Shown here: positions 1 to 64,000 of the stretch, piece after piece | Position numbering within the stretch: position 1 is the first letter of the stretch | How the letters are laid out: each line of letters begins with the position of its first letter | Source: Odiellus spinosus | Taxonomy: Eukaryota; Arthropoda; Arachnida; Opiliones; Phalangiidae | Length of the DNA stretch: 64,000 bases | Reading direction: 5' to 3' | NCBI GenBank assembly: GCA_963920705.1 | Contig: OY987225.1 | Span: 32,899,458 to 32,963,457 of the forward strand | Notes under the pieces: model-generated | Seen by the model: the letters and a program-made list of their open reading frames with translations, nothing else | The model's database searches: none | What the model was told of the DNA's origin: nothing | Translations under genes and position numbers: made by a program

Positions 1-312
1 TTCCGTTAATTATAACCATTCATACATACAATTCGTACTAATTATCATTTAGAATATAATTATTATTCGATCACTCTAAACACGAAAAAACCTTTTTTTA
101 TTTGGATACCTCTAAATATTTATAAAAGTGGCTGTTTTTTTTATACGATAGCTCTGTATTTATTATTTTGTATCTACAAAAATACGTAAGACTAAATTTC
201 AATCCCGATATTACACGAAGTATTATTATTATTTTAAATACAATACATCTAAAATTCTAAATTGATTGTGCTAATTTCTATGTTGGGTTGGATATTTTTG
301 TTTAATTTTATA

Positions 313-745
313 CAGGGTTGCGATAAGGTACAGGAAAACTGCGAAAAAATCTGGGTTAAAGGTCAGGGAATTTCAAAATAGCTAGCCCTAAATCTGGTTT
401 TCACTGAGCGGTTTTTTTCTTACCGAATAGTGAATATTTCAGGGTCTAAGACGTCTAAAAATTAAGTTATCGGATATTATACTTCATTTCCTTCATGCTC
501 CCTTTAAAAACTACGACATAGAGACATGGTACATGTAAGTGAATTTAAAATTAATAGAAACTTTAAATGATTATCTCTCTAAATAGCAATCGTGCCAATT
601 AATGAAATGGAAGAAAATATAATATACGCATAGTCTAATCATTAGGTCAAAGAATTCCTTAGAAGAAGCTGGGAAAATGCTTAAAGATTTAAGGGAAATT
701 ATAGAAATCAGGAAATTTGAAATACCAACTTGTGTGGCAACCCTG
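313..745 (-). mobile_element. N1 copy a: hAT-like non-autonomous element
   Basis: The segment begins CAGGGTTGC and ends GCAACCCTG, a short terminal inverted repeat of the CAGGG type common in hAT elements. Near the left end it carries GGTCAGGGAATTT, the complement of a motif repeated many times in a second copy at 58854-59303, so this copy is inverted relative to that one. The interior is AT-rich with no coding capacity. An 8-bp target duplication is not convincing (about 5 of 8 positions match), so the insertion is probably old. The assignment to hAT rests on the termini only. Confidence 0.55.
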
Positions 746-3700
746 TTATGATAATTTTAAATTTACGGTGGAATACCTCGGCAATTTGTCGGCACAAACA
801 AAACTTGATCATAAACTCTTTTTAAATGAAAGCAAATAATTCATAGAGATTAAGAGCGTATTTTCGCGGGATGTGCCAACAAAAACACCATGGACAGATG
901 TAAAGAATTTTAGAATGTAGGCTATTGAAACTTCTGGCAGAAGATATGATACGAAAACAACTCTTAAAAAAGTACGCGTCTTTTTTAAATTCTGGGTTAA
1001 CTTAGCTAGTTGTGAAAAATAAAACCCATCATTGAATATCATGTTAGAATATGAAACACTGATAACTTAGTAATTAACCAATAATTACAAACTAAAGAAA
1101 GGCTGACGAAGGCCTTACGATACCCAGTTACTGTTTTTAACACGCGTTTCTTCCTTTTATAAAATTTTTCAAAATAAAGTTTTAAACTTTTGAGTATGAC
1201 GAATGTTTCTGCCAAAAAAATTTCAATTATTTAAGAACAGAATAGACTCCTCAGTTAAAACTTTCAATAGAAGTTAATAAAACATCCAACCCACTAAGAA
1301 TATTCCTAAATATTAATTCTGTAGCGACACGAAGGTTCAAATTAATATTGAATGATTTTTATAAGCTCATGTTTGAGTTTAATTTTTTAATACGACGTCT
1401 TAATTGCGATAAAACTTAACTTTAACTCTAGTTAATATATTGTTTAACAGTTTTGTTTTAACTGCGGGTAAGTTATGTTATTTTCATTATTGATTTCGAA
1501 ACTACATATTTCTTTGTACAATTATTTTAGCGTGTTTATTGTATTTTGTTAATTTCTGTTTTTATTATTGAGGCACCATTTGATTTTTTGTGAATTTTGT
1601 AATCACATTTTTACTTGGATGAGCTGCGCAAAAATTATAATTTAATTATTACGGCGTACGTGAGCTATTATAATTTAAAAAGTTTTTCAGCTGAGTGGAT
1701 TTTTACAGGCGTAAAAATTAATTTACATTTTGAGAGGAAAATTTTATCTTTAAATGGTAAAATGGTGTTATGTATATTTATATATAGGAATATATTTACA
1801 TAAAATCGTTAAGATTTGATAATTTTACGTAATTTTACTAATTTTTAATTAAAGATTACGTAAAAAATTATTCAAATACTCGATTTTCTTGGCTGTTATT
1901 CGCTTATTTAAAATAAACATAGTTAAGCTAGCCTTTTTTTGTGTTTTTCTTTTTTTAAATTAGGGTTAAAATATATAATAAATTAAAATAAACATAAAAA
2001 GTTTACGTTGGGTATTTGTTTTTTACTACAATTTTGCGAATTTTTATTTACACGCGGTAAAACGATTTTTAAGTTTTTGAGATCCTTAAAACTGTGATGT
2101 TATAATCAAACTATGCGTAAAAGAGTCAATGCCAAAATAGGACAAATTTAGTCAAAAGTGTCTAATTGTATGTTGATATTAAAATGATAAATTGTGAGAA
2201 AATTATTTTTTAAAAATATAATTTATATCATGAATTTTAGATTAAATCGTAAATTAAACCTATTTCTTGACCAATTTTGACCTAATTTGTATCATTTTGG
2301 AGCTCCCTATTAAGCCTATTAGAATATACAATTATCTAAATTCGCCTTTCTAGCGAAGTTTTCTAAAAACATTTGTAAAATTGATATTTCACATCTCTAG
2401 ACGAATTTAACGCATAAACTAATTACCTAAATTTTCTTTTCCCATCCCTAATTATTTATATTTTAAACATTTCAATGGATATTTAATTCTAAAAATTTAG
2501 GTTTTATGTATATTTCATTATTTCACATCGAATATGAATTAAAACTATCGAAGCGAGAGTTACCAATCTCCGATACTTTGTTTCTGAACTGTCACAAAAC
2601 CAAACTAAAAAATCTGATATTTTATATGTTGCGTTTATGTGTGATTAAAATTAAAAACTGGCCAATCGCTAATTTATTGGCCGATGTATGAAATCGCGGT
2701 GTTTAAAAAATAAATGTTGACAGATACATTACAACTTAACGGTGATGTTATATTAAACGCGATATTATTATTTCAATTAAATTAAAATCATCTTATAAAA
2801 CTATACACGATGATAATTAGTTATTACCATTATTATTATTGAATAATATTGCTTGTGCGATAAACTATAATAACAATATCTATAAGTGCGATTAAAAATA
2901 GGCCAGATAACTAAAATTAGATTATTCTAATTTTAGCGTTTTAACCTATAGTCTTATATTTTTAAAAATATCGAAAAATACGAGTAGTTCACGTAGATAA
3001 TAACGTTTTAAAGAAAATTTTGTTTCGACAAAATATTATATCAATTAAAAATAAATTTAAACTAAAAAATAATATGATTTTATTTTAAACAAATAAATCG
3101 AGGAGAAAATATAACTATTTTGATTAAAAATAAGTAATTTTGATTACTAACGTTTAAAGGGTTAGGGACTCCCCATTATGTTTTTTTACTAATTGCTTCA
3201 CTTTCAAAATCTAGCCAAAAATTACCGTTTTGTATCTAATAAGAACAGAAACGTATCCGATTTGAATTCGGCAGTTTTCTAACGCCGTTACAGGCTTAGC
3301 GCGTGCCACTGAAGTTTTTAACTGCGGTATAGGTCTCCTTATGACCACATAATCACTATAGAGTCGTTTTTAAAATATAATTTAGGCTTAGCACGAACCA
3401 CTAAGTATATTTGTTAGATATTTTTGAACTCAACTATCATTGCATAAATCTATTATTCGTCATTTACGTAAATTGTTCTGGATGTTTCAGAACTGAAAAA
3501 GGACGCGTCCCTAGCCCTTTAAAATAAATTGGAAACTGTAGTCTAATTTTACCACTATCATTAAGTGGGAAAAATATTTTTAAATAAGTGTTCTAAGAAA
3601 AAAACCCAGTTTTTTTTTGTTAATAATGTGAACACAAAGATTCCGTATAAGACTTAAAAATATTTAAAGCTTGACAATAATTAATTAAAAAGGCACTAAT

Positions 3701-4104
3701 AATTAACTAACATATATTTTTTTTTGTACAATTTTCTTAAAACCCATACCCTTTGTAATTACGGTTAACGAGTTACCGTTTAACGAGGGTTTTTCGAGAT
3801 AAAAATGGGCTTATTTTTAATTTTTTTTACCTATTTTTTATATTTTTCTTATTTTTATTTTGTATATTTATTTATAAGTGGCAGTTCGACCAAAAATTGC
3901 CGAACTAAACTATTATGTAGGTTAGAACTCTGTCTAATTGCATACGCGATACGGCAAAATTGTTAACGGGTTTATTTTTATAAATAATTTTTATTTACTA
4001 TAAATATAGCATTTTTTTTAAACTCGCTGAACGAAAATTGCTGTAATTAAACATATTTTAGACCAATTCAAGATCTCCCACTAATGTACGCCTATTTCTT
4101 ATAA
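746..4104. other. Gene-free AT-rich sequence
   Basis: Very AT-rich, with frequent stops in all frames. The few open frames (about 60-77 codons at 809-1042, 1615-1803 and 2506-2691) have low-complexity composition and no recognisable motif. No RNA gene, clear promoter or repeat array was seen. Confidence 0.6.
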
Positions 4105-4605
4105 ATTAGGACCCGTTGTTGAAAATTAAAAGTTCATTAAAACCGTTTATCACGGAATGAAGTATTTTTGCGAACTTCACGCCCAGGACCAGGAAACTTG
4201 GGTACCAGAACTTTGAGTTTGTTTTTAGGGTAAAATAGCGTAAAAAGTTGGGCGTAAAATGGACCAACTTGGTGCATAAAAGTGATTTAAAATTAAAGGT
4301 ATAGTTTATCATTTTGTAAAGCAATTCAATAGCCAATCATGGAACAGGGTTAATCACATCATTCACGTGAGCTTAAAGAGTTATAAAAAGGCCAATTTTG
4401 GCCAGTTAATCTCTAGATATTTAATTATAAATTAACAATAACTATGATAAAATTACTTACTGAAGCGAAAACGATATTAATTTACTTATTACCCATAAAA
4501 TTGTTAAATTTCACACTCGGAAAAGCTCTTTCTGGTTGATTTTAAGCTAAGCCTAATTCGGGACTAATTCCATTTCAAAGTAAAGACCGTTGAGTGTTAC
4601 CATGG
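4105..4605 (+). repeat. Dispersed repeat R3, copy a
   Basis: This stretch is clearly similar, in the same order, to 38560-38900 and 63560-64000. Shared landmarks are CAGGGTTAATCA near 4345, AACAATAACTA near 4434, GAAGCGAAAACGATATT near 4464 and GCTAAGCCTAATTCGGGAC near 4547. It has no open reading frame and no obvious terminal inverted repeats. It could be an old transposon fragment or a long-diverged non-coding repeat. Confidence 0.65.
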
Positions 4606-5082
4606 CTACACTCTTATGGAGCTGTCCCCTAGAGGCCTAGAGTAAGAGATAATCTAGCTCGGTTTTAACAGTGATTGGCCAATGGCCATTGAATTGCTTT
4701 GAAATTTGGATGGTTTTGAGAATAGTTTTTATTGATTTTGCTGGATAAATATTGATATTCCGAACTAACATATATTTGGAGATTTGTTTCAAATAATCTG
4801 GTCTAACTAAATTAAGAAGAATTAGTCATTTTTAAAACAGCTTTCCTGGTTCCTTTAAGCCTTCTGCCCACAGTAATTAAAATTTTAGCTTTAATTAAAA
4901 TTTCTCCCCATAATTCCTAGCTATATGGCATTATTTAGCCTAGTGTTGTAGCCACTGTAAATACGGAGAGATAATGATGGAAAGTTCATATACCAAACGC
5001 CTCAAACATCGTTTAAGATTAAAAAAACAAAATTAAAATCCACCAAAACAAATTTTTAAGGATCTAGAATTATAATTGCGGA

Positions 5083-6457
5083 TCAGCAATGATTGCCGCA
5101 ATATTTAGCAGGTTGTTTAAGATGGCTGCGATTTCGTTGTCTTTTATTATTAGATTGATATTGACGGGCTAAATTTTGACGTTCCATGTAAGACGGTTTC
5201 ATTTTGCGTTGTTCCAGCTGTTGCTGGTAGTTACGAGAACTAGTCGAGGACCGTTTCTCCATCAGAGCTAATTAAAAATGTTTGGTTTCATCGTTTTTTA
5301 AAACACAAACTTTACGGTACACTTATTTTGGAAAATGGGTGAAATAGAGTTCCCCAAGCGATTTTTTCTTCCCTAACTACAACGCAAAATAAAAAGCTAT
5401 TCTATTTTAATTTATTTGAATTTTGTAGAGAAATAATTGCGCTATAACTATAGTATTTCTCCAAGTAATAAATAATAACTGGTTTTATTCTGAAGCTTAA
5501 TTTCCTGCGCCAATTTATCAAACCCTTCTTGTCCAAAAATAATTTGACGTTGGGGTTTTCCCCAGGACCAGATTTAGAAATAAAAAACTCTGATACTCAC
5601 CACAATCCACATTAACGCACGAAAGCCTCCGATGTCGTACCCTTTGAGCCAATCTGGCAGCTCGACCTTCTTCAATATTGATTTCCAACTGGTTCTGATG
5701 ATCAGGAAGCGTAGCGAGCGATTCATTGAGGGCTTGATAACACTGGGTATCTCGTTCATCCAAGGTTTGCAATTGTCGCCTGATCGTCGAATTCGTTACT
5801 GGTAATTGAGTCAACCAATCGGCGCAGATATTTTCCCCATCGTCCGAAGTATCAGAAGATCGGGATCCTTGGAGTAAAGAGAAGCCTTGAATCGGTCCGT
5901 AAACGCTCATACTAGGGTGTTCGATCAAGAGGTTCTCCATTGGGGACGTAGCTACGGGTCCCGTACTGGCCGTGAAACAAGGCGGAGGGGTCACGAACCA
6001 ACTCCCATCCATTTGTTGATTGGGACTGGACGGAGGGCTCGATTGGTTATCAGGACTCGAAGACGTCGGAACGCGAAGTTTCAATGCCCGGTTTTTACGA
6101 GATCGACATTGTTTGGCTCGCTTTTTACAATCCTTAAAGACTAGCTGGGCGGCTGGAGGACTTGAACTCAAATCAGCACTATCACTCTCAGAGATGTCAC
6201 TCGGATTCGATTCTTCACTGTCGCCTAAAAAGAAAGAATAGAGTGGGGGTGGCTAACTGTTAATAACTAAACCAGTTCCTAAATATGGACTAGAAAAAAA
6301 TTAAAGTGAACTGACCGAGTCTATTAACGAGAAGCCAATCATCATCCAATTCTTGAGTCAGATATTCCGGGTTAGTGCGAGAGTTATTCGTTAAGTTAGT
6401 GACGTCCTCCAGGGGCAAAGCCGTGTTGAAAAGGTAGTTGCTCAAGCTGCTCAACAT
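5083..6457 (-). CDS. TP53INP: TP53INP/DOR family protein, 316 aa, 3 exons
   Basis: Exons on the minus strand are 6457-6316, 6224-5601 and 5267-5083, with GT-AG introns. They join in frame to 316 codons plus TGA. The family (TP53INP1/2, insect DOR) shuttles between nucleus and autophagosome, acts in autophagosome formation and co-activates nuclear receptors. Seen here: an LC3-interacting core W41-L-L-V44 behind three aspartates; a serine/acidic stretch (about 49-69); a lysine/arginine-rich segment (78-98); the family signature SWFVTPPPCFT (122-132); then MENLLIEHPSMSVY (143-156), nearly identical to what I recall of the vertebrate proteins; and a basic Gln/Arg C-terminus. The start is the ATG at 6457, shortly before the LIR, as in relatives. 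The 5' neighbour on the other strand is C19orf12-like. Exon 2 reads through its donor for some codons, so the raw open frame continues to 5518. Confidence 0.9.
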
Positions 6458-9302
6458 CTTGATTTTATTCTTACAATCGGTGGATTTTTTATTTTCTTTT
6501 AAATTAATTTAAAATGGAAAGACTTTGGTTTTGCGAGGATTGAGGAATTAAAAACTGAGAATTGGCAGTGTTGGTTTTTTAATGTAGATACCTATAGAAA
6601 ACAGAAATAGTTTGGACTTTGATTAATTATGTCATCTATCCTATAATGATTTAAAGGGATAATGAAGCGAAGAATATTTTTACATAGGTAACTACATGGT
6701 ATCAAAAGCTTAACTTTTCTCTAGAAGTTTAAAACTTACGCTGGTATTTAAAGAACAATCGACTGAAGGAACATCTTGATAATAAAGTTTTCAACAAATA
6801 CCATGTAGTTTTCTTTGTAAAAAAATGTAATTTCAACTAAATATGAACTGTTTGTTTTTACCGTTAATTAGAAGATTTAAAAATATTCAAAAAACGTTAT
6901 TAAAACTCAGCAAAGATTTCACTAATTTATAAAGCTTTGATTTAGACCCACTCAGCTTATCTTCATTTTCATACTGATAAAAAATTGCAGCTAATCATGA
7001 CTTTATATTAAAAGGGAGATATATTAACCATAAATCAAAGCAAAACGTTTGGCGAGTTTCATTGTTTTATACATATTCTAACGCTCATAAATAATTAAAG
7101 TAACACATTTCTTTTATACATTATCCCTTCAATCCAATTTGGAACAAAAAGTTAAGAAATCTACATTACACAAAATTAATATTTAAAAAAAGTTGGATTT
7201 CAACTAAAGAATTAACTTGGTATTTAAAGGGAACCAAATAAGATTTGATTCGGGAACAAAAGAAATTCTAACCTCAAAGAATAACTTCCCTGGTCCCCAG
7301 AGATCTCGATACACCGGGACTTCTTGGAATGAACTTGACTTTCAAAATTCTCTTTTTAAATTTGTCTTAATAGCTCCTACACTTTCTTACGTAAACTAAA
7401 ATAGTTCTACCTTGGTTCTACTGCCTTAGAAATTCTCTAAAGGTGTAGAGACAATGGTACTCCTTCGATTGATGAATAACGGTTCTTTCTCCTGCCTGAA
7501 CTTGTTTTAAAATAAGTTTTACAGCTTGCCAACACCCGAAAATCCCTCCCTCGGATTTTATAGCAAAGCTTCGAAACCAAGGTCAAGAAAAAAACTTTTT
7601 AAGGTGCAAGGTCTTCTACTACTTTCGCTATCGCTGATATTTTGCCAAAGGGAATCATACCAAATAATTCAGTACGCCAAGTTTTTATAAATTTGTTTAA
7701 ACAACTATTTCGCGCAAACCTAATTTCCCTCTCTGAAAACTAAAATATACAAGAACTAGATTTGTAAGACGAACTGTACGCAATACGTTTCTTTCAGTTT
7801 TACTTTCTAAAATCAAATCATCATCACACTACCAGGGATTTTTTATTTATAATTCTATCTAGCTATTTCATCAGATTTATCTTATCAGGATGACCCTATA
7901 ATTAGGAAAATCATCCAAACTAGTTATTTTTATCATATCAGGTTTCATTGCCTTCTAAGCTCTTTCACGTTCGCTACACGAGCCTGTACAGTCAAGGGTT
8001 AATTTTATATCTTAAAATACTCTCTAGCCTCAGACTTACCCGATAAGCAAATTAACAAATTATCAACAAGATATACGAGTTAAACAAGGTTGTAAAAATT
8101 TAAGAAACTCTAGTAGAGTAAATTATGTGACTATCTTAACTTAATTTTTAAAATACTGTTCTATATTTGACAATCTCAATCGCAAAAGGAACCTCTCCCA
8201 TTACAAAATGTTATTCTCTTACGCAATTTTGTGCATCTTTAAAGATAGTATGATGCAATAAACACCCTAATTCCACATTTGACATTTTTGCAAGGGTTAT
8301 GACAATTATTTTACTATAAAAAGTAAAGGTTCTTGCTCAAAAGCTACAATCGTCAATCAGTAGCTAGCTTTCTCGATACTAGGCTTAAATTAGTTCCTAA
8401 AATTAAAATAAAAGCAAAAATTTAAATTTCACATTCTAACTTAATATCTTACTATACAATTGGATAAAATACACCCCTTTTTCCCCTTGGCTTCTTTTTG
8501 GGGTTATGCAACATTATGCAGTGGGCCATTTAAATGGGATGGTCCATCCGTCTATTAATTTGTATTATATTGAAAACGATTACTCACATATACGCTATAA
8601 CTTATTTATTATTAAACAAAACGTAGATCAACGCGATACATTACTACGAATTCATTTATAAATTCCTACTAAACTTTTGACTAATTAATTAGTAAACTAA
8701 GAACTTACGTTTAGGAGCAAAGCTTGAAGGGCTGCCTTGTCCGAACACTTTGTTTACAATTTTTCCATGACGTCAAAATTGATGGTTTGTTGCTGTGATA
8801 TGCTTTCCACCAATCAAGAAAGAGCGTGGAACGAGAAAACGTTGACGGCGCATGACATCCGCCCGCAGGTTCAAACGTCGCTATACACTGAACTTGTGAA
8901 ATACATTAAACCACTACGCAGTTGACACGTTAATCGTGGAGCGTGACGAAACCATTCTAGGCGATTTCTGGGATCTCCAAACAGCTGGTAAATCACGTGA
9001 TAGACAAATGATGAAGCCTAATTGGTGGAAAACCAAGGTTACATCAGCTGATAATTCTCAGAATAAAAATAATTTAATGGCCGCCTCGGGGAAACGCTAA
9101 GCCTAAAGAAAAGGCTTCTATGGCATGAAAATACATATTTAAAGGGATTGATTTGTATAAGATGACCAACTATGACGTAATTTAAAGTTAAGTTTTACTT
9201 TCTTAATAACTGTAAAGGCGTCCCGAATGACTCTTGATTGGATTTATGCTATTTTTATGTAATTATTTGTTGAATAAAGGGGATAATTGACTTTAAAACA
9301 AG
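6458..9302. other. Intergenic region between TP53INP and C19orf12-like genes
   Basis: No coding exon is recognised. The genes on either side are divergent, so both promoters should lie here. A 12-bp inverted pair (AACTACATGGTA near 6690, its complement near 6799) brackets about 120 bp and could be a tiny transposon remnant. TGACGTCA-like and CCAAT motifs occur near 8767 (ATGACGTCA) and 8811 (CCAATCA). These are only motif matches. Confidence 0.4.
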
Positions 9303-9794
9303 ATGCCAATAGCGCAGAGCGACGTTATAGAACTTTTGTGCGTTCTTTCGGAAGAAGAAAAGCTTAAAGTAACGGTAAAAGAATCCTTAAAGGGAGGAGT
9401 TCTCACTGGAATGAGTGCTACGGCGGGGGCACTCCTAATAGGACCCCTGGGTTTGGCTGTAGGTAAGGTCACGAACCCAAATTTACGCGCTAATTTTACA
9501 AAATCTTGATTATTTTCTTGGTGCGTGCCTATAGGGGGAGTGATAGGTGGATGCGTAGCCGCGTACTATAGTAAAAATAAATTTCAATCCGTGACGGAAA
9601 TTCTAATGAGGCTGTCTCCTACTCAACAAGACAAGATTCACCGTGCCATCACGCAGATTATGAGCGATATTCAAATTACAGATATTGCTATGTTAGCCGC
9701 CATGATGGCGGGAAACGTTGAAATAAGGAGAAAAATAGTAGATTGTTTGGTTGAATTTGTCAAGCACGAAGTGCAAATGGAAATTGCTGATTAA
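9303..9794 (+). CDS. C19orf12: C19orf12-like membrane protein, 139 aa, 2 exons
   Basis: Exons 9303-9462 and 9535-9794 are joined by a 72-bp GT-AG intron and give 139 codons plus TAA, close to the length of the human protein. The human homologue is a small protein of mitochondria, ER and mitochondria-associated membranes, linked to lipid metabolism and mutated in a brain iron-accumulation disease (MPAN). Seen here: the N-terminal MPI start; an LLCVLSEEEKLK helix (11-22); then a glycine-rich hydrophobic hairpin (about 31-65) with GPLGLAVGGVIGG at its turn, the most conserved block of the family; then an amphipathic C-terminal half ending in VEFVKHEVQMEI. The intron interrupts the codon for Gly54 in the hairpin. 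ATTAAA at 9820 and 9828 are candidate poly(A) signals. The biochemical function of the family is not established. Confidence 0.9.
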
Positions 9795-10635
9795 CACTAA
9801 AATGATTGCTTGATTTTGAATTAAAATATTAAACTCTTGGAATTGTTTTTTCTTGTATTGGCCAAGGCTTAACTTTTACTTTAACTCTAGTCTCTCCTTC
9901 TGGGGGATGCTAAAGGACCAAGGCTTAAGATGTTCAAATTTGACGCCGACACACTGAAATGGCTAACCAATCAAACAACTACGCGCCAAATTTAATTGGT
10001 TGCTTCAGGGTTTTTACATTTTGAACAGAACTGAATTTTCAGTTTTTTCCTTTGAATATATCCAGCTGCAACATGGTTTTTTTAAATACACCCTAGCACT
10101 TTGGTCGTATGTAGCCTTTTGCCTTTATTTAATTTTATGCCAAATTATATTTCCCATATAATTCCCTAATTTTCATCAAGTTCCAATTCCCCAATTATTC
10201 TAGGTTAAAACCACATTCTTGTCTATAAGATTAGATGATTAAAACTCCACCAATTATTTTTATCATACTAGATAATTTATTTAAAATTTTACACTCGCCT
10301 AACTTTATAACCCTCACAAAATGTTGCGTAGAAAACTAAAATAAAATACTTTGTTGTTGCGTGAAATTAAAATTTGACAAATAACCCTTTTTTTTTTTCC
10401 ATTTCATTTAGGTTCTACCATTTCCGAGCGTATTTTAAATACTCGAATAAGAGGATTAAAATATGTTTACTGTACAATTTGTTTTCGTATAAAAATGAAT
10501 TACACAAAATAGGATGGGATAATTGATGAAAAAAAATGATTTCCATAGGAATTTTTAAAAAATCTTTTTTCTAGTCCTTTTGGCGCTAATATTATTTACG
10601 ATAATTAAAATTTGCCAAAAACTCGAGTCACAATT
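9795..10635. other. Convergent intergenic region, C19orf12-like / CycB3
   Basis: This 841-bp AT-rich interval lies between the 3' ends of the convergent C19orf12-like and cyclin B3 genes. It should hold both 3' UTRs. No exon, RNA gene or repeat was recognised. Confidence 0.5.
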
Positions 10636-13016
10636 TTACGAAGAGTCTAAAGTCACGTCTGGCTGATATGGTAATGTGGGAATCTTCGCAACTTCAAAAA
10701 ACACCCTAAGATTTAAGAAAAATATTACTTACAACGTAGCAACAATACTAAAGAGTTCTAGGCATTTTTAACTAACATATTCCGTACCATTTAAATGAGT
10801 CTAATCCACGAGCAAAATTATGTACGAAAAAATATTAAGCTATAAATCAATTTTTAACTTAAATCGGAAAGTAAGCTTAACAAGGATCCACGTTGAATTT
10901 AACGAGTTTCCAACAAAATCACACTTTATTCCAACAATAAAACGTTTCAAACGAGGCAGGTTAACAAGATATGACTACTTAGATCCTTGTTAAGCCTACT
11001 TAACGATTAAGCTAAAATTGCTTTCTTTAGCTTAATATTTGTTTATTTTCTTTACTTCTGAATTGGGCTGATTTTAACGATAAGGAATTCAATAGAAAAG
11101 ATTATTAGTTAATTAACGTACTTGTGGGAATATTTGGTTCGTACTGTTAAAAGATTTTTATGAGTTGGCTGGGAAATCATATTATTTAAATATAAGACGA
11201 GATTTTCAAGCTCTTCCGCTTTGTATCCCGAATAGTATTCGAGCGTCGGCGTCTGACGTATTTTGAAAGAATTAAAATTAATCTAAAACTTGATTTTAAG
11301 TTGAAATTAATGATTGTTTACCCATTCGGAGACATTTTTCATTTTTAAGGCCAAATATAGACAAGCTGCCGCTAATTTCGAATCCCTGATTCCTAATATA
11401 TCATAATCCATTAACGAAGTTTCCAAAACAAATCTTGCCAATGTTAAGATTTCCATAGATGCTTTGGCACACTAAAATTGAAGTTAAATTAATTAATACA
11501 AGCATATATCAGACCCAAATTTTGGTCTATGAAGCCAAAAATGGGCCAAATTTTAGTCATTGAAGCCAAAAATGGGCAATTTTAGTCATTGAAGCCAAAA
11601 ATGGGCCACATTAAAGTCATAGAAGGCAAAAATGATCCAAATTTGAGTCATAGAAACCAAAAATGATCCAAATTTGAGTCATAGAAGCCAAAAATGATCC
11701 AAATTTGACTCATAGAAGCCAAAAATGATCCAAATTTGAGTCATAGAAGCCAAAAATGATCCAAATTTGAGTCATAGAAGCCAAAAATGATCCAAATTTG
11801 AGTCATAGAGGTCTAAAATGATCCAAATTGAAGTCATAGAAGTTTTAAATTTGCTTACGCGGGCGTATCTTCTAAGGAACCTGTAAGACAAGGGAAATCC
11901 AAGATCAAAATCAAGAGCTTTTAATATTTTTCGTTCCATTTCCATCATTTCATCACGCGTATAAGCATCGTCACAAATATAGAGAAAATCATCAACCAAT
12001 GGAGGCGAGCGTTCCTGAAATAAAACCCAAATTTCATTAAAAACTCTAATCTCTCTACTAATATTAGTTAACTACGCTAAAATTTACATCAAATTTGCAA
12101 GCGATAAATGTAGCCGTGGCTCCTAAAAGCTGCAATTGTCCTTTGGCCACTTGAACCTTCATTAAATATCGATCAATGATTTTGACCGCTAAGTATAATG
12201 TTTCATGATTTAGCTCGAAACTCTCTTGAACTTCAACCAGCCAATCGGCTAAAATCGCTCGCATTCCTTTAGAGAGATCCGACTGACGATTTATGTATTT
12301 CGTAACTTTAAATTTCAACTAAAGTTTAAAGACAAAATATAATCAAATTATAAATTTAAATTTTAAATATTTACCATCCTGTTGGATAAGGCTTAGAAAC
12401 AACGCCATCAACAGGGTGACCAGGGAGATTCATTACCAATGAAATTAAAGTCTTACCTCTCTTTCTTTATAGTAGTTAAAGATGTCCATAACGTAATAAG
12501 GTTCGGCATGAATATCATTGGCAGTTTCGTGATCAAATGGATCAACACCATTGGGAAGAACTGGTAATTGATATACTCTACTTTGGACATTGATTCCTAA
12601 ATTTTCACTATCGTTGTTTTCCTCTTCAATCGGATGCAAAACTATGACAGTTTCTTCTTGCGAATTTTGAGCGGAAGGATCGGATATTTCCGAATCGGAT
12701 TCGTTGTTTGATTGAGTGGCTTGACGCGTAGTCCTTCGTTCCATCGCGTTCTTTTTGACTTTGCCATTAATGTCCGTATGCTTTTTTAAATTGTTCGTTA
12801 AATCATTCAAAACTGATCGTTTCTTTGCAGCTAACTTTTCAGGAGACTCTTCCGCATTACGTTTGGTAGTATTGGGTCTATTGCCCTCCTATAGATTCCA
12901 GTAACGAATGAGAATTACTTTAAACATTGAAATGAAGTTCATTTTTGAAAGTAACTTACATCGATAGATTCCAAGGTAACGACTTTGTTAATTTGACTGC
13001 GGGTAATGAAGGACAT
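10636..13016 (-). CDS. CycB3: Cyclin B3, 408 aa, 7 exons
   Basis: Exons on the minus strand: 13016-12960, 12888-12457, 12318-12088, 12014-11859, 11471-11322, 11252-11122 and 10705-10636. All have GT-AG junctions and join in frame to 408 codons plus TAA. The protein is a mitotic/meiotic cyclin that activates Cdk1 and is destroyed by APC/C. Seen here: a destruction box R43-S-V-L-N-D-L-T-N51 (RxxLxDLxN); an acidic linker; the YVMDIFNYYKERE entry to the cyclin box; the hydrophobic-patch MRAIL (182-186) followed by DWLVEVQESFELNHETLYLAVK; then ERSPPLVDDFLYICDDAY, PLSYRFLRRYAR, WTPTLEYYSGYK and KYSHKVFFEVAKIP. These blocks are specific to B3, not A or B1/B2. Skipping the 70-bp last exon would give a short alternative ending (KYSHKYVN), but the spliced form matches the family. 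Intron 4 carries a 31-bp minisatellite. Confidence 0.93.
10825..11105. repeat. Foldback-like repeat in CycB3 intron 6
   Basis: Two arms face each other: AACAAGGATC near 10877 and GATCCTTGTTAAGCCTACTT near 10982. Both are flanked by sequence like the subterminal part of the F1 family (AATATT with TTAAGCTA, then AGGCTTA-type motifs). It is probably a decayed F1-type element filling most of the 416-bp intron. Confidence 0.4.
11515..11845 (+). repeat. 31-bp minisatellite in CycB3 intron 4
   Basis: About 11 tandem copies of a 31-bp unit containing GCCAAAAATGATCCAAATTT and GAGTCATAGA, with the first copies more diverged (AATGGGCCAAATTTTAGTCA). It makes up most of the 387-bp intron. The array is direct and uninterrupted with no spacers. 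Confidence 0.9.
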
Positions 13017-14255
13017 ATTGGTGCCTTTAAATTCAAACCTTGATTAATTCATGCAAATTAACGAGCACGAATATTTTTTTATAACAATCCGATTCGAATT
13101 TAACCACGAATAAATGCTACAATGTAACCTAGCTTCTATAAATCATTCAAGAATTAACCACTCAGACTGTTTAGTTAAACGTTAGGCTTAGCAAATTAAC
13201 GCGTTTAAATACACAAATAATGTTGTCGAATCATTGAATATTAATCATCAATTTTAAATACATTAATTAATTTAAATAAACCCTACAAAACGACACCATA
13301 ATGGCGCCAAACTTTCTCCACAGAGCGCAAACACTCCCCCACTTTGAGAAGATATTAAGGTCTTTACGAATTAAATTAACAAATGGATTTATTTACCAGG
13401 CAATTACTAAGATTGTATTCACCTTTCAGAAGAAATTAGGAAATTCTATCATAAAGAACTGACTTTAAACATATGCTAATCAGAAACGATCGGACGACCT
13501 TTCACGAAACCAAACTCAAATGAAGACTATTTAGAAAATGAAAACCGTTAATGTTCAAAATTTTCGCGCAACAGCCGTGAATGGTGCCCCGTAGGCTTAA
13601 AGGATGCGCGCGCACACACTTTGGCTGGGGCTGGTCGGCCAATCAGATTTCAGATACATGTTCAAAAAAACAAAACTTTTCCATTCTCAACAGCTGGTAG
13701 AAAAGGGAAACTACGTCTACCCACAGAAGTTGCGGTTCAACTGATACGTATTATACGAGAAGGGAACTAAATGGGTGTTTTGGCCTTTTAAAGTGGTAGT
13801 GGGTGATAGTCATTTCGAACAAACTTCGAATATCATCTTATCAAGACGATTTCTAACGTAAATAACGATTAGATTGTGTTTATAACGCTCACCATTTTTG
13901 TAATTTTAAACTATTAAACAATGAACGCTTTTATTTCTTTGTTAATTTCTCTTATAAAGATAAATAGGCTTATCCATTTAAGCTCCAGATAGGAATAAGA
14001 AATTTGCGCGTGACGCCAGTATTTTACCCGTAAAATCTAAAAACACTTACGACATATTGCCTTAGCTCTATGGGATTTTCACACAACCTTGTACTGTAGC
14101 AAACTTCATATATGTAACATAGATCAAGGGCACAAATGCAAGTTTGAGATATTTTTAGCGACTTTAGAGCAAAAACTGAGTTAATATAAGACGTAGTGTT
14201 TAACAAGTTGCGTCCACGTAAGCCTTGGCTTGTTTTAAATAAATTTTCGTAAGTC
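13017..14255. promoter_or_regulatory. Divergent upstream region of CycB3 and FMO
   Basis: This 1239-bp interval separates the start codons of cyclin B3 (leftward) and the FMO (rightward). Motif matches typical of cell-cycle promoters are present: GGCGCCAAA at 13303-13311 (an E2F-like site about 290 bp upstream of the CycB3 ATG), TTTTCGCGC at 13561, CCAATCA at 13639-13645 (NF-Y type) and TTTAAA (CHR-like) near 13205 and 13271. No TATA box was placed with confidence, and the transcription starts are unknown. Confidence 0.4.
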
Positions 14256-16968
14256 ATGAGTGAAACAAATAGGCTTAAAATAGGCTTGGTGGGCGCGGGA
14301 GCCGCGGGATTATGCGCCGCGCGGCATTTCAGTAAAAGCGCGGATTTTGAATGTGACGTAACTGTCTTAGAGCAACAAGGATTCGTAGGAGGAACCTGGA
14401 AACATACAAGTCAAGTCGGAACCGATGAAAATGGATATAGGATTCATTCTAGCATGTATGACAATCTTAGGTACGTCATTTTAATTCGTGTTTGTGAATA
14501 TTAAAATAAAATTATAACACTAATATACGCGATCTAGGACCAATCTTCCGAAACAGGTGATGGAATACCCCGATTTTCCATTTTCGGATGTCCAAGGAGA
14601 TAGTTACATTTCTCATAATGAAGTTCAGAAATATCTCGAAGATTACGCGACACATTTCGAATTAGAAAAACATATCAAGTTTTACAGAAAAGTAGTCAAA
14701 ATTCATCCTTTACCGTCTGAGAATCGTTTCGGAGAAATGTGGAAGGTAGATGTGACGAACTTAATAGATAAATGTCAAGAAAATTACGTTTTCGACGCGC
14801 TTATCTTAGCCTCTGGGTGAGTAAAAGTACGATATGAATCAGAATTCAATTTGGCGCCAAAATAATGCGGGAAAAAGAAGCGCCCCATCGAGTAATTTTG
14901 TACGCGCGCACCAGCTGGAACGGTAATAAGAATAGTTTCTTATTGGACGATTGTCCTGGAACCCCTTCACCAAGGAGGATCAGAGAAGGAGAGGAAATTT
15001 GGGGCTGCGTTGAGTTAGAGAGAGAAGAGCCAACCTCCCACTCGGGTGGAAAGGGGGGATAGGAAATTCTCGAGGTAAACTGTTGTCACGTGGTCGCTAG
15101 CTAGCGCGTCTCATAAAGGATTCGTTTTACCCACGCGACAACATTTTACCACGAAACGTCTCTACCCCCGTTCTCCCAGAGTGGGAGTTTAGGCCGACGC
15201 AGTAGGAACCGCGCCGTCCCCACATTTCCTCTCCTTCTCTGATCCTCCTTGCCTTCACTAATTCAAAGTTGAATTTAATACAAATATCAGACATTAATTG
15301 ACAGATTTCCTGTACCAGCAAATGATCCCCTCTCGAAAATGAAAAGTTACGAGACGTTTATAAAATGTATCGAACAATGTCTATGCTTATTTCCGTCCCT
15401 GGTGCGCGCGCTTTCTATATTAGACACTGCCAACAGGCTGTGCGTATTTATACGTAGTTCGAATATAGAGAATCGGCACATCATGTTATTTCGCTATTAA
15501 TATTAATACTGCCAAAGGTACATTGCTGCCGATTTCCTATAATACACGGAAAATGACTCGCGGTTAAGCCTACTTTTGTTTTCTCTTCTTTTTTTATAGT
15601 TCCTACACGTACCCACGAATTCCAAACATACCCGGAATGGATAAATTCGAGGGAAAAGTGATACACAGCCACGATTATCGAAATAACGAGAATTACAAAG
15701 ACACCAATGTTTTAGTTTTGGGCGCTGGTCCTTCGGGGGTCGATATAAGTTTGGAATTATCGGATGTGTGTCAAAAAGTCATTCTATGCCATTCAAACAT
15801 TCCCATCTTTGAGGAAAAAGATAAACCAGAAAAGTTGGAAGAAAGAACGCCTCTAATTAGTTTAAATGAAAATTCTGCCATTTTCTCCGATGGAACTGAA
15901 ATTAGAATCGACGTTTTGATGTTGTGCACGGGCTACGATCTTAAATTCAACGAACTACTTGACCCTGAAATTAAAATTGACATAAAAGATCGGAGGGTCA
16001 GCCCCCTCTATAAACACTACATAAGCATTAACCACTCCAATTTGGCCATATTTGGATTGACCTTCAGGTAAATGTTTCATATATAAATCATTAGTGAAGA
16101 ACAAGTAATTTTCTATCGATTAATTATCGTTTAAATTGGAATAATCCTCTAGTAAACAAAAATTTCAAATAAATATTAAGCTGGAAATAAATATTTAACT
16201 TATTCGAAAAATAGGCTTAGCAAGGATCCATGGAGAGTCTTTGACTAACGACTAAAAGCCATATGATGTCAGATCTAGATGTGGATCTAGTTCATATGGT
16301 TCTGTTAGCAGTGATTGTTCGCTTTCGCGCGGTCTTTTTCGTAAAAGTACTTAATCCAGAAAGACGTACCATTCGTTAATTACGGTCCAGAAATAAACTA
16401 CGTCATATATAGGAAAAAATGACGTATATTTTTGACATTTTCATTTTAAAGTTTCTTAAAAACGCGTCAATCCAAAAAATGGTGACAGGATCACTTTAAT
16501 TATAAATGAGATTAACTTCGTCTAGACAATAAGATATTAAAAGCATTAGTTTTGAGTTATATAGCTTTAATTCGATATATTACTTAAGCCTAAATCAGCT
16601 AAGCCTAATTTTATATTATTCTCCTTTACAGAGTAATACCATTTCCACTTTACCACTTACAAGCTTTGGCCCTAACTAAATTCTGGAGTGGTAAAGTCGC
16701 TTTGCCATCGAAGGAGGATATGTTAGCCGACGAAGAGAAGGAATTTGAAAAACGAATGAAATTGGGGATGCCAGTCCGATACGCCCATATTTTGAAAGGA
16801 GATTTTCAATTCGATTACTTCAATGCCTTAGCCGAAGTTTCTATGATACCCAAATTATCTTCAATTTATAAGAAATTGTACGATTATTCGCATTTTTTGC
16901 GTAAAACGAATCCAGTTGGATATAAATTTGTTAAAATAAAGATGGAAGATGTTTTAAAATTTGAATAA
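14256..16968 (+). CDS. Flavin-containing monooxygenase (FMO), 432 aa, 4 exons
   Basis: Exons 14256-14470, 14538-14816, 15600-16067 and 16632-16968 join in frame to 432 codons plus TAA. The enzyme uses FAD, NADPH and O2 to oxygenate N, S or Se in xenobiotics. Short FMOs lacking the C-terminal membrane anchor include insect senecionine N-oxygenases. Seen here: FAD-binding GAGAAG (13-18); E38-type acidic end of the first beta-alpha-beta unit (VLEQQGFVGGTW); the FMO signature FxGxxxHxxxY as F181-G183-H187-Y191; NADPH-binding GAGPSG (206-211); the CTGYD block (274-278); and a C-terminal FGLTF/PFPLYHLQALA region. There is no signal peptide and no obvious C-terminal transmembrane helix, so it is probably soluble. 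Intron 2 contains transposon M1-a; intron 3 contains R1 and F1-like fragments. AATAAA occurs at 16964 and 16970. The substrate cannot be read from sequence. Confidence 0.92.
14971..15251 (+). mobile_element. M1 copy a: TIR element with 7-bp TSD, in FMO intron 2
   Basis: This 281-bp element starts CAAGGAGGATCAGAGAAGG and ends with the complement of the same sequence. About 36 bp of terminal repeat are nearly identical. Beyond that the two halves remain recognisably inverted but diverged across most of the element, including a CTCCCACTC/GAGTGGGAG pair and GTTGTCACGTG/CGCGACAAC near the centre. The flanking duplication is CCTTCAC at 14964-14970 and 15252-15258. It has no coding capacity. Confidence 0.92.
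16140..16460. repeat. F1-like and R1 fragments in FMO intron 3
   Basis: 16160-16230 resembles the subterminal F1 sequence (AAATATTAAGCTGGAAATAA, then AGGCTTAGCAAGGATCCATG). 16316-16420 is a forward R1 fragment (TCGCGCGGTCTTTTTCGTAA, then CAGAAATAAACTACGTCAT). Between them is a short near-palindrome around CCATATGA...TCATATGG (16258-16299). Confidence 0.5.
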
Positions 16969-17985
16969 AAATAAATTATAATATTATTATAGCCAAATGT
17001 ATTTCCATTTTAGATTAAATTAATATTTCTAATCAAATTCCGATGATTTTTTTTCGAATCAAATTTATTTATGAAGTAAATTTAGGTCTATTTAATCGAA
17101 TTCTGTTTGAATTTTCCAGTTTGGACCCCTTTTTGACCAAATTAGAAGATTTTTTCCATATTGGGTAAGCCCTATGTATGGTAGGGTCGCCTAATTCTGA
17201 ACGCTTCTAATTCTGAACACTTTCATTTAAAATGTATCACTTAACTTTGGTTGGGTCTATTTAAAGATGGAAGAGCTCATTCTGTAGATGAAGAATGGGG
17301 CTATTCGCGGAACGCAGCTTCAACACTCTAGGAAAAGACCCGGAGAAGGTACGACCCTAATTAACCAACCGCGATAATTAGCCTAATTAATTAGACCGTT
17401 TTGTTTCCCTTTAGGGTCCGGGAAATAAGCTTTTACGAGCTTCGGAAAAATCCCGGGCTTAAGCGCTCGATTTCGTCGTCAAGTTTGAGCTTCCCGCTCC
17501 AAAATAAACTTCTCAAACACAGAATGTGACCACAAACTCTTCGTGAAAACATAATTTCAAAATATGTCTATGAATTTCTAATTCTTTAGGGCGCGCTAAA
17601 ATATACGAAAAACCCCCTATCCTACTATGAAGTTTAATTAAAGAATATTCAACTTTAACCTTTAATTTTAAGATTCCCAGAAAGTGATTTTGAATCAAGA
17701 CGATAAGGGATATGACTCAAATTACGTTCGATGGTTCCTCGTAAAAAATTAATCCAAGGTTATTTGGAAATAGGGGAGAAAGATCGAAAAATTAAATTCG
17801 GCGAAAGGGAAATTGGAAACCATTCGTTTTAATTTAATATCTTATCTGAGGCCCAGATACATTCGGCTCTTGCGAAATGTCAACTAGACGAAAGAAGCCA
17901 AATTACTCGAAACTCGTTCGTTTTAACCCCAAAAACGGTTCGGCGTATACGGAGTGAAAGAATACGCGCGAATAAAATTTGAAAT
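16969..17985. other. Intergenic region, FMO to carboxylesterase
   Basis: 1017 bp without a recognised exon. It contains the FMO 3' flank and the esterase upstream region. No TATA box was found at a convincing distance, and the sequence near 17330-17480 is less AT-rich than its surroundings. Confidence 0.45.
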
Positions 17986-20919
17986 ATGAAGGTTTTGATT
18001 TTATTTTTGGCCCTGGGTTCGTGGGCGGGTCAGACCTGGTCAGCTTCGGTAGCCAGCGAATTCGATGACAGCCTATTCGTGGAATTAAAGGATTTCGACC
18101 CAGTTATGGAATTCTCCGAGTTGGAAGATTCTTTGGGTGATATCGTCAGCACAACATCCGGCGTTTTTGCAGCCACTAAAACCACCAGTAAAACCAATAA
18201 AACCGTTAAAGTATTTTACGGTATTCCTTACGCCAAACCACCCATTGGAGAACTCAGGTTCAGGGTAATTTACTATATTCAATTGCAACCTTAAAAGGGA
18301 TCTAAATTCTCATAGAACAAAATATTTATAATATGTAGTAGTAGTATGTTGTCAACAGAAGCCGATGAAACCCTCCTTTGAAGTCTATTACTCCCGGGTC
18401 TTGTCTACCCCTCTCTGTATGGGTTAGTTTCAAAAAGCGCGATTCGTACGCCTCCTAACGGTAGATATTTTCGGAGCGGGAGTTCGTCGAGCGAATATCT
18501 CTAGCAGCCTCGGAGTTCGTCTAAAAAACGTCGTCGTTTGTGGAGAGAGAGAATTTCCAATTTTCCGTAGACAGGGGGTATGAAGTAGGACCCCTCCGAT
18601 CTGCTAAAATTGGGAATTTTAAACATACAGAGAGGAGCGCTATATGGAACATTAGAGTAGTAGACTTCAAATAAGGGTTTCATCGGCTTCTGTTGTCAAT
18701 GATATTGAAATGACCCTGTTTTGTAGCCACCTCAACCGGCTGAGAGCAAACCTGGTTTTAAAGTAGCTGACAAAAAGGGCAGCGCTTGCTTCCAACATGG
18801 TCCCGAAAAAGCGACGAAACTTCTTCGTAAATTGGGTTACAGCGTTCCTCCTCCTTACAGCGAAGACTGTCTAACCCTAAACATCTGGGTACCCGATGGA
18901 GTTCAGAGCGGACAAGATCTTCCGGTCATGGTGTTCATTCACGGTGGAGGTCAGATCTTCAACACAAAACTTTCGAAATCCGAATGCATCTTATATATCC
19001 TCTATTTAACCGGATATTAGGCTTAGTTTAGTACTATTTAAGCCTAATTTCCGGTTAATTAAACAATTTCAGGATTCTATTTGGGTTCTTCTACGGATTA
19101 CTACAGCGACGGAGCGACTTTAGTCTCGGAAGAAAATGTCATCGTGGTATCTATGAATTACCGGTTAGGAGTTTTAGGATTCCTAAGCCTCGGTTTGAGA
19201 GAAGAAGCTCCCGGAAACGCGGGACTGATGGATCAACAAATGGCCTTGAAATGGGTCAAGAATAACATCGGAAAATTCGGCGGAGACCCGAAGAAAGTCA
19301 CCTTATTCGGGGTCAGTTCCGGTTCCATTTGCGTCGGTTTTCATATCTTATCCGATGGAAGCGAGGGACTCTTTCAGCGCGCCATCATGATGAGCGGGGT
19401 TCCTCATAGTCCTAACTCTCTCCAAGATCCGGAAATCGTTAAGAAGAAGTCGATAGAAGCGGCCAGAAACTTAAACTATAAAGGTTCGGATGACCTCTAC
19501 GACGTCTTACGATTCTTGAGGTCAAAATCGGCCGAAGAAGTGAATCAAGCGGGTGACGTCTGCGGCGAAGAACGATTCGCGATTGGTCCGACCTACGACG
19601 GCGTCTTTCTTAAGCCAGAATTAAGCGAATCCCCGAGTAAAATGACCCTTATGATAGGGACCACGTCCGACGAAGGAACTTTTCAATACATCTCAAACTA
19701 TCCCTATCTTTACAGCAGGTACGTCTAATGATTCGGACCACTTAAAAGCCTAACCCTAATTCGAGAAATTGACCTCTGAACCGTCCGTTTCGCTTTTATT
19801 TCGCAGGTACGAAAACAGCGAGTTGGATTGGAACGACTTCGAATACATCTTCAAGAAATTAGACCCCGAATTTGATGACCATACTCTAAGCCTAATTAAA
19901 TCCAGCTACGTTGATCATAGCAAACCCATCGATGATCCTCTCATGATCAGAGACGCGGCCATCAAAGCGATCGGCGATTACCTAGTCAACTGCGATACCC
20001 AGGATTTTGCGGATGCCTTCTCCGAAGCGCAAGTCACGGTATTCAAATTTAAATGGAATAGAACCACTCAGTTTTCTCGCTACGGGATTATCTCCAAAAT
20101 AACGGAGATCATTGATGAGTTTCAATGTTTTTAAACAGTTCAAATTTTACATATTGTATATTTGCAGGTTTACAGGTACATTTTTGACGGTAGGGCCAAC
20201 GTAACGGAAACCCACGTTCCGAAATGGGCAGGGGCTTTACACGGATGCGATGGACTGTTATTATTCGGAGATTTTCTAGATTCCAACGATTTGCCCTCGA
20301 CGTATTTAGATTTTGTACGCGATATGATGAAGAAATTCGCCAATTTCGCTCGTACGGGGTAAGACATATTCTCAACTTCCGTGGTGACAGGAAGTTGGCG
20401 AATCAAAACGTAGGGACACAAGGGGTTGAAATGCGTATTTGCAGATGTAAATATCCTTGCCTATTTGAAGAGACCTCCTTTTTTCGATTTTTTGGCCACT
20501 TTTAAATTTTTGCGTTTTTGGCGGGAAACCGCGGATGAATGCACGATATTCGACGGGTATTTATTAGTGACGTATTGTTAGACGTAGTGCTAAGAATAGC
20601 AAGCCACGCCTTTCACATTGGGCCAGAGTTTTATACCCCTTTTAAGATCGCGTTATTCTACTAATCTAAATGTTTTCCGTTATCTAGAAGTCCTAATTTG
20701 AGCCGGGAAGAAAGCAGAATTAAAGCGGACCCTAAGCCTTGGCCTTTATATTTCAAACAACATCGATATTCTATGATAATCCGCGAAACGGGGGACGAAG
20801 AAGTTCAACATCCTGGAGTGAACAAGTGCGCCTTATGGAAAGGATTAATCAAGGGCGAATATAATTTAGAGAATGGAGATGGTAAAGCCGAATCCGATAC
20901 GTGTACGAATACAGATTAA
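17986..20919 (+). CDS. Secreted type B carboxylesterase, 600 aa, 6 exons
   Basis: Exons 17986-18264, 18727-18949, 19073-19718, 19807-20038, 20168-20358 and 20688-20919 join in frame to 600 codons plus TAA. It is an alpha/beta-hydrolase of the carboxylesterase/cholinesterase family, hydrolysing carboxylic esters. Seen here: a hydrophobic signal peptide (about 1-20, ending TWSA); YGIPYAKPPIGELRF; SEDCLTLNIW with the conserved cysteine; oxyanion hole H165-GGG-F169; nucleophile elbow G247-V-S249-S-G251; acid E368 in TSDEGTF; and His485 in ALHGCDGLLLFG. The full triad S249-E368-H485 is therefore present, so it should be catalytically active rather than a neuroligin/glutactin-like protein. A polar C-terminus without a membrane anchor suggests secretion. 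An N-terminal acidic extension (about 24-55) precedes the domain. The exon 4 donor could be 6 bp earlier (20032). Intron 1 contains transposon M2-A. Substrate class (detoxification, hormone or odorant esterase) is not decidable here. Confidence 0.92.
18356..18692 (+). mobile_element. M2 copy A: TIR element with 7-bp TSD, in esterase intron 1
   Basis: This 337-bp element starts CAGAAGCCGATGAAACCCTC and ends with the inverted copy. The outer 35 or so bases of the arms match well, and the inner arms are only partly similar. The flanking duplication is TTGTCAA at 18349-18355 and 18693-18699. Without it the 462-bp intron would be about 118 bp, like its neighbours. Short open frames inside it are by-products of the repeat. 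Confidence 0.94.
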
Positions 20920-20984
20920 TCCATCTCTTTATCAAAACTCAAGCCCACGTCGTTTAATCGATCAATTCAGATTCGTAATCCTCC

Positions 20985-21335
20985 AGAGTAACGATTTTTC
21001 GATCAATTTGAAATCATCAAAAGTATCAATTAATCGATATTTTCGAAATTGCTTAAAATTTCCATTAATCAATAGGTTCGAAATCGCTAAAAGTATCGAT
21101 TAATCGATAACTCAGAAATAGCTAAAAGTATCGATTAATCGATAACTCAGAAATCGCTAAAAGTATCGATTAATCGATAACTCAGAAATAGCGAAAAGTA
21201 TCGATTAATCGATAACTCAGAAATAGCGAAAAGTATCGATTAATCGATAAGTCAGAAATAGCCAAAACTATCGATTAATCGATAACTCAGAAATAGCCAA
21301 AAGTATCGCTAAATCATTATAACCATAATTTATTG
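20985..21335 (+). repeat. 35-bp minisatellite with ATCGATTAATCGAT cores
   Basis: About 7-8 direct copies of a 35-bp unit, more diverged at the left edge. Each unit holds the 14-bp palindrome ATCGATTAATCGAT followed by AACTCAGAAATAGC. The array starts 66 bp after the esterase stop codon and may lie in its 3' UTR: the first AATAAA cluster is near 21655. Confidence 0.88.
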
Positions 21336-21794
21336 GTTACTCGATCAATTTCTTCATCTAATCCATTGTGCGTAGATTAATCGACGAATTCCAACATCGA
21401 TCAGAATCGTCATCGAATATTGATTAATCAATTCCCTATACATATATACCGATTATTTAAAAAAAGATTTTAACTTATGTATAAAAATGTAATCGTGCTC
21501 ATACTTCTTTCTTCTCAAATATAATATTTTAAAAATAATTAACTAAATTTGAATGACGTCATGTAGATTATAAAGACAGATGGCAGCCTATTAAATGTAT
21601 ACTGCTTAGAACGTGGATTTGGTTTTAGTCTGATTTAGTATCTCATATTCGATCAATAAATAAATTTAAAGTCATGCTATCACCATTTTTTTTTCGAATG
21701 AGTATTTCGAATGAAAATTTTACAACTCTTGGGTTGATGAGTTTCTTTAGAGACTTCAAAATTTAATTACCAAAATGATATATTAATTTTTTTC
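21336..21794. other. Downstream flank of the esterase gene
   Basis: AT-rich with no exon. Overlapping AATAAA-type signals near 21655 (CAATAAATAAATT) could end the esterase transcript. Confidence 0.4.
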
Positions 21795-22230
21795 CGATAT
21801 ATGACGTAGTTTTGATGTAAAACGTAATTAACGATAATTTTCATAGTCAAAAGTAGCAGACTTTCTGAATTAAGTACTTTCACGAAAAAGATGGCGCGAA
21901 AGCGACATTATCACGCGCGAGAATCAACTGTAGGCTCTATAATATCCGATATATGACGTAGTTTTGATGTAAAACGTAATTAACGATAATTTTCATAGTC
22001 AAAGACCGTAGTAGAATTTTTGGATTAAGTACTTTCACGAAAAAGATGGCGCGAAAGCGACATTATCACGCGCGAGAATCAACTGTAGGCTCTATAATAT
22101 CCAGGCGACCATAAGTTCGATGACGTAGTATTACGGGGAATTTTTATTTTAAAAATTCCAAGCTTTACTGTACCGAAAATCTTTTGTATATTAACTTCTA
22201 ACTATATATTCTGAATCATTTTTAAACGAT
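21795..22230 (-). repeat. R1 copy with internal tandem duplication
   Basis: The R1 end (ATATGACGTAGTTTTGATGT to GGCTCTATAATATCC) occurs twice in tandem, offset by about 168 bp (near 21799 and 21956). It is followed once by the rest of the element (GATGACGTAGTATTACGGGG). The two units are very similar apart from the stretch after AATTTTCATAGTCAAA, so the duplication looks recent compared with the age of the family. Confidence 0.75.
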
Positions 22231-22894
22231 CTTTCCGAAAATTCTACTTAAATTCTATTTAGACCCTCGTAAGCGACCTCTAGCGGTGCAACAAAAGCGC
22301 CAGCAAATAAATAAAGCGAACTTGACTTACATTGGAACGACTTCCAAGGTTTGTTAATTGCCGGACCAAAAAGGGAATCAACATCGAATCGAACTACAAG
22401 CGTAACCTATTGGAAAAAGAAAGAGAAAAAGGTTCCAATTTAATAACAAATCCAATTATAGGTAATCTAATTAGGCCTAAAACGACGTTCGTGTACGCGT
22501 ATATTCGAAGGTTCGTTAACCCCCACCCCTTTTTTCGAAACCCGATTAGGCCTAAACTGAGCTAAGCCTAACGGGAATAGGAAAGAAGGTCGAATCGCGG
22601 TCCAAGCACCAATTAGTGATCAATAAATACTCTCCAATAACGAATAAACAAGATTAATTTAAAAGTCATTACCAGATAGTTCGAAAACTATACCGGGCAT
22701 TACCCAGGGGATCTACACGTTCGAAATAACCTTTATACATTATAGACCCATAGATACCCGATCTTATATTTAGTTTATTATAGAGTAGTAAATTAAAGGG
22801 CGAATGAATTCATAAAAAAGTGATTTTAAATCTATAATAACTGAGTTAAAATTATTTAGGATGGTTAAAAATAATTTAAAATTATTTCTGGACA
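22231..22894. other. Gene-free sequence
   Basis: No coding exon was recognised. The 77-codon open frame at 22332-22565 is basic and low-complexity, without a known motif. Two AGGCCTAAA/GGCCTAAAC motifs and a GCTAAGCCTAA lie at 22463-22570. Confidence 0.4.
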
Positions 22895-23645
22895 AAATAT
22901 ATATTTGACCCCAAAATTAAACAATTTGACCTTAATGAAAGCGTTTAAAATATTATTTCAGTTCTGAACAAACTATTTCAATAATTGACCCCAATATTTT
23001 ACGATTTGACCTTTACAAAATGATTGTAACGAAGTTTTTATTTCTAGACTAAATATTTCATCATTTGACCTCAAAATGTAACGATCCAAATGAATATCTG
23101 GACAATTTGTTATTAATTGACCCCGAAATTAAACAATTTGACCTTAATAAAAGGGTTTAAAATATTATTTCAGTTCTGAACAAACTATTTAAATAATTGA
23201 CCCCAATATTTTACGATTTGACCTTTACAAAATGATTATTTTTATTTCTAGACCAAATATTTCATCATTTGACCTCAAAATCTAACGATTTGACCTTTCT
23301 AAAACGATCCAAATTGAATATCTGGACAATTTGTTATTAATTGACCCCAAAATTAAACAATTTGACCTTTATAAAAGGGCCTAAAAGAATATATTTCGGT
23401 CGTGAATTAACTTCAATATTTTACGATTTAACCAAGTTTTTATTTCTAGACAAAATATTTCATCATTTGACCTCAAAATGTAACGATTTGACCTTTCTAA
23501 AAGTATAATTTAAATACTGAATAAATTATTTTAATATTGACCCTAAAATGTAACGATTTAACCATAATAAAACTGTTCAAAAAAATAAAAAATTATGGAG
23601 AACAATTAACCTCAAAATTTCCACTATTTAAACTTTACCAAAAGG
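22895..23645 (+). repeat. Degenerate array with ATTTGACC core and ~240-bp higher-order period
   Basis: The short motif (C/T)GATTTGACCTT or AATTGACCCCAA recurs every 30-60 bp. At a larger scale the block containing TTATTTCTAGAC, CATCATTTGACCTC and TCTGGACAATTTGTTATTAA repeats about three times at roughly 240-bp spacing. The repeats are diverged; the array is old. Confidence 0.75.
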
Positions 23646-24470
23646 GTAAAACTCTTTCAAAATCTATTTATACGTAAAAATGTTTCTGTTCACCAAAAGG
23701 ATGTTAAAACTAAATAGGGTTTAGAGGGATATATAGAGGTTAAACCGAGTAAACAAAGCCTTCCACCGAACTGCGTCAATTACCATAAACATCCAGTCCC
23801 CATTACTCCCTCTCGTGAAATGCAAAAAGGGAACTAACCAATGAGGATCGCTTAGAAGGGTCCCAGGACTAAAAAAAGAGGCACTTAGCGGTAATTAAGC
23901 GGCTTCAATCTTGATGGAGCATCTTATAAGAGATAGAATGGGATTTCGCGTACTAAGAACCAATAAAAGCGAAGTGGGGGAAATTAAGTAAAACAGTATT
24001 CGATTATGACTCACGCAATTTCGGGGTTCATTGAATGGGAGTACGCGAATGATATAAGGGAATAAAAAGGTTGGATAACCGATGCAGGCGACAAGATTGT
24101 ATTTCAGGGGGGAGGGGAGGAAATAAGCGGGGCTAAGGGTTGTAGATCACGCGCCAATCAGGATCTCTTAGATTGATTTATAACCACAAATGGTTTACAG
24201 TCTAATGGTTAAAGCTTAAATACATATAATATTACATACAATCAAGATTTTATTTAATTAATTAATCAATGATTCAGAGAGAGAATTGCCCCAAATATTC
24301 AGTAAGTGTTCCTACAATTGTACAAAAAAATTTAAAACCTGTTTTTGGCATCCGAAAAGAATAGTACCTCATGTCTTAAAAGGTGTTTTTAAAATTAGCT
24401 AAAATTACAAATTTTAATATGAAAACAATGAATTTACAGTTAAGCCTTGGCGAAAATACGAAGCTATGAT
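23646..24470. other. Gene-free sequence, moderately GC-rich centre
   Basis: No exon is seen. 23760-24160 is richer in GC than its flanks and has purine-rich runs (GGGGGGAGGGGAGG near 24107). It could be regulatory, but nothing specific supports that. Confidence 0.35.
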
Positions 24471-24477
24471 ACTAAGC

Positions 24478-24769
24478 CAAGAAGGATCAGACAAGGAGAG
24501 GAAAAGTGGGGACGGCGCGGTTCCTGCTGCGTCGGCCTAAACTCCCACACTGGGAGAAAGGGGGTAGAGACGTTTCGTGGTAAATTGTTGTCACGTGGGT
24601 AAAACGGATCCTTTATCAGCTTCGTAGTAGTCGACGACGCTAGTGACTACGTGACAACAGTTTACCTCGAGAATTTCCAATCCCCCCTTTCCACCCGAGT
24701 GGGAGGTTGGCTCTTCTCTCTCTAACTCAACGCAGCCCCACTTTTCCTCTCCTTATCTGATCCTTCTTG
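24478..24769 (-). mobile_element. M1 copy b: TIR element with 7-bp TSD
   Basis: This 292-bp element starts CAAGAAGGATCAG and ends CTGATCCTTCTTG. Its interior is the reverse complement of M1-a at 14971-15251. The flanking duplication is ACTAAGC at 24471-24477 and 24770-24776. Long diverged arms are as in copy a. It is non-coding. Confidence 0.92.
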
Positions 24770-27410
24770 ACTAAGCTAAAGGTTTTGTATATTGTAATTG
24801 TTTCAACCAATGAGGAAGCGTCTTGTATAAAAGGCAATCAACCAATAGGAATTAACACCGGAAATATATTGGTATACAACTTATTTAGGAAATCAGAAGT
24901 GTGGCCTATATATTTTTTCGGGGGCCCTAGTTCTTCTAGCTTTTAGAGATCTCTGATTCTACTCAATTCTCAATTGGATAAGGGAATGGTTATTAACCAA
25001 AGTGCGTGTCAAATATCAAGATGAAATATTACCGTGGTTTTAAGCTAAGTATCAGCGTAAAGTAGTTCCTTCGATTTCTACATCGAAATAAGATGCTTTC
25101 CGGTTTCGACTGTAGTACAATCTCAAAGTGAAAATAACTTCTTGGCGCGTAATGTCTGGTTTTTGGTTTTTAGTCTTTCCCGTGGTTGTTATTTTTACTT
25201 TCAGGTCCATTTTTTCTGTAAACAGTGTCGAAAATAACACTACCAATAAACATAGTGACTTGGTTGAGTAATTGTTTGTAGGTTTCTATTACTTTAGGAT
25301 GATATTTTTGGTTTATTTTCCAGATACAGGATAATAAATAAACACACCATTGTAGACCAAAATGAAGGCTTCAAAATGAGACCAACCTCGTCAAAATCGG
25401 ACAACAAGTAACAAAATTATTAAAACTTAAAGTTCACTAAAAAATCTGACGCTGATAACTAAATAAGATATAGGTTAAATAACGTGTAGACATAAACGAG
25501 AGCTTCAAAATGAGACTAACTAGATCAAAATCGGACAAAAAATAATAGAGTTATTTATTTTTAAAGTTGTCTAAAGTATTGGACGACGATTTGGTTGCAA
25601 ATCGATATTGAAATGTTGTCCTATATGGTAGCTTCAGCCTGGACATGAAAGTGTAGGAGAGAAAACACTTTTACAGGCGCTCATAGGAAATACCAGGGAA
25701 GATTAGATCCTAAATGTGGGCTTCTAATTACACGCGAAAATGCAAAACCAGGAACATTTGTACAGAATTCCAACTTTGATTAGATTTAAATTAATTTAAT
25801 TATATATTTCTAACGTTTTTGCAAAGTTTTAAATATTCTTTTTCTAAAATTTTCCAAATTAGAGCCCAATTGTGAAATTCCCAAACGCTAAAGGCGTAAA
25901 ACTGTTCAAACCAAAAATAAATTAAAATTTAGTTCCTTGCCGATAAAAGATAGAAAACACGTCTGTTAGACCAGAAAAATAGGCCTAATTTTAAATTAGA
26001 GTCCTTTCATTGTGAATTAAAGGCGGGGGGTCGGTGGAAACTCGAAGATTTGAGATTAAAAGACAGGGGAAGGAAACCCGAGTACAGTAAGGAGGGGTTA
26101 AGGTTAGGGTTAGGGTTAGCCGCGACAGAAAAGAAGCGAAAGCGAGAGCGAACGGAGAGAAGTATAGAGAAAGAGGACGGACGGAATTAAAGGGTAGAGG
26201 GGATTCAGGGGAAGCGCCTTAATTAAGCGTATCGTTAATTAGTGCCACCTGGAGGAACAAATTGGCCCTTGATGGAAACTGAAATGGAAATAAACGAGAG
26301 AAAAAGGAAAGGCTAAATATATATATAATATAATATACAACTCGCGCGGAGTCTCGCGCCAAAATTCTCTCTCATTTCCCGCCAAAATTTCCCCCTAATT
26401 TATATACGTGTGGCGCGTGTTCTATAATTCACCGCGCGCGCGCGTGCGATGTAATATTAGTTTTCAGTTTTCAGCGCGTGCCGCGAGTTTAAAGGTTAAT
26501 CTAAATGATGACGTCATCCAAAGCGAACGGAAAAATAATTAAATTTTATAGGATTAAAATTAATATTTAATCATATTAATATATTTATGACATTTAAATT
26601 ATAATATAATATATATTAAAAGGGTTAATAGCGATAAAGTTTCAAAATTACAGTCTGTTCACTTTTAGCCCGAAAAATATTTAAATTTTAAATTATTATT
26701 TTGGTAATTTTATCAGAAACAAATCGTGAATTTAAATTAAGGGGTTATAATTACCGATTTAAAGAATCTACTCAGTGTGTACATATACTCCTGGTCATAT
26801 TTTTTAGCGAACTTTCCGAAAATATTACAAATTAGATTTAGAATTCGTAAAAAAAAAATAGATGTCACCTTCACTTCAAATTAAGGTGAAATAAATTTAT
26901 AATTTTAATAAACTCTAGGCTTAACCCTCGGTTAAACGCTCGAGTTATATTAGAGTAAAGGTGGGAAAATTTAATTTAAATAAATGATAAATTAAGAGAC
27001 CAGGAAAAAATGAAGTCATTTTTTTTCGTCTCTCATCTCACTTTTTGAAATAGTGGCTTTTCTAGAGAGCCGCTGATATAGACTTCTTTAAAGTACTCGA
27101 AGCTATTAGGGCAAACTGTTACCAACGAGCTCGCTCTTATATATAGGTCTAAACTAGCCCGAGGAATTACTTAAGGGTTAGGCAAGGAGCGAAAGATTTT
27201 GGCGCGAAAATAAGCTAGGGCATATTATATTATACATATAGAAAGGAAAGACGGAACGCATTGGCGCGAAAAATTAAAAGCCGACAAAATCCGCTCGAGA
27301 CTTCATTTTCCCCGAGGAAATTCTCGCGCCATACTATGCCTATATAACTATATATACTTAGTTTCGGGCTTAGTATGGGATATTAATTCTATTGTATATT
27401 CGAAATTTTC
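24770..27410. other. Gene-free sequence with CpG-rich patch and telomere-like trimer
   Basis: No exon is recognised. GGTTAGGGTTAGGGTTAG lies at about 26101-26119. From 26030 to 26520 the sequence is CpG-rich (GCGCGCGCGTGCG near 26432) with GCGCCAAAAT/TTGGCGCGAAAA motifs continuing to 27320. This could mark a promoter or enhancer of an unseen gene, but no coding exon adjoins it. Confidence 0.4.
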
Positions 27411-27414
27411 TTAA

Positions 27415-27795
27415 AGGGAGAATGAAACCTAAACACAATTGATTTTTTTTATATATTTCTTATCGTTTAAATAGGCTTAATTAAACAGTAAAATAATTTA
27501 CAAACAAATATTAAACTAGAAATAAATTTAAAACTTACAACCCAAAATAGGCTTAGCTGGATTCATGGAGATCAACTGAACTCACAGTATAAGGACAAGC
27601 GGACAATGCCATTGGTCGATGGCTCTTATATGGGGAATGCAGGATCTCCATGATCAATGTCAATGGTTCTTATACGGGGAGTTCAGCTAATCTCCATGAT
27701 CTATTTTGATGGTAAGTTTTAAATTTATTTATAGTTTAAAATTTGTTAATTTGTTTGGATTAGGCCTATTTTAACGATAGGAAATACTAATTCTA
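27415..27795 (+). mobile_element. F1 copy c: TTAA-target foldback element, right end lost
   Basis: After TTAA (27411-27414) the element begins AGGGAGAATGAAACC and follows F1 through AAATATTAAACTAGAAATAA and AGGCTTAGCTGGATTCATGG. It then runs into the inverted half (TTAGGCCTATTTTAACGATA). The expected terminal ATTCTCCCT is missing, so the right end is truncated or diverged. The centre contains inverted copies around ATGGAGATC/GATCTCCATG. Confidence 0.7.
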
Positions 27796-28829
27796 TATTT
27801 ATATATGAATTCCCCATATTGGTTTTAATAATAGAATGAAATTTTTTAAATTAATCCATATAGAGATCAGGGTTTGGACAAGATAATCCACAAATATCAG
27901 TTAATCTGTTAATCAGTTAATCATAAAAAAATATTAGGGATTACATTGGATTTAACATAGACTTCCCGTGGATAATTTCAAATTATGAATAAAGATAATA
28001 TAATCAAAATCCATAAAATGGTGACAGTATCACTTGAATGAAATTTGATCCTTACTAAGATTGAAAATAAATATACGTAGGGTCATAGCACCACAAAAAT
28101 AAAATAAAGAGTACAAAATAAGAAGAATACGCTATATGTTTGTTACAATCTTAAAAGTGATCGAAATTCCCATTAGAAAAGCGTGTATTTTATGGATATT
28201 TAGGTCTATTTCAAGGTTGTTGTAAGAGTTGGGTCAATTTTTTATCCCACACATGTTTTACGTAAGTTTTTCCTCTTTATCAAGAAAAGGCCAACGTAAA
28301 CTCTATTTACGAGTGTTCAGCTTCGTTGCCAATTGATGGAAAACGTATTTGCGAACTTCTAGTATAGATTCCCTGAATAATAAAACAAAGCCAAATTTGG
28401 TTGGTTTTGGGACCCACCTTCTATAGAATATTTTCCCACAAATAAAAATATTTGACTAGATTTTGTCAGTCTATGAATATCATGTCATTTTCTCCGCGAA
28501 TAACTTTATTTCAAACATAAATTAATATATAAATATAATATATATATTAATATATGAATTCCGGCTTCATCATTAAAAAAAAAAAAAAAAAACAGTAGCT
28601 TAAGGCGAAAAAATAAACTATAAAAGTTTACGCTAGATTTAACAAGAATGGCAAAATTTTAAAACCATATATTTTAAAACTTACAAGTAAATTAAATCAT
28701 ATTATCGCGTGAAATATTCTCTCCTATACCTTCGGTAATTAAATCTAGTGATTTATTGAGGTGTAAAGAGAGAGTAACACGATCAAGTTTGAATTTATTT
28801 CGGCAATAGCTTTCGGCAATAGCTTTCGG
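27796..28829. other. Gene-free AT-rich sequence
   Basis: No exon recognised. It contains an AT dinucleotide-rich stretch (28515-28560) and an A18 tract (28575-28592). Just before M3, the sequence AATAGCTTTCGGC is present twice in tandem (28805-28830). Confidence 0.4.
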
Positions 28830-29247
28830 CAGAGGTATATAATAACCCCCTTCGGGGGGAAGTATGAAAGGTAGGCAAAATCAACGAACAACGAGTGCCC
28901 GGCGTAAATCGTGGCGGATCGACACACCGCTTTACTCCCAAAAAATAGTTACACCATTTTGAACCTCACCAAATTTTCCCTACGCACACTTCCGGAACTC
29001 GCGAGCTGAAGTCAACCTTCGACTCCATTTTAACAGACAGCCTGACTCCCGAGACAGGAAGTTCTAAACACAAATCGAGCCGTCTTGTTTATACAAAGAC
29101 CATTTACTAGAGTAGCGGTATTGAGAAGTCCAGCGCGAGCTAGTGGCCTAGATAGTCAGCAGCGGGGTCTTGTTGTTCGTGATTTTTAGCATTGGTAGTA
29201 TAGGGGCTTTCATACTTCCCCCCGAAGGGGGTTATTATATACCTCTG
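28830..29247. mobile_element. M3: TIR element with perfect 41-bp arms and 7-bp TSD
   Basis: This 418-bp element starts CAGAGGTATATAATAACCCC and ends with the exact inverted complement; the arms are identical over 41 bp. Each arm contains its own hairpin, CCCCC-TTCG-GGGGG. The flanking duplication is CTTTCGG at 28823-28829 and 29248-29254. The interior (28871-29206) is less AT-rich and non-coding (only about 60 codons open on the minus strand). Identical arms suggest a recent insertion. It shares no sequence with M1 or M2 but has the same CA...TG ends and TSD length. Confidence 0.93.
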
Positions 29248-29321
29248 CTTTCGGTAATATATTCTTCTCGCGTCACCTACACTTTAAAACTCAAAAATAG
29301 CGTACGAAACTAATCCCTTAA

Positions 29322-29622
29322 AGGGAGAATAAAAGGCCGAAACGAGCTATTTTTAATCGATTAAGAATGCTAAAATAATGAGAAAAACAATTGGCGACTA
29401 GATCAGACGGGAATATTAAAAAAAAAAAAAAAAAAAAAAAAATACGGCTCGTGCTCGCCTAGTTCGCCGAGCTAGGCAGTCAAGGCTTAGCATCCGCAAG
29501 TTTCGGAACTTTGGATTATAAAATAACGACATCTTTTTGGTGAGTTATACTATTGTTTTTCTCATTATTTTAGCATTCTTAATCGATTAAAAATAGGTTG
29601 TTTTTGGCGTTTCATTCTCCCT
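29322..29622. mobile_element. M4: TTAA-target TIR element with ~80-bp arms
   Basis: This 301-bp element is bounded by TTAA at 29318-29321 and 29623-29626. It begins AGGGAGAATAAAA and ends TTTCATTCTCCCT. The inverted arms extend about 80 bp and are nearly identical in their inner part (AATCGATTAAGAATGC, AATAATGAGAAAAACAAT). The centre has an A25 tract (29418-29442) and a CGCCTAGTTCGCCGAGCTAGG near-palindrome. TTAA targets are typical of piggyBac and Kolobok superfamilies. Terminal bases match F1. Confidence 0.88.
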
Positions 29623-29626
29623 TTAA

Positions 29627-30024
29627 ATATATTGATTTAGAGAAAAGTGGCTTCTCTTTCTGAAGGTCTAGAGATTTCGAATGAAATTTACCGGTAATTC
29701 GGGCTAATTTAATGTTGATATAAATAAATATAGGAAGGGTTTTAAATACGGAGAAAATCGCGGAGTGGAAGTGAAATATGTCTTTGGTGCGTTAAGATTT
29801 CCAAGAAATAAATTCCTTGTCGACATGTAGCGAGATTAGCGTATTTTTTTTCTTTTTTTTTTCAATATTTTTTCTTTAAAGGTAATATGAACTTCAACAA
29901 GAAGCTTATTTCTTATATAGGGATTATAAACCGAAGGTTTCGGATACTGGGAATATTTGTGAAGAGAATTTCAAGATATTTTAAGACACATCAATTTTTT
30001 TCCTAAATTGATGACGTTGTTTGA
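29627..30024. other. Gene-free sequence
   Basis: About 400 bp without a recognised feature. Confidence 0.35.
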
Positions 30025-30360
30025 TTCTGTAACTATTTCAAAATAATTTTCATACGAAAGGTAGTTGACTTGATTTGGATTAAGTACTTTTACGAAAAAC
30101 ACCGCGCGAAAGTGACCTAATAATTGGTGCCAGAACGAACAAGAATCAACTATAGGCTCTATACAATATTGAAATCACGTGACCATATGACGTAGAATTG
30201 CGGGGAATATTTATTTTAAAAATTTCGAAAATGGTGATTATTAAATATGCATTTTTACTGTTATGTTAATTTTATTCTATGACATATGTATATATATTTT
30301 GAATCGTTTTTTAACGATCTTTCCGACAATGTGACTCAATTTCCATTTAGAGTTCAGGAA
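30025..30360 (-). repeat. R1 copy, reverse
   Basis: A near-complete reverse copy of R1. It contains GGATTAAGTACTTTTACGAA, GAATCAACTATAGGCTCTAT, GAATCGTTTTTTAACGATCT and ends with the CTCAATTTCCATTT terminus. Interior and edges match the copy at 59837-60205 most closely. Confidence 0.8.
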
Positions 30361-30994
30361 AATCCATTACAGCACTTATAATTAATCCATAAAATAAAAA
30401 AAAGCTGATAAACACACTTTCGTTCCATTAAAGTATTATAGTTTTTAAAGCACTTTAAAATTATATTCATTTAAATTAAAATATAATTAAAAAGTAAACG
30501 TTTTTTGATAATTAATAAAATATACATCGTATATATAGGTGTTATCTCCGACCCGCGAAACTCTTAAGTTCTTCTTAAATCGTAAAAATTTATCCAATAA
30601 TAATTATAAGAGTCTGCTTGCTAAGAGCAAAAAGGCTTAATAATATATAATAATATATAGACAAAACCACGAGGGAGGGAAATTCGTCGGTTTCCATGGA
30701 AACCACACGTTTTCCAACTCGAGTTTCCTTTTACATCCACTTTCAAAATCAGAGCAATCTAAGCTAAGAATCACGCCCAGATTACCGAACGCGGGAAATA
30801 AGGTAACCCTAACCTGCAATTCCTACTGATAAATAGAGACAGAAATTAATCAAATATACGAGAAATAAGCAAGCTACTTCTAAAGGAAAACCTAGGATTT
30901 GAAAGACTCATTTTCAATCAAGATTTTCATGGCCAAGAATTAAGATTTTGCGTCAAATCAAAGCTTAAATCAAGTCTGAACGTTAACAGTGATA
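30361..30994. other. Gene-free sequence
   Basis: No exon recognised. A 60-codon open frame on the minus strand at 30637-30819 has no family motif. Confidence 0.35.
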
Positions 30995-31557
30995 AGCCGC
31001 GTTCATATTAGCAGAAGCCGATGAAACCCTCCTTTGAAGTCTACTACTCCAATGTTCCATATAGCGCTCCTCTCTGTATGGGTAAAATTCCCAATTTTAC
31101 GAGTTAGAAGGGGTCCTACTTCATCCCCCCTGTCTACGGAAAATTGGAAATTCTCTCTCTCCACAAACGACGACGTTTTTTGGACGAACTCCAAGGCTGC
31201 TAGAGATATTCGCTCGACGAGCTCCCGCTCCGAAAACATCTACCGTTAGGAGGCGTACGAATCGCGCCTTTTGAGAATAACGCATACAGAGAGGGGTAGA
31301 CAAGACCCGGGAGTAATAGACTTCAAAGGAGGGTTTCATCGGCTTCTGATATTAGGCATTGGAATCGATTTAAACAGAGTCGTGTTTCTCGAAACTGCTT
31401 CGGGAACCAGTTTCGTATAGATTCGGCTGGTTTCAACAACCGATAGATGAAGCTTCAATAAATCGATTTATAAAGATAATCCGTGAATACGTGAGGCTTA
31501 AAACGATGGCCATTTGAATATCGGTTTGATTTTAACGTTTCAAATCGATTAAGAAAT
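30995..31557 (+). repeat. R2 copy a, interrupted by M2-B
   Basis: The R2 start (AAGCCGCGTTCATATTAG) stops at 31011 and resumes at 31349 with ATATTAGGCATTGGAATCGA. It continues through GAAACTGCTTCGGGAACCAG to the R2 distal end TCGATTAAGAAAT. The interruption is exactly M2-B plus one copy of its 7-bp target. Only a single 162-bp unit is present here. Confidence 0.85.
31012..31348 (-). mobile_element. M2 copy B: TIR element with 7-bp TSD, nested in R2
   Basis: This 337-bp element has the orientation opposite to copies A and C (left arm continues CTACTCCAATGTTCC). The flanking duplication ATATTAG at 31005-31011 and 31349-31355 is R2 sequence, so the insertion post-dates R2. Confidence 0.94.
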
Positions 31558-33001
31558 AGGGCTTATTATTGGCCTTAATAAGGGTTATCTATATGCAAAA
31601 TATAAGGAACCACAGAGAGCTTTTTGCAAGCCTGGTCTATATTTTACTGTTTGTATTGCTTATATTTGCAATTCTCCTTCTTCTTATTAGTAATCCCTCG
31701 AGTAAAACCCATTTTAATAAATATTTCAACGTGTTTTTCTCGTTATATTAACTCTCATTTGAACAAAATGAATAAATAATCCCTTATTTCTGTTAAAACG
31801 TATACTTGCAACGACTCAAATTGAAATCTTTCGCAGTATCCGGTCGTATTAGGCTTAGCGATCTCAAATACTCTCTTCAAAATTTCCTAGTCTTTTGTTT
31901 TTTTTTAAATAAAATAAAAAAAGGTTCCCGAGAAAACGAGAAGAGGTAGGATCCGATGTTTCTAGCAATTTTAAACGACGCGCATTGCCAATAAATATTC
32001 AAAAGAGCCTCCGTGACGCGAGCAAGTTCACCCCCTCGAGTGTTTGTTAAGAAAGAAGAGACTAGCTAGATATAATCCTTTAAAACACGGGCCTTTTAAT
32101 GTTTTCCGCAGAGTGAGAAACAAAAGAGGCGAAGAAAGCGTAAAAGGTGGTGAAGAAATCCCGGAATGAATAAAAGTAAAAAGGCGGGAAAAAAGGGCGG
32201 GAAAGATCGTTTACCTAGACTGTTCAATTTCAACTCGATTTGGCAGCGAATAAGAAGGCTAGTCTACGCGTATACCTTTATCTCCAACGACGTTAATATA
32301 CTAAAGAATCGATTACGGCGCGCGCTACGAAACGAAACAGAAATAAAATATATAGGTAGGCGCGCGCTCCACGCGCGAGAAATGAACTTTCCTAATCTAG
32401 CGAATCGAAAAGCGCGCGGGACATAGGCCGATGGCGGGAAAAGAGAGTAGGAGGGAAGGGGCAGGGAAAGGAAGACAAATTTGGCGAGAAAAAGAGCGAG
32501 GATATATATACGTTATATTGGAGGAAAAGGGGCTCGAGCAGCGTCGAACCACCAGTGATCTAATAGAGTAAAATCTTTCCAGATTAATCGAAATTTCTTA
32601 GGCAGATGTTACCGAGAGCGCGCGCTCTTCTCCCTAGACTCGAAATGAAAGTGCGCCAGAGATATAGTATCTATCCACGTAATAGAACGGAATACGGTTT
32701 AACCTACCACGTCCCCGTCTTTCTTAATCTCCCCGCTTATACCGCGATATTCTCGCGCTTATCCGGGAATATCACGATTTCAATCGCGATTGTTACATGT
32801 ACGGAATTTTACAGTTCATCCACTCAAGATTGCGGAATGAAGTTAAACTTATTAAACCCTAAAAATATATATTAAGTCACTTCAAAGCGAAACTCAAGTA
32901 ACTTCCGGGCTTAGTTTACAAATATTTAAGGATATTTAATTATTTATTCTTAATTTAATTATATATTTATATATATTTTTCAATTTAATCAAATTCTATA
33001 A
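31558..33001. other. Gene-free sequence with CpG-rich core
   Basis: No family motif was found in the short open frames at 32166-32426 or 32606-32875. From 32140 to 32780 the sequence is CpG-rich (GCGCGCGCTC, GCGCGCGG), standing out from its AT-rich flanks. It could be an unannotated promoter or just a compositional patch. Confidence 0.35.
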
Positions 33002-33672
33002 TGATTAAATTACATATTCTGAAATTAAATCATGTATTCTTTAATTAAATCATATATTCTTTAATTATAATTCATATATTCTTTAATTATAATTCATATA
33101 TTCTTTAATTATAATTCATATATTCTTTAATTATAATTCATATATTCTTTAATTATAATTCATATATTCTTTAATTATAATTCATATATTCTTTAATTAT
33201 AATTCATATATTCTTTAATTATAATTCATATATTCTTTAATTATAATTCATATATTCTTTAATTATAATTCATATATTCTTTAATTATAATTCATATATT
33301 CTTTAATTATAATTCATATATTCTTTAATTATAATTCATATATTCTTTAATTATAATTCATTTATTCTTTAATTATAATTCATATATTCTTTAATTATAA
33401 TTCATATATTCTTTAATTATAATTCATTTATTCTTTAATTATAATTCATATATTCTTTAATTATAATTCATTTATTCTTTAATTATAATTCATATATTCT
33501 TTAATTATAATTCATATATTCTTTAATTATAATTCATTTATTCTTTAATTATAATTCATTTATTCTTTAATTATAATTCATATATTCTTTAATTAAAGCA
33601 TATATTCTTAAATTAAATCATATATTCTTAAATTAAATCATATATTCTTAAATTAAATCATATATTCTTAAA
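33002..33672 (+). repeat. 22-bp AT-rich minisatellite
   Basis: About 25 near-perfect copies of a 22-bp unit (TTCTTTAATTATAATTCATA plus TA) span 33051-33592. Shorter, diverged units with TAAATTAAATCATATATTCT lie on both edges. Most variants are a single A-to-T change (CATTTATTC), clustered in the right half. Confidence 0.95.
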
Positions 33673-35544
33673 TCATACCGTTTTAATTTAATTACCATTT
33701 AATCTGGAGAATATTCTAGAGAGATTTTTAGTTAATGGGGAAAGAGTTTAATTTAAACCTAATTTAATCCCTAAATTTAATTCGAGTTACTCGCTTTTGC
33801 CATTAAAACATATCCAAGGAATTAGTCTTCGTTCGGAACTAGGGTGGTTTGAATTTGTGACGCGGATGCCTCGAGGCAATTAAGGACTTTTCGTTTATTA
33901 GGATTTGGGCCGATGGCGCCCAAAATTCTCGGGATCTTATACCGCACACACTCTCTCTGGTAACCGGGCCACCAAACTCGATCAAACTATATTTCTAATA
34001 ACGATCTAGGAAGCTAGCTACACGGTTCTCCTATAAAATAGCAATCGTGATAGAAGGGAAAAGGAAGCCGTATCAAATATAGCTAAGCCTTGGTCTGACC
34101 AACTCGTGTTTAGAATGAAATTCTGATTCTCATCCTATAGCTAGATTATTATTATTATTATTATTATTATTGGACGCCGAAAGAATAGATACATATACTA
34201 AGAGCGCGAGTATCAGATGCCTAAAAGATTGCATTTTGGTTTTAGAAAAAACATACTAACGGAAATGAATAATCATATACAGTCTGTAAATTAAAATACA
34301 TTGTATAACCTAGAAATAAGCAAAATAATTTGCAGACTCTTATTAAAGGTATAATGAAGTATAATCACGAGTTTTTTTTAAATATCTTTCTCAGGAGAAT
34401 GAAGCTTGAACACAAAATTATGTTCTGTCTATTATTAAAATGAACCTTTTTGGAAGACTATTGACTGAAAATCGCTAACTAGCGTTTATAATTTTTCCCT
34501 GACTTTAAGTACTTTAATTTGAACTACGCATTTTTCGCAATTTTGATGAATTATTTTAATTAGAATAGTATTTGTTTAGGCTTATTTACTGGGATTATAT
34601 TTTAACTAAGTGACTTTCCGACCAATCAGAGGCTAGAGTCTATCCCGTGATGATTTAGAATAGATAATGATTGAGATCAAATTGGTGAATAAATTAACCT
34701 GGCTTTTCCGTCAATTTAATAAAAGAAAACTGACAAAAACTTATGAATTATAGAAATAAATGGTCATACTTGCGCTAAGCCTAACTTTGAAATTTTAGGA
34801 ATTGAAATTAGAAAAAGAGCGCGAGCCAAAAGTCACGAAAACGCGCGAGGCGCGCCACGTGACAATTTATTTTATTTCTATATACGAAATACGAAGTAAA
34901 CGCTATGCATATTTGTGTCATTTTAATTTTAAAGTTTATTTCTAACGCGTTAACCCAGGGATGTCAAATTTTAAATATAACTTTTTAACTAAAAATATAA
35001 ACCATATAGCCATTTAAAAAAATTGTTTTGTTTTACTTTAAGTATCCCTTTGATTACGATGCATCAACGTATATATATGTAGGCAATTTATATACATATA
35101 CACCTGACCCGCTTATATAGGGAGCATAAATAATAGGTCTACTAATTCGGTCTGGAACTATATTTGAGTCATGCACTCCTGGCCCGCATGGACATAAAAG
35201 AGGTAGGAAGAGGGGCAAGACCCCCCAATTGATCGATAAGGGATAGTTATCGAGTAATTCCGAATTTGCCTCCGTCTCCTTCATTAAGACCCTATTAGCA
35301 AAATGAATCCCGAAATTCCACTCCCCCCTCCTATAACCCACCCTTCGCCCTATAAAACCCAGCAGCCAGCTCCCATTCGAATACAAATTAACCCATCACT
35401 AACCCCTTTCGAGAAATAGACTGGAACCAATTCAACTTCGAATTTTCAACATATAGCTACTTCGCGATTAAGGGGAAACACCGTGATAATATATTTCAGA
35501 TAAATAAAGGTTACTTCGTACTTAAAGTGAGGCTGTCACTGATT
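33673..35544. other. Gene-free sequence; unrecognised 110-codon frame
   Basis: It includes an (ATT) microsatellite at 34147-34172. The minus-strand open frame 35054-35386 (110 codons) is among the longest non-repetitive ones in this half. Its product shows no family motif, signal peptide or repeated pattern and ends in VYVYKLPTYIYVDAS over AT-rich DNA. I do not call it a gene. Confidence 0.4.
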
Positions 35545-35885
35545 CTCGAATTCCAAATAGAAATTGAGTAAAATTTTCGGAAAGATCGTTAAAAAACAAT
35601 TCGAAATATATATACATATGTCATAGAACAAAATTACCATAACAGTAAAAATACATATTTTATAATCGCCATTTTCGAAATTTTTAAAATAAATATTCCC
35701 CGCGATTACGTCATCACTATGGTCACGTGATTTCGCTATTGTATAGAGTCTACAGTTGATTCTCGCGCCAATTCTGGCACACGTGATAAAGTCGTTTTCC
35801 CGCGGTCGTTTTCGTAAAAGTACTTTAATACAGTCAACTATTTTTCTTTAATTACGTTCCAGAAATAAATTACGTCATACATATG
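35545..35885 (+). repeat. R1 copy, forward, near complete
   Basis: Runs from AATTCCAAATAGAAATTGAG through GATCGTTAAAAAACAATTC, ACGTCATCACTATGGTCACG and GTCGTTTTCGTAAAAGTACT to AATAAATTACGTCATACATA. It carries both ends seen in other copies and serves here as the reference R1 copy. Confidence 0.82.
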
Positions 35886-36772
35886 ATGCTGGGTTTATCC
35901 GAATATAAATATTATTGCAAGCTTTATCTATTAATAAATTACTCGTATTATTGGATAAGAAATTCAGATTTCTTAGAATTCGTGTAAAATAATTATAACC
36001 TAATTAAAAAAATAAATAAAACAACAAATTTTTATATTTTTGTCAAAAATGTTTTAAATTGTTCTTATCCGAATTATATAACTCGAATAATTTTCATTTT
36101 TAGGATTAAAACGGATTAAGATTATTATTGTTTTATTTAATCTTCGGATAAGTTAACTGGAATGATTAATAAGTCTATTTTTAAGAATTTTAACGGATAA
36201 TACAAAGTCAGAGCACTAATTCTAATTAAATAGAAAGCTATCTAATTTAAACGAGATTTTCCCTTTAAAGTCTATAATAATAATAATAGAATCATGCAAT
36301 TATTCGACTCCATTTATTGGGCGATTACGATGTTAAAGGTATATTCGATATTAAACTCTATAGAGGAATGTTAGTATTCCCTTAGTGGCTGGTAGGTTAT
36401 CCTATTTCCGGTTGTATAGATAAGTTAATACTAATGGCTTAAAACGAGAAAATGAGACTAAATAGAGCTTTAAAATTTGGTCAATCAAAGTTAGCTATAG
36501 CTAGAGTTGCCTTGGCTGCGAGCTTTAGCATCTGCAAATGATTTTACACACTCAAAACTTGTATATCCTAATTTCCCACAAGTTTCCTCTTAGAAATTTA
36601 AAGGTGATTGGATCAGGAATAGGTTTAACAAGGTATTTAATGTATCAAAAGCTAAAATACTAAAAGTTTAAACCAAAAAATATAACAAGAAAGAAAATAA
36701 ATTAAATATATTTCTTTACAAGAAAAATTATATTCTTAAATATATAATTATATTTTAAAATATATTTAGTGT
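35886..36772. other. Gene-free AT-rich sequence
   Basis: No exon, RNA gene or array recognised. Confidence 0.4.
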
Positions 36773-37109
36773 CAAAAGCCAATGAAACCCTCCTTTGAAG
36801 TCTATTACTCCCGGGTCTTGTCTACCCTTCTCTGTATGGGTTAGTTTCAAAAAGAGCGATTCGTACGCCTCCTAACGGTAGATATTTTCGGAGCGGGAGT
36901 TCGTCGAGAGAATATCTCTAGCAGCCTCGAAGTTCGTCTAAAAAACGTCGTCGTTTGTGGAGAGAGAGAATTTCCAATTTTGCGTAGACAGAGGGTATGA
37001 AGTAGGACCCCTCCGATCTCGTAAAATTGGGAATTTTACCCATACGGAGAGGAGCGCTATATGGAACATTAGAGTAATAGACTTCAAAGGAGGGTTTCAT
37101 CGGCTTCTG
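36773..37109 (+). mobile_element. M2 copy C: TIR element with 7-bp TSD
   Basis: This 337-bp element is very similar to copy A and in the same orientation. The left terminus has two changes (CAAAAGCCAATGAAACC) while the right end keeps the standard form. The flanking duplication is TTAGTGT at 36766-36772 and 37110-37116. Confidence 0.94.
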
Positions 37110-37116
37110 TTAGTGT

Positions 37117-38559
37117 GTATATTTAAATATTAAACATTAACTGGGTATCCCTAGAATGAAACTCGAAAACTCTTCTCATCATCTCGTGGGTGGAAAACAA
37201 ATGAAGACTTAGATGTGGGGGGGAAGGGGGAAGGTGGGTCAAGAGAGGGTGTCACTCTAAAGCCTAGCTAAACACGCGTTATTGACTTCCTAGCTCAGTC
37301 CAGCATCCATCGAAGTCACTCATTTCTGGCGCGCTCGGTATAGTTTCAATAAGGTTACGAATACAATAACGAATCATAAGCAACAGCAGGGGGTTAAACA
37401 ACACCCCTTTTGTCTCTATATTAGCCCCAATTTTCGCGGATTATTCATTAATTTCGATTAGCGAAAGAGTATATATAGCGTGCAATCTATAAATGCGCAG
37501 GTACAGGCGCAGTCTTTCAAGGTATTAAGCCGCGGTTTAAAAAGGGATAATCTCAAAATTTGGAGAATTCTTGTAGATTTTTTATTACACATTTCAGATG
37601 AATTGAATTTAAATTTCGTTTAAAGTGTTACTTAAATGTTTCGTGATTAGACGGAGTTTCCCAATCTTTAGAATGAATGCCATGATATATATATATTTTT
37701 TTAATATTATACCGTATATTTTTGTATAATTGTATATTGTCGAAGTTGTCAATTAAAAATATGAAATAAATCAGAAGGTTTCCAATTTTTTGTACAAATC
37801 TCACAGAAACACTTCCAGAATGTTCTGCTACGGAAAGTTGTCTTATTTTAAGTAGCAGAATCATTTAAAAAGATCACTTAAGTACTACAAAATGACTATC
37901 CGAGAGCAGTATAGAAGTAGCTCAAATAAAAACGCCATAATTAAAAAAATTGCCGTCAAAATTTAAGATTTTTAAAATTACATTTCGAATTACATAATGA
38001 CGAAGCAGTTTTTTAAAACTTATTGTCTCTGATTGGTTAGAGTATCCCTTAGTCTGTTTGTATATATTGTTAAATTATAGGTTTGAGGCGAGAAAGGGGG
38101 CGGATTAGAATGAAAAGGAGGTGGGGATGGGGTGAGTATCGAACTTCTTTGTAATTGTTTGCTTAATTAAGGATGGAGTTTGAACTAATTGGGAAAAATG
38201 AGCGTAGGACTTAAACGATACAGAGTCTCACCTCGCGAGGCAGTTCTATGATGTTATATTTGAAATATAGAGGGCGTTAGTGTTCGATATACTCGTATAG
38301 CGAGGCGTGACCTCAATTATTACGCGAATTAGGCTTAACACGAGAGTTCAAATCATTCCGCTTTAAAGATGTAACGGAGTGAAAGGCGCGTACGAGGTGT
38401 CTGGGCTCGAATTCGAAGCTCAAAATATATTAACAAATATCACGTTGTTTCCCTTTCAATGGGTCATTTTAATTAGACAAATTACGCAACAACGCGGACT
38501 ATTTTTCTTTGTTTTAATATCATAAATTATAACTAAAATTGCCAAGGCCCAGGGGATCA
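37117..38559. other. Gene-free sequence
   Basis: No exon recognised. A G-rich run (GGGGGGGAAGGGGGAAGG near 37216) and a second purine-rich stretch (38088-38130) are the only compositional features. Confidence 0.35.
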
Positions 38560-38900
38560 AATCTTAAAGGGTAGACAACCTGGGCTCAAAAATTTCGATT
38601 TAAACTTATTTTATGCCATTTTGAAAAGCAATAGTCAATAACTGAACAGGGTTAATCAATTATAAAATAAAACTGATACCAGTTAATTTGTAGTTATTTA
38701 ATTTCAAATAAACAATAACTAATATAAAATGATTTTATCGAAGCGCAAAAGTTAATATACCGATAAAATTAGTTCTCTTTCACAGTCGGAAAAGCTCTTC
38801 ACGGTAGATTTTACGCTAAGCCTAATTCGGGACTAATTCAATTTGAAACTAAAGAACGGTTAGAGGCGCGCGCTTTTGGCGCGAGCGTTGCCATGGTAAC
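38560..38900 (+). repeat. Dispersed repeat R3, copy b
   Basis: Same order of landmarks as copy a: GAACAGGGTTAATCA near 38644, AACAATAACTAATATAAAAT near 38711, GAAGCGCAAAAG near 38739, CAGTCGGAAAAGCTCTTC near 38782 and GCTAAGCCTAATTCGGGAC near 38814. The centre is shortened relative to copies a and c. It ends in a CpG-rich GGCGCGCGC stretch. Confidence 0.65.
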
Positions 38901-39689
38901 GCATTGATGGAGTGGGGACGAGAGCGCGCGAGAATAAAAAAGTGAAAATTCAAAGAACGCGATAGCGTTTTATGTTATGGGCCGATGATCAACTGTAATG
39001 CAATTTCATACATAATATGGACCTTAATAATGGATAGAACAAGTAAAAACAGCTTGTAAAAGAGATTTTTAATAATAACACGTAATAATAACCCTTTCTT
39101 CGTGTCTTTTAAGGATAGAAATAGTAAAACTTTCTTTGGTCACGTTATAGTTTTAGTTCCTTGTTAATCTTTAAATACAGTTTCTTAATATCACTAAGAA
39201 TAATTTATGAAATGCTTAAAGTTTATTCTTAAAATCAAAGAAAGAAGAAATCTTGCCTGACAAAAAAAAAAAAAAAAAAAAAAAAAATGTCTCTTTCTCG
39301 AAACAGATTTCTTTTAACTTGTCTGATGTATAATACACGCTATCCTGATTAATATGGTCCGTAGGAAATTAGGAAGAATGACGGGATAGCGGGTGGGAGG
39401 GAGATAAGATGTAAAATAGAAAAACTGCCAGCTTATAGAGCTTTGCCGGAAGTTAATTTGCCGTGAAACCCCTCTTTCCCACACTCGCCCAACATATAGA
39501 ATTCAAAATAGCGACGTATTTAAAGGGACAGTGAAATAAATCGAATGTTTTTATTTATAATTGATAGGGCTGCAATCTAAATAGGTAAATAAAAATGGCG
39601 GGACTTTACCATCAAAATTCGAATCAAAATTATAAAGATACGAACCAAATAAGAACTAGTGGCGCCACCACGAGAAAACAAACAAAAAT
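38901..39689. other. Gene-free sequence with A26 tract
   Basis: No exon is recognised. A26 lies at 39262-39287. Confidence 0.4.
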
Positions 39690-39900
39690 ATCACGAGATT
39701 TTTCGCGCGCTTTCGTAAAAATGAATGTAATCGAGATTTTGGCGCGCGAGGTAAAATTCGCGCGCTTTCGTGTAATCGAGATTTTGGCGCGCACGCGGTG
39801 AAATTCGCGCGCTTTTATCGAAATATATAATTACAATTTTGGCGGGAAACAAATCGCGCGAAAATTCGCCATAAAAACAGGATAAAAACGCCAATTTCAA
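39690..39900. promoter_or_regulatory. Cluster of E2F-like GGCGCG / TTCGCGCG motifs
   Basis: Within about 200 bp, ATTTTGGCGCGC occurs at 39736 and 39780 and AATTCGCGCGCTTT at 39754 and 39803. Related TTTTTCGCGCGC (39700) and TTTTGGCGGGAAA (39838) also occur. These fit the E2F core TTTSSCGC on both strands. The two central units are an imperfect duplication of about 44-49 bp. Function is inferred only from the motif. Confidence 0.3.
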
Positions 39901-40859
39901 ATTCTATTTGCAAGAAAACGACAGAACCTTTTGGAGTGCAATTTTGTATAGGCGATTTTTAGATAATACTACACCCATTTCAATAGGTTTGGTAATTTAA
40001 TTCGCTGTCTAATTAATAATAAACACTAAATTTTTGTAAATCGTAGAGTTCGTTTCCGATAATTTAACCCTACAATCTTTCAACCTCTCTTTAAGAACTT
40101 GGAAAGGGATGTGATATTCTCCTTAACGCTGAACTAAATGTAATAATGACGTAGCTTGAAAAGAAAGAAAATTTTCGAAGCAGATATTAGGCTTTCATAG
40201 AAAAAAAGAAATGGGGGTATGGGGGGGGTTTATGGGGGGAGGAGGTGGTTGGGAAATCGAGATGCTAATTTGAACACGCCACGCGTAACTTCAAAAACAG
40301 TATTATGCAAAATAGGGGGGACATTTTGAGCGGAGAACCCCCGGGAGAGATTGAGACTAATGGGTGTAGGGTAACCAGCCCAGCGTGCATCGTGCCGGAT
40401 AGCCCTGCTCGTAAAATTGTCCATTACAGGGTTTTTTCTACTACACCGCGAACTACATCACCATCTACAAGATGTATATAAATCTCTCCCTAGCTCATTC
40501 TAATAGCTCCTTCGATATAGTAAAACTAGTGTAATTTCGCTGTACTAAACAAAGTGGTGCCCGATTACTGATTTTTTGGGACAAGCTTTTTTTTAAATAA
40601 ATAAAAAAAAAACCCACCTTTTTTTTTTGATAAAATTATTTAATAAAAATAAAATGATATATATATTAAGTTTTAATCTTGAAAAGGGACTGAAGAAATA
40701 TTGAAATAAAAATCTTTTCATTCACAATTACTTCATAGTCGAGTAATACGAGGCTGGATTATAGTTTTAGTTTAATCTAATAACATATTCCAAATTGTAT
40801 ACCTCTGGGTGGGCGAGATCATAAGAAACTTTAAAATCAAAATGTCAAAAATATTTAGG

Positions 40860-41070
40860 GATTTATTTCTGGAACGTAACGATAATTGACTTTCCGGAAT
40901 AAGTACTTTTACGAAAAAGACCGCACGAAAGCGACCTTATCACGCGTGCCAGAACGCGCGAGAATCAACTGTAAGCCTCTACAATTTCGAAATCACGCGA
41001 CGTAGCATTGAGGCGAATTTTTTTAATAATTTCGAAAATGGCGATTATAAAATAAATATTTTTATTGTTA
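40860..41070 (-). repeat. R1 copy, reverse, truncated at the 23-bp array
   Basis: Reverse R1 sequence runs from TTTCTGGAACGTAACGATAA through AAGTACTTTTACGAAAAAGA and GAGAATCAACTGTAAGC to AAAATGGCGATTATAAAATA. Just where R1 should continue with ATTTTTACTGTTATG, the sequence turns into the 23-bp minisatellite. Confidence 0.75.
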
Positions 41071-42120
41071 CATGCAGTAATTTTTATTTCTTATTGTTTA
41101 TTTCATTTATTACTTGTTATTGTTTATTTTTTAATAGTTGTTATTGTTTATTTAATTTATTTCTTGTTATTTCAATTATTTCTTATTGTTTATTTCAATT
41201 ATTTCTTATTGTTTATTTCAATTATTTCTTATTGTTTATTTCAATTATTTCTTATTGTTTATTTCAATTATTTCTTATTGTTTATTTCAATTATTTCTTA
41301 TTGTTTATTTCAATTATTTCTTATTGTTTATTTCAATTATTTCTTATTGTTTATTTCAATTATTTCTTATTGTTTATTTCAATTATTTCTTATTGTTTAT
41401 TTCAATTATTTCTTATTGTTTATTTCAATTATTTCTTATTGTTTATTTCAATTATTTCTTATTGTTTATTTCAATTATTTCTTATTGTTTATTTCAATTA
41501 TTTCTTATTGTTTATTTCAATTATTTCTTATTGTTTATTTCAATTATTTCTTATTGTTTATTTCAATTATTTATTATTGTTTATTTCAATTATTTCTTAT
41601 TGTTTATTTCAATTATTTATTATTGTTTATTTCAATTATTTCTTATTGTTTATTTCAATTATTTCTTATTGTTTATTTCAATTATTTCTTATTGTTTATT
41701 TCAATTATTTCTTATTGTTTATTTCAATTATTTATTATTGTTTATTTCAATTATTTCTTATTGTTTATTTCAATTATTTATTATTGTTTATTTCAATTAT
41801 TTCTTATTGTTTATTTCAATTATTTCTTATTGTTTATTTCAATTATTTCTTATTGTTTATTTCAATTATTTCTTATTGTTTATTTCAATTATTTCTTATT
41901 GTTTATTTCAATTATTTCTTATTGTTTATTTCAATTATTTCTTATTGTTTATTTCAATTATTTCTTATTGTTTATTTCAATTATTTATTATTGTTTATTT
42001 CAATTATTTATTATTGTTTATTTCAATTATTTATTATTGTTTATTTCAATTATTTATTATTGTTTATTTCAATTATTTCTAGTTATTGTTTATTTCAATT
42101 TATTTCTTATTATTGATTAT
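41071..42120 (+). repeat. 23-bp minisatellite, about 40 copies
   Basis: The unit is TTTATTTCAATTATTTCTTA plus TTG, about 40 copies between 41165 and 42085, with degenerate units at both edges. The common variant replaces CTTATTG with ATTATTG. The unit lacks stop codons and 23 is not a multiple of three, so all three forward frames stay open for about 300-360 codons. These are not genes. Confidence 0.96.
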
Positions 42121-43829
42121 TTTATTTACAATATTACTTTTTATTAATTGTTTATTTTACTAAACATTTAAACGAAGTTTCGTTATAAATTAAATTAATT
42201 TTAATTGTTTGCAATTTTAGGTATTTACATTCACATCAGTAAAAGTAACAGTCTTTTCTTCATTGTAAATTCTTAAATTGTTTTACGTACGGTAATTAAT
42301 GAGTGAATAAATTATCCTTACTGCAAAGTACTTATAAGCATCAATAGCCTCGTGTGTGGGGTCTAGTCTATTTTTAGCGTAAGGTATATAAAAAAAGGAT
42401 TTCATGGAATGGTGGTATAAATCGAATCGATATCTGATCGAAAACTCTTGGGAGATATATCGTAACTAGGCCTAGATAGCTGGGGGAATAACATTAAGCT
42501 AATTCGGAAATCATTTATGTCCATAAATCCAATAAGACAGACAGGATTGGCCTCTACGTACAAATCCACCATGGATTATGCATTCCTGTAGGTAAATATA
42601 CTTTGTATAAAATAATTTCAGAAATCCTTCGAAGAACCTGTACGTGTACGTCAAGTTACTATATCTATATAACGCATTGAATAAAATAGGCTTAAAATTT
42701 TTATTAAAGGAAGAATGAAGAACAAAGTGTTTTTTAAAATATTTGTTGGAATTGTGTAAAAAAAAATTGGAAAAGATACAGATTTTTACATAAAATTAAA
42801 AGGAGAACTTTCGACTGATCAAAAGACTCCTTACCTTTGGATCAGTAAAATCCCAGCGACACGCGCTGTTGTACGCACACGATTGTGCGCGTGAAAATAA
42901 TTAAGAACGTGATTTAGCACCATGATTCAAAGTGTGACGTGCCACAGCACGTGTTACTTGGATTTTATTAAACCAAAGGTAGAAGTAACCGTATATTTGG
43001 TCGAATTTTCCAATTTTGACCAAATTAGGAGTTAATTAAGCCTATTTCTTTAATTATTCAATGGCAGCGTTGGAAATTAAAAGTAAAAGCGACGTCACGA
43101 TTATGTAAAAACATCCTTGGCAAGTTTTTCAAATTGCTTAAGATTAAATTCGCGAAATTAATTTGACAAGGCCCGAATCGAGTTAGATTTCGTGTCTTCT
43201 TTAATATTTGTTTATATAATTGATCAAAATTATACTACAAGATTGCAGCTAGGGTTTGATTCGAGAGACGGACAGCCAAAGAAGGTGAATTGTATTAGCC
43301 CGTTTAGATATTTTTAAATCGCGCGAGTAAAAGGTATTATATAAGTATATAGTTATATAATACGTACGAAGGATAAAAGGCCGAGTTTTCCGGCGTATAT
43401 CCATCCACGTGTGGGTGGATAAGAGCAGTCGCTCGGGGAGGGGAGATGGTGTCAAATAATGCTTTTGCTTTTGGGCCCCAATGGGTGATCCGCCCCCACT
43501 ATCCCTTCTTCTATTCTAGAGTGTATGTACTGGGGAGTAAACCCTATTCCCCCTCCCCTCATAATATCGCCATCCTCTCTCCCGCATCTCTGGTCCATTC
43601 CTCTCCTCTTCTTCCAACTCCCCGCGTCTCTCCAATCCTTTAGCGCAAAACTATCAGTTCCTAATGGAATCTGCTCGGAAAAACCACGCTTTGGATTCTT
43701 GTCTTTGCCCGCCATCTATTCCACCAAAACTAAAGCGGAGTTCACACGTGGCGATTACAAATATTTTCGAGTAGTTACCGCACGCATCTTCAATTCATTG
43801 GTTACGTGATTAGATTTGTTCTATTAAAG
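42121..43829. other. Gene-free sequence; weak inverted pair and GC-rich patch
   Basis: 42826-42987 is bounded by imperfect inverted sequence (CTTACCTTTGGATCAGTAAA / AATAAAACCAAAGGTAGAAG type) and may be an old TIR remnant. 43380-43740 is less AT-rich, with an 87-codon minus-strand frame (43452-43715, starting MAGKDKNPKRGF). No homology is recognised and I do not call it a gene. Confidence 0.35.
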
Positions 43830-44235
43830 GTACATGTATTATAAGGTGACCTTGAATAAACCGGTTATTCCACGCTCTGTCATCAGGTAAGTTAGAATAA
43901 ATCATTTTTAGCGGCAGTTATTAACACGTGGCCTTGACTAAATCAGTCGCGTTTTCGCACGCGCTAGCATAACGTGACCTTGAAAAAATCCGTTTTTGAG
44001 TTTTCGCACGCGCTAGCATAACGTGACCTTGAATAAATCCGTTTTTGAGTTTTCGCACGCGCTATCATAACGTGACCTTGAATAAGTCACTCTTTCGAGT
44101 TTTCGCACGCGCTATCATAACGTGACCTTGAATAAGTCAGTCTTTCGAGTTTTCTCACGCGTTATCATAACGTGACCTTGAATAAGTCGGTCTTTCGAAT
44201 TTTTGCGCGCGACCTTGAATAAATCAGTTTTTATC
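43830..44235 (+). repeat. 49-50-bp array carrying TGACCTTGA in each unit
   Basis: Units of 49-50 bp (GAGTTTTCGCACGCGCTAGC, then ATAACGTGACCTTGAATAA and a variable linker) repeat about five times between 43955 and 44215. TGACCTTGA occurs perfectly at 43847, 43975, 44024, 44073, 44123 and 44173; related GACCTTGA and GGCCTTGA sites flank them. The complement TCAAGGTCA is the extended half-site of FTZ-F1/SF-1 and ERR type nuclear receptors. Confidence 0.85.
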
Positions 44236-45281
44236 ACGCTATTTTATCAATCTCTCTGATTTCAAGTATAACACCGAGGTAGAATAGTCACTCGAATTCC
44301 TTGTACACCCGAGTTCACACGAATTCAGCCTTGACAAAGAGTTCAAACATTTTGTATCTCCGAGTCTCGAATGTCTACTCCCTCGCGACATAAGTAGAAA
44401 TAAATTTTATCTAAAAGTGTGAACCATGATTGGGTAGCGGGCTTTACAGCTAAACGTATAGGTCGTATAGTTCTTATCTGGCGCTAGCTCTCTCCGTCAC
44501 TAGATGGCCCTATAATCATCGTTAAAACGCGATGAACCTATTAAGAACTCCCCCCTTCCACTATCGTCCTTCTACGGTCGACGATATAATTCGACATATT
44601 CTAGTTAATGAGTAGATGTTAAGGGGAAAGTGGAAAAAGCAGTTGGGTATAAGAGTTAACCGTTTTAGTTTCGTACCCATTAAATGTAGAAAGTTAAACG
44701 AAGGGGGTACAAATCTCTAACGTGGATTGGAGAATTTATCAGGAACACTTTTTGAGGTCGCTTTTAGAGAATCTCCTAAAATTTTCACTCTAATAGTAGA
44801 AGGTTCTTGGACTCTAGACTTCATACTAGCCCTCAAGCTTAGTTGATACTACCAGGAAGAGAATTTTGAAAATTTGTAAATTTGTATAAATTTCTGTGAT
44901 TTTAAAAGCTTCCTAAATTCTTATTTCTGACTAAAAATTCGTCAAAAAATTCAATATTTTTCACGATAAAATTGCCAATTTCACTTTGAATTTATAGAGC
45001 AAAGTGACTTGGATATGAAAAATCACTTTAACACGTCCTTAATAACGCCAAATACGAATAACTAAATTATAAAGTACATTTCCATATACGATTTGAAACG
45101 TTAAACTTTGACCTCTTTTAGAAATTTGTTCACCGCTTCAATTTCAAAAAAATTTAAATTGTATTAAACTCACATTTTAATAAATTTAGTACCATGGTAA
45201 TTTACCGCGAAATTTACCAGGGTAAATAGACCGAGCTAATTTTGATTGAAAGAACTAGTATTTTTTAAATTCTTTCCACCT

Positions 45282-45321
<40 letters not shown>

Positions 45322-45821
45322 GCTTTCATAATGTGAATTTATGCCCCTTCTAAGATTGTAACATAGACACGAAAAGGGGCCTTACTTTAAATGGTATTGC
45401 AAAGTAAGTTTGGTATATATGAATGTAATGTCAGCAAGGTTTGGACATTCGGTTTAAGAGCTCGGTTGAGTAGGATTGGAACAAATGGTATACTTGGACT
45501 CGAGTCTCTAATGGACCCTGTAACGGTGGGGCCAGTTCAAATGGAGTAAAAGCAAAATTTGGGAACTATTTTCACTCTGGTTTGAGATTTATTCGGATAT
45601 TTTTTTCTTAATTAATATAGTTTTTGCAAATTAGTTTAATAAAAATAATAATTAAGTTGCGAAGTGAGTTAACGGTGTTGGGGCGAGAGTTAACATTAAG
45701 GTGCAATTTAGATAATACTCTTAAAATATTAACGCAATCTAGGCTAAGTATCATGAACTATGCTTTTGAAATTACGAATTTAAAGGGCTAAATAACCATT
45801 TTTTAATTAATCTTAGACCTC
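44236..45821. other. Gene-free sequence with A32 tract
   Basis: No exon is recognised. TCACTAGATGGCCC at 44492-44505 resembles a CTCF site (12 of 14 consensus positions by eye). An A32 tract lies at 45288-45319. Confidence 0.35.
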
Positions 45822-46010
45822 CGAATGTAAATTGAGTAGCATTTTCGGAAAGATCGTTAAAAAACGATTCAAAATATATATACATATGTCATAGAACAAA
45901 ATTACCATAACAGTAAAAATACATATTTTATAATCACCATCTTCGAAATTTTTAAAAATAAAATTCTCCCCAAACTACGTCATCACTATGGTCACGTGAT
46001 TTCGCCTACA
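45822..46010 (+). repeat. R1 copy, forward, partial
   Basis: Covers the R1 half from AATTGAGTAGCATTTTCGGA through GATCGTTAAAAAACGATTC to ATGGTCACGTGATTTCGC, then diverges. A short inverted R1 fragment (GTTTTTTAACGATCTCTTCG) lies at 46137-46157. Confidence 0.75.
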
Positions 46011-46422
46011 TTTAGGGGCAAAATAACCCACGTATTTTCTACGAGCGCCTGTAGAAATGTTTTAACTGCCGAGCTTTGACGTTCACGGCAAAGCTGCCAT
46101 ACAGGGTGAGTAGACAAATTATATATATATTTTGAATTGTTTTTTAACGATCTCTTCGAAAATATTACTCAAATTACTTTTAAAAATTAGTTAAAGCCTT
46201 ACGTAAAGACCTTTATAGAAATATTTCCAATTTCTATAATGTTCTAATTTTTAAAGACCTAACAATAAGAAAGAAAAAATAAATTTTCTAAACGGTAGAC
46301 CTTTTCCGGGAAGTTCTAAGAAAGTTTTCTGGTAAAGATATTAGAATGGAAGGTTCGTTTCTATCTTAAACTACGCCGTAAAAAATCATTTCCCTCCCCG
46401 AGATAGAGGTTGACCATTTCCG

Positions 46423-46435
46423 CCACAAGGTGGCG
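46423..46435. promoter_or_regulatory. CTCF-like motif CCACAAGGTGGCG
   Basis: The 13 bases fit the CTCF core CCANNAGRKGGCR closely, and contain AGGTGGCG as in Drosophila CTCF sites. The site is also a perfect inverted repeat (CGCCAC-AAG-GTGGCG), so chance palindromy is possible. Binding is inferred only. Confidence 0.25.
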
Positions 46436-46729
46436 TATTAAAGAAATAAAAAAAAGAAGAAGAAACGCTGAGGAATAAAAAAATGGTCCCTCGTTAACCG
46501 GAAGTACCATCAACGTTTAGAATCATTTCCTCTTTGACTTCCCAAAACGTTAAACCTACGCCAAGCCACCAAAAAACTCGGCAGTATTTGGAGAGAAATT
46601 GTGTGTGAGAGAAAGAAGGGTTCACGTACAAACTACCCTGAGAATGAATGCAATATATAAGGCGGCTGGTTAAAAACTAAAAAACAAGTTGGTTGACAAT
46701 CGAATAATCATGGTTTCACATTTTTCATG
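46436..46729. other. Gene-free sequence
   Basis: About 300 bp, nothing recognised. Confidence 0.35.
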
Positions 46730-47056
46730 AGCTCCAAATGGAAATTGAGTATCATTTTCGGAAAGATCGTTAAAAAACGATTCAAAATATATATACATAT
46801 GTCATAGAACAAAATTACCATAACAGTAAAAATACATATTTTATAATCACCATTTTCGAAATTTTAAAAAAAAAAAATTATCAGCAATACTACGTCATCC
46901 CTATGGTCACGTGATCTAGCTATTGTATAGAGCCTAGAATTAATTCTCGCGCATTCTGGAGCGAGTGATAAGTTTTTTCCGCGCGGTCTTTTTCGTAAAA
47001 GTACTTAATTCGTTTAAAAATTATCGTTAGTTCCATAAATAACTTACGTAATAAAA
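46730..47056 (+). repeat. R1 copy, forward, near complete
   Basis: Runs from AGCTCCAAATGGAAATTGAG through GATCGTTAAAAAACGATTC, the CGTCATCCCTATGGTCACGT block and GGTCTTTTTCGTAAAAGTAC to ATAACTTACGTAATA. Confidence 0.82.
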
Positions 47057-47877
47057 AAATGTCTTTATCTATTAAGATAGATCCTTATTGTAAAAACTCT
47101 TAGATATTTAAACAAACAAACAACCTAGATTAAAATATAAGTTTCGCGCCAAATTCCAGACTATATAACCACTCAAAAATGAGAGGGGCCTTACATCTCG
47201 TACGTAAAAAATTCTTTTAACGTGGGAAATAAGGAGAATACGTAGGAAAGATGGAAAGGGGAGAGGCAAATTGCGAGTGCCTAACATCAACGTTGTCAAA
47301 TCACCCAAAAAAAATCACCCTTCTACTTTTAGTTCTTTTCTTAGAGTAGACTGAATTCAACCTGAACCCCCAGACAAGGAACAAGCGAGTGAGAGAGAGA
47401 GCAAGCGAGCGAATCAACGTCAAGCTAGTTTATCTTATAGGGTCTATAATGTTAAAAGACTCACGGAAACTGAACTAGAACTGCAGCCAAAATAATATTA
47501 AACCCGTCTTCCCTACCTTGGACGAATATAAAATAGGCTTAGCGCAAAAAATAAATTTAATTTAATATTTCTACGGATCTTGATATTAACTATCATTTCT
47601 TTACGAAGATTTAACATTGAGTATCAATTCGCCAAAGCTTTAAACATATTGTCAACTCATTTTGAATGCTAGTAAATTTCAGTCTAGTTAGTTAATATCA
47701 TGGACTACTTTTTTCACCATCAATTTTAACACTACGAATCAATCCGCCTAAGATTAGAGTCATATTGTAAACTTTCTTTGATATCAAGAAGAGACGCGTT
47801 CGACCGGAAGCAAAGATAGGGGGCGAAAGAGTCGACGAATAAAAAATCAGATAGTTCATATACCACCCTTCTTTCCC

Positions 47878-47916
<39 letters not shown>

Positions 47917-49117
47917 GTAGAGTTTCCTAGCTGTAATCATTCTTAGCTGAGGAAACATTTGCAAAAAGTTTTTTACATATTAGTTCCATATACAAAATTT
48001 TATTTTTAGTTATATCCCCCCAAAAATAAGGCGTAGATATTACTTTTATCTTATAAAAGTGCAAGTTTTTTGGTCACTCCCGTCAGCAATATCAATTAAA
48101 GAGGGCCAATAAGATTTTATAATTTAATTCCTGGTCATAATTATTGAAAAATGTACTTACGAATAATTTGGAAAATGATACGATTCATCGGAGACACAAG
48201 GCGGTTGAGTTGTTTTAAACCAATCAAACGTGGCTAATTTTGGTGACGTAGATAAGCATTTTTTTTTCTTCAATTTCATATCATTATCTGTCAAAGAATA
48301 TAATAACAACATAATTATTTAAACCGAACAATTATTTAAGAATATTATTAAATATATTTTACTGTCAAGGTAATTTTGTTTTATGACATATTTATATATA
48401 TTTTGAATCGTTTTTTAACGATCTTTCCGAATATGATACTCAATTTTCATTTGGAGTTCACGAACAATATGTTACAGCCTAACTTTAAAAATAAATTGTC
48501 GCCTAAGCTCCAAAAATAATTTAATTTCTAAAAATTTAAAATTGGAATTTTTGCATGACAAAAGTTAATTCTCAAAAAAGACGTTGGATTTAAAAATCCC
48601 AATATAATTCTTCGTGAATGAGTTTTCAACGAGTTGAATAAGATTACTACGCCTCTTTTTAACATTAAATCAGCCTTCTTCAGCGTTGAAAACTCCGTAT
48701 GAGATTGAGTTCTAACTGAGGAAATTATCTCTATATAGAATTGGTGGTGGCCAAGTTCACAAATTCGTATTCCACTTCTACCCCCTTCTCTTTATCCAAT
48801 CACTCCCAGTAAAACCCATTGTCATTTAAAACGGTTCCACACACGTATTGAATGAGTGAAAGAGCGAGAGAGAGAGAGAGAAAGTGAGAGAAAGTGAGAA
48901 GAAAAGGAGCTAACCCATCTACAGAATTGAGCAAGAATCGTCTAGTATACTTTTATTTGTACCAGGAGTGAATTACGGAGCCATATGGAGTAAACCAAGT
49001 AGTTTCGCGAAAGGAAAGAAATATAGAGGCCAGAGAAAAGCCAGTGCTGATGTCGCTTAGTTTACGTAATAAAAATTAATTTGTAATTTATTTGACTGGT
49101 TCTTATTTAAATTTTCC
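47057..49117. other. Gene-free sequence with A36 tract and R1 fragment
   Basis: A36 at 47879-47914. A reverse R1 end fragment lies at 48380-48466 (GAATCGTTTTTTAACGATCT, CTCAATTTTCATTTGGAGTT). A GA-rich run sits near 48865-48905. No exon recognised. Confidence 0.45.
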
Positions 49118-49665
49118 GATCATAAATTAATTTCGCCGACCATATATTAATTTCCCCGACCATATATTAATTTCCCCGACCATAAGCTAATTTCCCCGAC
49201 CATAAGCTAATTTCCCCGACCAAAAGCTAATTTCCCCGACCATAAATTAATTTCCCCGACCATAAATTAATTTCCCCGACCATAAATTAATTTCCCCGAC
49301 CATAAATTAATTTCCATGACCATAAATTAATTTCCGTAACCATAAATTAATTTCCCCGACCATAAATTAATTTCAACGACCATAAATTAATTTCAACGAC
49401 CATAAATTAATTTCCACGACCATAAATTAATTTCCAAGACCATAAATTAATTTCCAAGACCATAAATTAATTTCCAAGACCATAAATTAATTTCCAAGAC
49501 CATAAATTAATTTCCAAGACCATAAATTAATTTCCAAGACCATAAATTAATTTTCATGACCATAAATTAATTTTCATGACCATAAATTAATTTCCCCGAC
49601 CATAAATTAATTTCCAAGACCATAAATTAATTTCCAAGACCATAAATTAATTTTCCTGACCATAA
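49118..49665 (+). repeat. 20-bp minisatellite, about 27 copies
   Basis: Unit ACCATAAATTAATTTCCCCG, about 27 direct copies. Variants are confined almost entirely to the 3' part of the unit (CCCCG, CCAAG, CAACG, TCATG), while CATAAATTAATTT is nearly invariant after the first seven units. The AATTAATT palindrome recurs every two helical turns. Confidence 0.96.
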
Positions 49666-50561
49666 TTCGTTTACTTCTTTAATAATTTACTCTTGTTTGC
49701 AATCATCATATATTATTCTACACTACATCCCTATTTGAACCAAAAGCAACTAGTTAAGCTTTCGGTGTACTACTTTAATCCCAATACAATTTAACATTAT
49801 GTATCAATCCACTACAGTATAAATTACGTTGTAACATTCCATCAAAACCATATTATATCACTCTCCGAAAATTTTCTCCACTTGAGATCCATTTTATATT
49901 TTAAATAAAGCATCCCTTCGCTTAACAAATTCATCTCGTAGTAACATGACGAATTAACATCGAGTACGAAGGTACGCTACTCTCATCTCTAAACTTTCTA
50001 TATTTAAAAACTGAAAGGTGCCTAACTTCGTACGTGGTAACGATTCAAGATGAAATTTCGAATTTCTCTCTCGCATCTTTAGTTGGTAATATAAGATCAG
50101 GACCATTGTTTGAACGAAAAGGGACCAAATAACGGTAAATGGTCTGGGAAGGGGAAAACATTGGGGTCCTTTTCGGTGGGCGGGTAACTTTACTAATTAA
50201 GGAATTCGCAATTTCCTAATACTAATAATAAGTTGCGAGTTATATTACTACTTCTATTTTCAAAGCGAGTTGGCGCGAAGGGAAAACCTGAGGCGGAGTG
50301 TTACGCAATATTAAACCTGATAGAAAAGAAAATAGTGTCAACTACCCCTTGAACTTAAGAATACTTAAGAATTATAAAGGAATACAAGGGATACGGTAAA
50401 AGGGACGTCTTTCCAAAACCTTTTGTATTATTATAAATTTAAACCTAGCTGAGGCTTTAATTCTGTATGTCAGTATACTTTAGTTACATTCTAAGAAGGC
50501 TATATAGAAAAATACATTTTTCAACGCGAATTTTGGACACTTTCAACTTTCGCCGCATTCA
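49666..50561. other. Gene-free sequence
   Basis: No exon, RNA gene or array recognised. Confidence 0.4.
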
Positions 50562-50933
50562 AGGGAGAATGAAACCTAATATCAACTGATTTTTTTATCG
50601 ATTCCTTATCATTTAAATAGGCCTAATACACCAGTAAAAAATATTACAAATAAATATTAAACTAGAAATAAATTTAAAACTTACCATCAAAATAGGCTTA
50701 GCTAGATTCATGGAAATCACCTGAATTGAGAATTTAATGGAGATCTCGCCTTAACGCCAGGCCTTGGCTCATTGGTCGATGACAATTCAACGCGAAGAAA
50801 TGAATCCAGCTAAGCCTATTATTCAGGTAAGATTTTTATTTCTAGTTTAATATTTGTTTGTAAATTATTTTACTGGTGGATTAGGGTTATTTAAATGATA
50901 AGAAATCGATAAAAAAACACTTGCATTCTCCCT
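50562..50933 (+). mobile_element. F1 copy a: foldback element with AGGGAGAATG termini
   Basis: This 372-bp element starts AGGGAGAATGAAACC and ends GCATTCTCCCT. The right flank is TTAA (50934-50937) and the left flank is TTCA, one base off a TTAA duplication. The two halves pair almost along their full length (about 180 bp per arm), each with ATTAAACTAGAAATAAA and AATAGGCTTAGCT(A/G)GATTCAT. It is non-coding. Confidence 0.85.
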
Positions 50934-50937
50934 TTAA

Positions 50938-51405
50938 CGTGTATGCTCATGACCTTTGACCAAAAATAGTTCCGCAAGTCTCGGGACTTCGTGTATTCAT
51001 CCGCAATTTCCCGCCAAAACCGCAAAAATTGGATGGCGCGAAAAAATCGTGGGGTGTTTATAACTCTTGTCGCGTTGAATATTGGTGGAGATTTTCTATC
51101 GTTGGTATTATTATAGAAGTCAGCTGAGTGTGACGATAAATGCCATATATGTGTTGGTCGCCACAGTCGCCGAGCTACTAAAGCTGGTTTAAAATAAAGC
51201 TCAAAACTGCGGAATTAATAATATTCAGTTCGGGTGTGAAAAGGAGGATTATTATTATATATATTTCAGTTTCCAATTTTAATCGCCCAAAATTCGAGAG
51301 ATGGAGAGCATCCTCTTTTGTTAGAATAATATTTTAGCACATACAAACTAATATGAACTCTCAAACACCGCCTTATAAACCAATATAATCATAATATCTT
51401 CAGAG
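50938..51405. other. Gene-free sequence
   Basis: Nothing recognised. GGCGCGAAAAAA at about 51034 is another E2F-like motif. Confidence 0.35.
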
Positions 51406-52027
51406 GCCGCGTTCATACTAGGCCTTGGAATCGATTTAAATCGTTTCAAAACTTTTCGCTAGAGTCGTGTGAACGAGAAACCGTCTTTTCTCGAATAGAT
51501 TTCATTCGATTTCTCGAAACTGCTTCGGGAACCAGTTTCATACCGATTCGGTTTCAACAACCCTTAAGCCGCGTTCATACTAGGCCTTGGAATCGATTTA
51601 AATCGTTACAAAATGTTTCGCTGGAGTCATGTAAACGGAAAACCGTCTTTTTTCGAATCGATTTGATTGAATTTCTCGAAACTGCTTCGGGAACCAGTTT
51701 CGTACCGATTCGGTTTCAACAACCCTTAAGCCGCGTTCATACTAGGCCTTGGAATCGATTTAAATCGTTATAAAATGTTTCGCTGGAGTCATGTAAACGG
51801 AAAACCGTCTTTTTTCGAATTGATTTGATTGGATTTCTCGAAACTGCTTCGGGAACCAGTTTCGTACCGATTCGGTTTCAACAACCGATAGATGAAGCTA
51901 CAATAAATCGATTTATAAAGATAACGCGTGAACGTGTGACGCTCAAAACGATTCCTGGCGATTTGAATATCAGTTTGCTTTCACTGTTTCAAAATCGATT
52001 AAGAAATGCAAGTGTGACCGTAGTTTT
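51406..52027 (+). repeat. R2 copy b with three tandem 162-bp units
   Basis: GCCGCGTTCATACTAGGCCT recurs at 51406, 51568 and 51730 (exact 162-bp spacing). Each unit runs through CGAAACTGCTTCGGGAACCA to GGTTTCAACAACCCTTAA. The last unit continues into the R2 distal part (ATAGATGAAGCTACAATAAA, ATCGATTAAGAAATGCAAGT). Units 2 and 3 are closer to each other than to unit 1. Confidence 0.88.
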
Positions 52028-52461
52028 AAGAGTGTCTTAAAATAACTCGCTAAGCCTAAATCAATTCCAAAGAAATTTTAAGAATGGAAAATTCAACAAT
52101 GGAAATCGATTTAAAATCACTTGTAGTTAGATTGCATTCTCCCTTTAATGAAATTTTTGAAACTAAAATATTTTCGCCGTATATTATGTAATTATTATAA
52201 TTTAAAGAGATAAAATTCCCCTAAGGTTTTGGTTGGTGTAAATATAATATATTTCAAGCGTGGAACGTTAAGTCGATTGTCTCAAAGTCAAAGAGATATT
52301 AAAATCAATTTACATATATTAATACAGTTACATTCTTGGAAAGACAGAAATTAATAGAAAAGAACCAGTATTTTGATAGAAATTTTGTTCATTTTTATAT
52401 TTGGCAATTTTTCAGAATAATTATTTAAAATATATTTAAAATTATATAAATTGATTTATTT
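52028..52461. other. Gene-free sequence with a solo F1-type end
   Basis: GCATTCTCCCTTTAA at 52135-52149 is the right terminus and TTAA of an F1/M4-type element with no partner nearby. The rest is AT-rich and unremarkable. Confidence 0.4.
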
Positions 52462-53160
52462 GATAAACTAAGATTTTGGGATTTCAATATTAATTTCCTA
52501 TAGAGATTTTGGGACTTCAATATTAATTTCCTATAGAGATTTTGGGATTTCAATATTAATTTCATATAGAGATTTTGGGATTTCAATATTATTTTCATAT
52601 AGAGATTTTGGGATTTCAATATTAATTTCCTATAAAGATTTTGGGATTTCAATATTTATTTCCTATAGAGATTTTGGGATTTCAATATTAATTTCCTGAT
52701 AGAGATTTTGGGATTTCAATATTAATTTCCTATAGAGATTTTTGGGTTTCAATATTAATTTCCTATAGAGATTTTGGGATTTCAATATTAATTTCCTGAT
52801 AGAGATTTTGGGATTTCAATATTAATTTCCTATAGAGATTTTTGGGTTTCAATATTAATTTCCTATAGAGATTTTGAGATTTCAATATTAATTTCCTAAA
52901 GAGATTTTGGGATTTCAATATTAATTTCCTATAGAGATTTTGAGATTTCAATATTAATTTCCTATAGAGATTTTGAGATTTCAATATTAATTTCCTATAG
53001 AGATTTTGAGATTTCAATATTAATTTCCTATAAAGATTTTGGGATTTCAAAATTTAATTCCTATAGAGATTTTGCATCTTCAAAGTTATTTTTCCTGTTC
53101 CGAGGAATTTTAGGATTTCAATATTAATTTCCTATAAAGATTTTGAAATATTTTGAAAAC
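52462..53160 (-). repeat. 33-bp minisatellite, about 21 copies
   Basis: Unit AGAGATTTTGGGATTTCAAT plus ATTAATTTCCTAT (33 bp), with a few 34-bp units that gain a base (CCTGATAGAG). Because 33 is a multiple of three, the minus strand reads as an 11-residue repeat (KSQNLYRKLIL) over two open frames (52425-52652, 52763-53050). The frame breaks wherever the 34-bp units occur, so this is not a coding repeat. Confidence 0.94.
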
Positions 53161-53595
53161 TCTGTACGAGATTAACGAGAGTGTTTGACCCCTCGGGTTA
53201 ACGTGGTATGGGGACTAAAAATTAAATTAAAAAAATATACACATTCGGGGGTTTAATCCTCCCTGTCCCCCAACTCCCATTACTTCGGGGACTCCCCCAG
53301 GGTTTTTTTTTTTTTTTTTTTTTTCACAGAAACATTGTATATTAGCAATTCAAATTGTTCAGTGGCGACGTAGGCGGCAGGCGGAGATAAAAGGGCGTGG
53401 CTTAGAGTGAAATAAGGTTAAAAAAATGTTACCAGAGGGAAATTTCTCGAATCGAGCTTTCTTTTTATCCGCTTTTATTCATGATGCTCTCTTGTCTTTT
53501 GGAACACGTAGTCCGATTTAAAAGAACGATGGACGACTACGGGATTAAATACCACCCACCTCCCCATCACTCCACCAATAGATTTCCTTCCTTAA
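53161..53595. other. Gene-free sequence with T22 tract
   Basis: T22 at 53303-53324. No exon recognised. Confidence 0.35.
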
Positions 53596-53639
53596 AGGGA
53601 GAATGAAACCAAATGATCTTTTTAACGATTCCTTATCGT

Positions 53640-53975
53640 CAGAAGCCGATGAAACCCTCCTTTGAAGTCTACTACTCCAATGTTCCATATAGCGCTCCTC
53701 TCTGTATGAGTAAAATTCCCAATTTTACGAGTTAGAAGGGGTCCTACTTCATCCCCCCTGTCTACGGAAAATTGGAAATTCTCTCTCTCCTCAAACGACG
53801 ACGTTTTTGGACGAACTCCAAGGCTGCTAGAGATATTCGCTCGACGAACTCCCGCTCCGAAAACATCTACCGTTAGGAGGCGTACGAATCGCTCTTTTTG
53901 AAACTAACCCATACAGAGAGGGGTAGACAAGACCAGGGAGTAATAGACTTCAAAGGAGGGTTTCATCGGCTTCTG
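53640..53975 (-). mobile_element. M2 copy D: TIR element with 7-bp TSD, nested in F1
   Basis: This 336-bp element has the same orientation as copy B. The flanking duplication TTATCGT at 53633-53639 and 53976-53982 is F1 sequence. Confidence 0.94.
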
Positions 53976-54230
53976 TTATCGTTTAAATAGACTTAATCCA
54001 ACAGTTAAAAAAATTACAATCAAATATTAAACTAGAAATAAATTTAAAAATCAAAATAGGCTTAGCTGGATTCATGGAGATCCTGAATTTCTTCAGCGAC
54101 CAATCGAATGTCATTGGAAATCTCACGGAGATCTCGCCTTAAAGACGGTCCTTTCACTGGTCGGTGACCCATCAATGCGAAGAAATTCAGGATATCTCTG
54201 AATCTAGCCTATTTGCCTGGTAAGTTTTAA

Positions 54231-54353
54231 AGGCCTAGGATTTATTCTGTCTGTCACGTGCTTGTTTCACTGGGCTCACCTTCTGTGCTTCCTATTGGGT
54301 AGCGAGGCAAGAGAAAGCCTGGAGGGTGAGTTTTTTTCCAGGGTGACAGGCCT
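54231..54353. mobile_element. Short TTAA-flanked insert within F1 copy b
   Basis: 123 bp that interrupts F1 homology. It is bounded by TTAA at 54227-54230 and 54354-54357, with AGGCCT at both ends (TTAA-AGGCCTAGG ... GACAGGCCT-TTAA). The interior includes CTGTCTGTCACGTG and its partial complement CAGGGTGACAG. The inverted repeat is short; the main evidence is the break in F1. Confidence 0.6.
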
Positions 54354-54395
54354 TTAAATTTATTTCTAGTTTAATATTTGTTTTGTAAATATTTA

Positions 54396-54775
54396 ATTCG
54401 CCCTGGTCAACTTTTTCAGCATTTTTCCAATTCCCTGTCTTTTTTTTTTTTTTTTTTTTTTTTTTTGGTTAAATAATTAGTTCAGCCTCCCTTTGAAGCG
54501 ACGGAGCACGGAGGATTAAGAAAGGAGTGCAAAATCTAAGTGGAAAATCCTACATAATGGCGTAAATGGATATGATGCTGGGAATTGTTTTTTAATAAAG
54601 ATTAAGAAATCGTACTTGTACGTAAAGCTTATACTTTAAATAAAAATAATTACGGTTACTTTGAAAAATCTTTACTTCCACGTATTCGATCTCAAGTATA
54701 AAAATTCAAAAATCTTTCTAACATTAATTCATTTTTACGACGTCGACGCTCAAGAGATGAATAAATTTATGGCCC

Positions 54776-54806
<31 letters not shown>

Positions 54807-55040
54807 GGTCTTAAAGAATTCATATTCCACATTTTAAAAGAGAAAAAAATACTAAGACTCGCAAATCGTGCTTCAGTCGTATCCAGTAATTCAATTTCGT
54901 TCAATTGAATTATTAAAAAATATTATAACTTGGTAATCCATTTATATATGTACTTAATAACCAACATCCACCAATCAAGAATGGTTGACAACACGCTCTT
55001 TTGATTTAGTCGGAGTTACTTCTTTTAAAGTCAGCCTGTG
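54396..55040. other. Gene-free sequence with T27 and A28 tracts
   Basis: T27 at 54440-54466 and A28 at 54776-54803. No exon recognised. Confidence 0.4.
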
Positions 55041-55560
55041 ACGTCTTTCACGAACTCCAAATGGAAAGTGAGTATCATTTTCGGGTTGATCGTTAAAAAA
55101 CGATTCAAAATATATATACATATGTCATAGAACAAAATTACCATAACAGTAAAATTAAATATTTTATAATCACCATTTACAAAAATTTTAAAATAAAAAT
55201 ACTACGTCATCACTATGGTCGCGTACAATAGTTGATATTATAAAATAACTTGTGATAATTACGTCACGAAATCACGTGGCGTTAAGCTTAAGCATGGAAG
55301 TTATTTCCGTTCTCATAAAACGCTAGGAATCGGACGTCTCCAAAGTCACTCGAACTTGAGAGCTGATAGGGATATAGAACAAAATAAGCTTAAGTAATGC
55401 TCGGTGCTCACGAGCGCTATGAGCTTTATAAGCTATGACGTCGACGGCAAGCTCCTCCTCTTTTTTGATAAGGTCGCTTTCGCGCGATATTTTTCGTAAA
55501 AGTACTTATCCAAATTATCTTTAAATACGTTCCAGAAATAAACTACGTCATATATCGTAG
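55041..55560 (+). repeat. R1 copy, forward, interrupted
   Basis: R1 runs from CGAACTCCAAATGGAAAGTG to CATCACTATGGTCGCGTA (about 55230). It resumes near 55462 with GATAAGGTCGCTTTCGCGCG and ends ATAAACTACGTCATATATCG. The roughly 230 bp between are not R1 (with ACGTCACGAAATCACGTGGC) and show no clear inverted ends. Confidence 0.7.
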
Positions 55561-56249
55561 AAAAAAATGTCCTAAATATTTTTGAAATTTTATTAATGAA
55601 GTTTCTTAAGAACTATTTAAATCAAAGGTATAAAATTTTAAATATGGCAGCTTTTTAATTATATGAAAAAACTAAAAACAATCCTTATTATTTAATCTCA
55701 CTTTAACGGACTTAAAATATTCATTGTAGACGATTTCATATAAAACAAAAAACCAAGTGTTATAGAGAATAAAAGCGGTTAAAATTTCTAAATGAAGGGG
55801 GGGAATTTTAACTTTCATAGACTCCGTAATTGGGAACGCTGACTTTGAAAGGATACCTAATTAAAAATCTAGAATAAGTTCGCCTAAAATTCTAAGCTTA
55901 AAAGATCCTTCCCATCTTCGCGTCTTCGCCAAATTCCTTTTAACAGCATTATAAAATTTGTATGAAATTTTCTACTTTTACGAGTTGGGGAAAATTTACT
56001 GAAGAATTTTTCAAAGCGATGAAATCTTAAATTCACGACGTCCTTATACGTCGTATATTGCGTTGGGATGTAATTCAAAAACCGCAACAATTTTAATTAA
56101 TGCTAGTTTTCTAACCATAGTTTCATTTCAATATTAGTAACTACAAAGTTATTATTGATTTAGAAGGGTCGCGTTCATATTAGCTAGGCCTTTGGAGTTG
56201 ATTAAAATAGATTAAAAATGGTTTCGTACGCACGCCTCGATTTCTCGAA
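55561..56249. other. Gene-free sequence with R2 fragment
   Basis: 56166-56245 is a diverged R2 start (GGGTCGCGTTCATATTAGCT). No exon recognised. Confidence 0.4.
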
Positions 56250-56590
56250 ACAATAATTTTATACGAAAGGTAGTTGACTTGATTTGGATTAAGTACTTTT
56301 ACGAAAAAGACGGCGTGAAAGCGATTTTATCACTGGTGCCAGATCGCGCGAGAATCAACTGTAGACTCTACAATAAACACGTGACCATAGTGCGATGACG
56401 TAGTATTGTATGGATTTTTTATTTTAAAAATTTCGAAAATGGAGATTATGAAATTTGTATTTTTACTGCCGCTGTAATTTTGTTTTATGACATATGTAAA
56501 TATATTTTGAATCGTTTTTTAACGATCTGTCGGAAAATGTGACTCAATTTCCATTTGGAGTTCGTGAAAAAATTTAGTGACAGACTCGCG
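56250..56590 (-). repeat. R1 copy, reverse, near complete
   Basis: Contains GTAGTTGACTTGATTTGGAT, AAGTACTTTTACGAAAAAGA, GAGAATCAACTGTAGACTCT, GAATCGTTTTTTAACGATCT and the CTCAATTTCCATTTGGAGTT terminus. Confidence 0.82.
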
Positions 56591-57377
56591 TTAAGCCTAA
56601 GTAGGGGCGTCTTTTGATTAGTCGGAGATTCTCGTTTAAAATTAATACCAAATACATAATTTTCCTCTTCACCCTCCCTTTAAATCCGGCGAACGCGAGT
56701 TTGAAAATTATAGCACGCGCGTTTAAACCACGTATCAATCGGAATTTGCAGCGCGTGAAAAGGTATAGGTGTTCTTTAGTCACCTTTAAACTACAGGTAA
56801 ACTATAGGCCATAGCTTCGCACTCATTGTATATACATTCAAAACGAATTTGACTTTAGGGAGCTGGGAATTTGAATATCTTTTCGCGCTTGACTCTAGAG
56901 GCTGAGATTTAGGCTTAGCAGTGTTTAAAGGGGTTATTATCCTAGCGGAAAATGAGAAGAATTTTATAATTTTTCGCCTTCGTTGGACATCATATCATCT
57001 CGCGCCTGTTTTCTATATTAAAATTATAACTGGTACCTATGGGGCTCCAAAGGTCGTCGCAAAACCTTGCTTTAAATTAAGATTAGGCTCGTATAAGATG
57101 ATTTTCCTACGATATAGGTGTGCAATATTTACTCCCATTGGGAATATAAACAACAATGTAAAGTATAAGATTAAAATTACAATGTATTATTATTTAAAAG
57201 CTTGATAAAAGCGATAGAATTTTTGGAAAATTTCGCGGGACTCGAAGGGATTATAAGACTACTACGTAACACAATCCAGAAGTGGTAGGAACAAATCTTA
57301 CGATCTAAATCAATTTTTAAAAGACTGAATTACGAATGAAATCGGCCCAAATTGAAAATTTCCTACAGAATTATCAA
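56591..57377. other. Gene-free sequence
   Basis: Several 60-95-codon frames on both strands (56574-56814, 56921-57205) have no recognisable motif. They overlap each other in opposite frames, which argues against coding. Confidence 0.4.
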
Positions 57378-58372
57378 TATAAATCGATTTATCGTAGCTT
57401 CATCTATCGGTTGTTGAAACCAAATCAATACGAAACTGGTTCCCGAAGCAGTTTCGAGAAATCGAATCAAATCGATTCGAGAAAAAGACGGTTTTCCGTT
57501 CACACGACTCTTACGAAACGTTCTGAAACGGTTAAAATCGATTCAAAGGCCTAGTATGAACGCGGCTTAAGGGTTGTTGAAACCAAATCAATATGAAACT
57601 GGTTCCCGAAGCAGTTTCGAGAAATCGAATCAAATCGATTCGAGAAAAGACGGTTTTCCGTTCACACAACTCCCGCGAAACGTTCTGAAACGGTTAAAAT
57701 CGATTCAAAGGCCTAGTATGAACGCGGCTTAAGGGTTGTTGATACCAAATAAATATGAAACTGGTTCCCGAAGCAGTTTCGAGAAATCGAATCAAATCGA
57801 TTCGAGAAAAAGACGGTTTTCCGTTCACACGACTCTTACGAAACGTTCTGAAACGGTTAAAATCGATTCAAAGGCCTAGTATGAACGCGGCTTAAGGGTT
57901 GTTGAAACCAAATCAATATGAAACTGGTTCCCGAAGCAGTTTCGAGAAATCGAATCAAATCGATTCGAGAAAAGACGGTTTTCCGTTCACACAACTCCCG
58001 CGAAACGTTCTGAAACGGTTAAAATCGATTCAAAGGCCTAGTATGAACGCGGCTTAAGGGTTGTTGATACCAAATAAATATGAAACTGGTTCCCGAAGCA
58101 GTTTCGAGAAATCGAATCAAATCGATTCGAGAAAAAGACGGTTTTCCGTTCACACAACTCCCGCGAAACGTTCTAAAACGGTTAAAATCGATTCAAAGGC
58201 ATAGTATGAACGCGGCTTAAGGGTTGTTGAAACCAAATCAATATGAAACTGGTTCCCGAAGCAGTTTCGAGAAATCGAATCAAATCGATTCGAGAAAAAG
58301 ACGGTTTTCCGTTCACACGACTCTTACGAAACGTTCTGAAACGGTTTAAATCGATTCAAAGGCCTTGTATGA
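57378..58372 (-). repeat. R2 copy c with six tandem 162/163-bp units
   Basis: The reverse-orientation R2 distal part (CGATTTATCGTAGCTTCATC) is followed by six units starting at 57416, 57579, 57741, 57904, 58066 and 58229 (spacings 163, 162, 163, 162, 163). Units alternate in start (GAAACCAAATCAATATG versus GATACCAAATAAATATG) and in A-run length (GAGAAAAAGACGG versus GAGAAAAGACGG). The right edge ends CCTTGTATGAACGCAATTAA. Confidence 0.92.
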
Positions 58373-58853
58373 ACGCAATTAAGGTCAAAGGTCAAGGCCC
58401 CCAGAATCGAGTGTGATTTATAGCTTAATATTTCTTTGTACAAGAGATTTTTTAATTTAAATGAATCTATGAAATAAATCACGAGTAATTAGTTTCCATT
58501 CTCCTTTTAAATTAAAGACGGTATTTTCCTTTAAAAGCATAAAATTCAAAACTAAACCTCGGTCTATTTCGAAATGTCAGTATATTTGTAACTTTCTGAT
58601 ATGGATATTAAATTTTTATAAAGTATTTGTTCATGGGCCAATATATAACGTACAAATAAAGAAGTCCACGAAGATTTAAAATATGTTGAAATAACGATCG
58701 GAGCTTTAAGAAAGTCTTAAACTTTATCCCTATGTAGTTATGCCGCTCGGCTGGGATTACGGACCATCCTTTTTTTTTTTCCAACCTTTAAAAATATATC
58801 TCCATGGTCCTTACAAAAAGGGAGAATGCAAGCCAACAACCAGTGATTTCTAT
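58373..58853. other. Gene-free sequence
   Basis: No exon recognised. An F1-like left end (AAAAGGGAGAATGCAAGCC) at about 58816 and an imperfect right end (CCATTCTCCTTTTAA) at about 58497 suggest decayed elements. Confidence 0.4.
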
Positions 58854-59303
58854 CAGGGTTGCCACAGTTTTTTCAGATTCAAATTCCCTGACTCTTCCTG
58901 GTTTTTCCCTGACCTTTTCCAACGATTTTCCCTGAGAGTTTCCGCTAATATTACACAATTCTTAACCTTTTATTTTTTATATAATCGCATTCGCCAAACT
59001 TTTTGCAGGCGTATCTTTGTTCTAATCTATACAACTGACACGGTCAGCTGAGAATCTTTTCCGCGGATAATTACTGTAATTTCCTGGCTTCTTGAAAGAT
59101 CTTTAAATTCCCTGACTTTTTAAAATATTTTAAAATTTCCTGACTTCCCTGACTTTTTAAAATATCTTAAAATTCCCTGACTCTTTTGGTTCATTTTCAA
59201 ATTCCTTGACTTTTCCCTGACTTTTTAAAATATCTTAAAATTCCCTGACTCTTTTGGTTCCTTTTCAAATTCCCTGACTTTTCCCTGACCTTTCGCAACC
59301 CTG
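58854..59303 (+). mobile_element. N1 copy b: hAT-like non-autonomous element
   Basis: 450 bp, starting CAGGGTTGCCACAG and ending TTTCGCAACCCTG. The right half repeats AAATTCCCTGACTTTTTAAA and CCCTGACTTTTCCCTGAC several times in tandem. The inserted position adjoins a reverse R2 fragment (AAGGCCTAGTATGAACAAGG at 59320), so it may have landed in R2. No clear 8-bp duplication. Confidence 0.65.
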
Positions 59304-59836
59304 GTTTAAATTGATTTCAAGGCCTAGTATGAACAAGGCTTAAATGTTTTGTTTTTTTTTTATTTTAAGAAAATTTAATTCAGTAGGATCTATCCAATTA
59401 ATAAAAATTAAATAAATTGCAAGCTCTTTGTTTTATGGCTTCATTCTTTCTTTAAGCTACAAAACGAGACATATACCGAGGCCGGAGAGCTTAAGTTTTT
59501 CTTTTTCATCGTAAAACTTCCATCCCGTCGTTAGGTTTAAAGCTAACCTCGCAAATATCGTTCGATCAACTCGAGAAGGCCGAGGGATCATCCTTTTTAA
59601 TAAGTAAACAAATCCGAGGAGATGATCAAAAGCTTTTACAATATCGAAGAGTTAGATCTTATTTTTTTATCCTCCTAGCTTTAACGGTAAACTATATATA
59701 TTTTCAATTGATCTAATCGGCTTAAATTTATATTTCAGAACTTTTCTAAGACTATTTAAAATAGTATTTAAATTTAAGTAACATTTCGGAATAAAATAAT
59801 GATGGCCCATGCATTTTAGAAAAGGTTATTTTGTCA
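59304..59836. other. R2 fragment and gene-free sequence
   Basis: 59304-59341 is a reverse R2 end fragment. The rest shows no recognisable feature. Confidence 0.4.
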
Positions 59837-60205
59837 CTTGTGACGATATATGACGTAGTTTATTTTTGGAACGTAATTAACGATAATTTTCGTACGAAAA
59901 GTAGATGACTTAATCTGGATTAAGTACTTTTACGAAAAGCACCGCGCGAAAGCGACCTTATAATTGGTGCCAGAACGCGCGAGAATCAACTATAGGCTCT
60001 ATATAATATCGAAATCATGTGACCATATGACGTAGAATTGCGGGGAATTTTTATTTAAAAAAATTCGAAAATGGCGATTATAAAATATGTATTTTTACAG
60101 TCACTGTAATTTTGTTCTACGACATTGTATATTTATTTTGAATCGTTTTTTAACGATCTTTCCGAAAATGCTGCTCAATTTCCTTTTGGAATTCGTGAAA
60201 AATCG
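59837..60205 (-). repeat. R1 copy, reverse, near complete
   Basis: One of the fullest copies: ATATGACGTAGTTTATTTTT, GGAACGTAATTAACGATAAT, AAGTACTTTTACGAAAAGCA, GAATCAACTATAGGCTCTAT, GAATCGTTTTTTAACGATCT and the CTCAATTTCCTTTTGGAATT terminus. Confidence 0.85.
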
Positions 60206-62465
60206 TGAAAACCTCAATTTAAATGATAAACTCAACGGTTTGATATGTTTTCTAACGTTTCCATAAAGAGAACGTGCAATTACAGAGAATTAACGATAAA
60301 GGAAGTGTATTTTTGTTTATTTCGTCGGCAAAGATCAAAAAGATGCATTAGGAATATAGTTAAGAAGAAATGTTTTCTTTAGCCAATAGTTACTTTGGCG
60401 CGAACTTGAGACGGTATCTTACGAACTATATGGATAGAGATTGCAACCATAGTAATGGGTTCTCGCGAGCTTTTTCTCAGTATGAACCTCGCGTGGTCAG
60501 CGATGTTTAGACACATCTTCCCCTCAAGGGGGAATAGTAACTACTATATTGTTTAAGGCGTTGGCGTTGTGCAAGAAGACGAAAATCATCATCAAGACTA
60601 AGATAAAATGATTTTTAAAGATAACGCGTGAACACGTGACGCTTAAAACTATTTCTGGCGATTCGAATATCGATTTGATTTTAATATTTCAAATCGATTA
60701 AGAAATGCTAGTGTGAGTGTAGCTTTTATGGTTTTTAACGATCATTTTTTTAACGAAAATTTTACTCAATTTCCATTAGAAGTTCATGAAAGTTTCGTGA
60801 CAGCGTGAATTTAATAAAAGTTATACCAATTACTCCTCGTGCATTAAAACTTGGAAGATAAGGGGTGTGGCTAGTAATTTGGGCCTGATCATCTTGTTTA
60901 TATATTTAATGGAGCGGCTAATGGCTTTGAGAGTCTCGCGCGAGGCGAAAACATCAGTAACATCGCTTTCCCTCGCGCTCGCGCGCGCGTCTATGTATAA
61001 ATGAAGGGCGAGCGAACGCGCTAGATCGCGCGTGAAACCCTGGCGCGCGCTTTAGCTACGAACATTATCCGCCTTATTAAAACCAATGAAGCTTTAATCG
61101 TGATGATATAGAGAAGTATAGGGGATCTGTTGTATAAACAATTACAGATTTACGCGTTGTTTCAATATAGTCGAACAGTTCCAACTAATGCGTTGTATAA
61201 TGTACGCTAAGTCTCGTATTTCACGCGTTGGACAAGGCCTATCTATATCGTTGTACGTATCGGGGCCCAAGCACTATGGTTTATTATCGGTCATATTATT
61301 TTTCACCGGAGGAAAACCGGATCGGTATAGTGAAAGGGGTTATTTTCTGTATCCCGAGCGCTGAATAACAGTGAATAACTCCGTTCGCCTTCAGCAAGAA
61401 TTAATAAAAGCTACTAGGAATAATATTACACGAAGGGCTTCCAGAAAAATTTGGAAAAATAAATAGGGACCAAAATTTTAAAGATATAATCAAATATGGG
61501 GAAAATGATAATCAAAATGTAATATTTATTATAAATTATAATTTATCCTTCGTGAATTCTTGTAAGAATTCTTTCTTTCGACCAGGCCCCTAAAGTAAAT
61601 CGGATTATTTCCTGAAATTATTTAAAATATCCGCTACTTAATTCAGGGACCAAATTGTGATAGGTTATTTTAAAAAAACCAAGAATTATAAATTTTTGAC
61701 GAAAATATGGCCCAATAAATTTCAAATTGAAATAAAATTGCTGATATTATAAAGAGAATTCTCTTTGAAATTGCGTGAAATAAGCGCGCTTTTGAGTTAA
61801 ATTGGTTAAATTAAATAATTTCAATAATTAAATATTCTCCGGAATTTTAATAATTTAATATTAGTTCGAAATGGATTTAGGCTTAACGAATCTAGCTCGA
61901 AACTTTGATAATTAACTGTTAAATACTTAGATGAGTTTTAAGTTTAATTTTAACAATTAATTTTAATTGATTCAGTAACAATTAAATTTAATCCTAGTAC
62001 AGTATCCCTTTGACCTTCGAATCATAAAATGAATAAATTAAGTAACTTATAAGGTGTAGTGAAAATGATTCCAACGAAAAGTTTTATTAATTCTTGGTGA
62101 CATGGTCATTGATATAGGTATATTTATATCTGTTTTGGGTTGCGCCGTCGCGTCGACGTCGAGAGAGTTTACGCTCTAGCCTCTAATGTAATGGTTTATT
62201 ACCGGCAGAATATTAAATCAAAAGACGGGACGCGCTAATTAGAAAGGTCACGTACGAGAAAAGGGGGCGAGCTTATATATACCTTTAAATAATGATCTGC
62301 TTATAACAGTTCATTTCCAAATTGAAATATATATATATATATAAATATGGTGATTAAATTACTAAGCCTTTTTTTGGTCGTGATGGACACGCGTGGTCAA
62401 ACACGCAACAGTATATCACACAACAAGGTCAATAGGTCAAGGTTTAACACATAAGGTATTAATTT
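60206..62465. other. Gene-free sequence with R2 and R1 end fragments
   Basis: 60612-60727 is the distal end of R2 (GATAACGCGTGAACACGTGA to CGATTAAGAAATGCTAGTGT). 60735-60800 is a short reverse R1 end. 60930-61060 is CpG-rich (GCTCGCGCGCGCGTC). No exon recognised. Confidence 0.45.
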
Positions 62466-62890
62466 TAAATATTGTTATTTGACTAATATTTAAATTTTTA
62501 TTTTTAATAATATTCAAATAATAAATCATTTTAAAATCATAAATATTAATAATTTTCAAATCATAAATTTCCAAATATTTGTCTTTTAATAATAATCAAA
62601 TATTTGTATATTTAATAATTTTCAAATATTTGTATATTTAATAATTTCAAATATTTGTATATTTAATAATTTCAAATATTTGTATATTTAATAATTTTCA
62701 AATATTTGTTTTTTACTAATTTTCAAATATTTATTTGTAATTATTTTGAAACTAATTTTTAATAAACTTCAAATATTTGTAATTATTTTGAAACTAATTT
62801 TTAATAAACTTCAAATATTTATTTGTAATTATTTTGAAACTAATTTTTAATAAACTTCAAATATTTATTTGTAATTATTTCTTACTAATT
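62466..62890 (+). repeat. AT-rich degenerate array with CAAATATTTG core
   Basis: TTTCAAATATTTGTATATTT and later TTTGTAATTATTTTGAAACT recur at spacings of about 25-50 bp. The CAAATATTTG palindrome recurs in most units. The array has two sub-blocks (62560-62710 with short units, 62720-62890 with longer units). Confidence 0.8.
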
Positions 62891-63559
62891 TTTAAATGTT
62901 TTTATTTTACCGATATACTACCGGAAGTAAACTTCAAAGAACAGAGTCTTTTAACCAATCGCATAACCGCCTAGCTAATTTCAAGTAGCATAAAAGTTAT
63001 ACAAATTCCATAAAGGAGGCAGAAAGCGGACAGAAAGTTGATAGAGAAAGAGTGAGAATTATAAATGGTTAGGAGTCTTTGTGGACATGTACAGATGGCG
63101 TGAGGTGGAAGGAGTTGGTTGGGGTAGCAGCCTCTTTCCAATCTTTCTCTTCTATAAGGCGTATATACGACCCCTCGTTGAATCCTCCCCGACCCCTCTC
63201 TAAACAATGGGGTTTGTTAGGAAACCCTAGTTACACAAATGATCAATTTAATGGTGGTAGAGATCCCAGTTACTAGGGGCAACCCATCCCAACCCTTTCC
63301 TTTCCAAAACCCCTAGCTAGTTCTGACACTATATATAAAATTCGTTCAAACTAATTCAAGCAATCGAGAAATGTTAGAGGCAACAGGAAAAGAAGGGATA
63401 CTCTGCTAAAATTTATAACCAAAACTCTCAATAAATGTTAATTATAAATACTGCATAATTAAAGTCGAAAAAATTTCAGATTTATTTCAAAGGGACTCAA
63501 TTGCTGATGCCAATCAAAGAGTTGTCTTTGAAATGGTGTGAACCGAAAGATATTTTGTT
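62891..63559. other. Gene-free sequence
   Basis: Overlapping 65-78-codon frames on opposite strands at 62971-63276 show no family motif. Nothing else recognised. Confidence 0.4.
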
Positions 63560-64000
63560 AGAAATAGGTACCCGGAAACAATTAGGGTTCAAGAATTTTT
63601 GATTTAAATTCATTTTAGGGTTAGAAAATAGCGTAACAAAACCTACATTTTGGTCATAAAATGGACCTATACTTGATGTCCAAAAGTGATTTACAAATAA
63701 TAGTAGTTTTAGTCATTTTCAAACGTAATTCAATAGCCAATCACGGAGGAGGGTTAATCACGCGAGCTTTACAAGTTATCAAAAGGCCAATTTGACCAGT
63801 TAATTTCGAGATATATAATTATAAATAAACAATAACTATAATAAAATGACTTACCGAAGCGAAAACGATATTATTCTAGCTATTATCCATAAAATAATTC
63901 GATTTTACACTCGTAAAATATCATTTTGATTAAATTTTACGCTAAGCCTAATTCCGTGCTACTTCCGTTTGAAATTAAAGAACGCGATTTTGGCGGGAAC
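63560..64000 (+). repeat. Dispersed repeat R3, copy c, cut by window end
   Basis: Matches copy a over its whole length: AAAATGGACCTATACTTGAT near 63659, AATTCAATAGCCAATCACGG near 63727, AGGGTTAATCACGCGAGCTT near 63749, AACAATAACTATAATAAAAT near 63828, GAAGCGAAAACGATATTAT near 63856 and GCTAAGCCTAATTCC near 63941. The right end is outside the window. Confidence 0.68.

Follow-up and report, generated by a model that had tools for sequence, protein, structure and literature searches.

The P superfamily of DNA transposons includes the Drosophila P-element, whose TIRs have CA...TG ends, and the element 1360, also known as Hoppel; CA ends are likewise known from hAT elements. In the fly data reported in PMC3276498 the stagger is nearly fixed within each family, so that 1360 has a 7-bp TSD in 274 of 279 insertions, and the resequencing data give an 8-bp TSD in 1207 of 1226 insertions of the P-element and in 1196 of 1198 insertions of the hAT element hobo; the target motif given there for 1360 is GTTNAAC. 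Galileo, also a member of the P superfamily, is described with mostly 7-bp TSDs of the consensus GTANTAC, three copies with 8 bp being recorded in D. willistoni (PMC4168063), and with foldback-like TIRs of, e.g., 575/610 bp, and of 10/10 bp in one copy (PMC2775673). The zebrafish P-type element Pdre2 is reported to have CATACCTGTCAAC...GTTGACAGGTATG ends, a 13-bp TIR, 12-bp subterminal repeats and an 8-bp TSD (PMC10983969). For hAT elements, 8-bp TSDs and TIRs of 10-25 bp are described (PMC3942097). Dada elements are reported with 6-7 bp TSDs and with insertions in U1, U6 or tRNA genes, the U6 and U1 families having no TIRs (PMC3706591). Hence, 7-bp duplications, which a sequence-only reading of the DNA studied here had called uncommon, turn out to be the modal TSD of both 1360 (PMC3276498) and Galileo (PMC4168063), as far as these sources describe them.

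The window (the whole 64-kb stretch of DNA that was analyzed) is AT-rich animal DNA with gene domains of the DOR family, C19orf12-like, cyclin, FMO-like and carboxylesterase types (Pfam), a set of genes that would suggest insect-like DNA. It contains seven TIR-bounded elements belonging to three families, i.e., two copies of M1, four of M2 and one of M3, and all seven open with CA, close with TG and have an identical 7-mer on either side, every terminus and 7-mer being as the sequence-only reading had described it. Copy M1a (14971-15251, 281 bp, + strand; 14964..15258 with its TSDs, CCTTCAC) and copy M1b (24478-24769, 292 bp, - strand; 24471..24776 with its TSDs, ACTAAGC) have TIRs of 34 bp each, lie in opposite orientations and are 89% identical. 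M1a is located within an intron of the FMO-like gene, between the coding blocks 14524-14817 and 15568-16068. The M2 copies show pairwise identities of 93 to 97% and are M2a (18356-18692, 337 bp, +; 18349..18699 with its TSDs, TTGTCAA; TIR of 38 bp), M2b (31012-31348, 337 bp, -; 31005..31355, ATATTAG; 39 bp), M2c (36773-37109, 337 bp, +; 36766..37116, TTAGTGT; 38 bp) and M2d (53640-53975, 336 bp, -; 53633..53982, TTATCGT; 39 bp). M2a occupies most of an intron of the esterase gene (18265-18726, 462 bp), which has GT at 18265-18266 and AG at 18725-18726 and whose flanking codons join to GELRFRPPQPAE; the element and one copy of its TSD make up 344 of these 462 bp. M2b is nested in one unit of a 162-bp repeat, and M2d in a dispersed repeat that is itself an inverted-repeat element with AGGGAGAATG...CATTCTCCCT ends and with TTAA adjoining in some copies, which by inspection only would place this host repeat in the TTAA type. 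The single M3 copy (28830-29247, 418 bp, +; 28823..29254 with its TSDs, CTTTCGG) has a perfect TIR of 41 bp. The seven TSDs and their flanks all differ, which shows that the insertions from M1a to M3 are independent.

The 7-bp duplications were evaluated with a scan of the window that was blind to family (inverted termini of 14 bp, allowing up to 2 mismatches and a spacing of 80-3000 bp). Among the 5353 inverted-terminus pairs recovered, a flanking direct repeat of at least 2 bp was present in 989, and it was of exactly 7 bp in nine, namely the seven M elements and two further pairs, both AT-rich, whose TIRs are of 11 bp. Flanking repeats of 5, 6, 8 and 10-12 bp also appeared in the scan. The long-TIR pairs with other repeat lengths were offsets of the M elements, the palindrome at 29362-29581 at shifted offsets, or opposed copies of dispersed repeats, several of which adjoin TATATA runs; inspection by eye of the termini of a dispersed repeat of ~320 bp, in five copies, revealed neither a clear TIR nor a clear TSD. 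Because only 815 of the 444,822 position pairs of the window have an exact 7-bp repeat at the seven element lengths, the seven repeats taken together are not due to chance.

Uninserted copies of the target were available for two of the insertions. Eight such copies of the M2b site are present in the window, three on the + strand (51406, 51565 and 51727, within 51406..51764) and five on the - strand (57693-57731, 57856-57894, 58018-58056, 58181-58219 and 59304-59342), each with the site once and a junction without a gap; they differ from the TSD by one base, and by two bases in one copy. For M2d there are five uninserted relatives in the window (27407..27580 (+), 50558-50727, 50800-50937 (-), 16110-16236 and 11015-11106 (-)), which carry the site once each, identical or with one change, and whose flanks have small indels away from the junction. 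Since the empty sites of M2b and M2d carry the 7-mer only once, the repeats are true 7-bp target duplications. A search of the window for empty sites of M1a, M1b, M2a, M2c and M3 found none; a candidate for M2c at 36768-36736 was rejected, because the match is AT-rich and inverted and has a gap where the TSD lies. It had also been proposed that none of the duplications extends to 8 bp, and this holds for M2b and M2d, whose empty sites fit 7 bp only, but M2a and M3 can be read as 8 bp. In both, the base to the left of the TSD is a G, as is the last base of the element, so that the 8-bp reading costs the TIR its last base; this ambiguity was seen in two of the seven elements, and one or two of seven would be expected by chance. 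Together, the TIRs, the 7-bp TSDs in all seven cases and the empty sites support the earlier proposal of non-autonomous TIR elements that insert with a 7-bp stagger.

In all three families a subterminal inverted repeat lies inward of the TIRs, which are of 34-41 bp. Six of the seven elements (all except M1b) were tested for inverted repeats past base 42 against 200 shuffles each, and shuffles as good were 0 for M1a, 0 for M3, and 8, 0, 6 and 2 for M2a to M2d, respectively, so that taken singly the repeat is weak for M2a (8/200) and M2c (6/200). In the M2 copies the subterminal repeat starts at bases 55-57 and ends at 66-78 (58-60 to 69-83 from the other end), and in M3 it spans bases 48-72 (62-85 from the other end). 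M1 has a foldback-like structure that spans ~120 bp on each side, to about base 121-123. In this respect M1 is like Galileo, which is described with foldback-like TIRs, mostly 7-bp TSDs and copies that carry no intact transposase; Galileo differs in having TIRs of up to hundreds of bp (PMC2775673). Pdre2, as described, shares the CA...TG ends and the subterminal inverted repeats with the M elements, whereas its TIR and TSD are of 13 bp and 8 bp, against 34-41 bp and 7 bp here (PMC10983969). The likeness to 1360 lies in the nearly fixed 7-bp TSD as described (PMC3276498). The 7-bp stagger, the CA...TG ends and the subterminal repeats are thus each known from the P superfamily, though not all three from any one of the elements compared, as these are described in the sources.

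When one copy per family was compared with the others at both ends, the terminal similarity was within the shuffle range in 12 of 12 comparisons (149 to 499 of 500 shuffles as good), and the whole-element similarity was so in 3 of 3 (24, 152 and 49 of 200). At this sensitivity the earlier statement that the families share no other sequence is borne out. This dissimilarity, at the ends and over the whole length, favors the participation of two or three transposases that share a 7-bp stagger, an explanation compatible with either a P-type or a hAT-type origin, and the single transposase for M1, M2 and M3 that the sequence-only reading suggested is a conjecture. The target sites bear on the same question. 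All 14 half-sites fit a pyrimidine at position 2 of the duplication and a purine at position 6 (0 of 20,000 at random), and in 11 of 14 a T precedes the TSD by three bases or an A follows it at that distance (13 of 20,000 at random), the columns having been chosen post hoc in both cases; the strict T2/A6 combination is present in 8 of 14 half-sites (297 of 5000 at random). In a pooled and symmetrised test of the seven sites, the best column was matched by 5 of 2000 random sets and the total by 20 of 2000, which hints at a palindromic preference common to the sites and so speaks against several enzymes, but at least one full two-letter column appeared somewhere in 220 of the 2000 random sets. 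In hold-out tests, a matrix fitted on the M2 sites was not significantly predictive of the M1 and M3 sites (2326 of 20,000 with 3-base flanks and 1407 of 20,000 with 5-base flanks), nor was a matrix fitted on the M1 and M3 sites predictive of the M2 sites (1735 and 1085 of 20,000, respectively), as several transposases would lead one to expect. A target preference common to the three families stays a hint, because these hold-out tests were not significant and the columns were picked after seeing the data. We regard the action of two or three enzymes as a serious possibility, which falls just short of being probable. The more specific proposal, that one transposase, whose stagger is fixed at 7 bp and whose preferred targets are unlike those of the Drosophila P group (a pyrimidine at position 2, a purine at position 6 and an A three bases outside), recognizes three sets of ends with nothing but CA...TG in common, and does so through subterminal structure instead of a common terminal sequence, is doubtful and has in our judgment only a slim chance of being correct.

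The ends and the target sites also invite a comparison with hAT elements. The M3 and M2 ends (CAGAGG and CAGAAG, respectively) resemble those of Tol2 and hobo, and hAT elements and hAT MITEs are likewise TIR elements with CA-type ends. Furthermore, the pyrimidine and purine of the 14 half-sites recall the hobo motif reported earlier, NTNNNNAN (PMC3276498). The M elements might then be non-autonomous members of a hAT lineage in which the stagger is 7 bp and not the usual 8 bp, but hobo keeps to 8 bp in practically all of its insertions (1196/1198, PMC3276498), and hAT elements as described have 8-bp TSDs and TIRs of 10-25 bp (PMC3942097), against 7 bp and 34-41 bp in the M elements, so that we consider such an origin unlikely. 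Dada elements had been put forward as candidates too, and their 6-7 bp TSDs include the length seen here; they do not fit, since the Dada-U6 and Dada-U1 families are described as having no TIRs, against 34-41 bp in the M elements, and since the reported targets are U1, U6 or tRNA genes (PMC3706591). No such gene was found in the window, where ARAGORN detected no tRNA and nothing reached the gathering score in Rfam, a search that a decayed RNA gene could escape. That the M elements are Dada transposons thus has next to no probability. Neither Mutator-like nor TTAA elements were retained as candidates, on account of TSD length, TIRs or targets, the lengths being those given in the sequence-only reading.

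A source of transposase was sought within the window in a pool of 247 stop-free ORFs of at least 52 aa, located outside the larger tandem arrays and filtered for complexity. The Pfam scan covered 10 hand-picked ORFs and then 140 and 86 of the 247; the other 11 are eight in the 162-bp array at 57409-58376, two inside M2 copies and one at 39659-39814. The scanned ORFs yielded neither a transposase nor a THAP domain, although a decayed transposase could escape in shorter ORFs, split exons or masked arrays, which lie outside the scan. The matches were domains of host genes (DOR, C19orf12, cyclin, FMO-like, FAD/NAD-binding families and carboxylesterase), and the remaining ones were weak (E of at least 0.0015), with no transposase among them. 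Since the scanned ORFs have no transposase-like domain, the M elements are taken as MITE-type elements that would be moved in trans. Exact patterns derived from the M1, M2 and M3 termini gave 0 matches each in viral contigs. The M2 terminal pattern was found in six stretches of prokaryote contigs, with a single match in each, and these were taken as chance, because a single match provides no paired TIR. None of six terminal strings was found in the literature searched (Repbase and Dfam were outside the search).

The Drosophila P/1360 motif (ANAGT...ACTNT) scored 17 of 56 matches at the seven sites, against a random mean of 16.4, and the Galileo motif (GTANTAC) 22 of 70, against a random mean of 21.1. 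The target motifs described for 1360 and for Galileo thus have no counterpart at the M sites, and because they are absent the M elements were not filed as members of 1360 or Galileo. The absence of P-type target motifs, together with the lack of a candidate transposase, could point to an undescribed transposon superfamily with 7-bp duplications and CA...TG ends; this is very unlikely, given that the stagger, the ends and the subterminal repeats are each present in P-superfamily elements as described. A P-type transposase, already named in the sequence-only reading, is a good candidate in view of the 7-bp stagger reported for 1360 and Galileo. On balance we favor, as the probable origin, a source transposase of the P superfamily that would cut with a 7-bp stagger as 1360 and Galileo do, or several enzymes of this kind, with the 7-bp TSD in seven of seven insertions and the empty sites of two of them (eight for M2b and five for M2d) in its support. 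The P-element and Pdre2 themselves are reported to give 8 bp (PMC3276498, PMC10983969), which counts against a P-type source, as do the lack of the Drosophila target motifs, the M termini, without a match to a named family, the CA ends, which hAT elements have too, and the scanned ORFs, without a transposase or THAP domain. Also on that side, 7-bp TSDs are reported outside the P superfamily or in unclassed elements, e.g., an unclassified 936-bp inverted-repeat element of a root-knot nematode (PMC3169594).

The putative transposase, a DDE/D cut-and-paste enzyme encoded elsewhere in the genome, would bind the TIRs and the subterminal repeats of M1, M2 and M3, excise the elements at their CA/TG ends and insert them into targets cut with a stagger of 7 bp, and gap repair after the insertion would then generate the 7-bp duplications. 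What we infer here is the cut-and-paste chemistry, the movement in trans and the kind of transposase involved. By analogy, the likeliest account is that the M elements work like P elements of the 1360/Galileo type.

M1, M2 and M3 are three non-autonomous, MITE-type families of DNA transposons, and the observation is real and fairly ordinary; as it stands, it provides a useful description of three MITE families. Should the source prove to be P-type, non-autonomous families of a further animal would share the fixed 7-bp stagger known from the Drosophila 1360/Galileo branch, and the M elements, with their well-defined boundaries, would be clean substrates for finding out what makes a stagger 7 bp and not 8 bp, or the reverse.

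The left target-site duplication (TSD) and the first CA of M3, a short non-autonomous element with terminal inverted repeats (TIRs), lie where a tandem repeat of 2.6 copies of a 13-bp unit (TTTCGGCAATAGC, 28798-28831) runs into the element, and the units of this repeat contain the TSD together with CA, either in full or for the greater part. This overlap could be due to chance, to slippage or to something akin to the footprints of past excisions. At 29340-29600, an inverted repeat of ~42 bp (CTATTTTTAATCGATTAAGAATGC...), as judged by eye and with no sharp outer boundary, encloses ~200 bp and is perhaps a TA-type element.

A dispersed repeat of ~320 bp was found at 30042-30362, 56249-56571 and 59879-60202, and on the minus strand at 35521-35846 and 46721-47009; these copies showed 81-83% identity to the copy at 56249, and no clear TIR or TSD was seen when their termini were inspected by eye. 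The ~45 tandem copies of a 23-bp unit at 41084-42118 are open in three reading frames, and thus give rise to spurious long ORFs.

Two insertions of the M2 family interrupt other repeats. M2b interrupts sequence near 31349-31557 that is related to a 162/163-bp tandem repeat, which forms two arrays in mutually opposite orientation (51406-51886 and 57409-58376). An inverted-repeat element with the ends AGGGAGAATG...CATTCTCCCT (50558-50937), of the TTAA type by inspection, has relatives at 27407, 16110, 11015 and around 53592-54394, the last of which carries M2d.
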